In this document: positions 1 to 64,000 of the stretch, piece after piece
Layout: every line of letters starts with the position of its first letter
Position numbering within the stretch: the first letter of the stretch is position 1
From: Sutcliffiella sp. FSL R7-0096
Lineage (GTDB): Bacteria; Bacillota; Bacilli; Bacillales; Bacillaceae_I
NCBI RefSeq assembly: GCF_038595065.1
Contig: NZ_CP152003.1
Span: forward strand, 2,584,001 to 2,648,000
Length of the DNA: 64,000 nt
Reading direction: 5' to 3'
The notes under the pieces: model-generated
What the model was told of the DNA's origin: nothing
What the model saw: only the letters and a program-made list of their open reading frames with translations
Databases searched by the model: none
Translations under genes and position numbers: made by a program

Positions 1-433
1 TAATTACATCGTTAAAAGTGAAAGTATCATATTGATGCCCATTCTCCACCCCTATTTTACTGGCGGATATAAAAGAGGCTTCCCCCTCAATGACCTCGAT
101 TTTATTTGCTTTACACAATGCCACAACCCCTTGAAGCAGTTGCTCGACTACCTTTTGTTTGTGTTCCTGTAACCTTGACAGGTCGAATGTAACTCCGCTA
201 GTATCCAGTCCGAGCTGCTGAAAAGGTTTCATCCGTTGGAAAGACTGGGCTGCTGCAGTATGTACTTTTGATGGAATGCATCCTTCATTTAAGCAGACGC
301 CGCCAAGCTTGTTTTTCTCAATGATGGTAACCTGTCGGCCCAACTGAGCCGCTCTAATTGCAGCGTGATAACCACCCGGTCCGCCGCCGATCACCATTAC
401 ATCCCGTTCTTGAGTAAGTTCGCCTACAACCAT
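1..433 (-). CDS. lpdA: Dihydrolipoyl dehydrogenase (E3), N-terminal part, cut by window edge
   Basis: FAD/NAD-dependent E3 of a 2-oxoacid dehydrogenase complex; it reoxidises dihydrolipoyl groups on E2. About 144 N-terminal residues are visible. They contain the FAD dinucleotide-binding motif VIGGGPGGYHAA (about residues 14-25) and the redox disulfide motif GGVCLNEGCIPSK (about residues 46-58). The ATG at 431-433 directly abuts the TAA of the upstream E2 gene, so this is the last visible gene of the thioesterase-PheDH-E1-E2-E3 operon. The remainder lies left of position 1. The family call is certain; that it serves a phenylpyruvate complex is inferred from the neighbours. Confidence 0.95.
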   Translation of the reverse strand, partial: MVVGELTQERDVMVIGGGPGGYHAAIRAAQLGRQVTIIEKNKLGGVCLNEGCIPSKVHTAAAQSFQRMKPFQQLGLDTSGVTFDLSRLQEHKQKVVEQLLQGVVALCKANKIEVIEGEASFISASKIGVENGHQYDTFTFNDVI

Positions 434-1687
434 TTAAACCAGCTCCAGCATCAATAATTTTGGTTCTTCTAAAAGTTGAGTCAGCCGGTTGGTAAAAGCG
501 ACTGCTGTAGCTCCATCTGCCACACGATGATCGAATGACATGGAAATGTTCATGATGGACCTTATAACAATCTCTTCCTGCTCATTTACAACCGGACGCT
601 TTTTGGTTTTATGAAATGAAATCAAGCCTACTTCCGGCTGATTAATAATCGGTGTAGCGCCAATACTTCCTCCTAGAGGACCAACATTACTGATGGTGAA
701 ACTACCTCCGGTCAATTCCTTCATGGAAAGCTTATTGTCCTGGGCCTTTTTGGTTAATTCTTTTAAATTGGCATGGATTTCTTTTAATGACTTCTTTTCC
801 ACATTACGAATCACAGGTACAATCAAACCGTCTTCTGTATCTGTGGCGATTCCAATATGATGTTCCTTTAGCAGCTCTATCGTCTCTTCCTCTTCATTCA
901 ATCTTGCATTAAAGATTGGATAATCTTTAAGGGCGATAGAGATTGCTTTTAAGAATAAAGCGGTTGCTGAGATGCTTTGATTGCTTTTCTTCCAAGTTTC
1001 CCTGAGTTCTAATATGTTTGTCACATCTACTTCTTCAAAATGAGTGCAATGCGGGATTGTAAGCAAGGACTGTGACATTTTTTTGCCTATTTGTTTTCTG
1101 CGCCCTCTGTATGGAATGATTGTAGAATGTTCTTGCTGGTTATTAGATTCTGTTTTTGTTTTAACTTGTTGAACTTCCTCTTCTTTCACTTCCACTTTAG
1201 GGGCAGGCTGCTCTTTACTTTCTATAAATCTATAAACATCTTCATCTGTAATTCTACCAGCAGGACCGGTTCCTTCAATCTGTTCAATATCAATCCCTGC
1301 GTCCCTCGCAATCTTTCTTGTATAAGGGGCAGCCATGATTCTAAATGAATGTAACTTTGTTGGAGGTTGATGCTTTCTTGTTGTTTCGGTAGCTTTTGTG
1401 GCAGTGTTTGTATGGGCTGAGTTGGGAGGAGTGATTGATTCCTTCCCTGCTGATTCAGCTTCTAATATAAGTAAGGTCGTACCAACTGGAATGGTTTCCC
1501 CTTCTTTAACCAATATTTCTTTAATTACACCAGCAAGTGGCGCAGGTATTTCCGCAGTCATTTTATCTGTCTGCACCTCAACTAAAGGCTCATCAGGCTT
1601 CACTTTATCTCCTTTTTTAACAAAGAAAGATAAAATATCAGCCTGTGTCATACCTTCCCCAATATCATGAAGTTTGACCTCGATCAT
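434..1687 (-). CDS. 2-oxoacid dehydrogenase complex E2 (dihydrolipoyl acyltransferase)
   Basis: About 417-residue acyltransferase core of a 2-oxoacid dehydrogenase complex. Domain order: one lipoyl domain (residues 1-76, lipoyl-lysine about residue 42 in TDKMTAE); an Ala/Thr/Pro-rich linker; a peripheral subunit-binding domain (AAPYTRKIARDAGI...GPAGRITDEDV); then the catalytic domain ending with the HRVADG active-site motif. The ATG at 1687 is chosen because AAAGGGGG lies upstream at normal spacing; a GTG at 1705 would overlap the E1beta stop but has no ribosome binding site. Sequence alone does not separate branched-chain, pyruvate and aryl-pyruvate E2s. Placement in a PheDH operon suggests phenylacetyl transfer to CoA. 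Confidence 0.93.
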   Translation of the reverse strand: MIEVKLHDIGEGMTQADILSFFVKKGDKVKPDEPLVEVQTDKMTAEIPAPLAGVIKEILVKEGETIPVGTTLLILEAESAGKESITPPNSAHTNTATKATETTRKHQPPTKLHSFRIMAAPYTRKIARDAGIDIEQIEGTGPAGRITDEDVYRFIESKEQPAPKVEVKEEEVQQVKTKTESNNQQEHSTIIPYRGRRKQIGKKMSQSLLTIPHCTHFEEVDVTNILELRETWKKSNQSISATALFLKAISIALKDYPIFNARLNEEEETIELLKEHHIGIATDTEDGLIVPVIRNVEKKSLKEIHANLKELTKKAQDNKLSMKELTGGSFTISNVGPLGGSIGATPIINQPEVGLISFHKTKKRPVVNEQEEIVIRSIMNISMSFDHRVADGATAVAFTNRLTQLLEEPKLLMLELV

Positions 1688-1704
1688 ATGTGAACCCCCT
1701 TTCA

Positions 1705-2700
1705 CTAAAACTTCATCACTTTATTTACTGCCGCAACTACCCTGTCAGCAGTTGGCAGATAGTAGTCTTCAAACCCGAAATATGGGACAGGAACGTCAAA
1801 TCCTGTCACTCGTTCCACAGGCGCTCTTTGATAAAGAAACGATGTTTCATTGATGATGGCAAGCACATCACCACTTACACTTGTTGCCGCATGGGCTTCA
1901 TGCACAATAACCGTTCTCCCCGTTTTTTGAACCGAATCTGCAATGATATCTTTATCAATCGGGTAGAGACTTCGTAGGTCGATCACTTCGCAACTTACAC
2001 CCTCAGATTCTAGTTTTTTTGCAGATTGTAGGGCTACAGGAACCATCGCTCCCCACGCGATAATGGTCACATCCTCACCTTCTCTACATATCTTTCCTTT
2101 TCCGATCTCAACTGTATATTTTCCTTCAGGCACATCCTCCCTGACAGAACGATAACAACGCATCGGCTCCAAAAATAGTACAGGATCTGGATCCTCGATT
2201 GCAGCAATCAATAATCCTTTGGCGTCATATGGGTTAGACGGGCAAACCACTTTGATTCCCGGCATATGCGTAAATATTGCCTCTGTACTGTCTGAATGGA
2301 TTTCAGGCGCCCTCACTCCTGCCCCATATGGTGCACGGATGACCATAGGGACGGTATAATGCCCCATTGTTCTTGCCCTGATTCTTGATGCATGCGTCAT
2401 GATTTGTTCGTATGCAGGATAAATAAATCCAAGGAATTGTATCTCTGTAACCGGACGGAAACCATTTATCGCCATACCAATTGCAGCTCCAATGAAACCT
2501 GCTTCACTTAACGGGGTATCTATGACACGGTCTTCGCCGTATTTTTGTTGCAGGCCTTCTGTTGCCCGGAAAACACCGCCGTTTACCCCAATGTCTTCGC
2601 CCATTAGAAGGACATGTTCGTCTTCTCGGAGCATAGTATCCAGTCCATCCGTGATCGCTTGAACCATTGTCATTGTTTTCGTTTTCAATGCCGTTTCCAC
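1705..2700 (-). CDS. 2-oxoacid dehydrogenase E1 component, beta subunit
   Basis: 331-residue transketolase-like beta subunit of a thiamine-diphosphate dependent 2-oxoacid decarboxylase. It has the characteristic GEDIGVNGGVFRAT and DTPLSEAGFIGAAIG segments, the GAGVRAPEIHS segment and a conserved C-terminal transketolase domain (VIDLRSLYPID). The start is GTG at 2700, overlapping the E1alpha stop (TAGTG) and preceded by GAGGTG, which indicates translational coupling. It forms the alpha2beta2 E1 heterotetramer with the gene just upstream. The substrate is inferred as phenylpyruvate from operon context; a branched-chain 2-oxoacid is the alternative. Confidence 0.93.
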   Translation of the reverse strand: METALKTKTMTMVQAITDGLDTMLREDEHVLLMGEDIGVNGGVFRATEGLQQKYGEDRVIDTPLSEAGFIGAAIGMAINGFRPVTEIQFLGFIYPAYEQIMTHASRIRARTMGHYTVPMVIRAPYGAGVRAPEIHSDSTEAIFTHMPGIKVVCPSNPYDAKGLLIAAIEDPDPVLFLEPMRCYRSVREDVPEGKYTVEIGKGKICREGEDVTIIAWGAMVPVALQSAKKLESEGVSCEVIDLRSLYPIDKDIIADSVQKTGRTVIVHEAHAATSVSGDVLAIINETSFLYQRAPVERVTGFDVPVPYFGFEDYYLPTADRVVAAVNKVMKF

Positions 2701-3767
2701 TATGCTTCACCTCTCATCAGTTGAAGAAGTTCCTTTTTCTGTTGCTCAATTCCCCATGTCGGCTTTTCAAATACGTAGTCGAACATATCAGCAGGGTCTG
2801 CCTTTGGAAAATTCTCCATTTCTTCTATTGCAGTATCGACTTCTTGAGATAGCTCCACTAACATTGATTCTTTCCAGTCTTCTGTAAACCAGCCTTGATT
2901 TTTCATAAAGCGCTCCAAGCGAAGGATCGGGTCATTCTCGCGTCTTTTCTCATTTTCAGATTGGTCTCGATATTTGGTTGGATCATCCGCAGTGGTGTGG
3001 GCGCCATATCTCCAGGTTACAGCTTCAATTAAAGTTGGCCCCTCCCCGTTTCTTGCTTTTTCTAATGAATCCAACGTATGAAAATAAACGGCAAAAACAT
3101 CATTTCCGTCAATACGGACGCTTCTCATATCATAAGCGAGGGCTTTCTGAGCAATTGTTTCCGTATTCATTTGTTTGGATAGGGGTACGGATATGGCAAA
3201 ATGGTTGTTCTGATTAAAAAACACAACCGGCGCCTTCAGAACACTTGCAAAGTTTAACCCTTCATGAAAATCCCCTTCAGATGTTGCTCCATCCCCAAAA
3301 TAAACAATACTAGCATTTTTAGTGCCTTTTCTTTTCTCTGCATAGGCTGCGCCTACAGCATGTGGCAGTTGAGTTGCAATAGGAATACCCGGCGGAAATA
3401 CTTTCTTTCCATTAGCCGGAATACACCCTTCATTTCTCCCGTTCCAAAAAAGAAGGATGTTGCGAAGGGAGTGACCGAACGTCATGGTTGCCCCGTGGTC
3501 CCTATAAGAAGGAAACAACCAGTCATCTTCATTTAGAGCCAACGCACTACCGACTTGTGAAGCTTCTTGACCCTCATAAGGTGCATATGTCCCGATACGT
3601 CCTTGGCGTTGAAGACTTATACACTTTTTGTCAAAGGTGCGAATTCTAAGTAAATGTCTATACATGGACTTAGCCAAATCTTCCGTGATTCCTTCTTCAT
3701 ACGTTTTATCAAGGATATTGCCCTGATTATCGATTATCTGAATGATAGGAAATTGATCTTTCAACAT
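2700..3767 (-). CDS. 2-oxoacid dehydrogenase E1 component, alpha subunit
   Basis: Thiamine-diphosphate binding alpha subunit, 355 residues from the ATG at 3767, which has AGGAGG directly upstream. An in-frame extension to 3863 would run into the PheDH gene and is rejected. The ThDP/Mg motif GDGATSEGDFHEGLNFA...NNHFA is clear, as is the YGAHTTADDPTKYR phosphorylation-loop region typical of E1alpha. It follows PheDH by 13 bp and is coupled to E1beta by stop/start overlap. It catalyses decarboxylation of a 2-oxoacid and reductive acylation of the E2 lipoyl group. Confidence 0.93.
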   Translation of the reverse strand: MLKDQFPIIQIIDNQGNILDKTYEEGITEDLAKSMYRHLLRIRTFDKKCISLQRQGRIGTYAPYEGQEASQVGSALALNEDDWLFPSYRDHGATMTFGHSLRNILLFWNGRNEGCIPANGKKVFPPGIPIATQLPHAVGAAYAEKRKGTKNASIVYFGDGATSEGDFHEGLNFASVLKAPVVFFNQNNHFAISVPLSKQMNTETIAQKALAYDMRSVRIDGNDVFAVYFHTLDSLEKARNGEGPTLIEAVTWRYGAHTTADDPTKYRDQSENEKRRENDPILRLERFMKNQGWFTEDWKESMLVELSQEVDTAIEEMENFPKADPADMFDYVFEKPTWGIEQQKKELLQLMRGEA

Positions 3768-3780
3768 ATTTCCTCCTCTA

Positions 3781-4887
3781 TTAAACTCGTACAGACCATT
3801 TTGGTCGTTTGGAATGTGTAAAGAAGCTATTTCTTCTACTTCGGTCCACCAATCTTTGCTCACAGAAATTATTGGCCGCTTCCACTGTGGTGATATTCAT
3901 TTTCTCCGCTTCCTTATAAACATCCATCAAAGAATTGTAGATGGCCATCGTTTTGCGAAGTACCCGCTCTTTGTTTGGTTCATAAAGTTCATCAGCCACT
4001 TGAATCAGTCCACCTGCGTTGACGATATAGTCTGGAGCATAGAGAATTCCTTTTTCTTGAAGCATGGCACAATGATGATTTTCTATCAGCTGATTATTTG
4101 CTGAACCTACAACCGCTTTTACCTTCAGTTGTTCCACGGTTTGATCATTGATTATTCCTCCAAGTGCACAAGGTACAAATACATCCGCATCCACAGAATA
4201 GATTTCATCCCCACCTACCACTTTAATGCCTGCTCCTATTTCCTTAGCTTTCGCTACAAGTTGATTGATGGCAAATTCATTAATATCCGATACATATATG
4301 TCAGCACCGGCATTCATCAATTGTTCTGCCACTTTTGCCCCAACTTTTCCAAGCCCTTGGATTGCATAACTTTTTCCATATAAATTCTTAGAGCCCCAAA
4401 GGGTAAGGTTCGTTGCTTCAATTCCGTAGATGACCCCTTGTGCTGTTGGAACGGAAGAATCTCCGCTTCCACCATAAACCTCATCTACTCCGACGATACA
4501 GTTCGTTTCTTTTAAGGCATGCACAAAGTCCTCAGGAGATGTCCCCATATCTGTTCCAGTGTAAAACCTACCATTCAATGATTCTACAAACTGACCGAAG
4601 GCGCGGAATAGCTCCGGTGTTTTATCTTTGTTCGGGTCGCCGATGATTACCGCCTTCCCGCCACCGAAATCCACATCCGCCGCTGCACATTTATATGTCA
4701 TCCCTTTTGAAAGGCGAAGAACATCATATAGTGCTGCGTCGACAGTTTGATAAGGCTGCATACGGCATCCACCCAGAGCAGGACCCAATGTTGTGTTATG
4801 TATGGCAATAATGGCCCTTAACCCAGTATCCGGATCGTTACAAAAAACTACTTGTTGATGTTGTTGAATCTTATCGAACATTTCCAT
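3781..4887 (-). CDS. pdh: Phenylalanine dehydrogenase (NAD-dependent)
   Basis: Oxidatively deaminates L-phenylalanine to phenylpyruvate. It belongs to the Glu/Leu/Phe/Val dehydrogenase family, about 368 residues. Lys about 66 and 78 (GGGK), the NAD-binding GLGKVG and the ANNQL segment are present. Two features point to Phe rather than Leu specificity: the pocket motif YTGTDMGT (leucine enzymes carry Ala there) and [13 protein letters not shown] (leucine enzymes carry Val in place of the Leu). The tail [14 protein letters not shown] also resembles the Bacillus/Lysinibacillus PheDH tail. The start MEMF matches the family N-terminus; ATG 4881, with GGGGG at better spacing, is the alternative. 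A CcpA-type site overlaps 4903-4916. Confidence 0.9.
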
Positions 4888-4902
4888 TCCCCCAACTTCG
4901 TA

Positions 4903-4916
4903 AGTAAGCGTTTTCA
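4903..4916 (-). promoter_or_regulatory. Candidate cre (CcpA) site in PheDH leader
   Basis: Minus-strand TGAAAACGCTTACT fits the cre consensus TGWAARCGYTWNCW at every position. It lies in the gap between the thioesterase stop and the PheDH start, so CcpA bound here could act as a roadblock to the operon distal to the thioesterase. Pattern match only. Confidence 0.55.
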
Positions 4917-4940
4917 TATTTGTCAAAAGAACCACCCTTT

Positions 4941-5339
4941 TTATCTATTATTCTTGTTACTAATCATCTGTTCAATTTTGCTTTTAGGCAAAATGACTTG
5001 TGTTACTTCCCCTTCACCAACCACTTTTTCTTGTGAGCGCACTAGTACTCTTGTAATGATGAAATTCTTTTTAAAGGAGATCACTGTCGCTTCAAGTGTT
5101 AAAATGGACCCCTCTATTGCCGGAGCCATATGTTTCACTTTCACTTCTGCACCCATCCCTTCTTCCTCTTCGGCAAGAATCCCCAAAATCATTTGCCTAG
5201 AGACCCATTCCATGTGGTAAACCATCGTTGCAGTAGAATAGACAGGATGAACCAGTTTCCCTTCAAACTGTGCAAACATATCTTGTGTAACAGTAATCTG
5301 GATGGAATGCTTTGCACCGACCCTCAAATCCGAATTCAT
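4941..5339 (-). CDS. FlK-like hotdog acyl-CoA thioesterase
   Basis: 132-residue single hotdog-domain protein, first gene of the PheDH/2-oxoacid dehydrogenase operon. It resembles the fluoroacetyl-CoA thioesterase (FlK) group. A Thr-Glu-His set is recognisable: Thr in STATMVYH, Glu in HMEWVSRQ, His in [11 protein letters not shown]. The start at 5339 is supported by GAGGTG 8 bp upstream; a TTG at 5372 would sit inside the promoter/operator. A role in hydrolysing phenylacetyl-CoA or dead-end acyl-CoAs to free CoA is inferred from context; PaaI, the usual thioesterase of this pathway, is not seen. Substrate unknown. Confidence 0.8.
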
Positions 5340-5360
5340 CTTTTTCACCTCAAACGTATA

Positions 5361-5406
5361 ACGTTTATTCAACGCTATAATAACATTCCGTTAAATAAAC
5401 AGTCAA
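5361..5406 (-). promoter_or_regulatory. Promoter and palindromic operator of the thioesterase-PheDH operon
   Basis: Minus strand: -35 TTGACT (5401-5406), 17-18 bp spacer, -10 TTATTA/TATTAT (5377-5383), then at once the palindrome GCGTTGAATAAACGT (5361-5375). Near-identical palindromes occupy the same position at the ABC importer and paaA promoters. A second copy (12 of 15 positions) lies at 5388-5402 inside the -35/-10 spacer. This is typical repressor-operator geometry; PaaX is the candidate regulator by proximity. Confidence 0.75.
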
Positions 5407-5440
5407 TAAATTGTAGAAATTTTATAAATAGTCAATAAAA

Positions 5441-5471
5441 AAGAGTAGAACGGAGGGTCCATTCTACTCTT
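5441..5471 (-). terminator. Intrinsic terminator of the ABC importer operon
   Basis: Perfect 10-bp stem (AAGAGTAGAA / TTCTACTCTT) followed on the minus strand by TTTTTTA. It lies downstream of the ABC ATPase gene and just upstream of the thioesterase promoter, insulating the two units. Confidence 0.85.
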
Positions 5472-5487
5472 GGTGTATACCATTAAC

Positions 5488-5618
5488 GGTTGATCTTCGT
5501 TTCAGGCGCTTCACTTTCCTGCTGGCGGTCCGTGAGCCTCCTCGACTTCGTCTGCGGAGTCTCACCTGTCCCTTCTTCCAAGCGGGAGTCTGCGCGCGCC
5601 TTCCACTACGATGAACTA
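5488..5618. repeat. GC-rich Bacillaceae intergenic repeat, copy 1
   Basis: Noncoding GC-rich block starting GGTTGATCTTCG and containing GCTTCACTTTCC, GGCGGTCCGTGAGCCTCCTC and GGGAGTCTG words. It is shared with copies at about 41514, 45997, 51468 and 51579. It lies between the end of the ABC operon and its terminator. Confidence 0.75.
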
Positions 5619-5661
5619 GGTTTCTACCTATAAATCAATGTAACTTCTTTATTTAATCAGT

Positions 5662-6456
5662 TTAGCTTAGTAACGCTCTGTCGTTGGTCATTTGTTGGCC
5701 GCGTATTCGCTGGAATTCGGATAAAAGTCGTTCGATGGTAAGGGTTTTCTTTTCCTCTTCTTCTACTTCGAGAATAATTTGGCCTTTGTCCATCATGATC
5801 AGTCTATTACCTAGATCGAGTGCCTGTTGCATGTTATGGGTCACCATCAATGTGGTTAAGCCTTTATCGGCCACAATCTCTTTGGTGATTTTTGTAATTA
5901 ATTCTGCACGAGATGGATCTAGGGCTGCCGTATGCTCATCCAATAAGAGGATATCCGGTTCGGTAAATGTCGCCATTAATAAGGACAGGGCCTGTCTCTC
6001 TCCTCCGGATAACAAGCCGACTTTTGCAGAAAGCCTGTTCTCAAGGCCAAGGTGAAGTGTTTCGAGCACTTCTTTGAAATAAGTTTTTCTCTTTTTAGTA
6101 ACACCCATTTTCAATGTGCGATTTTTATTACGGGAGTAGGCCATCGCAAGATTCTCTTCAATCGTCATAGTTGGGGCGGTCCCCGCCATTGGATCCTGGA
6201 ACACCCTCCCGATATACCTTGCTCTTCGATGCTCAGCCATATAAGTAACATTTCTACCGTCAATTTCTACTTTCCCCGTATCCGGTGTAAGGACACCTGA
6301 AATCATATTCATCAAGGTGGATTTCCCTGCACCGTTACTTCCGATGATGGTGACAAAATCCCCTTTTTTCATAGAAAGGTTTATTGTATCTAGTGCATTC
6401 TTTTCATCTAGAGTGCCTTCATTAAATACCTTGTTAATCTGAGTTAAGTGTAGCAC
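5662..6456 (-). CDS. ABC importer ATPase, aromatic amino acid (TrpXYZ) type
   Basis: About 264-residue cytoplasmic ATPase energising import. Walker A GSNGAGKS, signature LLSGGERQAL and Walker B DILLLDEHTAALD are all present; the HTAALD form is typical of the COG1101 ATPases paired with TrpX-like binding proteins. The GTG at 6456 is chosen for its AAAGGGGGAGC ribosome binding site; it overlaps the permease end by 23 bp, implying coupling. Third gene of a binding protein-permease-ATPase operon. Phenylalanine or another aromatic compound is the likely cargo, from family knowledge and the shared operator. Confidence 0.85.
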   Translation of the reverse strand: MLHLTQINKVFNEGTLDEKNALDTINLSMKKGDFVTIIGSNGAGKSTLMNMISGVLTPDTGKVEIDGRNVTYMAEHRRARYIGRVFQDPMAGTAPTMTIEENLAMAYSRNKNRTLKMGVTKKRKTYFKEVLETLHLGLENRLSAKVGLLSGGERQALSLLMATFTEPDILLLDEHTAALDPSRAELITKITKEIVADKGLTTLMVTHNMQQALDLGNRLIMMDKGQIILEVEEEEKKTLTIERLLSEFQRIRGQQMTNDRALLS

Positions 6457-7456
6457 GTTGCTCCCCCTTTCCATTCGCGGCACCAAGAGATTGGAGCTTT
6501 AACATCTTCTGCTTTTTCCGCTTTCTCTCTTTATAGCTCTCAATGAATCTAGGGGTTATAAGTGCTAAAATAACAATGGTAGCTGTAATGGCCTTTAAAT
6601 CACCTGTTTCCAAGAAATCTACCCTTAGTGCCAAGGTGACTACTATCCTGTAGATGATCGCCCCACCTATAACTGCAAAGGTTGTCCATGCAATGGTTCT
6701 AGTGCCGAAGATGGCTTCCCCGATGATGACAGATGCCAATCCGATGATGATCATTCCGATTCCCATACCAACATCTGCATAACCGCCGTGTTGTGCAATC
6801 AGTGCACCTGAAAATGCAACCATCGCATTAGAAATGCCCAATCCCACTATGACTAGTCCGCTTGTATTGGCGGACAAGCTGCGAATCATTCGTTTATTGT
6901 CACCAGTAGCCCGGATTGCCAACCCTATCTCGGTTTTCAAGAAAAGGTCCGTTAAGATTTTGATGGCAAACGTGACAAGGAGCATGATGATAATAATCGC
7001 CCAAGTCCGTGGTACGAAAGCTCCTAAGCCGATAGATGAAAAGATATTATTCAAAAACGGATCGATTCCCATATCATTCCACCAGGAGCGAACATTTTTA
7101 AAAAACGTATCGCTGTTCATTAGGGGAACGTTCGATCTGCCCATTATCCGTAAATTGATGGAATACAGGGCAATCATCATCAAAATACCAGATAGCAAAG
7201 GATTGATTTTACCGAAAGTATGTAATGATCCGGTTATGCAACCTGCAATGAAACCGGCTACCATAGCCACCAATGTTGCCGTAACAGGGCTATAGCCACT
7301 TACAATCATAGTCGCAGCTACTGCTGCACCTGTAACAAAACTTCCATCTACCGTCAAATCAGGAAAATCAAGGACCCTAAAGGAAAGATATACCCCCAGG
7401 GCCATGATTGCGTAGATGATTCCCAATTCGACTGAACCAAAAATTGCTGTAATCAC
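6434..7456 (-). CDS. ABC importer permease, aromatic amino acid (TrpXYZ) type
   Basis: 340-residue integral membrane permease with about 8-9 hydrophobic segments, of the branched-chain/TrpY-like permease family (COG4120 type). The N-terminus is hydrophobic from residue 1 and the C-terminus is basic (SYKERKRKKQK). A conserved cytoplasmic segment (LKTEIGLAIRATGDN) resembles the EAA-like coupling loop. It lies 30 bp downstream of the binding-protein gene and overlaps the ATPase. It presumably forms a homodimeric channel for the aromatic substrate. Confidence 0.85.
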   Translation of the reverse strand: MITAIFGSVELGIIYAIMALGVYLSFRVLDFPDLTVDGSFVTGAAVAATMIVSGYSPVTATLVAMVAGFIAGCITGSLHTFGKINPLLSGILMMIALYSINLRIMGRSNVPLMNSDTFFKNVRSWWNDMGIDPFLNNIFSSIGLGAFVPRTWAIIIIMLLVTFAIKILTDLFLKTEIGLAIRATGDNKRMIRSLSANTSGLVIVGLGISNAMVAFSGALIAQHGGYADVGMGIGMIIIGLASVIIGEAIFGTRTIAWTTFAVIGGAIIYRIVVTLALRVDFLETGDLKAITATIVILALITPRFIESYKERKRKKQKMLKLQSLGAANGKGEQRATLNSD

Positions 7457-7486
7457 GTAAGAATCATCTCCTTGTTGTCTTATGCA

Positions 7487-8485
7487 TTATTTTTCATCAT
7501 AGAATTCTGCAATTTCCGTCCAAGCGTCCTGTACTTCGACACCTTGTGCTTCTGCAGCATCTGTATTAATGGTCAATTTCAAGTTTTGAGGGTAGGATAC
7601 AGGAATCTCAGAAGCTTTCTTTTCACCTTTTAAGATCTGCACCGCCATCAATCCTGTTTCATATCCAAGATCATAATAATTGAATCCGCTCGCAGCCACG
7701 GCTCCTGCTTCCATGGAGTCAAGATCCCCTGCAAACAATGGAATCTTTTCGTTACTTGCAACCGTAACAAGTGATTGTAAGGCTGATACAACTGTGTTAT
7801 CTGTAGGCATATAGATCGCATCCACTCTACCTATCAATGATTCAGCAGCCTGTTGAACCTCAGCAGAAGTCGACACGGAAGCTTCTACTAGGGAAGCCCC
7901 TTTTCCCTCTACCAGACTCTTAACAGTTTCCACTTGAACAACAGAGTTCTGTTCACCGGTGTTATAGATTACACCAATGTTTTTCGCACCAAGTTCATCC
8001 ACCATAAAGTTGATGGTAGTGGCAATGGCCTCCGGATGTGTATCAGATGTACCGGTAATGTTGTCCCCTGGTTTATCAAAAGATTCTACCAACTCTGCTC
8101 CAACCGGATCGGTAACAGAAGTAAAGATGATAGGTATGTCTTTTGTCGCTTGTAAAGCACTTTGCGCACTTGGAGTGGAATTGGCAAATATCATATCCAC
8201 TTCATCTGCAACAAACTTATCGGCTATTGGCTTATTATTGTTTGGATCTCCTTGTGCATTTTGAACATCGTACTTAACGTTTTCGCCTTCTTTGTAGCCA
8301 TTGTCTTCCAGCGCCTTCTTAAACCCTTCAAATGCAGCATCTAAAGAAGGATGTTCAGCAATTTGAGTCACACCAATTACCACTTGGTCCTTTGCATCTC
8401 CACTTGTTGCATCAGAGCTGCAACCAACCAGCAAGGCAGCACATGCAACACTTGCCAAAATGGATTTCATCTTGATCTTTTTCAT
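7487..8485 (-). CDS. ABC importer substrate-binding lipoprotein, TrpX-like (COG2984)
   Basis: 332-residue lipoprotein: signal peptide with lipobox LLVGC (Cys about residue 22), then a two-lobed periplasmic-binding-protein-like fold. Segments such as PIIFTSVTDPVGAELV and IYMPTDNTVVSAL are typical of the COG2984/TrpX family, whose characterised streptococcal members bind tryptophan and phenylalanine. The ATG follows AAGGGGGAT. The leader carries a sigma-A promoter, the operator shared with the paa and PheDH operons, and a cre site, which suggests it imports phenylalanine or a related aromatic compound. No T-box leader is seen. Confidence 0.88.
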   Translation of the reverse strand: MKKIKMKSILASVACAALLVGCSSDATSGDAKDQVVIGVTQIAEHPSLDAAFEGFKKALEDNGYKEGENVKYDVQNAQGDPNNNKPIADKFVADEVDMIFANSTPSAQSALQATKDIPIIFTSVTDPVGAELVESFDKPGDNITGTSDTHPEAIATTINFMVDELGAKNIGVIYNTGEQNSVVQVETVKSLVEGKGASLVEASVSTSAEVQQAAESLIGRVDAIYMPTDNTVVSALQSLVTVASNEKIPLFAGDLDSMEAGAVAASGFNYYDLGYETGLMAVQILKGEKKASEIPVSYPQNLKLTINTDAAEAQGVEVQDAWTEIAEFYDEK

Positions 8486-8536
8486 CGTTTATCCCCCTTA
8501 TATATGTTTTAAGCCACATAAGAAATATGTAAGCTT

Positions 8537-8550
8537 TGAAACCGTTTACA
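8537..8550 (-). promoter_or_regulatory. Candidate cre (CcpA) site, ABC importer leader
   Basis: Minus-strand TGTAAACGGTTTCA is a good match to the cre consensus, placed between the promoter and the start codon of the binding-protein gene. This position is typical of CcpA repression by roadblock. Confidence 0.65.
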
Positions 8551-8583
8551 ATAAATGTATATCTATGATGTCAATTAAGCTTA

Positions 8584-8629
8584 ACGTTTTTTCAACGTTA
8601 TATTAACACCAAAATTTTAAGAGTGTCAA
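8584..8629 (-). promoter_or_regulatory. Promoter and operator of the ABC importer operon
   Basis: Minus strand: -35 TTGACA (8624-8629), 18 bp, -10 TAATAT (8600-8605), directly followed by the perfect 5-bp-arm palindrome ACGTTGAAAAAACGT (8584-8598). It has the same architecture and sequence class as the thioesterase-PheDH and paaA promoters. Confidence 0.75.
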
Positions 8630-8699
8630 TATATTCTAAAAATTTAAATAAATTTATTATTGTACAATAAATACGCCATTTGTCCCAAAAACCCTTTTT

Positions 8700-8890
8700 A
8701 TTTTTGAAAATAAAGGCCCTTTTCTAAAAGATTGTTGGTATTCACTAGTGAAAAGTCGGCAATTAGACTTTTCACCGCTTAAAATATGCAGGTAGTATAT
8801 TTTGTATTGCAGCGCAAAGAGCATGACAGTAAGTAATATAACGGTTGGATTAAAAATACGTAAAAGCAGCAAAGTTTTACGATATGAGCC
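8700..8890 (+). repeat. AT-rich dispersed repeat family A, copy 1
   Basis: Shares TCTAAAAGATTGTTG, AAAGTCGGCA and GAGCATGACAGTAAG with copies at 25631-25808, 49254-49430 and 56907-57113. Internal hairpin GTGAAAAGTC (8748-8757) / GACTTTTCAC (8766-8775), plus the overlapping palindrome TTCACTAGTGAA (8741-8752). No coding potential seen. Confidence 0.8.
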
Positions 8891-8903
8891 AAAAAATAAA
8901 AAG

Positions 8904-8930
8904 AAACCTCTTCTTACATTAGAGGTTTCA
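8904..8930 (-). terminator. Intrinsic terminator after nitronate monooxygenase-like gene
   Basis: Stem GAAACCTCT / AGAGGTTTC followed on the minus strand by TTTTTATTTTTT. Confidence 0.85.
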
Positions 8931-8937
8931 ACACTGA

Positions 8938-9885
8938 TTATAATAAATCTTCGGATCTTTGCAGCTGACTTTTGGCATCAGCTATCATCTGTTCAAATAA
9001 TTCTTTTACACTAGGAATGGAAGAAATGACGCTCGATATCTGACCACCATTAATAAACCCTTTTTCCAACTCTCCATTGACTGCTCCTTTTATATGATGT
9101 GCTTCGGTGGTCAGCTCGTTAAATTCTTCTAGCGTGACCCCTTCTTTCTCTTTATGGAGCAAATGATCCGCATATGGAGTGCGGAGTACCCTTCTCACTC
9201 TTCCTACGCTCCGCCCTACAATGACAGTCCCCTGATCATCCGCTTCTAAAATTGCATTTTTGTACTGAGGATGGAACGGGGCCTCCATAGTTGCAATTAA
9301 CCTTGTCCCCATCTGGACTCCTGATGCCCCAAGAGCCAATGCGGCAGCAAGACCTTTGCCATTTCCGATCCCCCCCGCAGCTGCTATTGGGATTGATACG
9401 ACATCCGCTATTTGAGGAATTAAAGTCATGGTGGTGGTTTCTAAATTAGAATTGATTCCAGCGGCCTCAAAACCTTCTGCCACAATAATATCGGCACCGG
9501 CTTTTTCCGCTTTCATTGCCTGTTTAGGGGAAGCGACCACACATATGACTTTTACTCCATGCTCTTTCAGTTTCGGTATGTAAGGTGACGGATTTCCTGC
9601 AGAAAGGGAGACAACTGGGACCTTATGCTTAATGATTAGGGTTAAAATTTCTTTTGTAAACGGTGAAACCGATAATGCAACATTCACCGCAAAGGGTTTT
9701 CCTGTCATGGTTTTGGTTTGCCTTATAATTTCTTCCACTTCTTCCGGAAGCAACGTTCCTGCCCCAATCGTACCAAGGCCACCTGCATTGGATACTGCTG
9801 CGGTTAAAGGAGCATTACTAATATTCCCCATCCCTCCCTGAATGATAGGAAGGTTTATCCCTAGAATCTCTATTAATTTATTCAT
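8938..9885 (-). CDS. Nitronate monooxygenase / FabK-like FMN-dependent TIM-barrel enzyme
   Basis: 315-residue FMN flavoprotein of the NMO/2-nitropropane dioxygenase-enoyl-ACP reductase II superfamily. N-terminal PIIQGGMGNIS; central VVAEGFEAAG; phosphate-binding AAGGIGNGKGLAAALALGASGVQMGTR. Single gene with GAGGGGTG ahead of the ATG and its own terminator. Members act as nitronate monooxygenases or, as FabK, in fatty acid synthesis; sequence inspection does not decide between them. It lies among paa genes but has its own promoter region, divergent from the PaaY-like gene, so a role in aromatic catabolism is not established. Confidence 0.82.
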   Translation of the reverse strand: MNKLIEILGINLPIIQGGMGNISNAPLTAAVSNAGGLGTIGAGTLLPEEVEEIIRQTKTMTGKPFAVNVALSVSPFTKEILTLIIKHKVPVVSLSAGNPSPYIPKLKEHGVKVICVVASPKQAMKAEKAGADIIVAEGFEAAGINSNLETTTMTLIPQIADVVSIPIAAAGGIGNGKGLAAALALGASGVQMGTRLIATMEAPFHPQYKNAILEADDQGTVIVGRSVGRVRRVLRTPYADHLLHKEKEGVTLEEFNELTTEAHHIKGAVNGELEKGFINGGQISSVISSIPSVKELFEQMIADAKSQLQRSEDLL

Positions 9886-9964
9886 CTATTCTTTCACCCC
9901 TCGTAAAAATAATGTTATACTAATTTTAATATTTAGACAATATCTACTCAGGAGGTAATAAGCT

Positions 9965-10483
9965 ATGATTTATCCTTATGGAGGAAAATCCCCACAACTT
10001 GATAGCTCTGTTTTTGTCGCACCAGGCGCTCGTATTATCGGGGACGTGACGATCGGGGAAGAATCAACTGTTTGGTTCAACGCCGTGTTAAGAGGGGATG
10101 AAGGTCCAATCACTGTTGGAAAAAGATGCAGCATACAGGATAATGTGACTGCTCATTTATATGAAGGATTTCCGTTGGTCATTGAAGACGAGGTGACAGT
10201 GGGACATACTGCTATTTTGCATGGGTGTACCGTAGGGAAAAGGTGCATCGTGGGAATGGGTTCCACCATACTAGACGGCGCTGAAATCGGAGAGGAAAGC
10301 ATCATCGGAGCGAACACGTTGATACCATCAGGAAAAAAAATACCGCCGCGTTCATTGGTAGTGGGTTCCCCTGGTAAGGTTATCAGGGAATTAACGGACA
10401 AGGACTTGGAATTGATTCAGCTTTCCATTGATACATATGTGCAAAAAGGGAAGGATTATCAGAAGGAATTGGTCGAGGGATAA
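9965..10483 (+). CDS. Left-handed beta-helix protein, gamma-carbonic-anhydrase / PaaY family
   Basis: 172-residue hexapeptide-repeat protein with repeated (I/V)GxxxxV turns (IIGDVTIGEESTVW, TVGKRCSIQD, VTVGHTAILHGCTVGKRC). Three zinc-ligand histidines typical of gamma-class carbonic anhydrases are present: one in NVTAHLYEG and two in VGHTAILHG. Relatives include Bacillus YtoA and PaaY, a thioesterase in proteobacterial paa clusters. Its place beside paaX favours a PaaY-like role, but a housekeeping YtoA-type protein is equally compatible. Strong CAGGAGGTAATAAGCT ribosome binding site. The only plus-strand gene in the first 23 kb. Confidence 0.82.
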   Translation: MIYPYGGKSPQLDSSVFVAPGARIIGDVTIGEESTVWFNAVLRGDEGPITVGKRCSIQDNVTAHLYEGFPLVIEDEVTVGHTAILHGCTVGKRCIVGMGSTILDGAEIGEESIIGANTLIPSGKKIPPRSLVVGSPGKVIRELTDKDLELIQLSIDTYVQKGKDYQKELVEG

Positions 10484-10500
10484 TATGAAGTATAGGTAGG

Positions 10501-10529
10501 ACCCGGGCTGGGATTGCTCGGTTTTTTTG
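10501..10529 (+). terminator. Weak intrinsic terminator after PaaY-like gene
   Basis: CCGGGC / GCTCGG stem with one G-U pair, followed by GTTTTTTTG. Confidence 0.5.
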
Positions 10530-10555
10530 TTTGTGGAATAATCATTTGAGTAATT

Positions 10556-10672
10556 TATTAATGGTCGTGTTGAAGACCTCAGTGACGAGGAATAAGGACT
10601 AGGGAGGTCCTTATGGAAGTGATAAGGACCTCGGTGATGAAATGAAATGAGTAGAGAGGTCTTCATAAAGGT
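10556..10672. repeat. Degenerate AAGGACCTC-type intergenic repeat, copy 1
   Basis: Alternating direct and inverted copies of AAGACCTC / AAGGACCTC / GAGGTCCTT within about 115 bp. The same words recur in tandem at 21900-22010. No gene is seen in 10530-10969; this and the following 21-bp array are its only recognisable content. Confidence 0.5.
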
Positions 10673-10747
10673 GCTTTTTAATTTGATTCAATATTTGATG
10701 AATTGATTTATTTATTGGTTCTGTCTTTTTAGATCTAGTTTGCTAGG

Positions 10748-10870
10748 TTCTACAACTTTATGATGATCTTCTACTTAAAAATATGAAACTTCTACACTTT
10801 CTTAAGGATCTTTTACCATAAATAACAAACCTTCTACACTTTTCAGCCGAGCTTCTACCTTTCAAAAAAG
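10748..10870. repeat. 21-bp-period array of TTCTAC words (6 units)
   Basis: TTCTAC (once TTTTAC) starts at 10748, 10769, 10790, 10811, 10832 and 10853, spaced exactly 21 bp apart, while the intervening bases differ. It lies 3' of paaX in a gene-free stretch. A short minus-strand reading frame crosses it but has no ribosome binding site or family resemblance, so it is treated as noncoding. Confidence 0.8.
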
Positions 10871-10969
10871 CGGCACAAACAATATCCATCATAATAATGT
10901 TATGTAAACAACAACTCCGAAAATACCCAAAAAAGCACTCCCACCAACAACATAGTGGAAATGCCCCCA

Positions 10970-11845
10970 TCACTCCATAATATAAGGATGATTCATCACA
11001 TCATACTTCTTATCCTTCAATTCCAACTCATTACCGTCCTCAAAGACCTCTTCAAAAAACCGGGAAGCTGGTTCAGCCAATTCTTTATAATACTCACTAA
11101 ATAAAGAAGCCGCATGGCTGCCTAGCCACATATCCGGCAAAAGCTCTTCTGGCAGTCCTGGATCAACGAACAGGAACTTTCTGTATTCATGTACAAGCTT
11201 GGTCCGCTCAACAAAACAATCGGCATCTGTCATTTGGCCTTTTCCAATCTTATTCTTGTCGATGATATACTTCTGACTATACTCTTGTATAAATTGTTGG
11301 TACCGTCCATTAATCTCATTAAGATCCCAACTTTTCATAACAAGTCGTTCATTTTCGTATGGACCATGATATTCTGAAATGAAAAAGTCGACATACTCTT
11401 CAATTTCATATTTTGATATAAGGTCTTGTACTTGTTTTTCTAATGAGTTGGGCGAAATCCAACAACTGTTGGATAATGTACCAAATCCACTCCAGACCAA
11501 CTCTTTACGCAATTCATCCCGAACACTTCGGATTTCTTCTGGTATGGTGTACATGAGCATGCGCCATTTTCCATCCCAGCTATCCGTCTTCAGCTTGAAA
11601 ATACGTTTTGCCGCTTCGTCAATTCTTTTCACGCCGCGTTCTGTTAAAAAATAATAACTTTTGTTTCCCTTTTTCTTCGCTTGGACCCATCCCTGCTTGT
11701 TCATACGGGAAATCGCTGCTCGTACGGCTTGATCATTATGACCGAATTCATTTAATAATTTGATTAAACTTCCGATCCAAATTTTATTGCCATAATGTCT
11801 GACATAGTCACCATATAAAGTAAAAATCATTGATCTTGTATTCAT
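10970..11845 (-). CDS. paaX: PaaX-family transcriptional repressor
   Basis: About 291-residue GntR-like winged-helix regulator. The N-terminal HTH region (SLIKLLNEFGHNDQAVRAAISRMNKQGWVQ) and wing are followed by the PaaX central and C-terminal domains. Characterised PaaX proteins repress paa genes and release DNA on binding phenylacetyl-CoA. The ATG at 11845 is preferred because GAGG lies 8-9 bp upstream, whereas the ATG at 11854 has no room for a ribosome binding site. Monocistronic, downstream of the paa operon. Its own upstream region has TAACGCGTTA but not the 15-bp operator shared by the three catabolic promoters. Confidence 0.92.
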   Translation of the reverse strand: MNTRSMIFTLYGDYVRHYGNKIWIGSLIKLLNEFGHNDQAVRAAISRMNKQGWVQAKKKGNKSYYFLTERGVKRIDEAAKRIFKLKTDSWDGKWRMLMYTIPEEIRSVRDELRKELVWSGFGTLSNSCWISPNSLEKQVQDLISKYEIEEYVDFFISEYHGPYENERLVMKSWDLNEINGRYQQFIQEYSQKYIIDKNKIGKGQMTDADCFVERTKLVHEYRKFLFVDPGLPEELLPDMWLGSHAASLFSEYYKELAEPASRFFEEVFEDGNELELKDKKYDVMNHPYIME

Positions 11846-11974
11846 TTCCTGCATCCTCTTTCTGCCACAAATGATAAATCGCTATATTACAGTAATTTCA
11901 TTTTAACAGAGTAACGCGTTATAGAAAAGACAGAACGGAAAACTTATCCAAGTATCCTTCAAAAAACATCCCAA

Positions 11975-12005
11975 AGAATCATAGGGCATCAAGCTCTATG
12001 ATTCT
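11975..12005 (-). terminator. Terminator of the paa operon, overlapping the thiolase stop codon
   Basis: Perfect 10-bp stem AGAATCATAG / CTATGATTCT with an 11-nt loop; the upstream arm of the transcript contains the TAG stop of the thiolase gene. The T-run follows after a few bases (TTGGGATGTTTTTT). Confidence 0.7.
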
Positions 12006-13207
12006 TGTAGTCTCTCTACTATTGTCGCAATTCCCTGTCCAACACCTACACACATTGTCGCAAGACCGTATCGCGCGTCCCGCTTATTCATTTCATGCAC
12101 AAGCGTAGTTAAGATTCTGGCCCCGCTAGCACCAAGAGGATGTCCGAACGCAATTGCCCCTCCATTAACATTCACTCTGCTTGGATCTAATTCTAGTTGA
12201 CGAATACATTCAAGCGATTGGGATGCAAATGCTTCATTTAACTCAATGAGGTCTAAATCTCCAACAGACAACCCAGCCCGCCCGAGTGCCTTCCTAGTGG
12301 CATAGATCGGCCCTATTCCCATAATGGAGGGAGTAAGCCCTGTAGCAGCAGACGTGACATACCTCGCTAACGGCTTCAAGCCAAGCTCCTTTGCTTTTTC
12401 TGCACTCATTAGTAGTAGTGCTGATGCGCCATCATTTACACCGGACGCGTTGCCTGCAGTGATTGTAGTTCCTTCGCCAAAAATAGGCTTCAGGTTGTTC
12501 AGTTTCTCCAAAGTTGTATCAGGTCGAGGATGTTCGTCGCAGTCAACAATTGTTTCCTTACCTTTTCTATCCACAATCGTGACTGGTACCATTTCTTCTT
12601 TAAAGCGGTCCGACTCCATAGCCATTTTTGCTTTTTGCTGGCTTTCATAGGCAAATACATCTTGATCTTCACGGGAAACGGAGAACTCTTTAGCGACGTT
12701 TTCTGCCGTTTGTGGCATCGTATCCACTCCGTACATTTTTTCGAGTTTTCTGTTGGTAAATCTCCAGCCAATGGTCGTATCCATCAATTCCATATTGCCA
12801 CGGGGATAATCCATTTCTGGCTTTGCCATGACAAACGGAGCCCTTGTCATGCTCTCCGTCCCGCCGGCTATAAAAATGTCGCCTTCTCCTACCATAATGG
12901 CCCGTGCCGCATAATTCACCGCATCAAGACCGGAGCCGCATAAACGGTTGATCGTGGTACCTGCCACCCCTACCGGAAGACCGGCCAATAGAGCACTCAT
13001 CCTTGCAACATTGCGGTTATCTTCCCCCGCTTGATTGGCATTTCCGAACACGACTTCTTCTATTTCGTTTACTGGCACATTCGGGTTTCTTTCTACCAAA
13101 GCCTTAATTACAATCGCCCCAAGGTCATCAGGTCGGACAGCCTTTAACGCACCTTTATATCTTCCAATCGGTGTGCGGCAAGCATCTACAATTACAACTT
13201 CCTTCAT
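11996..13207 (-). CDS. paaJ: Acetyl-CoA/3-oxoadipyl-CoA thiolase (PaaJ type)
   Basis: About 403-residue thiolase. Nucleophile Cys in NRLCGSGLDAVN, catalytic His in GGAIAFGHPLGASGAR and second Cys in MCVGVGQG. Last gene of the paa operon. In the phenylacetate pathway PaaJ performs two cleavages, on 3-oxo-5,6-dehydrosuberyl-CoA and 3-oxoadipyl-CoA, giving acetyl-CoA and succinyl-CoA. The ATG at 13207 has GAGAGAGG upstream; a GTG at 13216 is less likely. Assignment as paaJ rather than a generic acetyl-CoA acetyltransferase rests on operon position. Confidence 0.9.
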   Translation of the reverse strand: MKEVVIVDACRTPIGRYKGALKAVRPDDLGAIVIKALVERNPNVPVNEIEEVVFGNANQAGEDNRNVARMSALLAGLPVGVAGTTINRLCGSGLDAVNYAARAIMVGEGDIFIAGGTESMTRAPFVMAKPEMDYPRGNMELMDTTIGWRFTNRKLEKMYGVDTMPQTAENVAKEFSVSREDQDVFAYESQQKAKMAMESDRFKEEMVPVTIVDRKGKETIVDCDEHPRPDTTLEKLNNLKPIFGEGTTITAGNASGVNDGASALLLMSAEKAKELGLKPLARYVTSAATGLTPSIMGIGPIYATRKALGRAGLSVGDLDLIELNEAFASQSLECIRQLELDPSRVNVNGGAIAFGHPLGASGARILTTLVHEMNKRDARYGLATMCVGVGQGIATIVERLQES

Positions 13208-13228
13208 AATGGACACCTCTCTCGTTGT

Positions 13229-14074
13229 TTATTGGTATTCATAAACTCCTTTTCCACTTTTCCTGCCCAATCTTCCGGCTTTCACATACTTTTCGAGCAG
13301 AGGTGCCGGGCGATACTTTTCCCCTAACTTTTCATGAAGGTATTTCAGGTTATTAAGGCGTGTATCCAACCCCACCAGGTCTCCAAGTTCGAATGGTCCC
13401 ATCGGATAATTGAGTCCAAGCTTGATCGCTTTGTCTATTTCTTCAGGGGTACCTACCCCTTCTTGCAACATGTAAAATGCTTCATTCCCCACAAGGGCAC
13501 TGATTCTGCTTGTCACAAAGCCAGGAAATTCATTTACTACAACTGTTTCTTTCCCCATTTTTTCTGCTGCAGTACGAATAAATTCTGCCGTTTCATCGCT
13601 TGTTTCCAAACCGCGGACAATTTCTACAAGTTTCATTTTATGTACAGGGTTGAAAAAGTGCATTGCGATCACTTTTTCCGGTCTTGAAGTGAAGCTACCA
13701 ATTTCAGTTGGACTCATCGTAGAGGTATTGGAAGCGTAATAACAGTCCGAAGGTGCAATCTTGTCTAATTTTTCGTAGACGGATTTCTTGATTTCCATGT
13801 TTTCAGGTACCGCTTCTATTATAAGATTTGCTTCCTTCACGGCTTCCTCAAGTTCTGTAGAATAAAAAAGGCTATCCCTTAATTCTCCTGCTACCTGTTC
13901 TGTTAATTTCCCTTTTTCCAACCCTTTGGAGATGATGACTTCTATTTCTTTTCTAGCTCCTACAAGCTGTTCTTCTTTTACGTCAATTAGCGTTGTATGG
14001 TACCCGCCTAGAGCACTTACATATGCGATGCCGCGACCCATGACACCTGAACCGATTACCACTACTTTTTCCAT
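13229..14074 (-). CDS. paaH: 3-hydroxyacyl-CoA dehydrogenase (PaaH type)
   Basis: 281-residue NAD-dependent dehydrogenase. Rossmann motif GSGVMGRGIAYV at the N-terminus; catalytic segment AMHFFNPVHKMKLVEIVRG with the active-site His; C-terminal domain ending GRLGRKSGKGVYEY. It oxidises 3-hydroxyadipyl-CoA in the phenylacetate pathway. At 281 residues it has the short Hbd-like form, not the about 475-residue proteobacterial PaaH with a duplicated C-terminal domain. Start ATG with GGAGGAG upstream; inside the paa operon between the aldehyde dehydrogenase and thiolase genes. Confidence 0.9.
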   Translation of the reverse strand: MEKVVVIGSGVMGRGIAYVSALGGYHTTLIDVKEEQLVGARKEIEVIISKGLEKGKLTEQVAGELRDSLFYSTELEEAVKEANLIIEAVPENMEIKKSVYEKLDKIAPSDCYYASNTSTMSPTEIGSFTSRPEKVIAMHFFNPVHKMKLVEIVRGLETSDETAEFIRTAAEKMGKETVVVNEFPGFVTSRISALVGNEAFYMLQEGVGTPEEIDKAIKLGLNYPMGPFELGDLVGLDTRLNNLKYLHEKLGEKYRPAPLLEKYVKAGRLGRKSGKGVYEYQ

Positions 14075-14155
14075 CTAGACTCCTCCTTTATCATGCTGTA
14101 AAAAAAGCAAAGAGGACCATGCCCCTTTGCTCCAAAGATTAAGATTTTATTCTTT

Positions 14156-15673
14156 TTATACACCAAACGGATTGAGCGGACGGTTTCCAAAATAGGAAAT
14201 GATGCTCTTCGTTTCTGTGTAAAGATCAAGTGTTTCAATGCACAGCTCACGTCCGAAGCCGGATTGCTTGTATCCTCCAAACGGCGTGCCAGGGAATGCG
14301 GAGAATGGACAGTTGACCATCACGATTCCAGCTTGGATTTGTTTTGCCACACGGGTTGCACGGCCATGGTCTTTCGTCCAGATAGCTGAACCTAGTCCAT
14401 ATTCGCTGTCATTCGCAAGTTTAACCGCTTCTTTCTCATCGCTAAATGGCATAACAACCACTACTGGCCCGAAAATCTCCTCTTTTACCACTTTCATTTC
14501 GTGTGTTACACCTGTGATGATGGTCGGCTCATACCAGTAACCATTTTCATAGCCTTCCACTTTCGCAACTTTACCGCCTAAAACGATGTTAGCTCCTTCT
14601 TCTTTTGCAGATTGAACATAGCCGTCAATTACATCTAACTGACCTTGGTTGATGATCGCACCAATATGAGTTTCTTTTGCAAAAGGATCACCAAGGGAAA
14701 GCTTTTTCGCTTTTTCTACGAACTTCTCCATAAATGCATCATAGATATTTTCGTGGACATACAGACGGGAGCGCGCTTCACATGATTGGCCTGTGTTATA
14801 GAAAATTCCAAACAAAGATCCGTCTACTGCTGCATCAATGTCTGCATCTTCAAATACTAGATTAGGAGACTTGCCGCCTAGTTCCAATGTTACTCGTTTA
14901 AGTGTTTGGGAAGCTTTCTCCATGATATCTTTTCCGATTGGAGTTGAGCCTGTGAAAGCTACTTTGTCTACTTGAGGGTGTTCCACCAAGTAGTTTCCAA
15001 CTTCAGACCCAGCACCTGGGATGACGTTGACAACTCCCTCAGGAACTCCTGCTTCTACGCATATTTCACCTAATACAATGGCAGTTAGCGGAGTTAGGGT
15101 AGCTGGTTTCACGACAACAGAGCAGCCGACTGCTATTGCCGGGGCAATCTTCCATGCTGCCATCATTAATGGATAGTTCCAAGGAATGATTTGCGCACAA
15201 ACACCTACTGGTTCTTTTTCTGTGAAGTTGTGGAATTGTCCTGGAACGTTATTAACAGATCCACGGTGGCCAACGATAGCACCTGCATAGAACTCAAAGT
15301 CTTCAATTGCTTGCATCACTTGCCCTTGAGCCGCTGCAAGGGACTTCCCAGTATCTAAAATCTCTAACTCTACCAGCTCATTGAAACGGGAGCGCATGAT
15401 AGAGGCAATTTTATTTAATGTTCTTGCACGCTTGTTTAAAGGGAAGAGCTTCCACTTTCCTTTGTCGAATGCTTGACGCGCGGCTTGAACCGCTTTTTCC
15501 GCATCCTCTTTGGAAGCTTTCGCGATCGTTGCAACTGCTTCTCCTGTTGCAGGGTTGTAAGTAGTAAACGTTTCTCCTGTAGAACTGTCCATGCGTTGTC
15601 CTGCGATAATAAGTTGATAAGTGTCTCGTTTCATATCAAGTTGTTCCATCTTTTGCTCTTTAACTGTAGACAT
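14156..15673 (-). CDS. Aldehyde dehydrogenase of the paa operon (stand-alone PaaZ-dehydrogenase or phenylacetaldehyde dehydrogenase)
   Basis: 505-residue NAD(P)-dependent aldehyde dehydrogenase with IIPWNYPL, catalytic Glu in LELGGKSPN, catalytic Cys in NTGQSCEARSR and the C-terminal PFGGYKQSG. It is a canonical betaine-aldehyde-like ALDH with no C-terminal MaoC hydratase domain, unlike the about 680-residue bifunctional PaaZ. In this position the expected job is oxidation of the ring-opened 3-oxo-5,6-dehydrosuberyl-CoA semialdehyde, as stand-alone dehydrogenases do elsewhere. Phenylacetaldehyde oxidation is the alternative. Strong AGAGGAGATG ribosome binding site. Confidence 0.85.
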   Translation of the reverse strand: MSTVKEQKMEQLDMKRDTYQLIIAGQRMDSSTGETFTTYNPATGEAVATIAKASKEDAEKAVQAARQAFDKGKWKLFPLNKRARTLNKIASIMRSRFNELVELEILDTGKSLAAAQGQVMQAIEDFEFYAGAIVGHRGSVNNVPGQFHNFTEKEPVGVCAQIIPWNYPLMMAAWKIAPAIAVGCSVVVKPATLTPLTAIVLGEICVEAGVPEGVVNVIPGAGSEVGNYLVEHPQVDKVAFTGSTPIGKDIMEKASQTLKRVTLELGGKSPNLVFEDADIDAAVDGSLFGIFYNTGQSCEARSRLYVHENIYDAFMEKFVEKAKKLSLGDPFAKETHIGAIINQGQLDVIDGYVQSAKEEGANIVLGGKVAKVEGYENGYWYEPTIITGVTHEMKVVKEEIFGPVVVVMPFSDEKEAVKLANDSEYGLGSAIWTKDHGRATRVAKQIQAGIVMVNCPFSAFPGTPFGGYKQSGFGRELCIETLDLYTETKSIISYFGNRPLNPFGV

Positions 15674-15697
15674 ACTCTCATCTCCTCTAAGTTTTTA

Positions 15698-16471
15698 TTA
15701 TCTTCCTTTAAATGCCGGTTTTCTTTTCTCTATAAAAGAAGTTACCCCTTCTTTGTGGTCTTCTGATAGACCGGCAATTCTTTGACCATACGCTTCCTGC
15801 TCCAAATACTCCTCATACGTAACGTTCCAACTTGCTTGAATGGATCGTTTAATGAGTCCAATCGCTTGTGTAGGCATGTTAGCAAGTTTGTTCGCAAAAG
15901 CTTCCACTTCTTCGTTCCAACTGTCTACAGGGATCACCTTGGTGACAAGACCAAGTTCTTTTGCTTGCTCTGCTTTAATTTTCTCTCCTAATATAGCTAA
16001 CTCCAATGCTTTGGCCGTTCCCACCAATTTAGGGAGAAAATACAGATTCCCAGAGTCAGGGATTAACCCGACATGTATAAATGCCTGAACAAAGCTTGCT
16101 TTTTCAGAGGCAATACGAAAATCACATGCTAGGGCGAGACTGAAACCCGCACCGGCAGCAACGCCATTTATCGCAGCAACGACAGGTTTTTCACATCGGG
16201 ACAACTGTTTCATCATCGGCCCATATCTTGTACGTAAGACATGCCCGTGATCCATATTTTCATCTACTTCTGCAAGGTCCTGACCGGAGGAGAATGCTCT
16301 CCCTTCCCCGGTAATGACTATAGCCCGAACAATTTCATCCGAACTTGCCTGCTTTAATGCTTTTGTGATTTCTTTGTTCATCTGCTCTGTAAACGCATTC
16401 AATTTATCCGGTCGGTTCATGATGACCCATGCAACCTGGTTCACTATTTCATATTTAATGGTTTCAAACAT
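15698..16471 (-). CDS. paaG: PaaG-type enoyl-CoA isomerase (1,2-epoxyphenylacetyl-CoA isomerase)
   Basis: 257-residue crotonase-fold protein. The oxyanion-hole segment AAINGVAAGAGFSLALACD and the GLIPDSGNLYFLPKLVG motif have Asp where hydratases carry their second Glu, as in PaaG. It rearranges the ring epoxide to the seven-membered oxepin-CoA. It lies between paaF and the ALDH gene with about 12-25 bp gaps; GGGGGAGCCACC precedes the ATG. The distinction from PaaF rests on active-site residues and is fairly secure. Confidence 0.88.
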   Translation of the reverse strand: MFETIKYEIVNQVAWVIMNRPDKLNAFTEQMNKEITKALKQASSDEIVRAIVITGEGRAFSSGQDLAEVDENMDHGHVLRTRYGPMMKQLSRCEKPVVAAINGVAAGAGFSLALACDFRIASEKASFVQAFIHVGLIPDSGNLYFLPKLVGTAKALELAILGEKIKAEQAKELGLVTKVIPVDSWNEEVEAFANKLANMPTQAIGLIKRSIQASWNVTYEEYLEQEAYGQRIAGLSEDHKEGVTSFIEKRKPAFKGR

Positions 16472-16483
16472 GGTGGCTCCCCC

Positions 16484-17263
16484 TTATTCCCCTTCAAAAT
16501 TAGGCTTTCGCTTTTCTTTAAATGCACGCATGCCTTCTTTTTGATCTTTAGATGCAAACAAAAGATAAAAGTTCTTTCGCTCATACTGCATCCCTTCATA
16601 GACAGAGTAGTCCACTGCCTTATGGACAGATTCTTTGATCAATCGAAGGGAAAGAGGCGGTTGTTTAGCTATTTTTTTTGCAAACGTCATCGTTTCTTCC
16701 ATTAATAGTTCTTTAGGGATGACCCGGTTGATCACTCCATAGTGCAATGCTTCCTTTGCACTCATTCTGTCACCGGTAAGCAGCCATTCCATTGCTTTTG
16801 ATTTCCCCATTAGTTTCGTCAATCTCTGGGTTCCCCCGGCTCCGGGCATCACTCCGAGGCTAATTTCAGGAAAGCCGAATTCGGCATCTTGAGCTGCAAA
16901 TAAGATGTCACAGCAGAGGGCAAGTTCAAATCCTCCCCCAAGGGCAAAGCCTTGAACAGCACCGATAATAGGTTTCTTTACCCAAGCAAGTCGATCCCAT
17001 TCAGTGAATTGATTTAACAGTTCAAGCTCGATCGCTGTTGCTTCTGCCATTTCATCGATATCTGCTCCTGCGGCAAACGCACGGCCGTTTCCAGCCAGTA
17101 CCATAGCTTTGATTTCATCGTTTCGATCAAACTCTTCCAATACTGTCACAATTTCAGTGACCATCGGCCTGTTAATTGCGTTCAGCACTTTTGGTCTATT
17201 GAGTTTAACGATACCTATCGAGCTTTCAATGGAAACTTCGATATATTCGTACGTTTTACTCAT
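16484..17263 (-). CDS. paaF: PaaF-type enoyl-CoA hydratase
   Basis: 259-residue crotonase with both catalytic glutamates: GGGFELALCCD and FPEISLGVMPGAGGTQRL. These residues support true hydratase activity, expected on 2,3-dehydroadipyl-CoA in the phenylacetate pathway. The ATG overlaps the end of the EthD-domain gene by 8 bp, indicating translational coupling. Together with PaaG, PaaH and PaaJ it completes the beta-oxidation-like lower branch. Confidence 0.88.
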   Translation of the reverse strand: MSKTYEYIEVSIESSIGIVKLNRPKVLNAINRPMVTEIVTVLEEFDRNDEIKAMVLAGNGRAFAAGADIDEMAEATAIELELLNQFTEWDRLAWVKKPIIGAVQGFALGGGFELALCCDILFAAQDAEFGFPEISLGVMPGAGGTQRLTKLMGKSKAMEWLLTGDRMSAKEALHYGVINRVIPKELLMEETMTFAKKIAKQPPLSLRLIKESVHKAVDYSVYEGMQYERKNFYLLFASKDQKEGMRAFKEKRKPNFEGE

Positions 17264-17564
17264 TCACTTCTTCACCAATCATCAATGTGACAAGATTACC
17301 GGCAAAGCTCATTAGATCCTTTCCAGATGCTTTCGCTTCATCCGTTCTCATTGCTTGCTTTAACGCGTCGTGGCTATCGTAATACATTTCACACATTAAA
17401 TAGTACTTGCCTTCTCCACCCATTGGACTTCCTACTACTTTTGTGACTTCCATTTTGCGTAGGCCAGGGATCTTAGCAGTGATAGGTGCATGCGTGTCAA
17501 AGTAGTGCTGATCGAAAGCTTCCTTGTTTTCCGGGTGTTTATAGAGCGCGATTAATTTTACCAT
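17256..17564 (-). CDS. EthD-domain (dimeric alpha/beta barrel) protein in the paa operon
   Basis: 102-residue protein with an EthD/dabb-type sequence: MVKLIALYKHP, HYFDTHAPITAKIPGLRKMEVTK and a C-terminal GNLVTLMIG. EthD-like proteins accompany oxidative degradation systems (EthD is needed for ETBE oxidation by a P450) or act as small isomerases/cyclases. It lies between paaD and paaF and overlaps paaF. Not part of the Escherichia coli paa set, so a role in ring-opening or in stabilising a reactive intermediate is possible but unproven. AAAAGGAGAG ribosome binding site. Confidence 0.8.
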   Translation of the reverse strand: MVKLIALYKHPENKEAFDQHYFDTHAPITAKIPGLRKMEVTKVVGSPMGGEGKYYLMCEMYYDSHDALKQAMRTDEAKASGKDLMSFAGNLVTLMIGEEVNE

Positions 17565-17668
17565 TCTAAATCTCTCCTTTTATGGTCCCTCATTAAACCG
17601 CTGGGGTTTTATCAGGCCAGTTATTTATGTAATTGCCTGACAGTGTTTTCTCTGTAAGGCAGTGGTAC

Positions 17669-18160
17669 TTACATCATGGTGGAAACAGGTTTCATTGCTT
17701 CAAAAGGATTTTTACATCCTTTGCAGTAGAGAATGCTTCTACAAGCGGTCGGTCCGAAGATGTTATCTAATGTTGTATAGGTCGATCCACAATAAGGGCA
17801 ATCCACATGCCATTCCCCGGTGTTATCCAGTGTTGGCGGTGGGGCAATTCCAAATTCTTTTAAATGGATTCTGCCTTGTGCCGTAATTCGGTCAGAAGTC
17901 CATGGTGGCTGGTAGATGAATTCCACCTTTACTTTTTCGAATAATTCTAAGCTACTAATCTCGTTTTCCACATTCTTTTTTATGATATCCAGGGCTGGAC
18001 ATCCCATGAATGTAGGCAGCATCTGAATAGTCACCTCATGATTGTTTACATCGATTGCTTCCACCATCCCAAGATCCACAACACTGACAGAATCTATTTC
18101 AGGATCCTTTACATGCTGCAGGGCATCCCAAACCTTCATGATATTTACTTCTTCCTGCAT
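17669..18160 (-). CDS. paaD: PaaD: Fe-S/metal-assembly-like subunit of phenylacetyl-CoA epoxidase system
   Basis: About 163-residue protein: an N-terminal DUF59/MIP18-like domain (VKDPEIDSVSVVDLGMV...PTFMGCPALDIIKKNV) and a C-terminal zinc-ribbon-like CPYCGS ... CKGC. PaaD is required for ring-1,2-epoxidase activity, probably in cluster assembly. ATG 18160 gives a length matching the family (about 165); a GTG at 18208 overlaps the paaC stop and is less likely. Fourth gene of the paa operon. A 104-bp gap without a recognisable gene separates it from the EthD gene. Confidence 0.9.
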   Translation of the reverse strand: MQEEVNIMKVWDALQHVKDPEIDSVSVVDLGMVEAIDVNNHEVTIQMLPTFMGCPALDIIKKNVENEISSLELFEKVKVEFIYQPPWTSDRITAQGRIHLKEFGIAPPPTLDNTGEWHVDCPYCGSTYTTLDNIFGPTACRSILYCKGCKNPFEAMKPVSTMM

Positions 18161-18201
18161 GATGTCATCATTCCTTTTTGTTGGGCTAAAAGGTGTATAG
18201 A

Positions 18202-19023
18202 TTACCACACTGCTGCTGGATTGCTATTATAGACTTCCCCTAGCGTTAAGAGGGCATCATCCAAATCCTTGGTATGTTCACCTTTTCTGCCGTTCCCACT
18301 TTTCATTCCCATACTGGTAGGAAAAGTCAGCCCCACTTTTTCAAACATATTTGTCATTTCTTCTGTAAAGCGAAGGCGAATATCTTCCTCTGAATCTATG
18401 AGTTGGTGTTGGGTAATTTCAACAACACTTGGCCCTATTGAAAGTACACCATCAAATTCTTCTACAACTCTATCAATGGCTGCTTTCATCCTGGTCTTAG
18501 CTTCACCATTTGCTGTACACAACTGTCTGAACCAAGTTCTCCAGTGCAACAAGTGATAATAAAGTTCCATATTCACTTTTACTGTCACATGTTTCAGAGG
18601 TTCATAGGAGGAGTTTTTCAATGCCTCCACTTTAATTTTCTTGGCCTGTGTGTAAAAATAATGTCTTACGACTGTATATGCCCAGTCATATTTTGGTTCG
18701 GTGAGATAGGTTCCAGATCCGTTCACTTTTTCCAAAAGAACCGCGTTCACTCTATCTGCTGCTTTTCTTCCATGGGCAAGTGCATCCATATCTCCTTCGC
18801 CAAGATCCTCAAGCAATTGATAATACATAGCAGCATGCCCCATCGTATCTTGGTTTATGGAAGAAAATGCAACGTCCTCTTCAATATGCGGCGCAAGCCC
18901 AAGCCATTCCGAGCCCCTGTAGGCAATAATAAAATCGTCGTCGGCCAGTTGATATAATAACACTGTAAGGGCCTTGTAATAGGATGCATCCCTTTTGGCT
19001 TCTTCTATCGTTGCTATATTCAT
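18202..19023 (-). CDS. paaC: PaaC: structural subunit of phenylacetyl-CoA 1,2-epoxidase
   Basis: About 273-residue ferritin-like subunit that lacks a full di-iron site and scaffolds the PaaA catalytic subunit. Characteristic segments: LTVLLYQLADDDFIIAYRGSEWLG, INQDTMGHAAMYYQLLEDL, and the His/Trp-rich YHLLHWRTWF. The ATG at 19023 overlaps the paaB stop (ATGA), a coupled start, with GGAGGG upstream. It forms the PaaA-PaaC heterodimer in the epoxidase complex. Confidence 0.93.
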   Translation of the reverse strand: MNIATIEEAKRDASYYKALTVLLYQLADDDFIIAYRGSEWLGLAPHIEEDVAFSSINQDTMGHAAMYYQLLEDLGEGDMDALAHGRKAADRVNAVLLEKVNGSGTYLTEPKYDWAYTVVRHYFYTQAKKIKVEALKNSSYEPLKHVTVKVNMELYYHLLHWRTWFRQLCTANGEAKTRMKAAIDRVVEEFDGVLSIGPSVVEITQHQLIDSEEDIRLRFTEEMTNMFEKVGLTFPTSMGMKSGNGRKGEHTKDLDDALLTLGEVYNSNPAAVW

Positions 19024-19367
19024 CCTTTTTTCTTCCCTCCCCAAGACATGATTTCCTGTTCATCAAGCATTCCCTGTTCATAGTGGCGCCACTTTTTCTT
19101 CAAATATCCATAGCCTTTCGTGTTTCGGTAGTCCTTGTTGTCAATTCTCTGCAAGGATTGCCGCTCTTCTTGAGACATTTTTCGAATATCACCGCGTTGC
19201 ACCACCCAAATATCCACGGCAGGTTCCCGCCTCATAAAGTTTTCCTGTGCCATGACAAGCGCAATCTCTTCATTGGGTGCAAGTAGACTAAACTGATATT
19301 GCATCGGAGCTGTGTGGGTTCTCTTACTGAACACTTCAAATTCTTTGTAAAAACCTTTAGTAGTCAA
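19020..19367 (-). CDS. paaB: PaaB: small subunit of phenylacetyl-CoA 1,2-epoxidase
   Basis: 115-residue PaaB-family protein (FEVFSKRTHTAPMQYQFSLLAPNEEIALVMAQENFMRRE...DIWVVQ). It bridges PaaAC heterodimers in the epoxidase complex. The likely start is TTG at 19367, with AGGAG at 8 bp; no ATG fits. It has an about 20-residue basic C-terminal tail beyond the short E. coli form. Coupled to paaC by ATGA overlap. Confidence 0.92.
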   Translation of the reverse strand: MTTKGFYKEFEVFSKRTHTAPMQYQFSLLAPNEEIALVMAQENFMRREPAVDIWVVQRGDIRKMSQEERQSLQRIDNKDYRNTKGYGYLKKKWRHYEQGMLDEQEIMSWGGKKKG

Positions 19368-19384
19368 CTTCTAAGCTCCTCCCC

Positions 19385-20353
19385 TCACCCTGCTGATGTT
19401 TCGGAGCTTAACGCTTCGCGAACCCATGCATTATTTTCGTGTGCAATTATTCTCAATCTCAAGCGATCCTGTGATTTAGGACCTTTATTTCTGATAATAT
19501 CTTTAAAGTTGTTCCAATTTGGTTGTTTGTAAATCCATTTTTCTTCTTTTTCATCATAATGCATCGTTTCATCCGGCAATGTTAGACCAAGTGATAACAC
19601 TCTTGGGATGTATTTGGTGAAAAAGTCTTGGCGAAGTTCTTCATTGCTTTTCGTGCGGATATTATATTTCATCGTAATGTCTTGCTTTGATGTACCAGTG
19701 GTGGAGGCATCTGCCGGTCCGAAGAACATTAATAAAGCTTCCCACCAGCGATTGATGGAGTCTTGTATCATACTTCTTTGTTCTTCGGTTCCTTCTGCAA
19801 GCGCCATTATAATTGCTTCGCCGTGTTGTGCATGAAAGACTTCTTCTGCACATATCCGCTTTAACGCTCTCGCATAGGGTCCATAGGATGCATCTAGCAT
19901 ATTCGTCTGGGATATGATGGCCGCACCGTCAACAAGCCAGCCGATAAGACCTGCATCGCCCCATGTTGGAGCTTCCATATGAAAAACATTATGAAACTTT
20001 AAATCTCCTGAAAATAAATCTTGCATAATTTCTTCACGGGACTTCCCGTAAGGTTCCATCAAATCTTCCGCAACTCGCAACAGCAGCTGTCCATGGCCCA
20101 TTTCATCTTGAACTTTTGCCATGATCCCCAGTTTCCTTTTAAGAGTGGGTGCTTTAGGTACCCATTCCTTTTCTGGAAGCGCTCCCATTATTTCGCTGAT
20201 TGCATGCATTGAGATCAGTTTAATTAATGTTTTACGATATTCTTCCGGCATCCAGTCATCTGCTTCAATCTTTTCCCCAGCCTGGATACGCTGCATAAAA
20301 TGCTCATGTTTCTCTTCTTCCGTCAAGCGGTCAAACGATAATGAGTTGGTCAT
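19385..20353 (-). CDS. paaA: PaaA: catalytic di-iron subunit of phenylacetyl-CoA 1,2-epoxidase
   Basis: 322-residue ferritin-like oxygenase subunit. It carries the carboxylate-bridged di-iron ligand segments VQDEMGHGQ (Glu-x-x-His) and CAEEVFHAQHGE. With PaaB/C/D it converts phenylacetyl-CoA, O2 and NAD(P)H to the ring 1,2-epoxide. First gene of the main paa operon; AGGAGG precedes the ATG and the promoter/operator lies at 20377-20421. The usual ferredoxin reductase partner PaaE is not in this window. Confidence 0.95.
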   Translation of the reverse strand: MTNSLSFDRLTEEEKHEHFMQRIQAGEKIEADDWMPEEYRKTLIKLISMHAISEIMGALPEKEWVPKAPTLKRKLGIMAKVQDEMGHGQLLLRVAEDLMEPYGKSREEIMQDLFSGDLKFHNVFHMEAPTWGDAGLIGWLVDGAAIISQTNMLDASYGPYARALKRICAEEVFHAQHGEAIIMALAEGTEEQRSMIQDSINRWWEALLMFFGPADASTTGTSKQDITMKYNIRTKSNEELRQDFFTKYIPRVLSLGLTLPDETMHYDEKEEKWIYKQPNWNNFKDIIRNKGPKSQDRLRLRIIAHENNAWVREALSSETSAG

Positions 20354-20376
20354 TTTCGCCGCCTCCTAATTCTATA

Positions 20377-20421
20377 ACGTTTATTTAACGTAATTATAAT
20401 ATAATGTTATACGTTTATCAA
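20377..20421 (-). promoter_or_regulatory. Promoter and operator of the paaA operon
   Basis: Minus strand: -35 TTGATA (20416-20421), 17-bp spacer, -10 TATAAT (20393-20398), directly followed by the perfect palindrome ACGTTAAATAAACGT (20377-20391). A one-base-deleted second copy, AGTTGATAAACGT, overlaps the -35. Same architecture as the PheDH-operon and ABC-importer promoters; PaaX-type repression inferred. Confidence 0.8.
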
Positions 20422-20440
20422 CTCTGAAAGTTCTGAATTA

Positions 20441-21760
20441 TCAAGAGTGAGCCATTCTTTTATCCATAATCCGGATGGCTTTCCCTTCTGAGCGTGGGAT
20501 AGTCTTTGGTTCCACTATGTTTGCTTTGACACTGATATAGCATTTTGATTTCAATACATGTTCTACTTCTTGGGCGAGGGATTTCATTCTATTAATTCTT
20601 TGGTTACTATGTGTTTGTAGAAACGTTTCCTCCTGCATTTCAACCTCCACTTCCACCATGTCCAAGCTTTTATCACGGGAAACAAAGATCTGATAATGAG
20701 GTGCTATATCTTTGATTTGCAACAATGTATGCTCAATTTCTGATGGAAAGATATTAATTCCCCTGATAATCAACATGTCATCTACCCTCCCCTTTACCCG
20801 GGACATTTTTGTTGTCGTCCTGCCACAAACACATTTCTCCCTTTTGATGGAGGCAATATCGCCAGTCCTATAACGGATAATGGGCATAGCTTCTTTTGTT
20901 AGGCTTGTGAACACAAGTTCTCCCACTTCCCCCTCTGACAGGACTTCCATTGTATCCGGATCAATGACTTCCACATAAAAATGATCTTCCGCTATATGTA
21001 GGCCATCCTGCGCCTCATGGCATTCCATCGCTACACCAGGCCCGATCACTTCACTTAACCCGTAGATATCACAGGCCTTTATCCCCAGTTTTGCTTCTAA
21101 TGTATTCCTCATTTTCTCTGACCACGGTTCTGCACCAAAAATGCCATATTGTAAGGAGGTCTTTTTGGGGTCAAACCCAAGATCAATCATTTTCTCCGCG
21201 ATATTAAGGACATAAGAAGGAGTTCCACAAATAACGGAAGGTTGAAAATCCTGAATAAGTTGTATTTGCCTTTCTGTGTTACCTCCAGAAACTGGAACTG
21301 TTATCATCCCAAGTCGTTCACTTCCATAATGCAATCCGAGCCCTCCTGTAAAAAGACCATAACCGTAAGCATTATGAAGGATGTCTCCCATTTTGCCACC
21401 CGCCATAGAGATTGCACGTGCTGTTATCTCACTCCACATATCAATATCCTGTTTAGAATAAGCTACTACCGTAGGCTTCCCACTTGTTCCTGAGGAAGCG
21501 TGAAGTCTTGTTATTTGGTTTCTTGGTATGGAAAAAAGCCCGAATGGATAGTTCTCACGCAAATCATTTTTAGTAGTGAAGGGAAGTTTTACTATATCTT
21601 GAATCGTTTTTATATCAGAAGGAGTGACATTGTCATTGGTGAATTTTTGTTTATAAAAAGGAACATTATCGAAGACTTGATGGATTGTATTTATCAACCT
21701 GGTAGATTGCAGGCTTCGCATATCTGTCACAGACATTGTTTCCGTAGCATGAAGAATCAT
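20441..21760 (-). CDS. paaK: Phenylacetate-CoA ligase
   Basis: About 439-residue AMP-forming ligase activating exogenous phenylacetate to phenylacetyl-CoA. Adenylate-binding motif LHASSGTSGKPTVVAYS, YGIFGAEPWS, and YGLSEVIGPGVAMEC are PaaK hallmarks; the C-terminal domain includes RGINIFPSEIE. The ATG at 21760 has AAAGGTGGGG upstream; the GTG at 21778 precedes that site. It lies just upstream of the paaA promoter and seems separately transcribed. A degenerate version of the shared operator (GCGAAAAAAATACGT) is in its leader at 21791-21805. Confidence 0.95.
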   Translation of the reverse strand: MILHATETMSVTDMRSLQSTRLINTIHQVFDNVPFYKQKFTNDNVTPSDIKTIQDIVKLPFTTKNDLRENYPFGLFSIPRNQITRLHASSGTSGKPTVVAYSKQDIDMWSEITARAISMAGGKMGDILHNAYGYGLFTGGLGLHYGSERLGMITVPVSGGNTERQIQLIQDFQPSVICGTPSYVLNIAEKMIDLGFDPKKTSLQYGIFGAEPWSEKMRNTLEAKLGIKACDIYGLSEVIGPGVAMECHEAQDGLHIAEDHFYVEVIDPDTMEVLSEGEVGELVFTSLTKEAMPIIRYRTGDIASIKREKCVCGRTTTKMSRVKGRVDDMLIIRGINIFPSEIEHTLLQIKDIAPHYQIFVSRDKSLDMVEVEVEMQEETFLQTHSNQRINRMKSLAQEVEHVLKSKCYISVKANIVEPKTIPRSEGKAIRIMDKRMAHS

Positions 21761-21895
21761 GACTACCCCACCTTTCACTTTATTAATATAACGTATTTTT
21801 TTCGCCCCTTAACAATATGTAATATTACTCAACACCATTAAAATAACCTCGGAAGTTAGAAATGTCAATAAATAATTCTGAATATTCATTTATAT

Positions 21896-22012
21896 GGTGA
21901 GGAGGTTTCTTATGAGGACCTCCCTCTCAAAATACTCAGGTCACTGAAGTCTTCATCTCTCTTATGAAGACTTCCCTTTCAAAATCCTCAGCCACTAAGG
22001 ACTCATCTACCT
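21896..22012. repeat. Tandem about 52-bp intergenic repeat, 2 units
   Basis: Two direct units beginning CTTATGAGGACCTCCCTCTC (from 21909) and CTTATGAAGACTTCCCTTTC (from 21961), each followed by CAAAAT-CTCAG and a CTCATCT or TTCATCT end. Related words occur at 10556-10672 in inverted orientation. No gene in 21800-22076 otherwise. Confidence 0.6.
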
Positions 22013-22040
22013 TCATTAATCTAAAGAAAAATACAAAAAA

Positions 22041-22063
22041 ACCAGAAGACATCGTCCTCCGGT
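22041..22063 (-). terminator. Terminator of yojF-bshB2
   Basis: ACCGGAGGAC / GTCTTCTGGT stem (two G-U pairs), followed on the minus strand by TTTTTTTG. Confidence 0.75.
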
Positions 22064-22076
22064 TCCCTAAATTAAT

Positions 22077-22742
22077 TTATACTTTATAGGTCCAAAAAGT
22101 TTCCCTATATAACCAATCCTCAATCTCAGGAGCGTTTTCCTTCAATTGTTTCTCCATCAACTCCACCCAGCCACTTGTTTGTGACTTGTGTGCCTTAATG
22201 GCTTTCAGCTTTTCTTCTGCGACGGAACGAATATCGATAGTGACATCCGGCTCCCCGATCAACTCTACACTATTCTTCAAGATTGCCTTGCCGTACACAG
22301 TTGGCCTTTCTTGTACCGGAAGCCTACCGGCAGCGATTGCCACCGCATTACTCATAGCATCATGATCGGGATGAACCCCATGGCCAGGATAAAAAGTAAG
22401 AACCAGACTTGGCTTTAACTCCAATAAAGCTTCCTCTACAATATCCGCCAGAAATTCTTCATCTTCGAATTCAAGTGTTTTATCATGCAGACCAAGCATC
22501 CTTAAGTCCTCGATTCCCATCACCTTGCATGCATCCAATAATTCTTTTCTGCGGACTTCTGGCAAGGTTTCGCGGTTAGCAAACAGCGGATTACCCAGGT
22601 TTCTTCCCATCTGTCCGAGGGTGCCACACAAATAAGTTACGGGAACACCGCTCTGGGTAAAGAGCTTGATGGTTCCTGATGAACTGAATGCTTCATCATC
22701 CGGATGAGGAAATACAACCAATACGTGTTTTTCTGCTTCCAT
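22077..22742 (-). CDS. bshB2: Bacillithiol biosynthesis deacetylase BshB2
   Basis: 221-residue PIG-L/LmbE-family zinc deacetylase. Metal motifs PHPDDEAF near the N-terminus and HGVHPDHDAM centrally; the C-terminus EDWLYRETFWTYKV parallels Bacillus subtilis YojG. It deacetylates GlcNAc-malate, the second step of bacillithiol synthesis, or bacillithiol conjugates. The ATG at 22742 gives the same length as YojG and has GGGAGAG upstream; earlier starts (22760, 22757) lack spacing. Directly downstream of yojF, as in B. subtilis. Confidence 0.92.
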   Translation of the reverse strand: MEAEKHVLVVFPHPDDEAFSSSGTIKLFTQSGVPVTYLCGTLGQMGRNLGNPLFANRETLPEVRRKELLDACKVMGIEDLRMLGLHDKTLEFEDEEFLADIVEEALLELKPSLVLTFYPGHGVHPDHDAMSNAVAIAAGRLPVQERPTVYGKAILKNSVELIGEPDVTIDIRSVAEEKLKAIKAHKSQTSGWVELMEKQLKENAPEIEDWLYRETFWTYKV

Positions 22743-22760
22743 TGTCATCTCTCCCATCAC

Positions 22761-23102
22761 TTAAAATGGCTCCTGGCTAAGTTGTAAAGCTACAGCCAGT
22801 TTTCCTTCAGGATTCAGACCGGCGAGCAAAAGGCGTTCTTTATCATCCACTTCATAATGGGTGACACCTTCCGCATATACCCATCCGTGTTCGAGCTTCA
22901 ATCCCACTCGATAAGGGCCCTTACCCACTATTTTTGCGCGTTCAAATTTCAATGGAACATTGCGGATGAAAGCTCCCACTGCAAGACCTGTATTATGGTG
23001 CCCAGCGTATGCACCGTTTGTTGTTTCCAAGTGTAAGAACACCGTAACATCGATGAGCTTATTTAATTCAGCTTGCACATGATTTTGGTCAATAAGCTTC
23101 AT
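22761..23102 (-). CDS. yojF: YojF family protein (DUF1806)
   Basis: 113-residue protein of unknown function, always paired with bshB2 in Bacillaceae. Visible conserved segment: GAYAGHHNTGLAVGAFIRNVPLKFERAKI. No signal peptide or membrane segment. GGAGGAATAAA precedes the ATG. Co-transcribed with bshB2. Confidence 0.9.
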   Translation of the reverse strand: MKLIDQNHVQAELNKLIDVTVFLHLETTNGAYAGHHNTGLAVGAFIRNVPLKFERAKIVGKGPYRVGLKLEHGWVYAEGVTHYEVDDKERLLLAGLNPEGKLAVALQLSQEPF

Positions 23103-23192
23103 TTTATTCCTCCAGAGGTTATGTACAGATTTTATTTCTTCCTTCAGTTTAATATATGTACGCTTTGAAACAAAATGGTTTGCTCAATTAAA

Positions 23193-23217
23193 GGGAGCGA
23201 AAATATTATTCGCTCCC
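23193..23217 (-). terminator. Terminator of mhqD
   Basis: GGGAGCGAA / TTCGCTCCC stem, minus-strand tail CTTTAATT. Confidence 0.7.
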
Positions 23218-23225
23218 AAATTCCA

Positions 23226-23819
23226 TCAGATCAGGTCATACCACTTTTTCGAAGCTTGAACCTCTGTATGTGTTAACTGATGCCCTTGAAACTCCCAATG
23301 TATTTCTACTTTTGATCCTGCTGCTTCCAAAAGATTGCTAAGCTCTTCCGTTTCTGATGCAGGGCAAATTGGATCGTTTTTACCTGCCCCGATAAACACC
23401 GGTGTCGTGCTTAAATCAGGAAGCTCCATTCCTCTTCTTGGCACCATAGGATGATATAAGATGGCAGCTTTTAATGCTTTTTCATAATGAAATAGAAGGC
23501 TCCCGGCAATATTTGCCCCATTCGAATAACCTACCGCTATTACATTTTCGCGATTGAAATGATATTTTTCTGATGCTTCATCAAGGAAATCATGTAATTC
23601 TTTTGTCCGGAAAATTAAATCTTCTTCATCAAACACACCTTCCGATAGACGTCTGAAATAACGGGGCATACCGTTTTCTGTGACATTTCCTCTAACGCTA
23701 AGTACAGAAGCTTCTGGATCAAGCATTTCCGCTAGAGGAAGCAAATCCTGTTCCGTCCCCCCTGTGCCATGTAAAAGGAGCAATACTCGTTCAGAGCCCT
23801 TATTAAAAATATGCTTCAT
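23226..23819 (-). CDS. mhqD: MhqD-like carboxylesterase (alpha/beta hydrolase)
   Basis: 197-residue phospholipase/carboxylesterase-type hydrolase: oxyanion segment LLLLHGTGGTEQDLLPLAE, nucleophile GYSNGAN, acid GAGKNDPIC, His GHQLTH. In B. subtilis MhqD belongs to the MhqR regulon induced by quinones and other thiol-reactive electrophiles. The same is likely here because an MhqR-type palindrome lies immediately downstream of its -10 (23843-23858). Sits beside bacillithiol genes, a thematically related stress function. Confidence 0.88.
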   Translation of the reverse strand: MKHIFNKGSERVLLLLHGTGGTEQDLLPLAEMLDPEASVLSVRGNVTENGMPRYFRRLSEGVFDEEDLIFRTKELHDFLDEASEKYHFNRENVIAVGYSNGANIAGSLLFHYEKALKAAILYHPMVPRRGMELPDLSTTPVFIGAGKNDPICPASETEELSNLLEAAGSKVEIHWEFQGHQLTHTEVQASKKWYDLI

Positions 23820-23840
23820 CCAACTTTACCTCCTAGAATA

Positions 23841-23893
23841 ATATCTTGAATTCGAGATTATTTTAGTATAGTGCAAAACTACCGAACCGTCAA
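23841..23893 (-). promoter_or_regulatory. mhqD promoter with MhqR-type operator
   Basis: Minus strand: -35 TTGACG (23888-23893), 17 bp, -10 TATACT (23865-23870), then the near-perfect palindrome ATCTCGAATTCAAGAT (23843-23858), matching my recollection of the B. subtilis MhqR box (ATCTCGAAT-type inverted repeat). Operator position just downstream of -10 fits repression. Confidence 0.75.
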
Positions 23894-23962
23894 ACAAAAG
23901 AACCTTAACACTTGCAAATAAAAAGAATATTCTAAAGTAGATAATTTTAGGAGGCGTTTAGC

Positions 23963-24463
23963 ATGTTACCATGGAACAAAATGTTTCCGTTCCCCAAAGA
24001 TTATATGAAAAAGGATATCTTCAAACAAACAGATATTGAAAACTGGATGTCAAAAGCAATGCAAGGGAAACTTCCTCCCACTCCTCAAATGCTTGGTACC
24101 ACAGATTTTTTTGCCCAATCATTAGAATTGATGAAAACAGCTCAAACAAAAAAGAAGAAAAGTAAAAATACATTTGAAGCAAATGTATTTGAAACACATG
24201 ATGAAGTGATCATCCGATTTCCAGTACCCACTGAAAGTCAGTTGCATCAATTAAAAACTTCATATAATACTACCGCTTTATTCATTGAAAATTTACCTGC
24301 TCCAGGAAACAAACAGACCGTAAAACTTCCCTGTCTCGTTAAAAGAAATAGCTCTAAGGCCAAGTTTCAGGACGGAATTTTGGAAATACGAATTTCTAAA
24401 GAGACAGAACAGCCTGTCACTAAGATACCGATTGAAGTCATAAAAAACAAACTGAAAAAGTAG
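23963..24463 (+). CDS. Hsp20/alpha-crystallin-like small protein, possibly spore-coat GerT-like
   Basis: 166 residues: about 55-residue N-terminal region (MLPWNKMFPFPKDYMKKDIF), a Lys-rich linker, then a beta-sandwich-like domain (FEANVFETHDEVIIRFPVP ... FIENLPAPG ... VKLPCLVKRNSSKAKFQDGILEIRISKE) with the GILEIRI motif typical of Hsp20/p23 folds (G-x-L-x-I). Bacillaceae have several such proteins tied to the spore coat (GerT, CotM). The exact orthologue is uncertain. GGAGGCGTTTAGC ribosome binding site; single gene. Confidence 0.6.
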   Translation: MLPWNKMFPFPKDYMKKDIFKQTDIENWMSKAMQGKLPPTPQMLGTTDFFAQSLELMKTAQTKKKKSKNTFEANVFETHDEVIIRFPVPTESQLHQLKTSYNTTALFIENLPAPGNKQTVKLPCLVKRNSSKAKFQDGILEIRISKETEQPVTKIPIEVIKNKLKK

Positions 24464-24482
24464 AGGGGGTTCCTCTACTTTT
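24456..24482. terminator. Bidirectional terminator
   Basis: AAAAGTAGAGG / CCTCTACTTTT hairpin between two convergent genes. Confidence 0.85.
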
Positions 24483-25611
24483 ATAATTGTTCCAAGAGAT
24501 TTTCTAAATCCAACGTCCAGGGCTCCTCAATGGAACCTCTATACAACTTAAATGTCACGTGTCTTGATTCAGTTCCACTTGTGTCCCTATGAATGTAAAG
24601 CTTCACACTTATAGGATAATAAAGCTTTGTATCGAAATCTTGGTTGGCAGGTAGGTCCGAAAGTCTTTTGACAAGGTCAATCTCTTCGAGGAATTTAACT
24701 TTTTGATCGAGAAGCTCTCTGTTCTGATCATCTAGAACAGAAGCGAGTATGAACCAGTCGTGTTGATGAATGGACAGGACAGTAGCATCCACTATTTCTG
24801 CTGGAGAAAGCTTTTCCGTGTGGTCAAGCCATTCCCCTGCCGCTTTTTTTATCATAATGGAGTGTGCATGATCCATCTTTCTTGATTTGTGCGTGATGCT
24901 GTCTTGAAAATGAATACAGAAATGTCCTGGAAATCCATTTTGAAGTGCTCCTTTTCCATGTGGCATACCGTGCATGGAGGCAGCATACTTATTATCTTCC
25001 GACAAAATCAGGATTGCTCTCCGATCCCAGCTCCAGGTCCCCCTGTATATTTCCTTCATTATCTTGGTATCAGCATTTGTCAGAGGTTGTACATCCGCAT
25101 GGTAGGATCCCGCTCTTCGTTGTACTTGAAAAGTCTGGCCAGTATCCAGATCAAGAACGGTAAAACTACTGTAACGAGGCAATGCGCTGTTTGCTTCATT
25201 CCATGTGATTAGATCTCCATAATGCATCCGGTAGAGTTTTTTCATATCCTTGGCCAATCGATGTGCTGCTTTTTCCGGAAGTATTAATATCGCTTTATTA
25301 TCTTTTAAATCGTATATATTCAATTGATGGTCAACGGCATATCTTTTCTCTCCTTCAAGGCTAATAAAGATATCTGTCGGCGGCACAGGATACGTAATTT
25401 CTTCCCATTTTCCTTTCTGTATGGCTTTCATCATACTTCTAGGCAATGGCATGTCCGTGATATATCGGGAATCCAAGGATGTTTGTGCATGATATAGAGC
25501 TGTATGCTCCTCCCCACCAAAAGCTGAAACCATGCCAGGTCCAACTGGGCTATTTATTGAATAGGCGATGACTGTAGCTAATACTACGAAAGTAATAATC
25601 CTTCTCACCAT
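24481..25611 (-). CDS. Secreted protein of unknown function with His/Cys active-site-like motif
   Basis: 376 residues, hydrophobic N-terminal export signal (about residues 5-22). No characterised family recognised. The central to C-terminal region has a conserved-looking block: WSWDRRAILIL, AASMHGMPHGKGAL, NGFPGHFCIHFQDS, THKSRKMDHAH and IKKAAGEW. The HG...GHFCIH cluster resembles a catalytic centre (compare the His/SHGC motifs of L,D-transpeptidases), suggesting an extracytoplasmic hydrolase or transpeptidase, but this is inference. AAGGAGGGATGA precedes the ATG. Single gene; a family A repeat lies directly upstream. Confidence 0.7.
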   Translation of the reverse strand: MVRRIITFVVLATVIAYSINSPVGPGMVSAFGGEEHTALYHAQTSLDSRYITDMPLPRSMMKAIQKGKWEEITYPVPPTDIFISLEGEKRYAVDHQLNIYDLKDNKAILILPEKAAHRLAKDMKKLYRMHYGDLITWNEANSALPRYSSFTVLDLDTGQTFQVQRRAGSYHADVQPLTNADTKIMKEIYRGTWSWDRRAILILSEDNKYAASMHGMPHGKGALQNGFPGHFCIHFQDSITHKSRKMDHAHSIMIKKAAGEWLDHTEKLSPAEIVDATVLSIHQHDWFILASVLDDQNRELLDQKVKFLEEIDLVKRLSDLPANQDFDTKLYYPISVKLYIHRDTSGTESRHVTFKLYRGSIEEPWTLDLENLLEQL

Positions 25612-25630
25612 TCATCCCTCCTTTTTTTAT

Positions 25631-25808
25631 ATAAGGCTATTTTCGTAAACTTTGTTGACCCTATATTTCTTACTGTCATGCTCTTTTCCAGATTGTACTT
25701 AAATTACTGACTGCATATTTTCAGGCAAGTAAACAGTTAAAAGTACTATTGCCGACTTTATATTGGAAAATAGCAACAATCTTTTAGAAAAGAGCTTTAT
25801 ATAAAAAG
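25631..25808 (-). repeat. AT-rich dispersed repeat family A, copy 3 (inverted)
   Basis: Minus-strand reading contains TCTAAAAGATTGTTGC, AAAGTCGGCAATAG, GAGCATGACAGTAAG and TTTACGAAAATAGCC in the same order as copies at 8700 and 49254. Fills most of the divergent gap between the secreted-protein gene and the ZIP transporter gene. Confidence 0.8.
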
Positions 25809-25908
25809 TACCTTAGTTATTTTGTCAAAAATGTAATTAAAGTATGTTGAATTTTTTTTCGTACACATTAGTAATATAAATCTTTTAGGATAAGATGGGT
25901 GAGTATGT

Positions 25909-26640
25909 GTGGTAGAGGCTTTGTTTTGGGGAGCGGTAGCCGGTTGCGCATTACTGCTTGGCGCTGTGGTCGGGTTGTTTGTGCAGATACCGAGGAAAAT
26001 AACGGGTTTTATCATGGCTTTTGGGACGGGAGTACTAATTGGGGCCGCATCCTTTGAATTATTAGGAAACATAGAAGCACAAGCAGGTTATAGCTATGCG
26101 ATTTTCGGCTTCTTAATCGGTGCTATTCTGTTCACCGCATTGGAATTTATCATTAGTAAAAAAGGTGGAAAAGAACGTAAGCTTTCAAAAGAAAAAAGTG
26201 AAGGGCATTCAGGCATGGCTATTTTTATGGGTTCCATCATGGACTCCATTCCTGAATCGGTCATTATTGGGGTAAGTTTAATAAAGGCGAATACAGTGAG
26301 TTGGGTTATTGTATTAGCTATCTTTATCAGTAATATTCCCGAGGCACTTTCAAGTTCCGTCGGTTTAAGAAAAGATGGATACTCGAAAAAGAAGATATTG
26401 CTCCTATGGACCATCGTTTTTACTTTAACTACTCTAAGCTCGTTATTTGGATTCATTGTTTTTAAGGAATTAGACGAGCTTTATATGTATATGGTCAGTG
26501 GGCTGGCAGCTGGAGGTATCATTGCAATGGTGGCATCTACGATGATGCCTGAAGCCTTTGAAGAAGGAGGACCGATTGTTGGCCTCCTGTCTGCACTTGG
26601 ATTATTATGCTCCTACGTCCTATCGAGTGGAATACTGTAA
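25909..26640 (+). CDS. ZIP-family metal transporter
   Basis: 243-residue membrane protein with 7-8 hydrophobic segments. Metal-binding transmembrane motifs HSGMAIFMGSIMDSIPES and ISNIPEALSSSVGL match the ZIP/ZupT-like family (zinc or iron import); a Lys/Glu-rich cytoplasmic loop (residues 81-100) precedes the first motif. The start is GTG at 25909 behind GGTGAG. Single gene ending in a strong bidirectional terminator. Metal specificity cannot be read from the sequence. Confidence 0.85.
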   Translation: MVEALFWGAVAGCALLLGAVVGLFVQIPRKITGFIMAFGTGVLIGAASFELLGNIEAQAGYSYAIFGFLIGAILFTALEFIISKKGGKERKLSKEKSEGHSGMAIFMGSIMDSIPESVIIGVSLIKANTVSWVIVLAIFISNIPEALSSSVGLRKDGYSKKKILLLWTIVFTLTTLSSLFGFIVFKELDELYMYMVSGLAAGGIIAMVASTMMPEAFEEGGPIVGLLSALGLLCSYVLSSGIL

Positions 26641-26641
26641 A

Positions 26642-26669
26642 GACCTCATCCATGAGGTTGGATGAGGTC
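26642..26669. terminator. Bidirectional terminator
   Basis: GACCTCATCC / GGATGAGGTC perfect stem between convergent ZIP and vanY-type genes. Confidence 0.85.
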
Positions 26670-26680
26670 CTTAATTAGGT

Positions 26681-27538
26681 TTATTGTTTTATGGCGCGGT
26701 CAAAGAACTCTTCCAATGTTAGGTCATGTTCCTGAATATATGTTGCTACTTCCTTCCCGACATAACGCAGATGCCATGGTTCATACTGGTATCCTGTAAT
26801 AACTTCTCCATCTTGTGGATAGCGTATAATGAAGCCATGCTCACTTGCATTCTCTTTTACCCATTTGCCTTCAGGGGTTTCGCCGAATTCTTCCGTCAGA
26901 TCGAGAGCGGCAGATCTGCTGGAAATGTCCATCGCCAACCCTGTCTGGTGCTCACTATGCCCTGGTATGGCTGAAACCGCATTTGTCTTTTCTTCTCCCC
27001 ACTTTTTAAGGTAAGTGTTGTAGATGCCATATTGCGTTTCATAGGAGCGGTAACCGGAGACTGCAAAGATCTCCACATTCTCCGCTTTTGCAGCAGCAAA
27101 CAGTTCTTCCAAGGCATGCGCTGCTTCTTCCCGCAGATATTTCTTGTCAAAATCACCTTCAAATGAAAATGGTACATCCGGAATAGTCAGGTCCTTTGGA
27201 ACATAGTCGGCTGGCAATGATTGATTTTTGTTTACCAAAACTAGAATATTATCCGTATTTTCAATTACCTTTTCTTCATTTAATACAGTAAAGAAAGGTT
27301 CTTCTAATATAAATTGGTTCTCATCCGTTTCAGGTGGTGCCTCCGTTTGCGGATTTTCTGCCGGTTTTTCCTCTTCTTCAACTGGTTCCTCTTCCTCAGG
27401 AACCTCTTCGACAACTTGTTCCGTTGCTTCTTCTTCCATGAAGTACTCCCAGAATTTCCAGTTTATATCATCAAGTTGATTGGAGCACCCAGTTAACAAC
27501 AATAAAATTACCAGGACAGAGAAATGTTTCTTTTTCAT
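26681..27538 (-). CDS. D-alanyl-D-alanine carboxypeptidase lipoprotein (VanY/YodJ type)
   Basis: 285 residues: lipoprotein signal with lipobox LLTGC, then a Glu/Pro-rich spacer (about residues 35-75) and a VanY peptidase M15 domain. Zinc/catalytic motifs: SGYRSYETQ, SEHQTGLAMD (S-x-H-x-x-G-x-A-x-D) and EPWHLRYVG. Trims the terminal D-Ala of peptidoglycan stem peptides at the outer membrane face. Related to B. subtilis YodJ, which is also near deoD/yodL. Single gene; GGTGATTATTGT before ATG. The 180 bp upstream hold nothing recognisable. Confidence 0.9.
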   Translation of the reverse strand: MKKKHFSVLVILLLLTGCSNQLDDINWKFWEYFMEEEATEQVVEEVPEEEEPVEEEEKPAENPQTEAPPETDENQFILEEPFFTVLNEEKVIENTDNILVLVNKNQSLPADYVPKDLTIPDVPFSFEGDFDKKYLREEAAHALEELFAAAKAENVEIFAVSGYRSYETQYGIYNTYLKKWGEEKTNAVSAIPGHSEHQTGLAMDISSRSAALDLTEEFGETPEGKWVKENASEHGFIIRYPQDGEVITGYQYEPWHLRYVGKEVATYIQEHDLTLEEFFDRAIKQ

Positions 27539-27717
27539 ACAATAATCACCTTTTTACTATTCTAATATAAGCATTATGTTTGGTTAGTTTCGAAAATAAA
27601 AAGTTCCACTCAGGGTGAAACATACTTAAACAGTGTACCATTAATCCTTGACTCCGTAAAAAGATTTTACTGCTACAATAGAAGATAAGAAAAAAGTCAC
27701 TATCCTACATTATGCGG

Positions 27718-28125
27718 TCAATGAGCATCTTTGAACATTTTTATATATACGTTTCTCTGTCGGGGCCCATCAAATTCACAGAAGAAGATCCCCTGCCAAG
27801 TACCGAGGACAAGATGACCTTCATGGATGATTATCTGTTGCGAACTCCCAAGTGTCATTGCTTTTAAGTGAGCTGCTGTATTTCCCTCCATATGGCGGTA
27901 TTTAGGATGTTCCCATGGATATACTTCATCAAGTCGCATCACGACATCTTTTACCACATCGGGATCCGCATTCTCATTGATGGTGATTCCGGCAGTAGTA
28001 TGGGGACAATATACGATCACATGCCCCTCTTTAACACCTGTTTTTTGCACCAGACTTTCAACCTTTCCCGTAATATCTTGCCATTCATCCCGGCTGGAAG
28101 TTTGCAATTTAATCGTATGTAACAT
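27718..28125 (-). CDS. YjbQ/UPF0047 family protein
   Basis: 135-residue conserved protein: [45 protein letters not shown] and [25 protein letters not shown] are family hallmarks with several metal-ligand-like His. Some members show weak thiamine-phosphate synthase activity in E. coli; the physiological role is unknown. The ATG at 28125 has AAAGGATG upstream; upstream in-frame codons lack a ribosome binding site. Monocistronic. Confidence 0.88.
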
Positions 28126-28210
28126 TAATAACATCCTTTCATTTTGGTAGATCACCTGTAATACATTATTACACGTAATCAAAAACTGCTAAACCAGTCT
28201 TACATCGAAA

Positions 28211-28241
28211 AAAGCCCTTGAGTTGTTATCCCAAGGGCTTT
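28211..28241 (-). terminator. Terminator of deoD
   Basis: AAAGCCCTTG / CAAGGGCTTT stem with a minus-strand TTTTTT tail. Confidence 0.85.
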
Positions 28242-28248
28242 ACAAGTA

Positions 28249-28953
28249 TTATTTTTTAGTTACAGCTTCCAATGCCACTTCCATCATGTCGCTGAATGTG
28301 GATTGGCGCTCTTCTGAAGTTGTTTCTTCTCCAGTAAGAATGTGGTCACTAACCGTAAGAACAGATAGCGCATTACGACCGTATTTTGCTGCCAAAGTAT
28401 AAAGGGCTGCAGATTCCATTTCGATTGCAAGGATTCCATATTTTGCCCATTTTTCAAGCTCGCCGTTATCATTGTAGAACATGTCGGCAGTGAAGACATT
28501 CCCGACTTTCAGGTTAAGCCCTTTCTCCACTCCCACGTCATAAGCCTTTTTTAGAAGGTCGAAGTTTGCAGTCGGAGCGTAATCCACGCCACCGAATGTC
28601 AAACGGTTCATCTGGGAATCAGTGGATGCACTCATAGCCAAGATGACGTCACGCACCTTCACATCCTTCTGGATAGCTCCGCAAGTTCCTACCCGAACCA
28701 GGTTTTGAACATTATATTCATTCATTAATTCATTAATGTAAATGGAAATGGAAGGTACACCCATGCCAGTACCCTGTACAGATATTCTCTCGCCCTTGTA
28801 TGTACCTGTGAAACCAAGCATTCCTCTTACTTCATTGTAGCAGACCGCATCCTCAAGGAAAGTTTCTGCTATATATTTTGCACGTAACGGATCTCCAGGT
28901 AATAGAATCGTTTCCGCTATTTCACCTTGTTTTGCTCCAATATGTACACTCAT
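28249..28953 (-). CDS. deoD: Purine-nucleoside phosphorylase DeoD
   Basis: 234-residue hexameric-type nucleoside phosphorylase: phosphate-binding [34 protein letters not shown], and the ligand-binding Glu-Met-Glu in [12 protein letters not shown]. Releases the base from purine (deoxy)nucleosides. TAGGAGGTAAC precedes the ATG. Monocistronic; upstream of yodL, as in B. subtilis. Confidence 0.95.
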
Positions 28954-29119
28954 TATGTTACCTCCTAATAGCTCTTGCCATTGTTACTTTACAACAATGA
29001 CTACTATACCATATATTACCCATGTTTCAAAAGAATCTCTCCCTAAAAAAGCGCATTCTTTTACAGTTGCAGCAGAAAATAAAAGGGAAAGATATTCTCC
29101 TTTCAGGAAGGTGATCCAA

Positions 29120-29227
29120 TTGAAAAAAAAGCTAAGACAAGCTGTTGAACATGCGAATGCAACGAACACAACGAAAAAGAAAACTGCTGAGCCACACACT
29201 TCCAGACGAGATAAGCAACAAAGCTAA
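29120..29227 (+). CDS. Small basic protein, 35 residues, unknown
   Basis: TTG start at 29120 behind AGGAAGGTG. It encodes a Lys/Thr-rich peptide beginning MKKKLRQAVEHANATN and ending RRDKQQS. No family recognised. It precedes another small basic ORF by 33 bp, so the two could be a small operon, possibly spore-associated given composition. Confidence is limited by size. Confidence 0.4.
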   Translation: MKKKLRQAVEHANATNTTKKKTAEPHTSRRDKQQS

Positions 29228-29260
29228 AATGCACCCCTATCTAAAAAGGAGCTGGGATAA

Positions 29261-29404
29261 ATGGGAAAGAAACACCGTAACAGAATTAATGGGCAGAAGA
29301 AGAACAACCATATCAGTCCTGAGGCAATTGAAGCGGAACACACAGCTCATAAAAAGGAACACTCACCGAAGGGCCGTAAAAACGGGCCAGGAAACCATAT
29401 TTAA
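29261..29404 (+). CDS. Small His/Lys-rich protein, 47 residues, unknown (possibly a small spore protein)
   Basis: ATG at 29261 with AAAAGGAGCTGGG upstream. Product starts MGKKHRNRINGQKKNN and ends RKNGPGNHI; hydrophilic, rich in His, Lys and Asn, similar in character to minor small acid-soluble spore proteins. A terminator hairpin follows 6 bp after the stop, supporting a real gene. No certain family. Confidence 0.55.
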   Translation: MGKKHRNRINGQKKNNHISPEAIEAEHTAHKKEHSPKGRKNGPGNHI

Positions 29405-29409
29405 AACAA

Positions 29410-29436
29410 AAGGGGCAAAGTTTGATCTTTGCCCTT
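29410..29436. terminator. Bidirectional terminator
   Basis: AAGGGGCAAAG / CTTTGCCCTT hairpin between a plus-strand small ORF and minus-strand yodL. Confidence 0.8.
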
Positions 29437-29443
29437 TCCTACC

Positions 29444-29758
29444 TTAACGCACAGCCACCCGATTTATTTTGTTCCACCCACCGAACTCCAAACGGTAGTA
29501 GGTTATTCCTAGAGTACCTTCATCAATCATGAGGACATCACCTGTTGCAATAAATCTTCCCTCGTAATCACGCGGTATGGAATCTGTTACATTGAATTTT
29601 TTATATACTTTATCCACTACATCCTGATGACTGGTTCCTTCCATGGTTAATCGGAAAATGGGATTGTACCCTTTAGATTCCCCGTAATTAGGTGTTTGCA
29701 TAATGGTGACATCATATTCCCCTGTACCCATCTTCATCATTCTTTTAAGAGCCAACAT
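29444..29758 (-). CDS. yodL: YodL-like protein
   Basis: About 104 residues. Segments YDVTIMQTPNYG, VDKVYKKFNVTDSIPRDYEGRFIATGDVLMIDEG and YYRLEFGGWNKINRVAVR match the YodL family. YodL of B. subtilis affects cell shape (reported to act on MreB) when expressed during sporulation. The ATG at 29758 is preferred over the GTG at 29767 for ribosome-binding-site spacing. Synteny deoD-yodL conserved. Confidence 0.85.
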   Translation of the reverse strand: MLALKRMMKMGTGEYDVTIMQTPNYGESKGYNPIFRLTMEGTSHQDVVDKVYKKFNVTDSIPRDYEGRFIATGDVLMIDEGTLGITYYRLEFGGWNKINRVAVR

Positions 29759-29935
29759 CCTTTTCACCCCTCAACCATTTCTATATATAGAATTAGCAAT
29801 CCACCTTGTCGAATCCTTCATCAGATTATAAAAAGTTTTGTCGAAAAAAATAATTATGTGTTTGAGAGCCTTTTGACACCTTTCAAATCATTAAATCCAC
29901 TTCTTCCTCATAAGATAACCCGAGGTGGTGAAATT

Positions 29936-31054
29936 ATGTTGTCCAACTGGTTTTCTGGTGCATCATCCAAGCCAAAAAATAAGCTGATGGTACAGGTATG
30001 GACCTCAGCAGATAAAGAGCAACTGACTAAAGAATGGACAACATCCACTTCCACCACATCACCAAACGCATTTGAGCAAGAACTAATCTTGGAAATCCGC
30101 AACAAAACATCAAACCTCAATCACAATAATGTAACAAGAACAAATGCTTACCTGGACTATTATCTAAAGCATCCAGAGGTCCATTGGAGCCTATTGGCTC
30201 ACATGGTATCAAGAAACGGGGGATGGAATATGACAGACTTGAAGGCTAGTCATATATCCACACTACTTTCTTATGAGAAAACCTCCATCTTGTTTCGTTT
30301 TCTTGAGAAAGCCAATCATCTCATCTTCCAAGATGCATACCCTCAACTACTCCTATACGAAGAAAGCAAAAAGTTGGGAAGATCGCTATTTCATCTCCTC
30401 TCCGAATTTCATGTTTCACCTTTCATGAATCCTATATGGACACTTTTTTGGGATAACAACAAAAAAAAAGAGCTTCTTACCGTTTCATTGATCATAAATG
30501 AACAGAGTTTCATCGAATATAACCTTCTCCAAAATCCATTCTTTCAGCAAAAAGTTCTATCCAGTTTTACTTATCAATTACAGGAAAAGCTAGGTTTTAC
30601 TCTAGTTCTCTTTCCTTATTTGAAAGGCTCAAACACCTTTTTAACAGGACTTAAAGTACAACAATTTTCCAACCTCGCGACACGCATTGAAATCGGCAAA
30701 GAACTTTATGTCCTTTTGTTTAAGAATCAGACGGTCCTGCAGGGATGCTTACGTTTCAGCAGGGAAAAAACCCATTCTGGCTCCAGGGCGGATTACTTCC
30801 CCTCTGTTTTTTCGTCTGAACCTACCACTGCCCGTAAAATATATAGTCCAACTATAGAAGCATCATGGGCGGATTACGATCACACTCCCATTACTCCTGT
30901 TGCATGGTTTAAAGACATTCAGGATGCGAGCAGTTTTTTTTATCTTCCATCTAGCATGGTTCCTGCAGATATGGAGAAAACACATTTATATAACGTAATG
31001 AAGCTTACGGGAATGTCTGAACTTCATGGGATTTTTTTTGAGTCGGAAAAATGA
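29936..31054 (+). CDS. DUF2515-like protein (YppC type)
   Basis: 372 residues, cytoplasmic, no signal peptide. NAYLDYYLKHPEVHWSLLAHM, SRNGGWNMTDLK and YEESKKLGRSLFHLL segments resemble the DUF2515/YppC family of Bacillaceae, function unknown. The ATG at 29936 follows GAGGTGGTG; the frame is open further upstream but without a start signal. A SRADYFPSVFS...YSPTIEASWADYDH block near residues 285-320 is notable. Family assignment from memory of conserved phrases. Confidence 0.65.
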   Translation: MLSNWFSGASSKPKNKLMVQVWTSADKEQLTKEWTTSTSTTSPNAFEQELILEIRNKTSNLNHNNVTRTNAYLDYYLKHPEVHWSLLAHMVSRNGGWNMTDLKASHISTLLSYEKTSILFRFLEKANHLIFQDAYPQLLLYEESKKLGRSLFHLLSEFHVSPFMNPIWTLFWDNNKKKELLTVSLIINEQSFIEYNLLQNPFFQQKVLSSFTYQLQEKLGFTLVLFPYLKGSNTFLTGLKVQQFSNLATRIEIGKELYVLLFKNQTVLQGCLRFSREKTHSGSRADYFPSVFSSEPTTARKIYSPTIEASWADYDHTPITPVAWFKDIQDASSFFYLPSSMVPADMEKTHLYNVMKLTGMSELHGIFFESEK

Positions 31055-31090
31055 GATGGATGATCTCATTCTACGTTGAACGGTTGTGCT

Positions 31091-31193
31091 TGCCCGGGTA
31101 GTGAGTATGAATGTCCGAAGATTTCAGTGTCTTGTCCGAACGAAATTCTCGAGTGTCCAAACATCCCCTGTAGGACTGCAATATTTGTCCGAA
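31091..31193. repeat. 21-bp-period array of TGTCCGAA words
   Basis: TGCCCGGG at 31091, TGTCCGAA at 31112 and 31133, and TGTCCAAA at 31154 are spaced exactly 21 bp. A further TGTCCGAA at 31186 is out of register. Gene-free DNA following the DUF2515-like gene. Confidence 0.7.
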
Positions 31194-31297
31194 CCCTTTA
31201 ACACGGCTCAAAAATGGCTTGTTTTCCTAATGATTTCCACCAACCGTACACAAAAAAAACACCATCACCATCATAAATTGATGTCCTAGTTAAAAAA

Positions 31298-31334
31298 GCT
31301 GTTCCCAAGGCATTACACTCGCCTAAGAAACAGC
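31298..31334 (-). terminator. Terminator of yozD
   Basis: Interrupted stem GCTGTT...GGC/GCC...AACAGC with a minus-strand TTTTTT tail. Confidence 0.75.
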
Positions 31335-31372
31335 ATTGCTTGTATTATTTTTTTCTGAAGTTTTTTAGGTTT

Positions 31373-31540
31373 CTATTCTATTTCTTCATCAATAATGCAT
31401 TTTTCCAGTAGATAATCGAACATGATATCCGCCAACTCTTCAATCTCGCTTTCAGCTGGAACATACCCACGCCTTACCAGCTCATTGTAAAAGAACTCGG
31501 CAATTTCCTCTGTATCAATAACTACTTCGATTTCTTTCAC
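31373..31540 (-). CDS. yozD: YozD-like small protein
   Basis: 55-residue acidic protein starting with GTG at 31540 behind AGGGGTGAT. The sequence KEIEVVIDTEEIAEFFYNEL followed by RRGYVPAESEIEELADI and FDYLLEKCIIDEE matches YozD, placed between yodM/yodL and yodN in B. subtilis. Function unknown. It continues the deoD-yodL-yozD-yodN-yozE-yokU-kamA synteny. Confidence 0.85.
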   Translation of the reverse strand: MKEIEVVIDTEEIAEFFYNELVRRGYVPAESEIEELADIMFDYLLEKCIIDEEIE

Positions 31541-31720
31541 AATATCACCCCTTTTTAAAGGTTTATGTACGTCTATATAGATATATGTCTTACTCTCTAT
31601 ATTAATCCATCCTAATGGACAAATGCTATCTTTGTTTTAAAAAAATTCAGAAAAAGACATATAAAACTCCTTCCTTGCATAAATTGGGACAAAAGGACAA
31701 GCATTCACTGGAAGGGAGAA

Positions 31721-31885
31721 ATGATGATGAGAAACGTCTTGGCAAGCTTAGAAAGATTAGGAGAAGAGGAAGTATTGTTACCTCTCTTAGATAAAATGTC
31801 GGATAAACTGATCCTTGCTACCGCAATAATCGGTGGTCCGTTTTTCATCTATTTGCTCTTTCAATTCTCCATGCTACTTTTCTAA
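31721..31885 (+). CDS. Small single-pass membrane protein, 54 residues
   Basis: ATG cluster at 31721 with GGAAGGGAGAA upstream. N-terminal amphipathic acidic half (RNVLASLERLGEEEVLLPLLDK) and a C-terminal transmembrane helix (LILATAIIGGPFFIYLLF). Its 3' end overlaps the 3' end of yodN on the other strand by 12 bp. No family recognised. Confidence 0.5.
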   Translation: MMMRNVLASLERLGEEEVLLPLLDKMSDKLILATAIIGGPFFIYLLFQFSMLLF

Positions 31886-32581
31886 TTGACTATGTTTTTT
31901 TCCATCCATGTATTTTTTTAAGTTTTTCATGACAAGATTCATAACTTCCTTGTACTCCTCATCACCAAAAATATCATGCAACACTTTGTAATCATTGTAG
32001 ACATCCAAAAGACCATCAATTATTCGTTGATATTCTTTGTTATATTCCTCTTTTTTATAATGTTTGTTTGATCCCGTCATCGGATTATACAACTCCAAGC
32101 TTGTATTTTCTTTGTTGAACATATAGGACAATCCAAGTTTGTGGATAAGAATTTCGGCATGTTCATGGTGGATGACCATTGTCAATTCTTCCTCACCGGC
32201 TTCCAACCATTCTCCGTCTGACAATCTAGTCAGCTCGTATATGATGTCTTCCCATGAGTCCTCTTTATACCTCCATATCTCCGTGCGGAACCCAACAATT
32301 TTAAATAATTCTTTCCCATATCCGGCAACATGTACGATGTCACCGATGAAATAGAGATACTTGATATCAAGACGTTCGGTTACTAGAACTTTTCCCTCAT
32401 ATTCGGAAACAAAAGCCAATGTTTCTTCTTGATACAGCCCATCGCTTGAATTGACCTCATATACGTACGCACCATCAATTTGCTTCATGTCCGTCACTTT
32501 ACCGACAGTTCCATAGATGGTGATGACAACAATATCGCCAATTTTATATTTCGGTTTATTTGGTTTCTTGTTCTTTCCCAT
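31874..32581 (-). CDS. yodN: YodN-like protein
   Basis: About 235 residues. N-terminal KYKIGDIVVITIYGTVGKVTDMKQIDGAYVYEV and FRTEIWRYKEDSWEDIIYELTRLSDGEWLEAGEE match YodN of B. subtilis. Two SH3-like GDIV repeats (about residues 18 and 85) suggest a beta-barrel duplication. Function unknown. The ATG at 32581 is chosen for GGGGAG upstream. Confidence 0.85.
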   Translation of the reverse strand: MGKNKKPNKPKYKIGDIVVITIYGTVGKVTDMKQIDGAYVYEVNSSDGLYQEETLAFVSEYEGKVLVTERLDIKYLYFIGDIVHVAGYGKELFKIVGFRTEIWRYKEDSWEDIIYELTRLSDGEWLEAGEEELTMVIHHEHAEILIHKLGLSYMFNKENTSLELYNPMTGSNKHYKKEEYNKEYQRIIDGLLDVYNDYKVLHDIFGDEEYKEVMNLVMKNLKKYMDGKKHSQLEK

Positions 32582-32714
32582 ATAATTTCTCCCCATTTAT
32601 CACTGTGGCTTTGATAGTAATGTATTATATGCAGGAAGAGGTAAAATCGCCAAAGTGTAAGGATAAAAAGTATAAAACGAATAAGCTTTAGAAGAAGTCC
32701 TTATAAATACGAAA

Positions 32715-32737
32715 ACGCACCCTATTAACGGGTGCGT
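32715..32737 (-). terminator. Terminator of yozE
   Basis: ACGCACCC / GGGTGCGT stem, minus-strand TTTTC tail. Confidence 0.7.
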
Positions 32738-32750
32738 CTCACGAAGGCCT

Positions 32751-32969
32751 TCATGCATCTTCCTCATATAATTCCCACGCTTTATCAAACGTCGACATAC
32801 TTTCCAGATATTGTCCATTCATTTCCAAGTAGCTGCTTATCTCATGATAGTCCTCTGAGTTTTTAGGAAATGCATGGTCATCATAAGCATGGTTGGCAAA
32901 TATACTGATATCATCTTTTTTCAAAGCGTGCCTGAATTTCATAATATAATGGTAAAACGACTTCCTCAT
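32751..32969 (-). CDS. yozE: YozE family protein (UPF0346)
   Basis: 72 residues: MRKSFYHYIMKFRH, FANHAYDDHAFPKNSEDYHEISSYLE and STFDKAWELYEE are the family signature. Small helical protein of unknown function, syntenic with yodN-yokU-kamA. Confidence 0.93.
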   Translation of the reverse strand: MRKSFYHYIMKFRHALKKDDISIFANHAYDDHAFPKNSEDYHEISSYLEMNGQYLESMSTFDKAWELYEEDA

Positions 32970-33030
32970 AAATCATCCACACCCGTTTTTTTCTCTCATT
33001 CTACAACATAAGGAGAAGGTGGGACAACTT

Positions 33031-33309
33031 TTAGCTGGTGAAATCGAAGTAGTTTCTTTTTAGCAGTCTTTGTTTTCCCATCAACTGGGCATAGCTTAGC
33101 TCCGCTTCAAGTTCACTTGTGTTAATTAGAAATAACTGATCTTCTATTTGCTTTACAATCGTTTCCTCTTGATATTCCATTCCACAGTCATCGCAGGCAA
33201 CAGAAGGTGTTTCTGTTATGGTGACGGCTTTCGTTCCATCAGGCAGTTCCCAATACACTGTACCGGATGATGATGTAGCTTGTGGACTTTCACACCAATT
33301 GCATTTCAT
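33031..33309 (-). CDS. yokU: YokU family zinc-finger-like protein
   Basis: 92-residue protein with two CxxC pairs (MKCNWCES at the N-terminus, CDDCGMEY centrally) typical of a small zinc ribbon of the YokU/YgiT-like type. The ATG at 33309 has AGGAGG upstream. It is 11 bp upstream of... the kamA stop in the same transcript direction: kamA is read first, so yokU is its downstream partner. Function unknown; conserved beside lysine 2,3-aminomutase. Confidence 0.88.
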   Translation of the reverse strand: MKCNWCESPQATSSSGTVYWELPDGTKAVTITETPSVACDDCGMEYQEETIVKQIEDQLFLINTSELEAELSYAQLMGKQRLLKRNYFDFTS

Positions 33310-33320
33310 CAAATATCCTC

Positions 33321-34739
33321 CTAACTCGTTTCACTCTTATTTTCTTCTCCTACAGTATATTTCTTTTGTTGAGCCTGGTATTTCTTTTCTTTTAATTCAT
33401 CACGTTTGTCACGTTTATCTTTTAATGTGGTATGTTCAGGGTTTGTTTCGTAATCCTTGCGGCGATTCAAACGGTTCAACCCTTCTGGAACAAGATTGAA
33501 TTGAGAATCATTCATGAGCGCAGCTATACCGATATTCGAACGCTTCTCTTCCATGTTGGAGTAGATTTTCCCAAAATATGCTTCCGCTTTACCAGGAACA
33601 TAGTTCTCAGGCTCCGGATAAGTGGTGATGACTCCTTCGAAATTCCGTAATACAACTTTTTTGGCACTTTGAGAAATGATATAGTTCGGCTGAACGGCGA
33701 TTTTCCCGCCACCTCCAGGTGCATCGACGACAAAGGTCGGAACGGCATAACCGCTTGTATGGCCGCGTAGCCCTTCAATAATCTCGAGTCCTTTAGAGAT
33801 CGGGGCCCTGAAATGACCGATGCCCTCCGAAAGATCACATTGATAAATGTAATAAGGTCTCACACGTATTTTCACAAGGTCATGCATCAATTTCTTCATG
33901 ATTGGCACACTGTCATTAATTCCAGCCAGAATGACAGCCTGATTACCGACAGGAACACCAGAATCGACGAGCATTTCACAAGCAAGTTTGGATTCTTCCG
34001 TAATTTCTATAGAGGTATTGAAATGTGTGTTCAGCCATACCGGGTGATATTTTTTTAAGATATTACATAAATTCTCGGTTATTCGTTGCGGAAACACAAC
34101 TGGTGCTCGTGTTCCGATCCTAATAATTTCAAGATGTGGGATAGCGCGCAAATTCTTCAGGATATATTCAAGGATCTGGTCATTAATTAGAAGGCCGTCC
34201 CCCCCCGAAATTAGACAGTCACGGATTTGGTCGTTGGCAGCAATATAAGCAATGGCTGCATCAAGTTGCTTTTTCGGTACACCCATTCCGATCTGACCGG
34301 AAAACCTTCTTCGCGTACAGTACCTGCAATACATGGAACATTGATTCGTCACTAAGAAGAGTACTCTATCTGGATATCTGTGTGTCAGTCCTGGTACCGG
34401 AGAATCTTCATCCTCATGAAGGGGATCTTCCAAATCGTATTTCGTCTTATAAATCTCTTGGGATATTGGGACTGATTGCATTCTGATAGGACATTGGGGA
34501 TCGTCCGGATTCATTAAGGATGCATAATATGGAGTTATATTTAAAGGAATGGTCTTGGTGGAGATTCTCACACCTTCCTCTTCCTCCGGTGTTAAATTGA
34601 TCACTTTTTTTAAATCTTCAAGTGTACGAATGGTATTGGTCAACTGCCAAATCCAATCATTCCATTGTTCCTCGGTTACACCCTTCCACAATTCAATGTC
34701 CTTCCAGTGGCGCTCTGGTTTATATAAATCCATTTTCAT
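33321..34739 (-). CDS. kamA: L-lysine 2,3-aminomutase
   Basis: 472-residue radical-SAM, PLP-dependent enzyme converting L-lysine to L-beta-lysine. The radical SAM cluster motif CSMYCRYC (about residue 135), the GGDGLL glycine motif and the PLP-lysine region VDAPGGGGKIAV are present. The C-terminal tail is charged (KDKRDKRDELKEKKYQ). Start ATG with GGAGGAG upstream; expression from a sigma-54 promoter at 34766-34782. First step of lysine catabolism, with ablB and yodQRST nearby. Confidence 0.96.
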   Translation of the reverse strand: MKMDLYKPERHWKDIELWKGVTEEQWNDWIWQLTNTIRTLEDLKKVINLTPEEEEGVRISTKTIPLNITPYYASLMNPDDPQCPIRMQSVPISQEIYKTKYDLEDPLHEDEDSPVPGLTHRYPDRVLFLVTNQCSMYCRYCTRRRFSGQIGMGVPKKQLDAAIAYIAANDQIRDCLISGGDGLLINDQILEYILKNLRAIPHLEIIRIGTRAPVVFPQRITENLCNILKKYHPVWLNTHFNTSIEITEESKLACEMLVDSGVPVGNQAVILAGINDSVPIMKKLMHDLVKIRVRPYYIYQCDLSEGIGHFRAPISKGLEIIEGLRGHTSGYAVPTFVVDAPGGGGKIAVQPNYIISQSAKKVVLRNFEGVITTYPEPENYVPGKAEAYFGKIYSNMEEKRSNIGIAALMNDSQFNLVPEGLNRLNRRKDYETNPEHTTLKDKRDKRDELKEKKYQAQQKKYTVGEENKSETS

Positions 34740-34765
34740 CTCTATCTCCTCCCTTTCTTACACCA

Positions 34766-34782
34766 TGCAATTACCGTGCCAA
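34766..34782 (-). promoter_or_regulatory. Sigma-54 (-24/-12) promoter of kamA
   Basis: Minus-strand TTGGCACGGTAATTGCA matches the TTGGCAC-N5-TTGCA consensus perfectly, with the obligatory GG-N10-GC spacing, 27 bp upstream of the kamA start codon. The KamR-like activator gene lies just upstream. Regulation of the kam locus by sigma-54 and KamR is known in Bacillus thuringiensis. Confidence 0.92.
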
Positions 34783-34840
34783 CTATGCTGATGCCCATAT
34801 ACTACTTATATATGTAAAAGAGTAAGAACATGTTATTAAA

Positions 34841-34866
34841 GGGAGTGCTGAAAATTCAGCACTCCC
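34841..34866 (-). terminator. Terminator of ablB-kamR unit
   Basis: Perfect 12-bp stem GGGAGTGCTGAA / TTCAGCACTCCC with a 2-nt spacer, minus-strand tail TTTAATAAC. Confidence 0.75.
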
Positions 34867-34880
34867 TAGTTATTTCGTCT

Positions 34881-36275
34881 TTATTTACTTGCAGACATTC
34901 TTTCTTTCTCCATTTTAGACAATTTATATTGAAGTGTTTGTCTTGGTATGTCCAAGAGCTTGGCAGCCCTTAATACATTCCCTCCTGTATGGGAAAGTGC
35001 ATCCTTAATTATTGTTTCTTCTGTTTCCTGTAAAATGTCTCTTAAAGCACCTGTGCTTTTCCGAGCTGGCACATTCATATTTTCTTTTTGTAATTTTGCA
35101 GGCAGATGTTTGGAGGAAAGTGGTTCTTGTTTCGCCCTTAATAGCAAATACTCTATCGTATTGATCAATTCCCGTACATTTCCCGGCCAATGATAGGATT
35201 GGAACATTCTCAATACCTCGTGATCCAAACTATTACTAATGCGGGGTTGAAGCTTTTCTTCTAGTATTATTTTAATATCCATAGTCCGCTCCCTTAATGG
35301 AGGTATATAGATTGGACAGGTGCTTAACCGATAATATAAATCTGCCCTGAATGTCCCGTTCTCCATACAAGATTCTGGTGACTCATTCATAGCAGTAATA
35401 ATTCTGACATCGACTTGAATCGAACTCGTTCCCCCTACTCTTCTCACTGCACCCTCTTCGAGCACTCTTAACAATTTTGCTTGAAGTTCGAGAGGCATGG
35501 AATTCATTTCATCTAGAAACAAAGTCCCTCCGGAGGCCATTTCGAATAAGCCTTTTCTATCCGTTGCACCGGTGTAGCTCCCCTTTTCCGTCCCAAACAG
35601 AATACTTTCAAGCAACGTTGAGGGAATTGCCCCGCAATTCTGGGCAATGAATGGACCATGACTTCGTGGTGATTGGTGGTGGATTCCTTGCGCGACGATT
35701 TCTTTTCCTGTTCCCGTCTCCCCCCAGATGACTATTGGCAGGGTGGAGGAGGCAAATAATTTTGCATCATGAAGCATGTGTATACAGGCTGGATCATTCG
35801 TGATGAAATCTGTTAATTGATAAGTAACCTGGAATGTAGGCAACCTCTTGCGATCCCCTGTTTTGTGAATTTTAGCTTGCAAGTCCAGTAGTTTATTAGA
35901 TAGGGTATTTAATTGGCCATAATTCTTGGCAATTTCCACAGCACCCAGTAATCTTGTTCCACTAAGAATAGGGATAGTTGTGTTCACCGTTTCAAGCATT
36001 TGACCTTTTTTATTTTCATAACGCTGGTTTTCATGAAAGATCGGTTTTTTTGTTTTAAGCACTTTTAAAAGCGTGCTGGTTTCCTCGGTCAAGGAAGGAA
36101 AAACATGCAATAGATGCTTTCCCAATACCTCTTCCACGGCCATCCCATCATAGCCAGCTGCCACTTTATTATAATAAATGGAGATGCCATCCTTATCCAC
36201 TGCATGGATAGCTTCATCTATTCCATCTAGAATGGCCATGAGCATCTCTTTTGAAAGATTGTGGTTTTGCATCAT
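34881..36275 (-). CDS. kamR: Sigma-54-dependent transcriptional activator (KamR-like)
   Basis: 464 residues: N-terminal PAS domain (about 10-120), central AAA+ domain with Walker A GETGTGKE, Walker B GGTLFLDEMNS and arginine-finger region FRADLYYRL, and a C-terminal Fis-type HTH (GGNVLRAAKLLDIPRQTLQYKL). The sigma-54 contact loop reads GSYTGA in place of canonical GAFTGA, a RocR-like variation. Adjacent to the sigma-54 promoter of kamA, which it presumably activates in response to lysine or a derivative sensed by the PAS domain. Downstream of ablB with a 9-bp gap. Confidence 0.92.
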   Translation of the reverse strand: MMQNHNLSKEMLMAILDGIDEAIHAVDKDGISIYYNKVAAGYDGMAVEEVLGKHLLHVFPSLTEETSTLLKVLKTKKPIFHENQRYENKKGQMLETVNTTIPILSGTRLLGAVEIAKNYGQLNTLSNKLLDLQAKIHKTGDRKRLPTFQVTYQLTDFITNDPACIHMLHDAKLFASSTLPIVIWGETGTGKEIVAQGIHHQSPRSHGPFIAQNCGAIPSTLLESILFGTEKGSYTGATDRKGLFEMASGGTLFLDEMNSMPLELQAKLLRVLEEGAVRRVGGTSSIQVDVRIITAMNESPESCMENGTFRADLYYRLSTCPIYIPPLRERTMDIKIILEEKLQPRISNSLDHEVLRMFQSYHWPGNVRELINTIEYLLLRAKQEPLSSKHLPAKLQKENMNVPARKSTGALRDILQETEETIIKDALSHTGGNVLRAAKLLDIPRQTLQYKLSKMEKERMSASK

Positions 36276-36284
36276 AATCCCCGC

Positions 36285-37172
36285 CTAATTCCCGGCATGA
36301 CGTGCCGAATTATCGGCAGTATTGATAGATAAATCCTTGTACCAAACATTCATATCTTCAATTTTATCAAAAATATAGCAATTGTTTTTCAATCTTCCTT
36401 TATAGGTATAATGGAGATTATGCAGGACAGCATTCATGCCGAACGAAAGTGCTCGTGCAATGGAATAGCTACAATATACCTGCCTTTTCACTAGCTCGTT
36501 TTCAAGATTCCGGATTATATGATTCATAAACCCTCCTTTGCGCATGGAAGGCAAGGTGGCACAATCCGTAATTTCGGCATTTTTATATTCGTTGTTTATT
36601 TCTGCTGAAGCTGCTGCAATGATTTTCCCCCCATCTTCAATGAGCATAAAAATGGTATCATCATTCATCTGTTTGATGATATATTCAGGATCTTCAATTG
36701 GAACAGGATAGATGGGAAATACACTTTGATAAAATTTTGATAGTAATGGTGCATCTTTCCTTTCAGCCATGCGCATTTTCAATCCTTGGTCCAGGCTTAT
36801 TTGTTCTAGCTTCTCCTTATGCCAAACTCCATCTAGAATTTCGTCCTCTTCACACCATTTTCCGCTGTTGTATCGATCCAAATTTTTATATTTACACAAG
36901 AAATACCCGTCCCCACCCAAGAAATAGCCGGGAACTTTGGCCTCCAAAAGAAACCCTTTCTCCATAAGGGATTCGACCGACTCGATTCTTGCTTTCACGA
37001 TGACCTTTTCCACGTGAGGTTGCTCGCCCAGCCTTGTGATGGTTTGGATGATTTCGTCCATACTGCCTCTAAAATCCTCTATTTTTAATCTCTTATTGTA
37101 GTAGTCTTGATAAGCAGATAAATAAAACGATTCATTACTCAATAGTACGACTTCTCCTGTTTTTATTGTCAT
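36285..37172 (-). CDS. ablB: Putative beta-lysine N6-acetyltransferase
   Basis: 295-residue GNAT-family enzyme acetylating L-beta-lysine made by KamA (YodP in B. subtilis). C-terminal GNAT region: FMLIEDGGKIIAAASAEIN, AEITDCATLPSMRKGGFMNHIIRNLENEL, YSIARALSFGMNAVLHNLHYTYKGRL. Start ATG with TTAGGAGGGGGG upstream. Precedes kamR, so enzyme and regulator share a transcript. No sigma-54 site is seen upstream of it. Confidence 0.92.
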   Translation of the reverse strand: MTIKTGEVVLLSNESFYLSAYQDYYNKRLKIEDFRGSMDEIIQTITRLGEQPHVEKVIVKARIESVESLMEKGFLLEAKVPGYFLGGDGYFLCKYKNLDRYNSGKWCEEDEILDGVWHKEKLEQISLDQGLKMRMAERKDAPLLSKFYQSVFPIYPVPIEDPEYIIKQMNDDTIFMLIEDGGKIIAAASAEINNEYKNAEITDCATLPSMRKGGFMNHIIRNLENELVKRQVYCSYSIARALSFGMNAVLHNLHYTYKGRLKNNCYIFDKIEDMNVWYKDLSINTADNSARHAGN

Positions 37173-37247
37173 AATATCCCCCCTCCTAATTAACTTCGCT
37201 ACAAAATAGAAAAATCCCCCACTTTTTTCATTCTTTTTGTTTGTAGA

Positions 37248-38456
37248 TCAGTCTGTGACAGACTCATCTGACAAAAAGCTTTTATTACGTATTCCAGAAC
37301 GTTTGATATGATAATTTGAATTTATTTTCACTTCTGCTTCAGAAAATAAACTATCCCAATCATCTTCAACCTCTTTGAATTTCTGCGGTGAGGAACGATA
37401 ATACACTTCCCCAAATCCAAAAATATCTGCTTGGTATTCCTCTTGCATCTTTTTTATGGTCCTTAAGATCTTTTCTTCTATATACTTATTTAAGGCATCT
37501 TCATGTTTATGATATGTTTCAATTTTCTCTAGGTTTTTATGGCATTGGGTACCCTGGATTTTGGCCTCACCGCTTACGGCAACGGTAATTGTCATATTTC
37601 CATGCTTCTCCTTTACTTTTACATCTGAATGCGAGTTGATTATTCGAACGTCCAAATACGAATCCGATTTCTCTTCGTCGTCCATATAGCATGGCACAGT
37701 AAGACTTGTCCTGTTGAGGCCTTGTGTCCAGAGATAATCACGAGCCTCTTCTGGTGATAAAAAACCTATTAACTTATCTTTCTTGAAGATAGAAAGCCCT
37801 GAAATGATGACAGTTGCATCCAGTTCCGTCTTGGAGTTCTGATCAATACTTTTACCTGCTTCCGGTTTTCCTTCAATCGATACAGCACTTGTAACGGGAT
37901 GTCTCCCTTTTGATGTAAGGGAGGAAATGAAATCCGTCAAACGGACATAAGGGTCACCCCCCCATTCTTCCAGATAGACTTCAATTTGTTTATGTACCTT
38001 TATGGATGGTACCAGTTCAAGTGGATAGGTTGTTTTCACAATATCAGAGGCCTTGGACCCCCGGGTAATAAGAATGTTGAAATCATTTCGGAATTCCCCA
38101 GTCCTCTCCAGGAAGTCCAATATATCTCCCACCCCTTCTTTTGCTAAAATTTCATCGATGACGATGATCCTTGTGTGAGAATAAATCAACTTCCTAGAAA
38201 GCCCTATATTCATTTTTTCAGTTAATTCAGCCAGGGAATTCCCTTCTTCTTGAAAGGTGATGACAGGTGTTCCGCTACCTGGCTGTTCAGCAGATAGCTG
38301 AGGGGCGTTAATCGTCTCTACTGTAACAAGGAATTTATCTTTTTCGCCTTTTTCAATCGCGATACCCGTTACAATCGAGATTTCATTCAACTCCACTTTA
38401 TCCCAGCAACCGGTCAATAGAAGTAGAACGGAAAATACACTTATCCATTTTCTCAT
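37248..38456 (-). CDS. Spore germinant receptor C subunit (Ger(x)C lipoprotein)
   Basis: 402-residue lipoprotein: signal peptide with lipobox LLTGC and the family N-terminus CWDKVELNEISIVTGIAIEK. Three-domain GerAC-like body. The start codon overlaps the A-subunit stop by 4 bp. C subunits sit on the outer face of the spore inner membrane and are needed for receptor function. Last gene of the D-B-A-C operon. Confidence 0.93.
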   Translation of the reverse strand: MRKWISVFSVLLLLTGCWDKVELNEISIVTGIAIEKGEKDKFLVTVETINAPQLSAEQPGSGTPVITFQEEGNSLAELTEKMNIGLSRKLIYSHTRIIVIDEILAKEGVGDILDFLERTGEFRNDFNILITRGSKASDIVKTTYPLELVPSIKVHKQIEVYLEEWGGDPYVRLTDFISSLTSKGRHPVTSAVSIEGKPEAGKSIDQNSKTELDATVIISGLSIFKKDKLIGFLSPEEARDYLWTQGLNRTSLTVPCYMDDEEKSDSYLDVRIINSHSDVKVKEKHGNMTITVAVSGEAKIQGTQCHKNLEKIETYHKHEDALNKYIEEKILRTIKKMQEEYQADIFGFGEVYYRSSPQKFKEVEDDWDSLFSEAEVKINSNYHIKRSGIRNKSFLSDESVTD

Positions 38457-40045
38457 GTAAAATTCCCCTTATCTTTTGATGGGCCACTATTGTTACCTGA
38501 ATCTGTCGTTTTCTTTGTATGCTTGGGCTTTAGATAAGAAGGACGTGTGATATTTTCCCAAACAGGCATACGAATAAATACATCTTTTTGATCCTCCAGT
38601 AACAAAGGAGCTACAGGTGCTAAATATGGAACCCCATAAGAACGTAAACTTGTCAGGTGTATCACCATGATGACCACAAGAAGCAATACCCCATACAGCC
38701 CGATCAATGCTGCAACGACTATATAGACAAATCGTAATATCCTTGTAGCAATGGAGAAATTATAAATCGGAGATACAAAGCTTGCAATGGCAGTCAATGC
38801 CACAATAATAATCAACACACTTGATACCAATCCCGCCTCCACAGCCGCTTGTCCGATTACAAGCGCACCCACAATGGATACGGTTTGCCCGACAGCTCTT
38901 GGCATACGAACTCCTGCTTCTCGCAATACTTCAAATGTCAACTCCATTAGAAGGATCTCGATTACCGCAGGAAAAGGTACCCCTTCCCGTTGTGCTTGTA
39001 CACTTATTAACAGGGATGTAGGAATCAACTCATGGTGGTACGTTGATATTGCTACATACAAGGACGGAAGCAGAAGGGCGAGCATAAAAGATATATACCT
39101 TATAATACGAATGAAGGATGCCATAAAAAATGGTTGATAGTAATCTTCGGTTGAAATGAAAAAATCCGTAAAAACGGTTGGAACACTCAAGGCGAAGGGA
39201 CTACCATCGACAAATACCGCAACTTTTCCTTCAATAAGATTGGCTGCTATATTATCAGGTCTTTCTGTATTGTATGTAAGAGGAAAAGGAGTCAGGGATT
39301 TGTCAGTCAAAAACTCTTCAATATTCCCACTATCAAATAGCCCTACAACATTCACTTTTTCAATCCTGCTCTTCACTTCTTTTACAAGAGCTTCATTTGT
39401 AATATTTTTTATATAACCCACAACTACAGCTGTTTTCGTATCCTGTCCAATACGATATTGTTCAAAGCAAAGGTTGGGATTCCGGATCCTACGCCTGATT
39501 AAACTGATGTTCGTATTCAGCGTTTCGGTAAAACTGTCTTTGGGACCACGGATGATCGTTTGGGTACTCGGTTCCGATACCGTCCTTTTTTCGATGCTTC
39601 CTAGGTTGATGCACAACGCCTGTTCGATACCATCTATGATTATAACGGCATACCCATTCAAGAGTTTCCAGTAAATTTGATGGTAATTCTCTGCAAATTT
39701 ATAGGGAACAGAAGCAAAATACTCTTTCCTAAACTCTTCAAGATCTCCCTTTTCTATAACTGAATCTGCACCTTCTGCAGAAATCAAAGGCTCAAAAATC
39801 TCTTCAGTCAGCCTATCTTTTGAAATTAATGTTTCGAAATAATATACGATTGCGTCCCGCTGCCCAACAATTAGGGTAGAGTAATGGAAATCGATAGAAA
39901 GGGAGAAAGCTTCTTGGATGATCTCATCATTTTCCTTCAAGGATTTATATAATGGTTTTGCAGTTTCTGTGTCTGAATATAACTCTTTTTCCGATGAGGT
40001 GATTTCCTGTTGTTGTCCAAAAAGATAATTCTTTATCCTCCCCAT
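38453..40045 (-). CDS. Spore germinant receptor A subunit (GerA family)
   Basis: 530 residues: a long hydrophilic N-terminal region (about 1-290) with the DSGNIEEFLTDKSLTPFPL segment, a cluster of membrane helices (about 290-480) including the ELTFEVLREAGVRMPRAVGQTVSIVGALVIGQAAV hallmark, and a hydrophilic tail. Oligomeric channel-forming core of the germinant receptor. AAGGGGGGG precedes the ATG. Overlaps the B-subunit gene by 13 bp. Confidence 0.95.
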   Translation of the reverse strand: MGRIKNYLFGQQQEITSSEKELYSDTETAKPLYKSLKENDEIIQEAFSLSIDFHYSTLIVGQRDAIVYYFETLISKDRLTEEIFEPLISAEGADSVIEKGDLEEFRKEYFASVPYKFAENYHQIYWKLLNGYAVIIIDGIEQALCINLGSIEKRTVSEPSTQTIIRGPKDSFTETLNTNISLIRRRIRNPNLCFEQYRIGQDTKTAVVVGYIKNITNEALVKEVKSRIEKVNVVGLFDSGNIEEFLTDKSLTPFPLTYNTERPDNIAANLIEGKVAVFVDGSPFALSVPTVFTDFFISTEDYYQPFFMASFIRIIRYISFMLALLLPSLYVAISTYHHELIPTSLLISVQAQREGVPFPAVIEILLMELTFEVLREAGVRMPRAVGQTVSIVGALVIGQAAVEAGLVSSVLIIIVALTAIASFVSPIYNFSIATRILRFVYIVVAALIGLYGVLLLVVIMVIHLTSLRSYGVPYLAPVAPLLLEDQKDVFIRMPVWENITRPSYLKPKHTKKTTDSGNNSGPSKDKGNFT

Positions 40046-41157
40046 TCCATTCCCCCCCTTTTCCTACTTTTCTTCCTCGTACGGATAAGCACAATCACTA
40101 ATAATAAAAACGGCAATGCGAACTGAAAGGGAATATGAATGAAAAGGGGTACAATTTTTAGTCCTTCTTCAAGATGCTCTGCAAAACTATCTGTAATGAT
40201 AATGGAAGATAAACAGATAAGGGAGCCTATCGGAAACAAAAATGACCTATATTCCCTTTTAGAAATATGTTCTAATCCTTTTACAGCACCGAAGAAAAAT
40301 ATACCTATCTTCACCATAATCCCGAACATTACGACAAATACCACGGCGATGTCCACACGCTCGACAAAGTCCAAAAGGGAAATCTCCCTTGCTGCAGATA
40401 AAAGCGGGAAATTCGCTCTTCTCTTCATTTCCTGACCAAGCGTCATTACTTGAATAATGGCAGAATAGACCAAAACGAGTGTGCTTAGAACAATGCCTCC
40501 GATGGCAAAGCCTTTTACCTTCTTATACTTGGTCACCAACGGTAATACCGTCGCAAAAGCAATCAATTCCCCAAAAGGAAATGTCAATAAACCAGGAAAT
40601 ACCGCCTTCAAGACCGGCCGTATCCCCTCTTCTAGGAATGGACTTAAATTCTCTAAATGGATCTCTCCGGAAAGCAAAATGAAAAGTCCAACAAGAAAGG
40701 TAAAGGAAAAGACATATGGAAAAAATATTTCCGACGTCCTGGCCATAACCTCTATTCCGGAGTACAGCATATAAATAATGGTCAACATGATGGTAATGCT
40801 GATGATTTCTATCGGAGTATAGATAAAAATGGTAGACACGATCAATTCCCCAAAGTCTCTTAATACTCTAGAGGATAAATAGACGAAATACAGTATATAA
40901 AGGAGACTAACAGCTCCACCCAACCACTTTCCAAGGCAAAACTCAATAAGTCCGAAAAGGTTAATACCAGCTTTTCTCCCTAACATAAAATGCAGCACAA
41001 GGATGTACCCCACCCCGATCAGACCGGCAATCAAGATTGCTAACCAGACATTCTGCTTTGCTTCTCCGCCTATCCCCACCACCGTAGCACTGCCCATTTC
41101 AAAAATCAGCAGCAGGATAAAAAATTGCAATAGTGATATGGTTTCCTTATTTCCCAT
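40033..41157 (-). CDS. Spore germinant receptor B subunit (GerB family, APC-type)
   Basis: 374-residue integral membrane protein with 10 hydrophobic segments (MGNKETISLLQFFILLLIFEMGSA; ELIVSTIFIYTPIEII; FPFGELIAFATVLP). GerB proteins resemble amino-acid transporters and bind the germinant. Which germinant cannot be predicted. Start overlaps the D gene by 11 bp. Basic C-terminus (RTRKKSRKR). Confidence 0.93.
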   Translation of the reverse strand: MGNKETISLLQFFILLLIFEMGSATVVGIGGEAKQNVWLAILIAGLIGVGYILVLHFMLGRKAGINLFGLIEFCLGKWLGGAVSLLYILYFVYLSSRVLRDFGELIVSTIFIYTPIEIISITIMLTIIYMLYSGIEVMARTSEIFFPYVFSFTFLVGLFILLSGEIHLENLSPFLEEGIRPVLKAVFPGLLTFPFGELIAFATVLPLVTKYKKVKGFAIGGIVLSTLVLVYSAIIQVMTLGQEMKRRANFPLLSAAREISLLDFVERVDIAVVFVVMFGIMVKIGIFFFGAVKGLEHISKREYRSFLFPIGSLICLSSIIITDSFAEHLEEGLKIVPLFIHIPFQFALPFLLLVIVLIRTRKKSRKRGGMEWGG

Positions 41158-41386
41158 CGGCGTTTTTACCCCAACTTTTTTTATTTTTAAATCTCAAATC
41201 TTGGACTACCGCGACAATCATTCCGAATATAAAGGTGAGATATACCATCCATTCTCGAAGTCCTAGATCAAATACGAATAAACGCAAGAAACAATCCATC
41301 AAATTCATGTCATAATAATGACAGTCCAAAACAGTAATCAATATCATCATGCATAGAAAAATAACGGAAGTTAGTATCGTAACCAT
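41147..41386 (-). CDS. Small two-helix membrane protein, germinant receptor D-subunit type
   Basis: About 79 residues with two transmembrane helices (TILTSVIFLCMMILITVL and MVYLTFIFGMIVAVV) and a basic tail. It is the first gene of the ger operon and overlaps the B gene. Small two-helix D subunits accompany some Bacillus ger operons and modulate receptor sensitivity; that role is inferred by position and topology. The start at 41386 is chosen for GGAGG spacing (41389 also possible). Confidence 0.7.
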   Translation of the reverse strand: MVTILTSVIFLCMMILITVLDCHYYDMNLMDCFLRLFVFDLGLREWMVYLTFIFGMIVAVVQDLRFKNKKSWGKNADGK

Positions 41387-41513
41387 CATCTTGCCTCCGA
41401 ACTTCATATACATAATAGTATTTTCTATTACGCCCAAGATATGTGAATGAATCCTAATTTAGGAAGGAGATAATGGAAAACTATTGCCAATTTAATAATG
41501 GCGTTAATAATAA

Positions 41514-41700
41514 GGCTACGTTAAACACCGCTGTTGATTTCCACACTAGGCTTCGCTTTTCTAGGGGCGTTTGGGGAGCCTTCTCGGCTTACGCCTGCGG
41601 GGTCTCCCCTCTAAAAGCTATCTCCCTCAGGAGTCTTCGCCTATTGCTCCAATCAACAGCTAGATTGCGGCAAAAATCTACAGTATGCTTTAACAGAGCC
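41514..41700. repeat. GC-rich Bacillaceae intergenic repeat, copy 2
   Basis: Outer imperfect inverted ends GGCT..GTTAAAC (41514) and TTTAACAGAGCC (to 41700); inner inverted ends CTGTTGATT (41531) / AATCAACAG (41651). Interior words CTTCGCTTTTC, GCCTGCGGGGTCTCCCC and AGGAGTCTTCGCC are shared with the other copies. Fills the gap between the ger and yodTSRQ units. Confidence 0.8.
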
Positions 41701-41713
41701 AAAAATAAAAAAA

Positions 41714-41731
41714 GACCCCTTTAAAGAGGTC
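41714..41731 (-). terminator. Terminator of the yodTSRQ operon
   Basis: GACCTCTTTAAAGGGGTC hairpin followed on the minus strand by TTTTTTTATTTTT. Confidence 0.85.
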
Positions 41732-41744
41732 AAATTTTCCCATT

Positions 41745-43007
41745 TCAATCAGTTTTTTCACACCAATTCATTAGTATCATCGCAAAGATTTCAGCAGCCT
41801 TCATCATCTGATCAATGGAGATATATTCATTCGGATAATGGGCAACCTCTGTTGTGCCAGGGCCGAATACGACAGTCGGGATATCGCAAAGTTGTGTGAA
41901 TAATCCCCCGTCTGTTCCCCAAGGAGAAGCTTCGAGGATAGCAGGCTTCTCGACAACTTCTTTATATGCGTCCTCTATCATCTTCACAAAAGGATGCTCC
42001 ACCTCAATAGCCCCTGGTACCCATTGAGCCCCAAACCATTCGAGTTCTACTGGATGACTGTCAAACCATGAATCAACTTCACTCAATGCTCGCAACCAAT
42101 CAGCAAGCTCTTGTTTTACATCATCCAGCTTTTCCTCGGGGCCAACCCCTATTCTACCCTCTAAAACTACCAAGTCAGGTACAGAAGAAGGCCAGCTCCC
42201 CCCATCAATTTTCCCTATATTTATAGGAAGTGGAATGGGGATCCCATTATATAGAGGATCGCTGACTCTGTTGTTTCGAAGCATTTCCAGTTCCTTGATT
42301 TTTTCTAAAACACTAACACTTTTTTCAAGGGCACTTACCCCTTCATACCTGGTCCCACCATGAGCAGATTTTCCCTTCACTTTTACTCGGAACCACATGG
42401 AACCTTGTTGTTTAGGGAATATTTTCATATTGGTAGGTTCAGGAATTAAAACTGCATCTGCCGTGTACCCCCTAAGGATAGCAGCCAGAGTTCCGGCACC
42501 TCCGCTCTCCTCTTCAATGACGCTTTGGAAGATAACATCACCTTTAAGTTTCACCCCTGTGGACTTTAGGGCATTAATCGCTAGTAATAATGCCACATTT
42601 CCACCTTTCATATCGGAGCTTCCCCTTCCGTATACTTTGCCATCCTTTACTTTACCCTCATATGGATCATTTTCCCATTGTAGGATGTCACCTTCTGGGA
42701 CTACATCTATATGTCCATTTAGGATGATGGACCGTCCACCTCCTGTTCCTTTCCAAATTGCCACCACATTTGGGGAATCTTGAAAATGATCGCGAACAGA
42801 GACGAAATTTTTATGAGTGCTCATTTCTTTCGCATCTGGCTCCCAGATATCAATTTCCAAACCAAGCTCTCTGCAAGCCTCAATTACCACTGCTTGAGCG
42901 GAACTTTCTTTTCCTTGTACACTTCTTTCTTGAACCAATTTTTGCAGCAGTTTTACCGCGCTACCCCTGTTTTTTTCCAGCCAAGCCTTCCATTCTATCT
43001 GTTTCAT
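41745..43007 (-). CDS. yodQ: M20-family deacylase, YodQ type
   Basis: 420-residue ArgE/DapE-like metallohydrolase: ILNGHIDVVPEGD, YGRGSSDMKGG and VIEEESGG carry the zinc ligands and catalytic acids. In the lysine pathway it is predicted to remove the acetyl group put on by AblB from a late acetamido intermediate. The ATG at 43007 is chosen over the GTG at 43016 for spacing from AGGAGGGG. Last gene of a yodT-S-R-Q operon. Confidence 0.88.
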   Translation of the reverse strand: MKQIEWKAWLEKNRGSAVKLLQKLVQERSVQGKESSAQAVVIEACRELGLEIDIWEPDAKEMSTHKNFVSVRDHFQDSPNVVAIWKGTGGGRSIILNGHIDVVPEGDILQWENDPYEGKVKDGKVYGRGSSDMKGGNVALLLAINALKSTGVKLKGDVIFQSVIEEESGGAGTLAAILRGYTADAVLIPEPTNMKIFPKQQGSMWFRVKVKGKSAHGGTRYEGVSALEKSVSVLEKIKELEMLRNNRVSDPLYNGIPIPLPINIGKIDGGSWPSSVPDLVVLEGRIGVGPEEKLDDVKQELADWLRALSEVDSWFDSHPVELEWFGAQWVPGAIEVEHPFVKMIEDAYKEVVEKPAILEASPWGTDGGLFTQLCDIPTVVFGPGTTEVAHYPNEYISIDQMMKAAEIFAMILMNWCEKTD

Positions 43008-43067
43008 CTCACCCACCCCTCCTTAACAATCACATATGCTCTTCTTTTTATAAGTGTTTAATATGGT

Positions 43068-43721
43068 TTATGAAAGTTTAGGTGATAATGTAAACGTAGC
43101 ATTGGTGTTTGCTTTTACTTCCTTCAACGTTACCCCAGGCATTAACTCCAATAATACCAAGCCCTCCTCTCCCACTTCAAAGACAGCCAAATCGGTTATG
43201 ATCATATCGACACATCTAGGAGTCGTAATAGGTAAGCTGCAGGATTTTACCACTTTGGCGTGGCCGTTTTTATCGATGTGACTCATCAGAACGATAACCT
43301 TTTTGGCTTTTTGGGAAAGCTCCATGGCCCCCCCCATACCAGGTACCCTTTTACCTGGTACAATCCAATTTGCAAGATCCCCTTTTTCGCTGACTTGGAG
43401 AGAGCCCAATATGGTGATATCCAACTTTCCCCTGCGAATCATTCCAAAAGCTATCGCGCTATCAAAATAGGATGCACCTGCTTGAGTGGTAACTGGATAA
43501 CCGGCTGCATTACATAGATTTTCATCTTCTTCACCTGTTAATGGGGTGGATCCCATGCCCAATACGCCGTTCTCCGCTTGGAAAAATACATGGACCCCCT
43601 CTACCAAGTGGTTGGGAACCAGTGACGGTATCCCGATTCCCAAATTCACTACCATGCCATTTTTTATTTCACGGGAGGCTCTCTTGGCTATCAGGTTCCG
43701 TATGTCTTTTCCCATACCCAT
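43068..43721 (-). CDS. yodR: CoA-transferase beta subunit, YodR type
   Basis: 217 residues of the 3-oxoacid CoA-transferase B family. Catalytic Glu in FFQAENGVLGMG; NLGIGIPSLVP near the N-terminus; GAMELSQKAKKVIV. It pairs with YodS to move CoA onto a 3-oxo-acetamidohexanoate-type intermediate of lysine breakdown (predicted). Overlaps yodS by 31 bp. Confidence 0.9.
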   Translation of the reverse strand: MGMGKDIRNLIAKRASREIKNGMVVNLGIGIPSLVPNHLVEGVHVFFQAENGVLGMGSTPLTGEEDENLCNAAGYPVTTQAGASYFDSAIAFGMIRRGKLDITILGSLQVSEKGDLANWIVPGKRVPGMGGAMELSQKAKKVIVLMSHIDKNGHAKVVKSCSLPITTPRCVDMIITDLAVFEVGEEGLVLLELMPGVTLKEVKANTNATFTLSPKLS

Positions 43722-44407
43722 GACCAGTTCACCCCTTCACTTTGAATCATATAATCCACATACACACCCGGTGTGATGACCTCTTCTGGATCCAAATGGC
43801 CAAGTGGTACAAATTCCTCCACTTCTACAATTGTTTTTGTACCTGCCATGGCCACAAGTGGATTGGTATTCCTCGCACTTTTGTCAAATACAAGATTTCC
43901 ATATGGATCAGCCCTTTTGGCATATACAATCGACAAATCTGCGGTGAGAGCGGGCTCGAGGATGTACTCTCTTCCTGCTAAAGAAAGGATTTGCTTGTTT
44001 TTGGTTACAATTGGGCTTGTAATTCCAACATCTACAAGTATCCCCCCCAATCCTACTCCTCCCGCTCTGATTCTTTCCGCTAACGTTCCCTGTGGGCTGA
44101 ACTCCACCTCAAGCTTTTTATCTGTCATCAATTGACCAGCAACTGGATTGGAACCAATATGAGAAGCTATCAATCTTTTTACCTTCCCAGTACAGACAAC
44201 CTTCCCAATTCCAATTGTAGGGAAACCGGCGTCATTTCCGATGAGGGTCAGATCCTTGACTCCTGTTTCAAGGAGAATATCCACCAATTTGGGAGGGGTC
44301 CCCACTCCACCAAACCCACCGAACATCAAGGTCATCCCATCATAAAAATGGGTTGTTAGGTGTTCTGTGTTCACGATTTTATTGAACGTATTATCTACAT
44401 TTCCCAT
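43691..44407 (-). CDS. yodS: CoA-transferase alpha subunit, YodS type
   Basis: 238 residues: glycine-rich CoA-binding MFGGFGGVGTPPKLVD, SHIGSNP, and the family segment TLAERIRAGGVGLGG. Alpha partner of YodR; the 31-bp gene overlap implies coupled translation in 1:1 ratio. GAGGGGTGACAAAGG precedes the ATG. Confidence 0.9.
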   Translation of the reverse strand: MGNVDNTFNKIVNTEHLTTHFYDGMTLMFGGFGGVGTPPKLVDILLETGVKDLTLIGNDAGFPTIGIGKVVCTGKVKRLIASHIGSNPVAGQLMTDKKLEVEFSPQGTLAERIRAGGVGLGGILVDVGITSPIVTKNKQILSLAGREYILEPALTADLSIVYAKRADPYGNLVFDKSARNTNPLVAMAGTKTIVEVEEFVPLGHLDPEEVITPGVYVDYMIQSEGVNWSWVWEKTYGT

Positions 44408-44420
44408 CCTTTGTCACCCC

Positions 44421-45752
44421 TCATAATAATCCCTGAAGATCCTTAAGTGTACGTTCTAGGATGGAAATCAGTTCATCTACTTCTTCTTTACTAATCGAAA
44501 GCGGCGGTGCGATGATCACTGCATCCCCACCGACACCTTCAATGCCCGCAGAGGCTGGGTAGATCAACAGACCATTCTTTTGAGCAAGCTCGACAAGCCT
44601 GGTTGTAACAGCCTTTTCTTGAGCAAATGGATATTTGGTTGATTTATCCTCCACCATTTCCAGCCCAAGCAGTAGACCTTTGCCCCTGACATCCCCGATG
44701 AATGTAAATGTTGATTTTAATCGCATTAGTTTATCCCTCAGATATTTGCCAATGTGGTTGCTATTTTTTACAAGGTCCTGTTTTTCAATATATTCCAAAA
44801 CGGCAAGTGCCACAGCTGAAGACTGAGGATTGGCACTATAGGTGTGTCCACTCATGATAACCTTAGATCCTTTTAGGATGCTCCCAACGATACTGTCACT
44901 TACCAAGGTTGCTGCAATCGGGGAATAACCTGCACTCATTCCCTTTCCAACGCAAATGATGTCAGGGGTCACGTCCCAATGCTCCATAGCAAACATCTTT
45001 CCTGTTCTACCCATCCCTGTCATTACCTCGTCCGCAATAAAAAGAATGTCATATTTTTTACAGATTTCTGCTATTCTCTGGTAATATCCTTCAGGAGGTG
45101 AGATAGCTCCAGCAGCTGCCCCAATGATCGGCTCTGCCACAAATGCAGCCACTTCTTCTGCACCTATTTCTAAGATTGCCCGTTCCAGATCTTCCGCACA
45201 TTTTAGGCCACAACCAGGGTATTCGAGATTAAAGGGGCATCGATAACAGTATGGAGGTTCCACCACAGGAGATTTTTCGAGTAATGCCTCAAATCTCTTT
45301 CTACGGTCTGCGTGTCCTGATAAGGATAACGCCCCTAACGTAATGCCGTGATAACTTTTCCACCTTGATATAACCTGGTTTTTGTCAGGTCTACCAACTT
45401 CCTGCCAATACTGGATGGATATTTTCATGGCTGTTTCCACAGCTTCCGTTCCACTGTTTACAAAAAAAGACCAGTTGATATCCCCTGGAGCAATCTTCAT
45501 TAATTTGGTGGCCAATTTCTCTGCTGGCACACTGCTGAATTGGGATCGATAAACAAATGACACTTTACTCGCCTGATCAGCCATCGCATCGATGACTGCT
45601 TGTACATGATGACCGATACTTGCCGTTACAGCACCTGAAGAGCCATCCAAGTATTTCTTTCCATTGACATCATAAAGATACACACCATTTCCATGACTAA
45701 TAACCGGGTAATTTTTATCTAGTAGTGGTTTAATAAGATAGGATTGATCCAT
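44421..45752 (-). CDS. yodT: Class III aminotransferase, YodT type
   Basis: 443-residue PLP aminotransferase: SGTEAVETAMK, the SYHGITLGALSLSG segment, DEVMTGMGRTG, PLP-lysine in CVGKGMSAGYSP, and GHTYSANPQS. Predicted to transaminate N6-acetyl-beta-lysine to the 3-oxo acid. First gene of yodT-S-R-Q, the order being the transcriptional reverse of B. subtilis yodQRST. A candidate cre site lies 29 bp upstream. Confidence 0.9.
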   Translation of the reverse strand: MDQSYLIKPLLDKNYPVISHGNGVYLYDVNGKKYLDGSSGAVTASIGHHVQAVIDAMADQASKVSFVYRSQFSSVPAEKLATKLMKIAPGDINWSFFVNSGTEAVETAMKISIQYWQEVGRPDKNQVISRWKSYHGITLGALSLSGHADRRKRFEALLEKSPVVEPPYCYRCPFNLEYPGCGLKCAEDLERAILEIGAEEVAAFVAEPIIGAAAGAISPPEGYYQRIAEICKKYDILFIADEVMTGMGRTGKMFAMEHWDVTPDIICVGKGMSAGYSPIAATLVSDSIVGSILKGSKVIMSGHTYSANPQSSAVALAVLEYIEKQDLVKNSNHIGKYLRDKLMRLKSTFTFIGDVRGKGLLLGLEMVEDKSTKYPFAQEKAVTTRLVELAQKNGLLIYPASAGIEGVGGDAVIIAPPLSISKEEVDELISILERTLKDLQGLL

Positions 45753-45780
45753 AAACGATTACTCCTTTCCACCTGCGTAC

Positions 45781-45794
45781 TGTAACCGTTTACT
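45781..45794. promoter_or_regulatory. Candidate cre (CcpA) site upstream of yodT
   Basis: TGTAACCGTTTACT, a near-perfect palindrome with one or two deviations from the cre consensus, placed 29 bp before the yodT start. Pattern match only. Confidence 0.4.
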
Positions 45795-45996
45795 AGCAAT
45801 AGGGAACCTCCCTTTTCATGCGGCTTATACGATCCGGCAGTTAAAAAGCTAGCTTACTACCATTCTATGTTCAATAGAACGAAATCTTTCGTAATAATTA
45901 TGTTGCCGACAAAGATGCCAAAGAAAAACCGGGCAAATACCGACCGGTTCTTTTAAAGGTAAAAAAACACTTGCTTCTGTGTTTGGTTAAAATTCG

Positions 45997-46125
45997 CTGT
46001 TGCCTTCCGCAAATGGCTATGCTTAAAACAGGGCGGCCTTAAGTCTTCCTCGACATCTGCGAGTCTAAAAATTGTCGCTTTTCCTCCCATTAGGAAGCTC
46101 CATCAAATGCTCCAATCCACAGGTG
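45997..46125. repeat. GC-rich Bacillaceae intergenic repeat, copy 3 (diverged)
   Basis: Begins CTGTTGCCTTCCGC and ends CTCCAATCCACAGG, the same frame as the other copies but more degenerate (AAAACAGGGCGGCCTTAAG, TCTGCGAGTCTAAAAATTGTCGC). Lies in a 546-bp gene-free stretch upstream of yodT. Confidence 0.65.
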
Positions 46126-46255
46126 GAAACGGATGAAAAGAGTGATGAAAACCTTCTTGACTGATTTTCTATGGCAGAAAGGTCTTCAACCAGCCTAAAA
46201 ATGCTAAGCGACTTTATGGGAAATCCAGTGAATTTTATACTTATTACTTAAAAAA

Positions 46256-46282
46256 GCATCACCCCTTTAACATGGGTGATGC
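46256..46282 (-). terminator. Terminator of the yjcZ-like gene
   Basis: GCATCACCC / GGGTGATGC stem, minus-strand TTTTTTAAG tail. Confidence 0.85.
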
Positions 46283-46298
46283 TCCTTACATACTTTCT

Positions 46299-46442
46299 TT
46301 ATTTGCAGTAGCAAGCTCCTACAATGATTAACAAAATGAAGAGAACAACAATCAATACGAATGTATTTCCATAGCCATGTGCTGGCGCAACTTGAGCTGG
46401 GTAGTCGCATGGTCCGCAAGTGTAGTAACAGTAATCGTGCAT
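46299..46442 (-). CDS. YjcZ-like sporulation microprotein
   Basis: 47 residues: Cys/Tyr-rich N-terminus (MHDYCYYTCGPCDYP), Gly/Pro linker, and a C-terminal transmembrane helix NTFVLIVVLFILLIIVGACYC, the hallmark of the YjcZ family (FVLIVVLFILLIIVGA). AGGAGTG precedes the ATG by 8 bp. Members are expressed in sporulation; function unknown. Two more copies lie at 59186 and 59358. Confidence 0.88.
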   Translation of the reverse strand: MHDYCYYTCGPCDYPAQVAPAHGYGNTFVLIVVLFILLIIVGACYCK

Positions 46443-46530
46443 GGTCATCACTCCTGTTTTTTATTTACACTTCTAAACTATGAACTAGGTGGCTGTCCTG
46501 TATGTGCGTTAGCCCATTTATAAAAAATAA

Positions 46531-48015
46531 CTATTGGCGCTTCTCCATCTTGTCGATAATTTTCACCATGCTTCTTAATGTGCTTTCCATTTTGTTATTA
46601 TCATTGGTTACTTGCTCCACACTAGCACTTATTTCCTCAAGACCCGCAGTTGATTCTTCCATCAGAGCCGCAAATTCATTTGTATAATAGTCAGTGTTTG
46701 CCGTTTTTTCTTTTACCGTACCTGCAAAATCACGAAATTGTTGTGCATCAGATAATAAACTGATCAACGTTTCACTAATCTGATGGAAAGATTGATTCAC
46801 TTCATTCGTGGCGTCCAAATTCTTGCTCATTTTGGATATGTTAACTTGAAGCTGGCGAAGTACTTCTTCTTTTGTTTGATGAAGGGAGGCAAGGTTTTCT
46901 GTGATCTCTTTCGTTGTATCTCCGGTGGAGGTTGCAAGCTTTCTGATTTCCTCCGCTACTACCGCAAACCCCCTTCCTGCATCTCCTGCTCTTGCAGCCT
47001 CTATGGAAGCATTAAGGGCAAGTAAGTTCGTCTGTTCGGTGATGTTCTTAATATGCTGAGTCAATGTATTCGTTTCATCAATTTTTTCCGTGAGCACCTG
47101 GAAAATCGCATCCATTTCCTTGACGTCTCTAGAGAAACTGCTCATATTTTGTTGAAGTTCTACTGCCAACACTTTTCCCTGTTCGGCTGTCGACTTGGTC
47201 CTATTAGTTGTCATATAAAGATTAGTAGACCTGTCCACAATATTATCAATCAGACTAGAAACATCATTTGTAAGTTCGGCAATACCGCTGATCTGATCTG
47301 TCTGTTTTTGACTGCCGACAGATAATTCTTGAATGGTCTGGGAGACTTCACGTTGTGAATGGATATTCATGCTGATACGTTCATGTACCTTATTGACATG
47401 ATTGATGAGCATCATTGCGTCTTGTTGAAAAGCATCCTGTTGCCTTTGTCGCTCTTCACTTACACTTTGCATATTATTTACAATTCCTTCAAATTGACTA
47501 AAAAGTTTTTTTCCTATTTTCACCTGAACAAATGTGATGACAAACAATAAAAAGAATAGTAGGATGATATTTCCCAACTGACCATCTGTCATTAGATTTC
47601 CATTAAGAAATGACCATAATGAATATCCGAACAATAATAAACTACCTATGCCCCCGACAATAAAAACATTTCGGTTAAAATAGATCGTTGCAAGCATCAA
47701 TACGAAAAAAGGCAAAATGAAACCTGAAAGCGATGCACCACGGTTTACTAAAATGATAAAGAATACCGCAAAGGTCACCCCGACCGTGAAGTACGGTACA
47801 ACGTTGTGAAACCAGCTATTCCTCTTTGTCAGTATAAATAATATCGTCCCCATGCATAGGGCGATAAGGAGAGTCGTGGTTATCACATTGGCAGTTGGGA
47901 CAAGGATGTTCACCAAAAGTCCTGCACCATAGGAAATAAAAATAACAAAAAACATAAGCTTGTTTTTGTTGACTAAATCTTGAAACTTCAACTCTTTCAC
48001 ACTTAAAACCGACAT
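46531..48015 (-). CDS. Methyl-accepting chemotaxis protein with multi-helix membrane sensor
   Basis: About 494 residues. The N-terminal 170 residues form about six hydrophobic helices with only short loops and no extracellular ligand domain; no HAMP is obvious. A long coiled-coil signalling domain follows, with the conserved hairpin tip [32 protein letters not shown]. The ATG at 48015 has GGGGGATATTG upstream. Probably senses a membrane-associated signal. No sigma-D promoter was recognised. Confidence 0.9.
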
Positions 48016-48143
48016 TACAATATCCCCCACTCTATTGTCCTTGCTTCTATCTCTTTATCTGAATTACTATTCATTTTAAGTATTCTTCAACCCTCCTCAT
48101 AAATCCTGCAATAATTCTGCTATTTTGTTGAAATTTGACACAA

Positions 48144-48175
48144 AAAAGAGAAGTGCCCGTGGACACTCCTCTTTT
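48144..48175. terminator. Terminator of msrAB
   Basis: AAAAGAG-AAGTG / CACT-CCTCTTTT interrupted stem with T/A runs on both sides; effective at least on the minus strand. Confidence 0.8.
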
Positions 48176-48189
48176 CTAACTATCTTTTA

Positions 48190-49143
48190 TCATTCAAACA
48201 TTGTTTTGTACTCTCCATAGCCTTCTCTCTCCAAATCACCTACTGGGATAAATCGCAAGGCTGCAGAGTTGATGCAGTATCTTAGACCGCCCTTATCCAC
48301 TGGCCCATCTTCAAAAACGTGGCCAAGATGGGAGTCCGCTTCCTTACTGCGTACTTCTGTGCGCACCATACGATGACTGACATCCATCTCTTCCTTTATG
48401 GTTTCTTTTTCTATGGGTTTGGTGAAACTAGGCCATCCGCAACCGGCATCGTATTTATCCAAAGAGCTGAATAAAGGCTCACCAGATACAATATCAACGT
48501 ATATCCCTTCTTCGGTATGGTTCCAGAATTCATTTTTGAAAGGGGGCTCTGTGCCATTATTCTGTGTTACTTCAAACTGCATAGGGGTTAGTCTATTTTT
48601 AAGCTCCGCATCCGTTTTCTTCCAATGCTCTTTTACAAAGGCCGCTCGACCGGAACCTGCCTGATACATTTTATAACGGAAAGGATTTTTCTTATAATAA
48701 TCTTGATGATAATCTTCCGCAGGATAAAACGGTTTGGCTGGTATGATATTGGTAACGATAGGGTCCTTGAACCTGCCGCTCTGAGATAGATCATTCTTGG
48801 ACTTTACTGCAAGCTCCCTTTGCTCCTCTGTGTGATAAAAAATGGCTGTCCGATAGGAATCGCCGCGGTCGTGGAACTGACCTCCTGGATCTGTCGGATC
48901 AATCTGGCTCCAAAAAACATTCAACAATTCCTCATAAGGAAAAACCTGTGGATTATACGTAATTTGAACCGCTTCATAATGTCCTGTTGTTTCAGAACAC
49001 ACTTCCTTATATGTTGGATTTTCCTTATGTCCTCCCGTATATCCAGATACAACCTTTTCGATTCCCGCTTGTTCATCGAAAGGTTTAACCATACACCAAA
49101 AACATCCTCCGGCAAAAGTAGCCTTTTCAAATTCTGCAGTCAT
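48190..49143 (-). CDS. msrAB: Bifunctional peptide-methionine sulfoxide reductase MsrAB
   Basis: 317-residue fusion repairing both epimers of methionine sulfoxide. The N-terminal MsrA domain has catalytic GGCFWCM (Cys about 15) and SGYTGG; the C-terminal MsrB domain has [15 protein letters not shown] and catalytic Cys in [11 protein letters not shown]. The four zinc-binding cysteines of zinc-type MsrB are absent. The ATG at 49143 has AAAAGGTGGGAG upstream. Cytoplasmic (no signal peptide). Single gene. Confidence 0.94.
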
Positions 49144-49253
49144 CCGTACTCCCACCTTTTAACTATTATTTAGATGAATTATAGCAATAACACTCTTAAA
49201 ATCCTAATGGTATGCTTGGGAAGCTTTCTAGTATGATAAAATAAAGGAATGAG

Positions 49254-49430
49254 TTTTTATCCAAGTCTCCTTCTAAAAGATTGTTGCTATTTACTAGTAA
49301 AAAGTCGGCAGTAGGACTTTTTACTGCTTACACACTTTAAAGATTGCAAGTATTTTTAAGTACAACAGGGAAAAGAGCACGACAGTAAGGAATAAACGGT
49401 TGATGTATTAAATTTTACGAAAACAGCCTA
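49254..49430 (+). repeat. AT-rich dispersed repeat family A, copy 2
   Basis: TCTAAAAGATTGTTGC, hairpin AGTAAAAAGTC (49296-49306) / GACTTTTTACT (49315-49325), overlapping palindrome TTTACTAGTAAA (49290-49301), GAGCACGACAGTAAG and TTTACGAAAACAGCC. Ends about 40 bp before the COG0523 GTPase gene. Confidence 0.8.
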
Positions 49431-49469
49431 ATGCGAAAACAACCTTATTCAATCAGGAGGTTTCAATAA

Positions 49470-50390
49470 ATGAACAGGAAAGTGGAAGTTTACATATTAT
49501 CTGGGTTTTTAGGAAGTGGAAAAACCACTCTTTTAACCCAAATGCTGGAACAAGAGCAAGCAGAAAAACGAAAAGTAGCTGTTGTAATGAATGAGCTGGG
49601 GAAGGTATCCATCGATTCTGATTCCGTTCCGGAAGATACCCCTTTATCCGAGCTATTCGATGGCTGTATTTGCTGTACCATACAGGAAAAATTAGAATCT
49701 ACGATGCAGGGGCTGTTGATGGATATAGATCTAGAAGCTATATACATAGAAACCACTGGAGCAGCCCATCCAGTAGAAGTCCTTGATACGGTCCTTTCCC
49801 CAATTTTTGCGGATAGGTTCTCAGGTGCCCGCATCATTACCCTGTTGGATGTCCTTCGTTGGAAAGATCGGGCAAGCTTGTCTGTGCAAGTTAGACAATT
49901 GATCAGGGAACAAGTGAAACATGCCGATATGCTTATCCTCAATAAAACGGATTTACTTAGTGAGGGAGAAGTGTCTAGCATCTTATTTGAATTGCAGTCC
50001 ATCAACCCACATGCATCTACCCTTCTTACCACTTACGCAAAGATTCCTGAAAACAGTTGGAAACGTGCGAAACAAATTGAAAAAGGCAGTCATGCAGGTG
50101 CACATGTCAACGAAGCTCTTCATTTAAAAACATTTGTTTATCAGTTTTCAAACCAGATTGACTTGGATGAATTTGAAGACTGGCTCAGAAACCTGCCTGA
50201 TTCCGTTTATCGTATCAAAGGGTATCTATCGTTTGAACATACTAGCGGTGTGTATCTTTTTCAATACTCCTATGGGACACCACTATATTTAAAAGAACTT
50301 GTGAAAGTACCTCTTAACCTTGTCATAATAGGGGAAAATTTAAATACCGAGACTCTGAAACAACAGCTGGCGTCGTTGGAGAAAAAATAG
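49470..50390 (+). CDS. COG0523 (CobW/ZNG1-like) GTPase metallochaperone
   Basis: 306-residue G3E GTPase: Walker A GFLGSGKTTLL, metal-binding CICC motif (GCICCTIQEKLE), Walker B-type IETTGAAHPVEV, base-specificity LNKTDLL, and a C-terminal CobW-C domain. Such proteins deliver zinc or cobalt to target enzymes. Strong AATCAGGAGG ribosome binding site. No Zur-box-like sequence was recognised upstream. Single gene with terminator. Confidence 0.92.
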   Translation: MNRKVEVYILSGFLGSGKTTLLTQMLEQEQAEKRKVAVVMNELGKVSIDSDSVPEDTPLSELFDGCICCTIQEKLESTMQGLLMDIDLEAIYIETTGAAHPVEVLDTVLSPIFADRFSGARIITLLDVLRWKDRASLSVQVRQLIREQVKHADMLILNKTDLLSEGEVSSILFELQSINPHASTLLTTYAKIPENSWKRAKQIEKGSHAGAHVNEALHLKTFVYQFSNQIDLDEFEDWLRNLPDSVYRIKGYLSFEHTSGVYLFQYSYGTPLYLKELVKVPLNLVIIGENLNTETLKQQLASLEKK

Positions 50391-50402
50391 ACTTTTATCA
50401 CA

Positions 50403-50431
50403 AGCCCCTATTTCTTTGGTGAATAGGGGCT
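50403..50431 (+). terminator. Terminator of COG0523 gene
   Basis: AGCCCCTATT / AATAGGGGCT stem followed by ATTTTA. Confidence 0.85.
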
Positions 50432-50525
50432 ATTTTATAGCATGATGTTTTTCAATCATGAATCGTCAAAATACGAATATCCTTATTACAAGGAATGAAA
50501 TCGGTATTTTGAAAAGAGGGATAGT

Positions 50526-51374
50526 ATGATTCTTATATCAGGTGAATCTGTTTCAGATACCTCCATATTTTCGTTTAAGGGGTTGGAAGAAACTATTTTC
50601 AAAAGATTACTTGCTGACAAAGTGACCTACTCATATGATAATCCTGGAGAATTGGAATTTGAAATAGCCTTACGGAATAACATTGTTGCCAGTGCCACCT
50701 TAATGGCAAAAGGGGTAGCACGTTTTGAAACTTTTGCTGGGACCCAGGGTAACCCTGCCTTCTGGCAGATTACAGAGGTTGGCGGTTTATCACTAAGAAA
50801 AGATGTCAATCCATCTGATGCAATTTCTGATATTTTTACAAATAGCCAGGAGTATGCTTATGAATGTGCGACAGGTATTGTAATGATTTATTATCATGCC
50901 ATTCTTAATACAGTAGGTGAACGGTTTTTTAATAAGTACTTCCAAGAACTTTTTTTATATAGCTGGCATTTTGACTCTGATCTTGTTATGCAATCCGTTC
51001 ACACTTATCACTTTATACCGGGTGATGTAGTTTATTTTAAAAATCCTGATTTTAACCCCTTAACTTATTGGTGGAGAGGAGAAAATGCGGTGGTGATGGG
51101 GGGCGGCAAGTATTTTGGGCACGGTCTCGGAATAAAGGATGCGGATTATATCATCGAGTTTCTAAATAGCACTAGAAAGCCAGAAAGCACCCAGCCCGCC
51201 TATCTGACTGATTATGTAGCAAGACCATCTTTCACACACTTGGCGAAGCTGTTCTTAAATCAACGTGATTATATTAAAACAAAAAATTATCATCCGATCA
51301 TTCTCCATAATAAAGACTCTATCTCCTGTGACCGATACCTTTTTTATCTATATCGTCACTATCTGCATAACTAG
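50526..51374 (+). CDS. tgl: Spore coat protein-glutamine gamma-glutamyltransferase
   Basis: 282-residue transglutaminase that cross-links spore coat proteins. Catalytic Cys in YECATGIVMIYYHA; conserved NPAFWQITEVGGL, YFKNPDFNPLTYWWRGENAV and FGHGLGI segments. B. subtilis Tgl is about 245 residues; this one carries about 37 extra C-terminal residues (including KNYHPIILHNKDSISCDRY). GAAAAGAGGGATAGT precedes the ATG. Confidence 0.93.
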   Translation: MILISGESVSDTSIFSFKGLEETIFKRLLADKVTYSYDNPGELEFEIALRNNIVASATLMAKGVARFETFAGTQGNPAFWQITEVGGLSLRKDVNPSDAISDIFTNSQEYAYECATGIVMIYYHAILNTVGERFFNKYFQELFLYSWHFDSDLVMQSVHTYHFIPGDVVYFKNPDFNPLTYWWRGENAVVMGGGKYFGHGLGIKDADYIIEFLNSTRKPESTQPAYLTDYVARPSFTHLAKLFLNQRDYIKTKNYHPIILHNKDSISCDRYLFYLYRHYLHN

Positions 51375-51389
51375 GAACACATCAAAAGG

Positions 51390-51422
51390 AAAGGCTGAAT
51401 CCCTTAGAAGGAGTCAGCCTTT
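51390..51422. terminator. Terminator of tgl
   Basis: AAAGGCTGA / TCAGCCTTT stem directly after tgl. Confidence 0.75.
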
Positions 51423-51530
51423 CAGACTGTGACAGTCTATTGATTAGTTCGGTTATTACCTGTAACAGTTGATCTCCGTTACAGGAGCTTCGCTTTCCGC
51501 GGACGGTAAGGAAGTCTCCTCACACCGCTT

Positions 51531-51753
51531 GGGGCCACTGAAAAAGTAATGAACTTTAATATTCTGGTTAACACCGTAGTTGATTTCCGCAAACGGCTAC
51601 GCTTATCCAGAAGGCGACCTTGAGCCTCCTCAGGCTACGCCCTGCGGGGTCTCAAGATTGTCGCTATTCCCCCCGCTGGAGTCTTCGCCTATTTCTCCAA
51701 TCAACAGCTAGAAACCATAAAAAGATAAGTTTTTAGGTTTTTCAGTGGCCTTT
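51531..51753. mobile_element. MITE-like 223-bp insertion with 13-bp perfect terminal inverted repeats
   Basis: Ends GGCCACTGAAAAA (51533-51545) and TTTTTCAGTGGCC (51738-51750) are perfect inverted repeats. The 4-bp direct repeat GCTT flanks the element (51527-51530 and 51754-51757), looking like a target duplication. No transposase inside. It carries its own copy of the GC-rich repeat at 51579-51710. Ends resemble those of IS1182-type elements from memory; not verified. Confidence 0.65.
51579..51710. repeat. GC-rich intergenic repeat, copy 5, nested in the MITE-like element
   Basis: GTTGATTTCCGC ... GAGCCTCCTCAGGCTACGCC ... CTGGAGTCTTCGCC ... CTCCAATCAACAGCTAG, very close to copy 2, with GTTGATT / AATCAAC ends. 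Confidence 0.8.
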
Positions 51754-51803
51754 GCTTCACCCTGTGGGGTCTTCCATGTCCTTTCCTACCGCAGGGTCAG
51801 CCT

Positions 51804-51953
51804 TTATTTGTAATTTTGGACATATCTTAGTATTTCTAAAGCCCGGTCCCCTTCCGCCTTAAGCAATTCCTCCCACCTCGCATCTCGTTCTTGGTCCAAT
51901 TTGATGATATCACTTGCCAACTTTAACGAATCAGAAAGTTGTTTCATTTCCAT
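51804..51953 (-). CDS. Small acidic helical protein, 49 residues, unknown
   Basis: ATG at 51953 with GGGGAGGGATAAAG upstream. It encodes MEMKQLSDSLKLASDIIKL, then DQERDARWEELLKAEGDRA and LEILRYVQNYK, predicted helical. Its start overlaps the 3' end of the FbpA-type gene by 23 bp, so the two are a coupled pair. No family recognised. Confidence 0.6.
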   Translation of the reverse strand: MEMKQLSDSLKLASDIIKLDQERDARWEELLKAEGDRALEILRYVQNYK

Positions 51954-52116
51954 CTTTATCCCTCCCCTTTTCAATTAAAGTTGTGTACTCTTTCTTGAGT
52001 TCACTTAACGTGTACGAGGAAAGAAGTCCATCGTCCAGAAAATTGCCAGTTGCAATAAGTTTTTCAATATAGAATTCTCTTGCATCAATTATGGCATTCT
52101 TTAGAATATTAGACAT
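51931..52116 (-). CDS. FbpA-family (Fur-regulated basic protein) small protein
   Basis: 61 residues: NAIIDAREFYIEKLIATGNF and SSYTLSELKKEYTTL match the FbpA family (A-x-E/D-x-x-x-F-x-I-x-x-L...LTLSELEKEY). In B. subtilis FbpA/B/C help the iron-sparing response of the FsrA small RNA. No clear Fur box was found upstream, so iron regulation is not shown here. The ATG at 52116 has GAGGTGAGGCG upstream. Confidence 0.72.
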   Translation of the reverse strand: MSNILKNAIIDAREFYIEKLIATGNFLDDGLLSSYTLSELKKEYTTLIEKGRDKDGNETTF

Positions 52117-52305
52117 TCGCCTCACCTCTCTTTAGGAAAGTTTAGACGATATCTTCTTGTTCTTCCTCATTTATGTAAGAACTTTTAACACAAAATTATA
52201 TGTTTCAATTATTTAATTGTAAGGATTTCTGACAAATACCCAGGAACCGGATCTTCACTTGTACTATAATGTATTTAAGAGATGTAGAATAGGATGTGAA
52301 TGGCT

Positions 52306-52629
52306 ATGACACAGGAAGACCCTTCGTTAAAAGAAAGAAAAGTCATCTCAATCGGCACTGTTCGTGATCTTACAGGCTTATCTGAAAGACAAATAAGATA
52401 CTACGAAGAACGCAAGCTTATATTTCCTGCACGTTCCGGTTCAGGTATCAGGAAGTATTCCTTCTCGGATGTAGAGCGCCTCATGGAAATCGCTAACCAG
52501 ATGGAAGAAGGCGTTCAAACGCACGAAATACGCAGAGAATGGAAAAAGAAAGAAAAAGAAAATGAAAATTGGAAAAAACAGATGTTGAAAGGCCAAATAC
52601 AGGCTCACTTTAAGCAAAACAGAAATTGA
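52306..52629 (+). CDS. tnrA: Nitrogen regulator TnrA (MerR family)
   Basis: About 107 residues: MerR-type [29 protein letters not shown], wing [22 protein letters not shown] and a C-terminal glutamine-synthetase interaction tail ([14 protein letters not shown]) that matches TnrA (GQLNAHFR in B. subtilis) rather than GlnR. Global regulator in nitrogen-limited cells. ATG 52306 aligns with the TnrA N-terminus (M-T-x-E-D); ATG 52300 is an alternative. Confidence 0.92.
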
Positions 52630-52728
52630 TTGAAGTTAATTTTTATCCAAAATATTAGCACCTAAAGGGGCTCGTTCCATTCACATGCAGAAAGGAAAAA
52701 GCCTTTTTTCTTTTGCTTTTGCAAAATA

Positions 52729-52747
52729 CCAGTTAAATCTTAACTGG
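52729..52747. promoter_or_regulatory. Palindrome upstream of lytS
   Basis: CCAGTTAA-ATC-TTAACTGG, perfect 8-bp arms, centred about 65 bp before the lytS start. Candidate operator; no regulator recognised. Confidence 0.4.
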
Positions 52748-52802
52748 AGACTTTGGATATGCTACCATTATCACATCATGAATATTTGTGGAGCGTGTAT
52801 TG

Positions 52803-54563
52803 ATGTTTGAATTACTACTCACTATGCTGGAGCGCCTCGGGATCATTGTAACCGTGGCCTTCATTATGACAAGACTTCCTTTTTTTCGACAACTGATCAA
52901 CCGTCAGGAGATTGGACGTGATCAACAAGTTTATGCCATATTATTCTTCGGATTCTTCGGAATCATCGGTACATACACAGGTCTGACCTTCAGTACGGAA
53001 ACTTTAGGCTTTAACCGTTGGATTACGGAATTGAATCAAACAGAAGCAATCGCTAATTCCCGTGTCATTGGAATTGTTATGGCAGGACTGCTTGGAGGAT
53101 ACAAGGTGGGAATTGGTGCAGGGCTGATAGCTGGCATCCATCGTATGAGTTTAGGTGGGTTTACCGCTTTTTCCTGCGGATTTTCCGCCATCGTGGCTGG
53201 ACTTTTAGCTGGGTTCATACGTAGTAAGTACAAAGGAAAACGCATAAGCGTCCGTGTTGCTCTCTTAACAGGTGCATTGGCAGAAGCGATACAAATGGGA
53301 ATCATTCTTATCGGTTCTCAGCCCTTTGAGCGTGCTTTGAGTCTTGTGGAAAGCATTGGACTTCCAATGATATTGGCAAACGGAGTGGGGTCAGCACTTT
53401 TCTTTCTTATTATACTGGCAGTAATTAATGAAGAGGAAAAGGTAGGTGCTGTCCAGGCGCAAAAGGCTTTGTCTCTTGCAGAGAATACACTTGCTCATCT
53501 TAGAACAGGCTTAAGTCCAAATTCCGCTGAAGAAACGTGCAAGATTATTTATAAGAAAGTGAACGCTAGTGCGGTGGCAATTACAGATAAAGAGCAGATC
53601 CTTGCTCATGTTGGAATTGGGAATGACCATCATCGTCCCCTCTCTCCCATCCAGACATATAGTACCAAGCAAGTACTGGAACTTGGAAACCTTTTAGTGG
53701 CAGGAAAAAAAGACATTCAGTGTCAGGAATCATCCTGCCCATTAGGAGCAGTTGTCATCGCACCATTAAAGAAGAGGGAGAAACCGGTTGGAACACTCAA
53801 GTTCTACTTTCCCTCAGAAAAGGATATCGATAATGTCGTCATACAGCTCATCAAAGGGTTAAGCTCCCTCATGAGCCACCAGCTAGAAATATCGGATGCC
53901 GAAAAGGCTTCCAAGCTAGCGAAAGAAGCGGAGATAAAAGCGCTTCAAGCGCAAATAAGTCCGCATTTCCTGTTCAACTCTTTGAATGTTATTGTTTCAT
54001 TGATAAGGACAGATCCAAAGAAAGCAAGAAAGCTGCTTATTTCCCTTTCCCGTTTCTTCCGCCAAAATTTGACGGCAACAACGGAAAAGTGGACTACTCT
54101 ACAAGAGGAGTTAAAGCATGTGCAGGCCTACCTTTCTGTGGAAGAAGCACGCTTTGTCGATCGTTTAACCGTAGAATACAATGTAGAGGAGTCCGCCCTC
54201 CCCTATCTCGTCCCTCCACTGTCCCTGCAACCCATTGTGGAAAATGCGGTCAAACATGGACTCAAGGATATAAACGAAAACTGTAAAATCAACATACAGA
54301 TCAAGGAGTCCCTTGATGATATTTTCATCTCTATTGCAGACAATGGAATAGGGATTTCCCAAAATCGAATCGCCATACTCGGAGAGGATTTAGTTTCATC
54401 TTCTACTGGGACGGGGCTGGGACTGTACAATATCAATAAGAGACTAACAATGATGTATGGAAAGGAATCGAAATTACATTTTCAAAGTGCACCAAATGTT
54501 GGTACCACGGTATCCTTTTCCATCCATAAAAGATTAAATGAGGATGAATTATCTAATGAATAA
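52803..54563 (+). CDS. lytS: LytS/BtsS-type sensor histidine kinase
   Basis: About 586 residues: N-terminal 5TM-LYT membrane domain (about 1-205), GAF-like domain (about 220-365), histidine kinase with phospho-acceptor QISPHFLFNSLNVI and ATPase motifs VENAVKHG, DNGIGI and GTGLGLYN. The start MFELLLTMLERLG matches LytS N-termini; an in-frame GTG at 52788 is rejected. The 3' end overlaps lytT by 8 bp. LytS-type kinases sense extracellular pyruvate in E. coli and B. subtilis; the CstA gene downstream supports that. Confidence 0.92.
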   Translation: MFELLLTMLERLGIIVTVAFIMTRLPFFRQLINRQEIGRDQQVYAILFFGFFGIIGTYTGLTFSTETLGFNRWITELNQTEAIANSRVIGIVMAGLLGGYKVGIGAGLIAGIHRMSLGGFTAFSCGFSAIVAGLLAGFIRSKYKGKRISVRVALLTGALAEAIQMGIILIGSQPFERALSLVESIGLPMILANGVGSALFFLIILAVINEEEKVGAVQAQKALSLAENTLAHLRTGLSPNSAEETCKIIYKKVNASAVAITDKEQILAHVGIGNDHHRPLSPIQTYSTKQVLELGNLLVAGKKDIQCQESSCPLGAVVIAPLKKREKPVGTLKFYFPSEKDIDNVVIQLIKGLSSLMSHQLEISDAEKASKLAKEAEIKALQAQISPHFLFNSLNVIVSLIRTDPKKARKLLISLSRFFRQNLTATTEKWTTLQEELKHVQAYLSVEEARFVDRLTVEYNVEESALPYLVPPLSLQPIVENAVKHGLKDINENCKINIQIKESLDDIFISIADNGIGISQNRIAILGEDLVSSSTGTGLGLYNINKRLTMMYGKESKLHFQSAPNVGTTVSFSIHKRLNEDELSNE

Positions 54564-55284
54564 AATAAAGATTATGATAGTGGATGATGAACGTTATAGC
54601 CGTGATGAACTGAAACACCTGCTTGGGGAATATAAATCGATACAGATACTTGGAGAGGCTGCATCCGGAGAAGACGCCTTAGTGGCATGCATGCAACAGC
54701 AACCCGACGTGGTATTTCTTGATATTGAAATGCCGAAAATGAATGGATTGGAAGTTGCCAAGCATTTAAAGGAATTGAAGAAATCCCCCCTTATTGTTTT
54801 TGCAACCGCATACCCAAACTTTGCGGTAGAGGCCTTTCGTCATGAAGCGGTAGATTATTTGTTGAAACCTTATGAAGAGGAACAATTAGAACAAACCATA
54901 CAGCGACTTAGAAAACTTCTACATGGAGATAAGGAAGTCCCTCCACCAAGTTCCTCCTCCAAGCTAGCTGTTGAACATGATGGTGAAATTCATTTCTTGG
55001 ATCCTTTGGACATTCTTTATATTAGCCGCGAGGATCGACTATCACGCATATACACGAAAGAGGCCAATTTCGAATCGAAGCTTGCCTTGAAGGATCTTGA
55101 AGAAAGGCTAACCAGCTTTCCTTTCTTTCGCATCCATAAAAGCTATCTTGTGAATTTGAACTATGTATCCAAATTGATCCCCTGGTTTAACGGTGCCTAT
55201 ATGCTCGAACTAACCAACAGTACAGAAAAACTTTCCGTAAGCAGAAATTATGTGAAATCACTTAGAAATAAACTTGAATTATAG
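54556..55284 (+). CDS. lytT: LytT/BtsR-type response regulator
   Basis: 242 residues: receiver domain (IKIMIVDDERYSRDEL; phospho-Asp in VVFLDIEMPKMNG; FATAYP; VDYLLKPY) and a C-terminal LytTR DNA-binding domain (FFRIHKSYLVNL, NGAYMLEL, LSVSRNYVKSLR). Partner of the overlapping kinase gene. It probably activates cstA just downstream, mirroring LytST-PftAB or BtsSR-BtsT. Confidence 0.92.
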   Translation: MNKIKIMIVDDERYSRDELKHLLGEYKSIQILGEAASGEDALVACMQQQPDVVFLDIEMPKMNGLEVAKHLKELKKSPLIVFATAYPNFAVEAFRHEAVDYLLKPYEEEQLEQTIQRLRKLLHGDKEVPPPSSSSKLAVEHDGEIHFLDPLDILYISREDRLSRIYTKEANFESKLALKDLEERLTSFPFFRIHKSYLVNLNYVSKLIPWFNGAYMLELTNSTEKLSVSRNYVKSLRNKLEL

Positions 55285-55309
55285 CATGTCAGTGTCGAAA
55301 ACTGACATG
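55285..55309 (+). terminator. Terminator of lytST
   Basis: CATGTCAGT / ACTGACATG stem followed by TTATTTCTTTTT. Confidence 0.8.
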
Positions 55310-55409
55310 TTATTTCTTTTTACATACATGTTAAACAAAGTTGACCCTAATGTAAGCCTTTTCATCCTATAATGATGTTACTCCAAAAAAAAGAGAGGGG
55401 TCATCATTC

Positions 55410-56861
55410 ATGTATACATTCATTGCAGGAATCATCTTGCTAATTTTAGGATATTTCATTTACGGAAAATTCGTGGAAAGAGTTTTTGGTATTAAGGATT
55501 CAAGAAAAACGCCTGCCTACTCCAACCAGGATGGCGTTGATTATCTACCTTTGGGTAAAAACAAAAATTCCTTGATTCAACTATTAAACATTGCCGGGGT
55601 TGGACCAATCTTCGGACCTATTCTAGGTGCACTTTACGGCCCGGTTGCATTTTTATGGATAGTTTTAGGATGTATTTTTGCAGGGGCCGTTCATGATTAC
55701 TTGACTGGAATGATATCCATCCGTAACCGCGGAGCACATTTACCTGAACTGGCTGGAAAATTCCTCGGTAAATTCATGAAACACACAGTTAACGCATTTG
55801 CCATTTTGCTATTGCTTTTAGTTGGAACCGTTTTCGTCACTGCTCCGGCAGGTTTGATCCATACATTGGCTGATGGAAGCATTGCACTAGGTGCCATTAT
55901 CTTAGTTATCTTCATCTATTATATTTTTGCTACCATGTTGCCAATTGACAAGGTGATCGGTCGCTTGTATCCGATCTTCGGAGCACTATTGTTAATCAGT
56001 GCATTAGGTGTAGGGGCATCCCTTATCATTACAGGGGCACCTATCCCTGAATTAAGTTTTACAAACATGCACCCTGATAATGTGCCTATCTTCCCATTAT
56101 TGTTCTTGACTATTTCTTGTGGAGCACTTTCAGGCTTCCATGCAACACAAACGCCAATCATTTCCAGAACGACACAAAATGAAAAACAAGGCCGACGCAT
56201 CTTCTACGGTATGATGATTGCAGAAGGTATCATTGCCATGATCTGGGCTGCAGCAGGAATGAGCCTGTTCAATGGCTCCGCAGGCCTTAGTGAGATCTTG
56301 GCAAACGGGGGACCTGGTGCAGTTGTAAGTGAAGTATCCGTTACTATGCTTGGTGCAATTGGTGGTACCATGGCTGTCATCGGAGTTATTATCCTGCCTA
56401 TCACATCAGGCGATACTGCTTTCCGTAGTGCCCGTATGATTATTGCAGATTATTTCAACATTTCTCAAAAGAAGATTATCAGCCGTATGTGGATAGCCAT
56501 CCCGCTTTTTGTTATCTCATTTGTATTAACGAATATAGATTTTGAATTACTCTGGAGATATTTCTCCTGGGCTAACCAATCCACTGCCGTCATTGCCTTA
56601 TGGGTAGGAGCAATGTATCTCTTCATTGCACGAAAACAATACTATATTGCCATGATTCCTGCCATATTCATGACGATGGCAACAACCACTTATATCTTGA
56701 ATGCACCAATCGGTTTCCGATTGCCGATACAAGCATCATATGTTGGTGCTGCTATGTTTACGATTATTATCATTGGGCTATTCTATGTTAAAGCCATTGC
56801 TTCTCGCAAAACGGATTTTCAACTGGATGCTGAAGACCTTTCAGACAACAAAGCTGCATAA
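55410..56861 (+). CDS. cstA: CstA-family carbon starvation protein / pyruvate carrier
   Basis: 483-residue membrane protein with about 12 hydrophobic helices. CstA signatures: GPIFGPILGALYGPVAFLWIVLGCIFAGAVHDYLTG, ISRTTQNEKQGRRIFYGMM and PITSGDTAFRSARMI. Shorter than the about 700-residue E. coli CstA/BtsT, being the short Gram-positive type. CstA and BtsT import pyruvate (and peptides). AGAGAGGGG precedes the ATG. Location after lytST suggests pyruvate-induced expression. Confidence 0.92.
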   Translation: MYTFIAGIILLILGYFIYGKFVERVFGIKDSRKTPAYSNQDGVDYLPLGKNKNSLIQLLNIAGVGPIFGPILGALYGPVAFLWIVLGCIFAGAVHDYLTGMISIRNRGAHLPELAGKFLGKFMKHTVNAFAILLLLLVGTVFVTAPAGLIHTLADGSIALGAIILVIFIYYIFATMLPIDKVIGRLYPIFGALLLISALGVGASLIITGAPIPELSFTNMHPDNVPIFPLLFLTISCGALSGFHATQTPIISRTTQNEKQGRRIFYGMMIAEGIIAMIWAAAGMSLFNGSAGLSEILANGGPGAVVSEVSVTMLGAIGGTMAVIGVIILPITSGDTAFRSARMIIADYFNISQKKIISRMWIAIPLFVISFVLTNIDFELLWRYFSWANQSTAVIALWVGAMYLFIARKQYYIAMIPAIFMTMATTTYILNAPIGFRLPIQASYVGAAMFTIIIIGLFYVKAIASRKTDFQLDAEDLSDNKAA

Positions 56862-56870
56862 CAACAGCTC

Positions 56871-56900
56871 GATGCCTACCTGCCTCTGCAGGTAGGCATC
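56871..56900 (+). terminator. Terminator of cstA
   Basis: GATGCCTACCTG / CAGGTAGGCATC 12-bp perfect stem followed by TTTG. Confidence 0.85.
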
Positions 56901-56906
56901 TTTGTA

Positions 56907-57113
56907 TATATAAGGGTACTTTCCCATACTTTGTTGTTTTTCGAATTTAATGACAAACTGTTATATTCCTTGCTGTCGTTCTCTTTTCCTAGCTCTACAA
57001 GATAGCTAGCCTGCCTATTTTAGAGTTACTAAGCAGTGAACAGGCCAATTTTGCCGACTTTCTACTAGTGATTACCCACCATCCCTGAGAAAAGAGCTTT
57101 GTATAAAAATATT
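56907..57113 (-). repeat. AT-rich dispersed repeat family A, copy 4 (inverted, diverged)
   Basis: Minus-strand reading: AAGCTCTTTTCTCAGGGATGG, CACTAGTAGAAAGTCGGCA, then AAAAGAGAACGACAGCAAGG in the order of the other copies. Most diverged member; hairpin not well kept. Confidence 0.65.
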
Positions 57114-57153
57114 TCTTTCAGAAAAAACTACCTATAAAGGAGGCGGATTATTA

Positions 57154-57402
57154 ATGACATCCCCTTATTTATGTCCAAATTGTAAAACAAACCGCTCACG
57201 TTTCAACATCATTGAACAGGTAGCAAAATCCGTTAAGTTGAATCCGCAATCAGGTGAAGTGGTGGAAGAATACACATCCGGAAACATGGATCCTTTCCAT
57301 ATTCCTTATAAAGGACCTTCACACAAAATCCAGTGTGCCACTTGCGGACAGGTTGATGAAGAAATAACCTTTATTAAACATGCTGAATTGCAAAAAGGAT
57401 AA
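57154..57402 (+). CDS. Small zinc-ribbon-like protein, 82 residues, unknown
   Basis: Two CxxC pairs (YLCPNCKTN at the N-terminus; IQCATCGQVDEE near residue 65) suggest a zinc ribbon. The rest is hydrophilic, with SGEVVEEYTSGNMDPFHIPYKGPSH. AAAGGAGGCGG precedes the ATG. No family recognised. Confidence 0.75.
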   Translation: MTSPYLCPNCKTNRSRFNIIEQVAKSVKLNPQSGEVVEEYTSGNMDPFHIPYKGPSHKIQCATCGQVDEEITFIKHAELQKG

Positions 57403-57433
57403 AAGCCCTTAAAAGAGGGCCTTTATCCTTTTT
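57392..57433. terminator. Bidirectional terminator
   Basis: AAAAAGGATAAA...GCCCT / AGGGC...TTTATCCTTTTT long stem between convergent genes; overlaps the 3' end of the zinc-ribbon gene. Confidence 0.85.
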
Positions 57434-58234
57434 TTATTGTTTTATATCTGTGAGGAAAGTGTTTAGTGCGTTTATAAAAGCTTTGGGTTCTTCGAGCATC
57501 CCCATGTGACCTGAATTCTCAAGAAGGATCTGCGTGACATGGTCACCTTCTGATACAAAAGTATTTTCCTGTGGAATTATTTGGTCTTTTTGACCAGCAA
57601 GGAGTAACACAGGCTTGTTATATCCTTTAAGAAATTGTGTTTTATCTTCTCTGTTTTTCATAGCTTCCAGCGCGCCGATTGCGCCATGAATTTTGGTAGA
57701 ACGTCCAATGGTTTTTGTAAATTCCACTTCTCCCTTAAAGTGCTCCATGTTTTGAGGTGCAAACAGCTTTTTGGCTAATTCATCAATAAATTCTTCGATC
57801 CCATTCTGCTGGATGTTTTCCTTCGCTTTATCCCTTCCTATTTTCCCTTCCTCTGAGTCAGGATAGGAAGTGGAATGGATAAGCCCGATCCCTTCCAACA
57901 GATTATCATATCGTTCTGCAAATGAAAGAGCGATATAACCACCTAGAGAATGACCGATTATGGTTGCCCGTTCAATCTCCAATTTGTCCATTAGAAGTTT
58001 TACATCCTCAGCCATATCATCTATGGTAAAGGGTTCTTCCGAGACTGCTGAGTGACCATGACCTCTTAAATCAATGGCAATAACTCGATAATAAGTGGCT
58101 ATTCCATCCATCACATACTTCCAATATGCATGAGACCCGCAGAATCCATGCAGAAGAACCACCGTTTGGCCAACTCCTTTATCTTCATAAAACAAAGACA
58201 CATCACTATTTATGGTACTTTCAAACTCTGCCAT
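57434..58234 (-). CDS. Alpha/beta hydrolase
   Basis: 266-residue hydrolase: oxyanion VVLLHGFCGSHAYW, nucleophile elbow IGHSLGGYIAL, acid LLAGQKDQIIP, His NSGHMGMLEEP. Resembles 3-oxoadipate enol-lactonase/esterase-type enzymes, but substrate is unknown and no neighbouring pathway suggests one. The ATG at 58234 has GAGAGGTGAG upstream. Confidence 0.85.
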   Translation of the reverse strand: MAEFESTINSDVSLFYEDKGVGQTVVLLHGFCGSHAYWKYVMDGIATYYRVIAIDLRGHGHSAVSEEPFTIDDMAEDVKLLMDKLEIERATIIGHSLGGYIALSFAERYDNLLEGIGLIHSTSYPDSEEGKIGRDKAKENIQQNGIEEFIDELAKKLFAPQNMEHFKGEVEFTKTIGRSTKIHGAIGALEAMKNREDKTQFLKGYNKPVLLLAGQKDQIIPQENTFVSEGDHVTQILLENSGHMGMLEEPKAFINALNTFLTDIKQ

Positions 58235-58389
58235 ATTGCTCACCTCTCTTTTTCTATTCTTCCCTTAACTTACCACTGACTCGTTCATCCTAAACAAGTT
58301 GCCACGATATTTAAGGGGAATGGTTAATAATCGATTTATCGTCGCATATCCATGTAGCAATAGAAGTTATTGGAGGTGTTGGTACATCC

Positions 58390-59127
58390 ATGTCTAATGA
58401 AGAACATTATTACCGTGCTGCTCAATACCAGCTACTTGCTGACTACTTCAAATATCTCGACCCGGAAAAACATATCCACTTTTATAAGATGCACTATTTC
58501 CATCTTCACAAATGGTTACACAATGAAGCGATTTTAAAAGGGGAAAGAAGAAATACAGATCCTTATGCTAAGGTTAGGTTTAAACATGCATCACCCGAAT
58601 CACCATCTTTAGATATTTTTATGGATAAGGAGGTTGTTTGGCGAGATCTCCGTTATAAAAATAGCAGTGTATATGTAGAGACGAAACAGATGGACATTCA
58701 AATATCCGTGTATAAAAGTGGTTCTACTGAATCTCCCCTTCAAACTGGTACGATTCAGCTAATTCCAGATAGCAGTTACACTTTAGCAATAGCTGGCTCA
58801 GGGGATAATCTTCAATTAATTATGATAGAAGATGACCCTTCTGTTCCCCAAAGCGAGGCAAAATTACGTTTCTGGCACTTGTCTCCAAGCGCTCCTGCTG
58901 TAGATATCGCCGTTAAAAAAGGCGATGTAGTGTTTTCTGACATCTCCTTCACAGAGCTTTCAGAGTATCTAGGCCTCACACCGATGACCGTTGACTTGGA
59001 AGTAAGACTTGCAGGGACAAAGGATGTCGTCCTACCACTGAATCGTGTTAGCTTAAAACCGGACCTTGCTTATACCATCATTGCAATTGGAAGCAATGGC
59101 TTAGAAACTATTTTTTTAGTTCCCTAA
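58390..59127 (+). CDS. DUF4397 tandem-domain protein
   Basis: 245 residues: helical N-terminal segment with HYYRAAQYQLLADYFKYLDPEKHIHFYKMHY, then two DUF4397-type beta domains (AKVRFKHASPESPSLDIFMD at about 62 and AKLRFWHLSPSAPAVDIAV at about 157). No signal peptide, unlike many DUF4397 proteins. Next to YjcZ-like genes, so a spore-related role is possible. TTGGAGGTGTTGGTACATCC precedes the ATG. Confidence 0.82.
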   Translation: MSNEEHYYRAAQYQLLADYFKYLDPEKHIHFYKMHYFHLHKWLHNEAILKGERRNTDPYAKVRFKHASPESPSLDIFMDKEVVWRDLRYKNSSVYVETKQMDIQISVYKSGSTESPLQTGTIQLIPDSSYTLAIAGSGDNLQLIMIEDDPSVPQSEAKLRFWHLSPSAPAVDIAVKKGDVVFSDISFTELSEYLGLTPMTVDLEVRLAGTKDVVLPLNRVSLKPDLAYTIIAIGSNGLETIFLVP

Positions 59128-59144
59128 AACGGAAAACATACAAA

Positions 59145-59171
59145 ATGCTCAATCAGAGAATGATTGAGCAT
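59145..59171. terminator. Bidirectional terminator
   Basis: ATGCTCAATCA / TGATTGAGCAT perfect 11-bp stem between convergent genes. Confidence 0.8.
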
Positions 59172-59185
59172 CCCATTCTATTCTA

Positions 59186-59314
59186 TTAGCACCAAGCAGC
59201 ACCAACGATGATTAGAAGAATAAACAATACTACGATTAACACGAAAGAGCTTCCGTAACCACCTGGGTATCCTGCTCCTGCTACTTGACCGTAACCGCAA
59301 CCACACCAACTCAT
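59186..59314 (-). CDS. YjcZ-like sporulation microprotein
   Basis: 42 residues: Gly/Cys-rich N-terminus (MSWCGCGYGQVAGAGYPGGYG) and the helix SSFVLIVVLFILLIIVGAAWC. GAGGAGGTGACAGCT ribosome binding site. Tandem with a second family member 43 bp upstream. Confidence 0.9.
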   Translation of the reverse strand: MSWCGCGYGQVAGAGYPGGYGSSFVLIVVLFILLIIVGAAWC

Positions 59315-59357
59315 AGCTGTCACCTCCTCTACAAGGGTTTATATCTCACCTTAGTAA

Positions 59358-59450
59358 TTAGTAGTGAAGTACCCCAGCACCAACAATCACCAGTAAAATA
59401 AACAGAACAACTATTAACGCGAATCCTGATCCATAACCAGAACCACCCAT
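59358..59450 (-). CDS. YjcZ-like sporulation microprotein, minimal form
   Basis: 30 residues: MGGSGYGSGFALIVVLFILL then VIVGAGVLHY. Almost only the family helix. GGGGAGGTGTAGAG precedes the ATG. Upstream member of a pair with the gene at 59186-59314. Confidence 0.85.
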   Translation of the reverse strand: MGGSGYGSGFALIVVLFILLVIVGAGVLHY

Positions 59451-59586
59451 GCTCTACACCTCCCCCTCTTTCCTAATACATAATGTATTCACACAGGGGC
59501 CATTGGTAAAGGCATATGCCTAGTTCCAAAAAAATTTGGGTATATTTTATAACTTCGCTTTCTTCACCCTTGCCGGAAAAACAAAA

Positions 59587-59627
59587 AAGGCGGTTCTCAT
59601 GATCAGCTTTGACCACGGAACAGCCTT
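59587..59627 (-). terminator. Terminator of ypmR-ypmS
   Basis: AAGGCTGTTC / GAACCGCCTT interrupted stem, minus-strand TTTTTTGTTTTT tail. Confidence 0.8.
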
Positions 59628-59636
59628 CTTCACTTG

Positions 59637-60224
59637 TTAGTCCTCGACAGGAACCAACAACCTGAACCTTATATCATTGTTTTCCACATCAAATTTAGTG
59701 AATTCTACCTTCGTATCACTTTGCAGCTCCAATTCCTGCAGAGCTACATAAATGCTTTGTTCATTCGGGATGATTTTAACCCAAGATGGTAAAGGATAGT
59801 TATCCGCAACATATTTAAGTACCATGGAAACCGGCACTTGTAACCTTCCAATGGACATGGAATCCTGCTTTAGAGCTACATCCCCATTTTCCTGGACTTC
59901 AGGTATGAAAGTCATCGTCAGAGGAATGTCCCTTTCAAATACCTTCATTTCCCCGCGTAGTTCCACTCGATCAGTCAATCTTACTTCGTAATTCAATGGT
60001 CTTTTGGTTTCTTTTTCTAGATAGTAACGAATAAGTTCATTTAAGTCATTTTTGTCCGATTGGATGTTAAATGCCACCCTTTTACGCTCATCCCCATCAC
60101 CATTAAGTTTGAAATTTGTGTGTTTGGGCAAAAAAACCATTAAGATAGCTGCTCCAGCTATCAAAATATTTAATATTAGCAAGCCCATAAAAGCTGTTTT
60201 CCAATTGATTACTCTTTTCACCAT
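59637..60224 (-). CDS. ypmS: YpmS family protein (DUF2140)
   Basis: 195 residues with one N-terminal membrane anchor (AFMGLLILNILIAGAAILMVF) and an extracytoplasmic beta-rich domain (KNDLNELIRYYLEKE; FEVRLTDRVELRGEM-like). Function unknown, conserved beside ypmR. The ATG at 60224 is chosen over the GTG at 60236 because GGAGAGG precedes it. Confidence 0.88.
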   Translation of the reverse strand: MVKRVINWKTAFMGLLILNILIAGAAILMVFLPKHTNFKLNGDGDERKRVAFNIQSDKNDLNELIRYYLEKETKRPLNYEVRLTDRVELRGEMKVFERDIPLTMTFIPEVQENGDVALKQDSMSIGRLQVPVSMVLKYVADNYPLPSWVKIIPNEQSIYVALQELELQSDTKVEFTKFDVENNDIRFRLLVPVED

Positions 60225-60235
60225 AATCCTCTCCA

Positions 60236-61141
60236 CTATTCTTCTTCTAACATTTCATCCGTCGTACTTTCTTCATTGAAACGTTTTATTTCTTCGATAA
60301 TATTATTTCCTATTAATTGATACCCTTTTTCATTAGGATGAAACTGGTCATCGTCCAGCAGATTCTCTTCTGGATCAATGAATATATCTTGGATCGGTAC
60401 ATAAGCGGTGTTTGGATATTCATCTAAAACCGAAATTGTGGTTGCATTCCAGTTGGTAACAACCTCATTCATCTCCTCTATCTCTTGAAAGAATTGGTAA
60501 AACGGGTTGAACAGACCCACAATATATATCCTACTGCTATCGTTGTGTTTTCTAATCTCTCCAAGAACACTGTCAAGCCTTTCCGCGTATAGTTTCTGTT
60601 CTTTATCAAAAAGAGAAAAGTTCAAGTCTAGAAAGTTTTCTCTTATGACCTTCATCAGGTCATTTCCACCAACAGTCATAAAAATTACATCAGCCTCTGA
60701 CAATGCCTCCTGGACTTCAGGATCCTCCAATCTTTTTAACAGATGATTGGTTCGGTTCCCTCTTACTCCGAGGTTGGTGACACTTGCATTTTCAATATAC
60801 GGTCTGCTCTCATAAAATTCCTGCACTCTTGAGGTAAAGCCTCCATTTTCGGACTTATCGCCTACCCCTTGGGTCAGGGAGTCGCCGAAAAACACCAACT
60901 TGAAGGAACGATCAAAAAATTCCTCCGTTACCTCTTCTTTTTCTTCAATGTTTATGATTTTATTCTGATTTTCCCCAGTTTCTTCTCTTTTAAAAAAATC
61001 TCTAAAAAGCTGTTTTTCGTTTTGACTCACTCTGCGCTCTTTCGCTTTTTCCAGCACATAACTGGATGAATTTTCTGAAGAGCAACTAACCATACTAATT
61101 ACCAGGAAGCCCAATAGGGCAATTTTCCAAAATTTATTCAT
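60236..61141 (-). CDS. ypmR: SGNH/GDSL-family lipoprotein hydrolase, YpmR type
   Basis: 301 residues: lipoprotein signal (ISMVSC), charged linker (about 25-75), then SGNH hydrolase domain with block I VFFGDSLTQGVGD, block III TVGGNDLMK and block V DQFHPNEKGYQ. Likely lipase/esterase or cell-envelope deacetylase at the outer membrane face. Upstream of ypmS with 11-bp gap. Confidence 0.9.
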   Translation of the reverse strand: MNKFWKIALLGFLVISMVSCSSENSSSYVLEKAKERRVSQNEKQLFRDFFKREETGENQNKIINIEEKEEVTEEFFDRSFKLVFFGDSLTQGVGDKSENGGFTSRVQEFYESRPYIENASVTNLGVRGNRTNHLLKRLEDPEVQEALSEADVIFMTVGGNDLMKVIRENFLDLNFSLFDKEQKLYAERLDSVLGEIRKHNDSSRIYIVGLFNPFYQFFQEIEEMNEVVTNWNATTISVLDEYPNTAYVPIQDIFIDPEENLLDDDQFHPNEKGYQLIGNNIIEEIKRFNEESTTDEMLEEE

Positions 61142-61283
61142 TATACATTCTCCTTATTTGTTAAGGATGCAATTGTAATTCTTTAGAATGAAGACAGTAT
61201 ATTTTTTATAACATACTCCAGTATATTTTTCAAAACCTTAAGGTTACTTGCTAAAAATGGAATGAGTAAAAGGAGCAGAAACA

Positions 61284-61436
61284 ATGGAGAAACAAACAGA
61301 AGAAAAAGAAATTCTAGCCTGCAACGAGGAGATTTCCAAAGAACTATTTTCTAAGGAGCTCCATGTTATTGTTACAGATGGCCTACATGCCAGCCGCGAT
61401 ACGGGTGAGGAAATGAAACAACCGGATCACTCTTGA
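61284..61436 (+). CDS. Small acidic protein, 50 residues, unknown
   Basis: ATG at 61284 with AAAAGGAGCAGAAAC upstream. Product starts MEKQTEEKEILACNEE and ends GEEMKQPDHS; hydrophilic and acidic with one Cys. It ends in a strong bidirectional terminator, supporting expression. No family recognised. Confidence 0.55.
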   Translation: MEKQTEEKEILACNEEISKELFSKELHVIVTDGLHASRDTGEEMKQPDHS

Positions 61437-61458
61437 GAAAATCAAGAGTGACCCGGTT
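61420..61458. terminator. Bidirectional terminator
   Basis: AACCGG-TCACTCTTGA / TCAAGAGTGA-CCGGTT, a 16-bp stem with one mismatch between convergent genes. Confidence 0.88.
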
Positions 61459-62052
61459 CTATTGTTGTTGTTGAAGGATTTCGATATGTTCAAGTATTTC
61501 TTCATAAGGGACATCAAGTCCATTGTAATTTTTTATGATAGTTCCTTCTTGATCGATTAAGTAAAAACTTGTTCCATGGACAACTTCCCCACCGTTTTTT
61601 GGTTTAGCTACGATTGTTTTGAAGTTCTCCTGGCCAAACTTTTCTATCTCTTTTTGAGAATAACCTGTAAGGAAGTTCCAATTCGTGAAATCTGCTTGAA
61701 AGTTCCCTCCAAACTCCTTCAGGACTTCGGGATTATCAACTTCAGGGTCGACCGAAAAGGATAAAAATTGGACATCCAGTTTTTCTTCTTCAGCCATCCG
61801 TTGTAGCCTTGCCATATTGGCAGTCATTGGGGAACAAACTGTGGTGCAATTCGTAAAAATAAGATTGGCTACTGTAATCTCACCCTTCAAGTCCTCCAAC
61901 CCAACCTGTTCGTTTTCTTGGTTTATAAATTGAAAGTCTGCTAGTTCCCAGTTTGTTGTATCCGGTATTTCCGAATTGCCACTGCATGCTGCAAGTATTA
62001 CAGCGCAAAGACCAATTATTACTATTTTACAATTGTTCAGCAAAGGCTTCAC
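61459..62052 (-). CDS. ypmQ: SCO1/SenC-family lipoprotein, YpmQ type
   Basis: About 197 residues: lipoprotein signal with lipobox LAAC, thioredoxin-like domain with copper/redox motif CTTVC (CxxxC), and the ligand His in VVHGTSFY. SCO proteins help assemble the CuA site of cytochrome c oxidase. GTG at 62052 gives a normal-length lipoprotein signal; an upstream GTG (62100) would add a charged extension. ypmQ-ypmR-ypmS synteny as in B. subtilis, with a small gene between. Confidence 0.9.
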   Translation of the reverse strand: MKPLLNNCKIVIIGLCAVILAACSGNSEIPDTTNWELADFQFINQENEQVGLEDLKGEITVANLIFTNCTTVCSPMTANMARLQRMAEEEKLDVQFLSFSVDPEVDNPEVLKEFGGNFQADFTNWNFLTGYSQKEIEKFGQENFKTIVAKPKNGGEVVHGTSFYLIDQEGTIIKNYNGLDVPYEEILEHIEILQQQQ

Positions 62053-62177
62053 CTTATTCCGTCTAATTATTTTTTCGATTTTCCAATCAAATCGTATCAC
62101 TTCTTATAGAAAGTTAAAAGTAACTCCTGAAGAAATTCATAAAATAAACACATTTTATATGTAGAAGGGAACAGGAT

Positions 62178-63449
62178 ATGCAACCAGAATCTGAGTCAAT
62201 CAAGATCATCTCCCTCACATCTACCTCTTTCATTCTTGTATTAGGAAACTCCATGCTTATTCCGGTGCTACCTGAAATACGCCATGATCTCCAACTAACC
62301 CAAGTACAGGCAAGTCTCATCTTATCCATATTCTCTGTCGCTGGGGCCATCACCATCCCATTCATCGGATTCCTGTCCGATAGATATTCAAGGAAGGATG
62401 TAATCATAGCCTCGCTTATGCTTTATGGAATGGGAGGGTTAATATCTGGGGTTGCTTCCATAGTAGAATCGAATTATGCATTCGAAGGAATCATGGTGGG
62501 TCGGGTCCTTCAAGGGGTCGGATCTGCAGGAACAGCTCCAATTGCAATGGCAATCGTAGCAGATTTGTTTTCAGGAAAGAAACTGTTGAAGGTTCTAAGT
62601 CTCATGGAGATAACCAACAGCCTGGGTAAAGTCGTTTCGCCGTTGGTTGGAGCATTTATTGCCTTGATAATGTGGCATTATGTATTCTTCGCATTTCCGG
62701 TTGCATGCGGCATTTTATTAGTCATGTTCTATAAATTTGTGGAAAAAGGAGAGCACCCTCCTGAACTAGTGAATGTTAAAAGTTATGTTAGACATCTGTC
62801 AGAAGTTTTGAGGAAGAATAGATTTTATTTATTTACAAGCTACAGTGCTGGAGCCCTTTGCCTTTTTCTACTTTTTGGTCTTTTGTTCTATTCTTCTGAT
62901 ATGTTGGAAAACAGATTTGAAACGCATGGTTTCCTTAATGGTCTCATCTTATCTTTTCCACTCTTGTTCTTAACGATTGCTTCCTTCCTAACCGGGACCG
63001 CCATTAGCAGATTTATTCACTATATAAATACGGTAATAATCATTAATTTCCTTTTACTTGCAGGCTTCCTATTAGGGTTATTATTCTTTAACAATTTATG
63101 GTGGAAAATCCTAATAATATCCCTAATCAGCACATCTATAGGAATCATACTACCTTGTATGAATGCCATTATCACCAATTCCGTGGAAAAAAAAGCTAGG
63201 GGCTTTGTAACCGCCCTTTATGGATCAGTCAGATTTGTTGGGATTGCTTTAGGACCTACCGCATTTGGATATTTCATGGATTTTTCTGTACCCACCATTT
63301 TCGGATTATCTTCGGCACTCTGTTTCATACAAGCCATTCTATGCTTTTTCTTTTTACACGAAGGTCAGAAGAAAATTTCAGTTGCTTTCATATTCAACTT
63401 TTTCTCCATGTTTAAATTTCCAATTCAAAGAAAAAAACAAAGAGGCTGA
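62178..63449 (+). CDS. MFS drug-exporter-like transporter
   Basis: 423 residues, 12 hydrophobic helices, DHA1-type major facilitator. Motif A between helices 2 and 3 (GFLSDRYSRKDV) and helix-5 motif C-like GKVVSPLVGAFIAL. Resembles Gram-positive TetA(L)/Bmr/Tet38-like multidrug or antiporter exporters. AGAAGGGAACAGG precedes the ATG. Substrate unknown; no regulator adjacent. Confidence 0.87.
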   Translation: MQPESESIKIISLTSTSFILVLGNSMLIPVLPEIRHDLQLTQVQASLILSIFSVAGAITIPFIGFLSDRYSRKDVIIASLMLYGMGGLISGVASIVESNYAFEGIMVGRVLQGVGSAGTAPIAMAIVADLFSGKKLLKVLSLMEITNSLGKVVSPLVGAFIALIMWHYVFFAFPVACGILLVMFYKFVEKGEHPPELVNVKSYVRHLSEVLRKNRFYLFTSYSAGALCLFLLFGLLFYSSDMLENRFETHGFLNGLILSFPLLFLTIASFLTGTAISRFIHYINTVIIINFLLLAGFLLGLLFFNNLWWKILIISLISTSIGIILPCMNAIITNSVEKKARGFVTALYGSVRFVGIALGPTAFGYFMDFSVPTIFGLSSALCFIQAILCFFFLHEGQKKISVAFIFNFFSMFKFPIQRKKQRG

Positions 63450-63469
63450 CTTGATATGTCAGCCTCTTT
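63439..63469. terminator. Bidirectional terminator
   Basis: AAAGAGGCTGAC / GTCAGCCTCTTT 12-bp perfect stem between convergent genes. Confidence 0.85.
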
Positions 63470-63472
63470 GCC

Positions 63473-64000
63473 TTATCTTCGTTTCCTGTTTTTCGCTTTC
63501 AATAATTGATTCATACGGTCTTCTGAAACTTTTGTTTCTTTATGAGTCTGTTCTTTTTCTTTTGGTGGCTTAAATTCTTTAAGCTTTTCAATTTTCGGCT
63601 CTTCCCTATTTGCAGTCTGTTTAGCTTTAGATTTTACCGTTTTTCTTTGAATTATTGGTGCCTTCCACTTTTTATCTACTTCTGCCTTTTCCTCCTTCTT
63701 CTTGTTCCAGAAGACGAGTGGACTCAAACCAAACCTTCTTATGAAAATCTCGAAAATCAGTAAGAAGAAAGCAATAATGATAAAAGGGAGCCAGACCGTT
63801 TGAGACTGATAGACATTCTTATGGTACGGACGGAACACTTCCTTAGGATCTTTTAACACCTTACCATGCTGATTAGCTGTAATGGTTTCTAGTAAATCCA
63901 TATTAACCGGCCTTTGTTCAAACTCTGTTGAAAAAGGTACAACCATACCACTTGTAAACGTTGAAACAACCTCTCCTTCCTCTTCTTGTGTGATATTGAG
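63473..64000 (-). CDS. C-terminal part of a membrane protein, cut by window edge
   Basis: At least 175 residues; the frame is open to position 64000, so the start lies outside. An extracytoplasmic segment (DLLETITANQHGKVLKDPKEVF) precedes a single transmembrane helix (TVWLPFIIIAFFLLIFEIFI) and a long basic Lys/Glu-rich cytoplasmic tail (KKWKAPIIQRKTVKSK...RMNQLLKAKNRKRR). Resembles the C-termini of large von-Willebrand-A/BatA-like membrane proteins of Bacillaceae, but the diagnostic N-terminal part is not visible. Confidence 0.65.
   Translation of the reverse strand, partial: LNITQEEEGEVVSTFTSGMVVPFSTEFEQRPVNMDLLETITANQHGKVLKDPKEVFRPYHKNVYQSQTVWLPFIIIAFFLLIFEIFIRRFGLSPLVFWNKKKEEKAEVDKKWKAPIIQRKTVKSKAKQTANREEPKIEKLKEFKPPKEKEQTHKETKVSEDRMNQLLKAKNRKRR

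Follow-up and report, generated by a model that had tools for sequence, protein, structure and literature searches.

A conserved 39-bp dyad as the predicted PaaX operator at phenylacetate, importer and dehydrogenase promoters of Sutcliffiella sp. FSL R7-0096

Within the 64-kb stretch of Sutcliffiella sp. FSL R7-0096 DNA analysed here (the window), three operons carry a 15-bp palindrome of the form RCGTTN5AACGY directly after the -10 box, which raises the question of what protein might read these sites and whether the 15-mer is the whole of what is read. A first-pass annotation had taken the palindrome as a free-standing site for one repressor, with a regulon covering import, deamination/decarboxylation and ring degradation. 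The genes concerned are listed below with the promoters found by a scan that overall ran at chance level in positions 1-20000 (46 promoter-like pairs vs 42.5 in shuffles).

434..5372, minus strand: FlK-like thioesterase, Glu/Leu/Phe/Val-type dehydrogenase (PheDH), E1 alpha, E1 beta and E2 genes
5377..5406, minus strand: promoter of the thioesterase-PheDH operon, TTGACT-18-TATTAT, 10/12
5662..8485, minus strand: ABC importer genes (ATPase, permease, TrpX-like binding protein)
8600..8629, minus strand: promoter of the importer operon, TTGACA-18-TAATAT, 10/12
10970..11854, minus strand: PaaX, predicted repressor (TIGR02277, 348.1 bits, cut-off 264.55)
11996..20353, minus strand: paaA to thiolase, ring-cleavage and beta-oxidation genes
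20393..20421, minus strand: promoter of the paaA operon, TTGATA-17-TATAAT, 11/12
20441..21778, minus strand: paaK, phenylacetate-CoA ligase (TIGR02155, 643.4 bits vs a cut-off of 646.3)

The three 15-mers were recovered where they had been reported, at 5361-5375, 8584-8598 and 20377-20391 on the minus strand, and the positions of the -35/-10 pairs (spacers of 17-18 bp) place the start of each 15-mer 1 bp past the -10 hexamer, within the 1-2 bp that had been described. When one mismatch was allowed, RCGTTN5AACGY matched eight times in the window (two matches overlapping); shuffled sequences gave 3.2 matches on average, and none of 100 shuffles reached eight. Exact sites in the whole genome numbered 7 and those of a reversed control pattern 12, and therefore the 15-mer is not over-represented genome-wide; a genome-wide search with two mismatches was uninformative (127 sites vs 206 for the reversed control). 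Three of the 7 exact sites are the promoters listed above, within 15 kb, and the remaining four lie inside long open frames. Occurrences in coding sequence, which the first-pass annotation had counted against the motif, do therefore exist, whereas occurrences at other promoters, also counted against it, were not found among the exact sites. What is unusual about the exact 15-mers is their placement, not their number.

The 15-mer does not stand alone: it is made up of one arm and an inner CG belonging to a longer, 39-bp dyad, TATRAY-N27-RTYATA. With at least 11 of 12 positions matching (one mismatch at most), the dyad was found at four sites in the window, at the thioesterase-PheDH, importer, paaA and paaX promoters, and nowhere else in it; this number is near chance (2.8 to 3.2 expected), and only the placement exceeds it. 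Of 31 spacings compared in the window, none besides N27 touched more than two of the four promoters. Two inverted half-sites around a 27-bp spacer, the arrangement of a PaaX-type operator, are present at all four of them. The predicted operators, together with a probable variant at paaK, are as follows.

5357..5395, minus strand: predicted operator of the thioesterase-PheDH-E1-E2 operon, TTTAAC-N27-GTTATA, 11/12; contains the 15-mer 5361-5375 and is kept in relatives
8564..8602, minus strand: predicted importer operator, TATAAC-N27-ATCATA, 12/12; its upstream arm is overlapped by the 15-mer 8584-8598
11885..11923, minus strand: predicted operator at the paaX promoter, TATAAC-N27-GTAATA, 11/12
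20373..20411, minus strand: predicted paaA operator, TATAAC-N27-GTTATA, 12/12; contains the 15-mer 20377-20391
21787..21824, minus strand: probable paaK operator, TATTAC-N26-GTTATA; kept in the genus

The predicted paaX operator lacks the 15-mer, and neither of its arms has an inner CG at a distance of 10 bp. A candidate lying between paaY and a FabK-like gene reaches only 9/12 here and was not counted as an operator. Taken by itself, the N26 dyad occurs in the window about as often as chance predicts (3 vs 3.1 expected); its conservation at paaK comes from a genus comparison that reported 14 of 16 fetched regions, the other two giving no paaK match, with a consensus relaxed at a single position in either arm.

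The dyad was then followed in 80 named relatives (denominators vary from gene to gene), the half-site TATRAY having been learned on the same loci. It was found upstream of trpX in 65/68, of the thioesterase gene in 38/66, of paaA in 36/69 and of paaX in 25/79, and N27 was the best-scoring spacing at trpX, paaA and paaX. At seven other genes of these loci it was nearly absent, with 0 of 58-72 at aldh, paaC and hcd, 0/56 at E1b, and 2 of 65-72 at PheDH, thl and paaB. A family-balanced set, which shares genomes with the named loci, gave dyads at paaK (12/19), paaA (24/39), trpX (6/16), paaX (6/32) and the thioesterase gene (7/17), none at six control genes, and 1/38 at paaD. The two half-sites at paaA also covary, TATCAC being paired with GTGATR in 11 of the 12 named loci that have it, all of them close relatives. 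Among the ten closest trpX-bearing named loci, eight have ACGTTGAAAAAACGA at the importer promoter, one mismatch away from the 15-mer, and the longer dyad is retained. In a phylum-wide search PaaA was detected in 7/299 genomes, that of this strain included, and in four distant PaaA regions from that search the best dyad upstream of paaA reached 8 or 9 of 12.

Other arrangements were considered and set aside. Anchoring the trpX comparison on the 15-mer gave best spacings of 16, 28 and 31 and masked the dyad, and it was an unanchored scan that revealed N27. Tandem ACGTT units 11 bp apart account for the promoters of the thioesterase gene and trpX, but only the N27 dyad extends to paaA and paaX as well. 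A spacing of 14 outscores 27 at the thioesterase gene (52 vs 38 of 66 named loci) and nearly ties with it at paaA in the family-balanced set (23 vs 24 of 39); this signal probably comes from the downstream half-site being paired with the -10 box, whose TATAAT matches TATRAY.

The extended 15-mer follows the distribution of PaaX. It is present in 77/104 PaaX-bearing genomes (absent from the other 27) and in 15/145 genomes that lack PaaX, and in the PaaX-bearing genomes 100 of the 112 extended sites are no more than 30 kb away from paaX or paaA; among 11 of the farther sites that were examined, five precede trpX or the thioesterase gene. In these 249 genomes PaaX and PaaA occur together in 103, PaaX alone in one and PaaA alone in two. 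Both of the latter carry a broken or just sub-threshold PaaX, and thus there is no true PaaX-less paaA control.

PaaX had been singled out as the only regulator gene nearby, and no other regulator gene recurs in the cluster. The PaaX protein encoded in the window scores above cut-off with PF07848, PF20803 and PF08223, which correspond to N-terminal winged helix, central Cas2-like and C-terminal domains. Taken together, the sequence comparisons suggest that the 15-mers are, with high probability, parts of operators for the repressor PaaX. The comparison lends good support to the proposal that a single repressor serves import, deamination/decarboxylation and ring degradation, with PaaX as the best candidate, but its site is not the 15-bp palindrome on its own. 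The most likely reading is a PaaX regulon that extends from amino acid import to ring cleavage, and it is predicted to include also paaX itself and, with the 26-bp spacer, paaK.

How such a regulon might work can be outlined. A PaaX dimer or larger oligomer would contact both half-sites, TATRAY on one side of the 27-bp spacer (26 bp at paaK) and RTYATA on the other, across some three turns of the helix, and at most promoters the inner CG, 10 bp from one half-site, may assist this contact. The predicted operators reach into the -10 box or the start region, so that PaaX bound there would keep RNA polymerase from the promoters of paaA, paaK, the importer and the thioesterase-PheDH-E1-E2 operon, as well as, in this genus, from that of paaX. 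Phenylacetyl-CoA, presumably made from phenylalanine by the regulated enzymes, would release PaaX. Since E1 alpha passes a curated pyruvate dehydrogenase model, the role of the E1-E2 complex in phenylpyruvate oxidation is only putative.

The alternative that survives best, still an improbable one, is that the sites are bound by a different repressor, e.g. a PaaR of the TetR type whose gene lies elsewhere in the genome. The genome has 13 TetR_N matches, PaaR and PaaX co-occur in several Bacilli according to a 2026 survey (PMC13186573), and the Thermus PaaR consensus, as given in a review (PMC9493321), likewise contains AACG and CGTT. However, the nearest TetR gene lies about 250 kb from the cluster, and when extra gene families were tallied over 120 cluster regions, the 28 that recurred most included a single recognised regulator, a PadR-like one in seven. 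No Thermus-type PaaR site was found in the window with up to one mismatch, and the single match to the Burkholderia type, with three mismatches, is at 45939, outside the cluster. It is quite unlikely that the conservation reflects nothing but strong core promoters (-35, -10 and start region): the sites do overlap -10 boxes, which also take part in the N14 signal, but the two half-sites keep a fixed spacing while sitting at different offsets from the -10 box in trpX and paaA, the downstream one at trpX is found well beyond the -10 box, and the extended site is concentrated in PaaX-bearing genomes. That the 15-bp palindrome alone is the operator is hardly credible, for although it is exact at three promoters and present with up to one mismatch at 48/66 thioesterase genes of the named loci, it reaches only 39/68 at trpX and 23/69 at paaA, where the dyad reaches 65 and 36, and in this genome paaX and paaK show the dyad but no 15-mer.

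If PaaX is the protein that reads it, the dyad provides a searchable PaaX operator for Bacillaceae. It would bring the phenylacetate pathway and the uptake and oxidation of amino acids under a single predicted switch, and it points to the thioesterase and the dehydrogenase complex as candidate pathway parts. The long-spaced operators are also material for studying how PaaX bridges three DNA turns; no structure of PaaX on an operator was known according to the review (PMC9493321). No PaaX operator in Bacillota was found in the literature searched, with most subscription papers outside its reach.

Compared with known systems, the TetR-type PaaR proteins of Thermus and Burkholderia exert phenylacetyl-CoA-responsive control of paa genes, as the same review describes (PMC9493321), but they belong to another family and use compact palindromes, which are absent from the promoters described here. 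The E. coli PaaX operator is given there as TGATTC-N27-GAATCA, with autorepression and phenylacetyl-CoA as inducer (PMC9493321). Upstream of E. coli paaA we found TGATTC-N27-GAATCG, and no TGATTC-N27-GAATCR in the window; if TRTGAT were taken as the E. coli core, the E. coli spacer would become 31. The remark of the first-pass annotation that the motif is unlike the E. coli site thus holds for the half-site (TATRAY vs TGATTC), though the 27-bp spacer is identical. Like E. coli PaaX, which has operators at paaA, paaZ and paaX, the protein studied here belongs to the TIGR02277 family and has paa genes as predicted targets; in this genus it may also act on its own gene. Unlike in E. coli, there is an inner CG, the importer, PheDH-E1-E2 and paaK promoters are additional predicted targets, and the two proteins are 33% identical. 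We tentatively suggest, at somewhat less than even chances, that PaaX operators from E. coli to Bacillaceae kept the same geometry with a changed half-site, and that the Bacillaceae PaaX may be a master switch, with the inner CG as a third contact, of a complete route in which phenylalanine is taken up, oxidatively deaminated, converted to phenylacetyl-CoA by way of a dedicated 2-oxoacid dehydrogenase complex and finally opened at the ring. The PaaX of Pseudomonas sp. Y2 reportedly controls both the styrene upper pathway and the paa genes. In both cases a single PaaX would join the lower paa pathway with an upper one that has phenylacetyl-CoA as its product, but the upper pathway in Sutcliffiella would begin, unlike that of Pseudomonas sp. 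Y2, with an aromatic amino acid.

The 15-mer, a palindrome (RCGTTN5AACGY) that the first-pass annotation had placed on the minus strand at the thioesterase-PheDH, importer and paaA promoters, was recovered at all three positions (5361-5375, 8584-8598 and 20377-20391) by a pattern search of the window, and its placement behind a good -10 box with a -35 box upstream was borne out as well, the -10 box ending 1 bp before the 15-mer at 3/3 promoters (-35/-10 spacers 18, 18, 17; matches 10/12, 10/12, 11/12 in a promoter scan). Alignment of promoters anchored on the 15-mer revealed a second conserved block upstream, from which the 39-bp dyad TATRAY-N27-RTYATA was derived; it was scored unanchored, with a threshold of at least 11/12 matches, and 31 spacings were compared. 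The relatives came from a PaaX search of genome contigs that gave 134 of them, and the best 80 of the 134 (PaaX identity 72-99% in the best segment) are the named loci used here; the closest named relative among the matches listed was Sutcliffiella horikoshii.

In the named loci, N27 was the top spacing upstream of trpX, the TrpX-like binding-protein gene of the importer operon (65/68; runner-up 32), of paaA (36/69; 21) and of paaX (25/79; 12). At the thioesterase gene it reached 38/66, second to N14 (52/66), a spacing that apparently couples the downstream half-site to the -10 box, and at seven other genes it was found in 0-2 of 56-72 loci. At paaA, an upstream TATCAC pairs with GTGATA or GTGATG in 11 of the 12 named loci that have TATCAC, a matched change within one group of relatives. 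In the window, the four occurrences of the dyad lie at four cluster promoters including that of paaX, and none of the other 30 spacings reaches more than two of these four; the count itself is not above chance (4 vs a mean of 3.2 in 60 Markov sequences and of 2.78 in shuffles, 31/100 of which reach 4).

At paaK in this genus the half-sites are spaced by 26 bp (with a slightly widened consensus, 12/14 genomes score 12/12 and one 11), and one of the 14 favours N27 over N26. Of the five window operators, all except that of paaX have a CG at a distance of 10 bp from one half-site, which is the downstream one for the thioesterase gene, paaA and paaK and the upstream one for trpX; the 15-mer is this inner CG plus the adjoining half-site. 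With at most one mismatch, the 15-mer occurs upstream of the thioesterase gene in 48/66 named loci, of trpX in 39/68, paaA in 23/69, paaX in 18/80, PheDH in 3/65 and thl in 2/70, and was not found upstream of paaY (0/35) or the FabK-like gene (0/74). The intergenic region of the latter two has a 15-mer with two mismatches in many relatives and, in the window, a degenerate site:

9886-9964, flanked by the divergently oriented paaY and FabK-like genes: CGTAAAAATAATGTTATA, dyad 9/12

The 15-mer is without overall enrichment in its own genome (4.9 Mb, one contig), because seven exact sites stand against 12 for the reversed control. Equal frequency at unrelated genes or in coding sequence had been named as an objection to the motif: four of the seven do lie in long open frames, and none lies at another promoter. 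Since these four are inside open frames, 15-mer promoters (3/7) are confined to one 15-kb stretch. An 18-mer, CGTAGGATTAACGTTATG, is repeated in this genome at 10799, 33235, 224496, 493216 and 1172751, perhaps beside rRNA or some other repeat.

A family-balanced set of 40 regions selected by PaaA, five with a distant or divergent PaaA, agrees with the named loci; it rebalances rather than replicates them, because some contigs equal named loci in length. N27 came first at paaK (12/19), paaA (24/39; N14, 23), paaX (6/32) and trpX (6/16), equalled N14 at the thioesterase gene (7/17 each), and was absent at PheDH, E1a, thl, hcd, aldh and paaC (0), with 1/38 at paaD.

Sufficiently long loci share, with variations, one arrangement: the paa genes, then paaX, the importer, the thioesterase, the dehydrogenase, E1 and E2. 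In several genera paaK lies closely upstream of paaA, which is then not the first gene, so that the paaA upstream region need not carry an operator there. L073 and L086 have no FabK-like gene or thiolase listed between the paa genes and the importer, hence a rearranged cluster in some Cytobacillus-like genomes. The first site-bearing operon encodes a FlK-like thioesterase, the Glu/Leu/Phe/Val-type dehydrogenase that the first-pass annotation named PheDH, and three components of a 2-oxoacid dehydrogenase complex (E1 alpha, E1 beta, E2); the remaining site-bearing units are the TrpX-like importer and the paa genes. Beyond the window lies a further set:

own genome 2577856-2584433 (locus L012, 857-7434), same strand as E2 and just 3' of it: E3-like gene and homogentisate-route-like set

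It comprises an E3-like pyridine-nucleotide disulphide oxidoreductase, then a protein matching the hydroxyphenylpyruvate-dioxygenase N-terminal model, and also an aminotransferase and fumarylacetoacetate-hydrolase-like and homogentisate-dioxygenase-like proteins; with these genes just downstream of E2, two aromatic amino acid routes would be adjacent. The substrates of the dehydrogenase, importer and E1-E2 complex are inferred: the dehydrogenase matched a tryptophan dehydrogenase model and the importer binding protein a tryptophan model, both with scores under cut-off, and E1 alpha matched a pyruvate dehydrogenase model over cut-off.

The named loci were collected via PaaX, so its presence there is no evidence of a link. 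Of 249 genomes of the order, 105 have a PaaA match, 104 a PaaX over cut-off and 103 both. The extended site YGTTRNNWWAACGTYATA gave 129 matches vs 29 for the reversed control and was present in 77/104 PaaX-positive vs 15/145 PaaX-negative genomes; 112/129 matches fell in PaaX-positive genomes, 100 of the 112 no more than 30 kb from paaX or paaA. Among 11 of the 12 distant sites (G139 left out), five (G205 twice, G238, G016, G189) lie upstream of trpX or the thioesterase gene, and six (L252-L257) do not and have a poor upstream half-site; in G045 and G017, sites some 15 to 30 kb away, counted as near, also precede the thioesterase gene. L252 (G020:C24:189069) is an exact extended site off the cluster in a PaaX-positive genome, with no gene found just 3' of it, and may be a chance match or an unrecognised target. 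On the first-pass remark that PaaX is the only regulator gene nearby: in the own genome some 250 kb separate the cluster from the closest TetR gene, and when the 28 extra gene families that recur most often in 120 regions were inspected (by eye, five of them Pfam-checked), the sole regulator recognised was PadR-like, in seven regions.

The proposal of one repressor and one regulon is supported by comparison, with the 15-bp palindrome now part of a 39-bp dyad. Sequence comparison indicates that the predicted operator is real, conserved, promoter-placed and common to a coherent catabolic regulon, and PaaX is by far the best candidate repressor. PaaX binding, ligand response and pathway function are predictions.

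No PaaX operator for Bacillota was found in the literature searched; excerpts of one paper (PMC13186573, 2026) report PaaX in Bacilli, the term 'binding site' being absent from that paper, and excerpts of another treat paa clusters with Bacillus unnamed (PMC2653477). PDB sequence matches of PaaX were only 8a39 (316-residue repressor chain) and 3kfw. The E. coli operator is given, in an excerpt of PMC9493321, as TGATTC(N27)GAATCA, with phenylacetyl-CoA as inducer and paaX repressed by its own product, and E. coli K-12 has TGATTC-N27-GAATCG upstream of paaA. This form was not found in the 64-kb window, in keeping with the earlier remark that the motif is unlike the E. coli site. Taking the E. 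coli core as TRTGAT, which fits TATRAY, gives an E. coli spacer of 31, not 27; with half-sites starting at TGATTC and TATRAY, a choice on which the comparison depends, the E. coli PaaX operator and the 39-bp dyad both have a spacer of 27.
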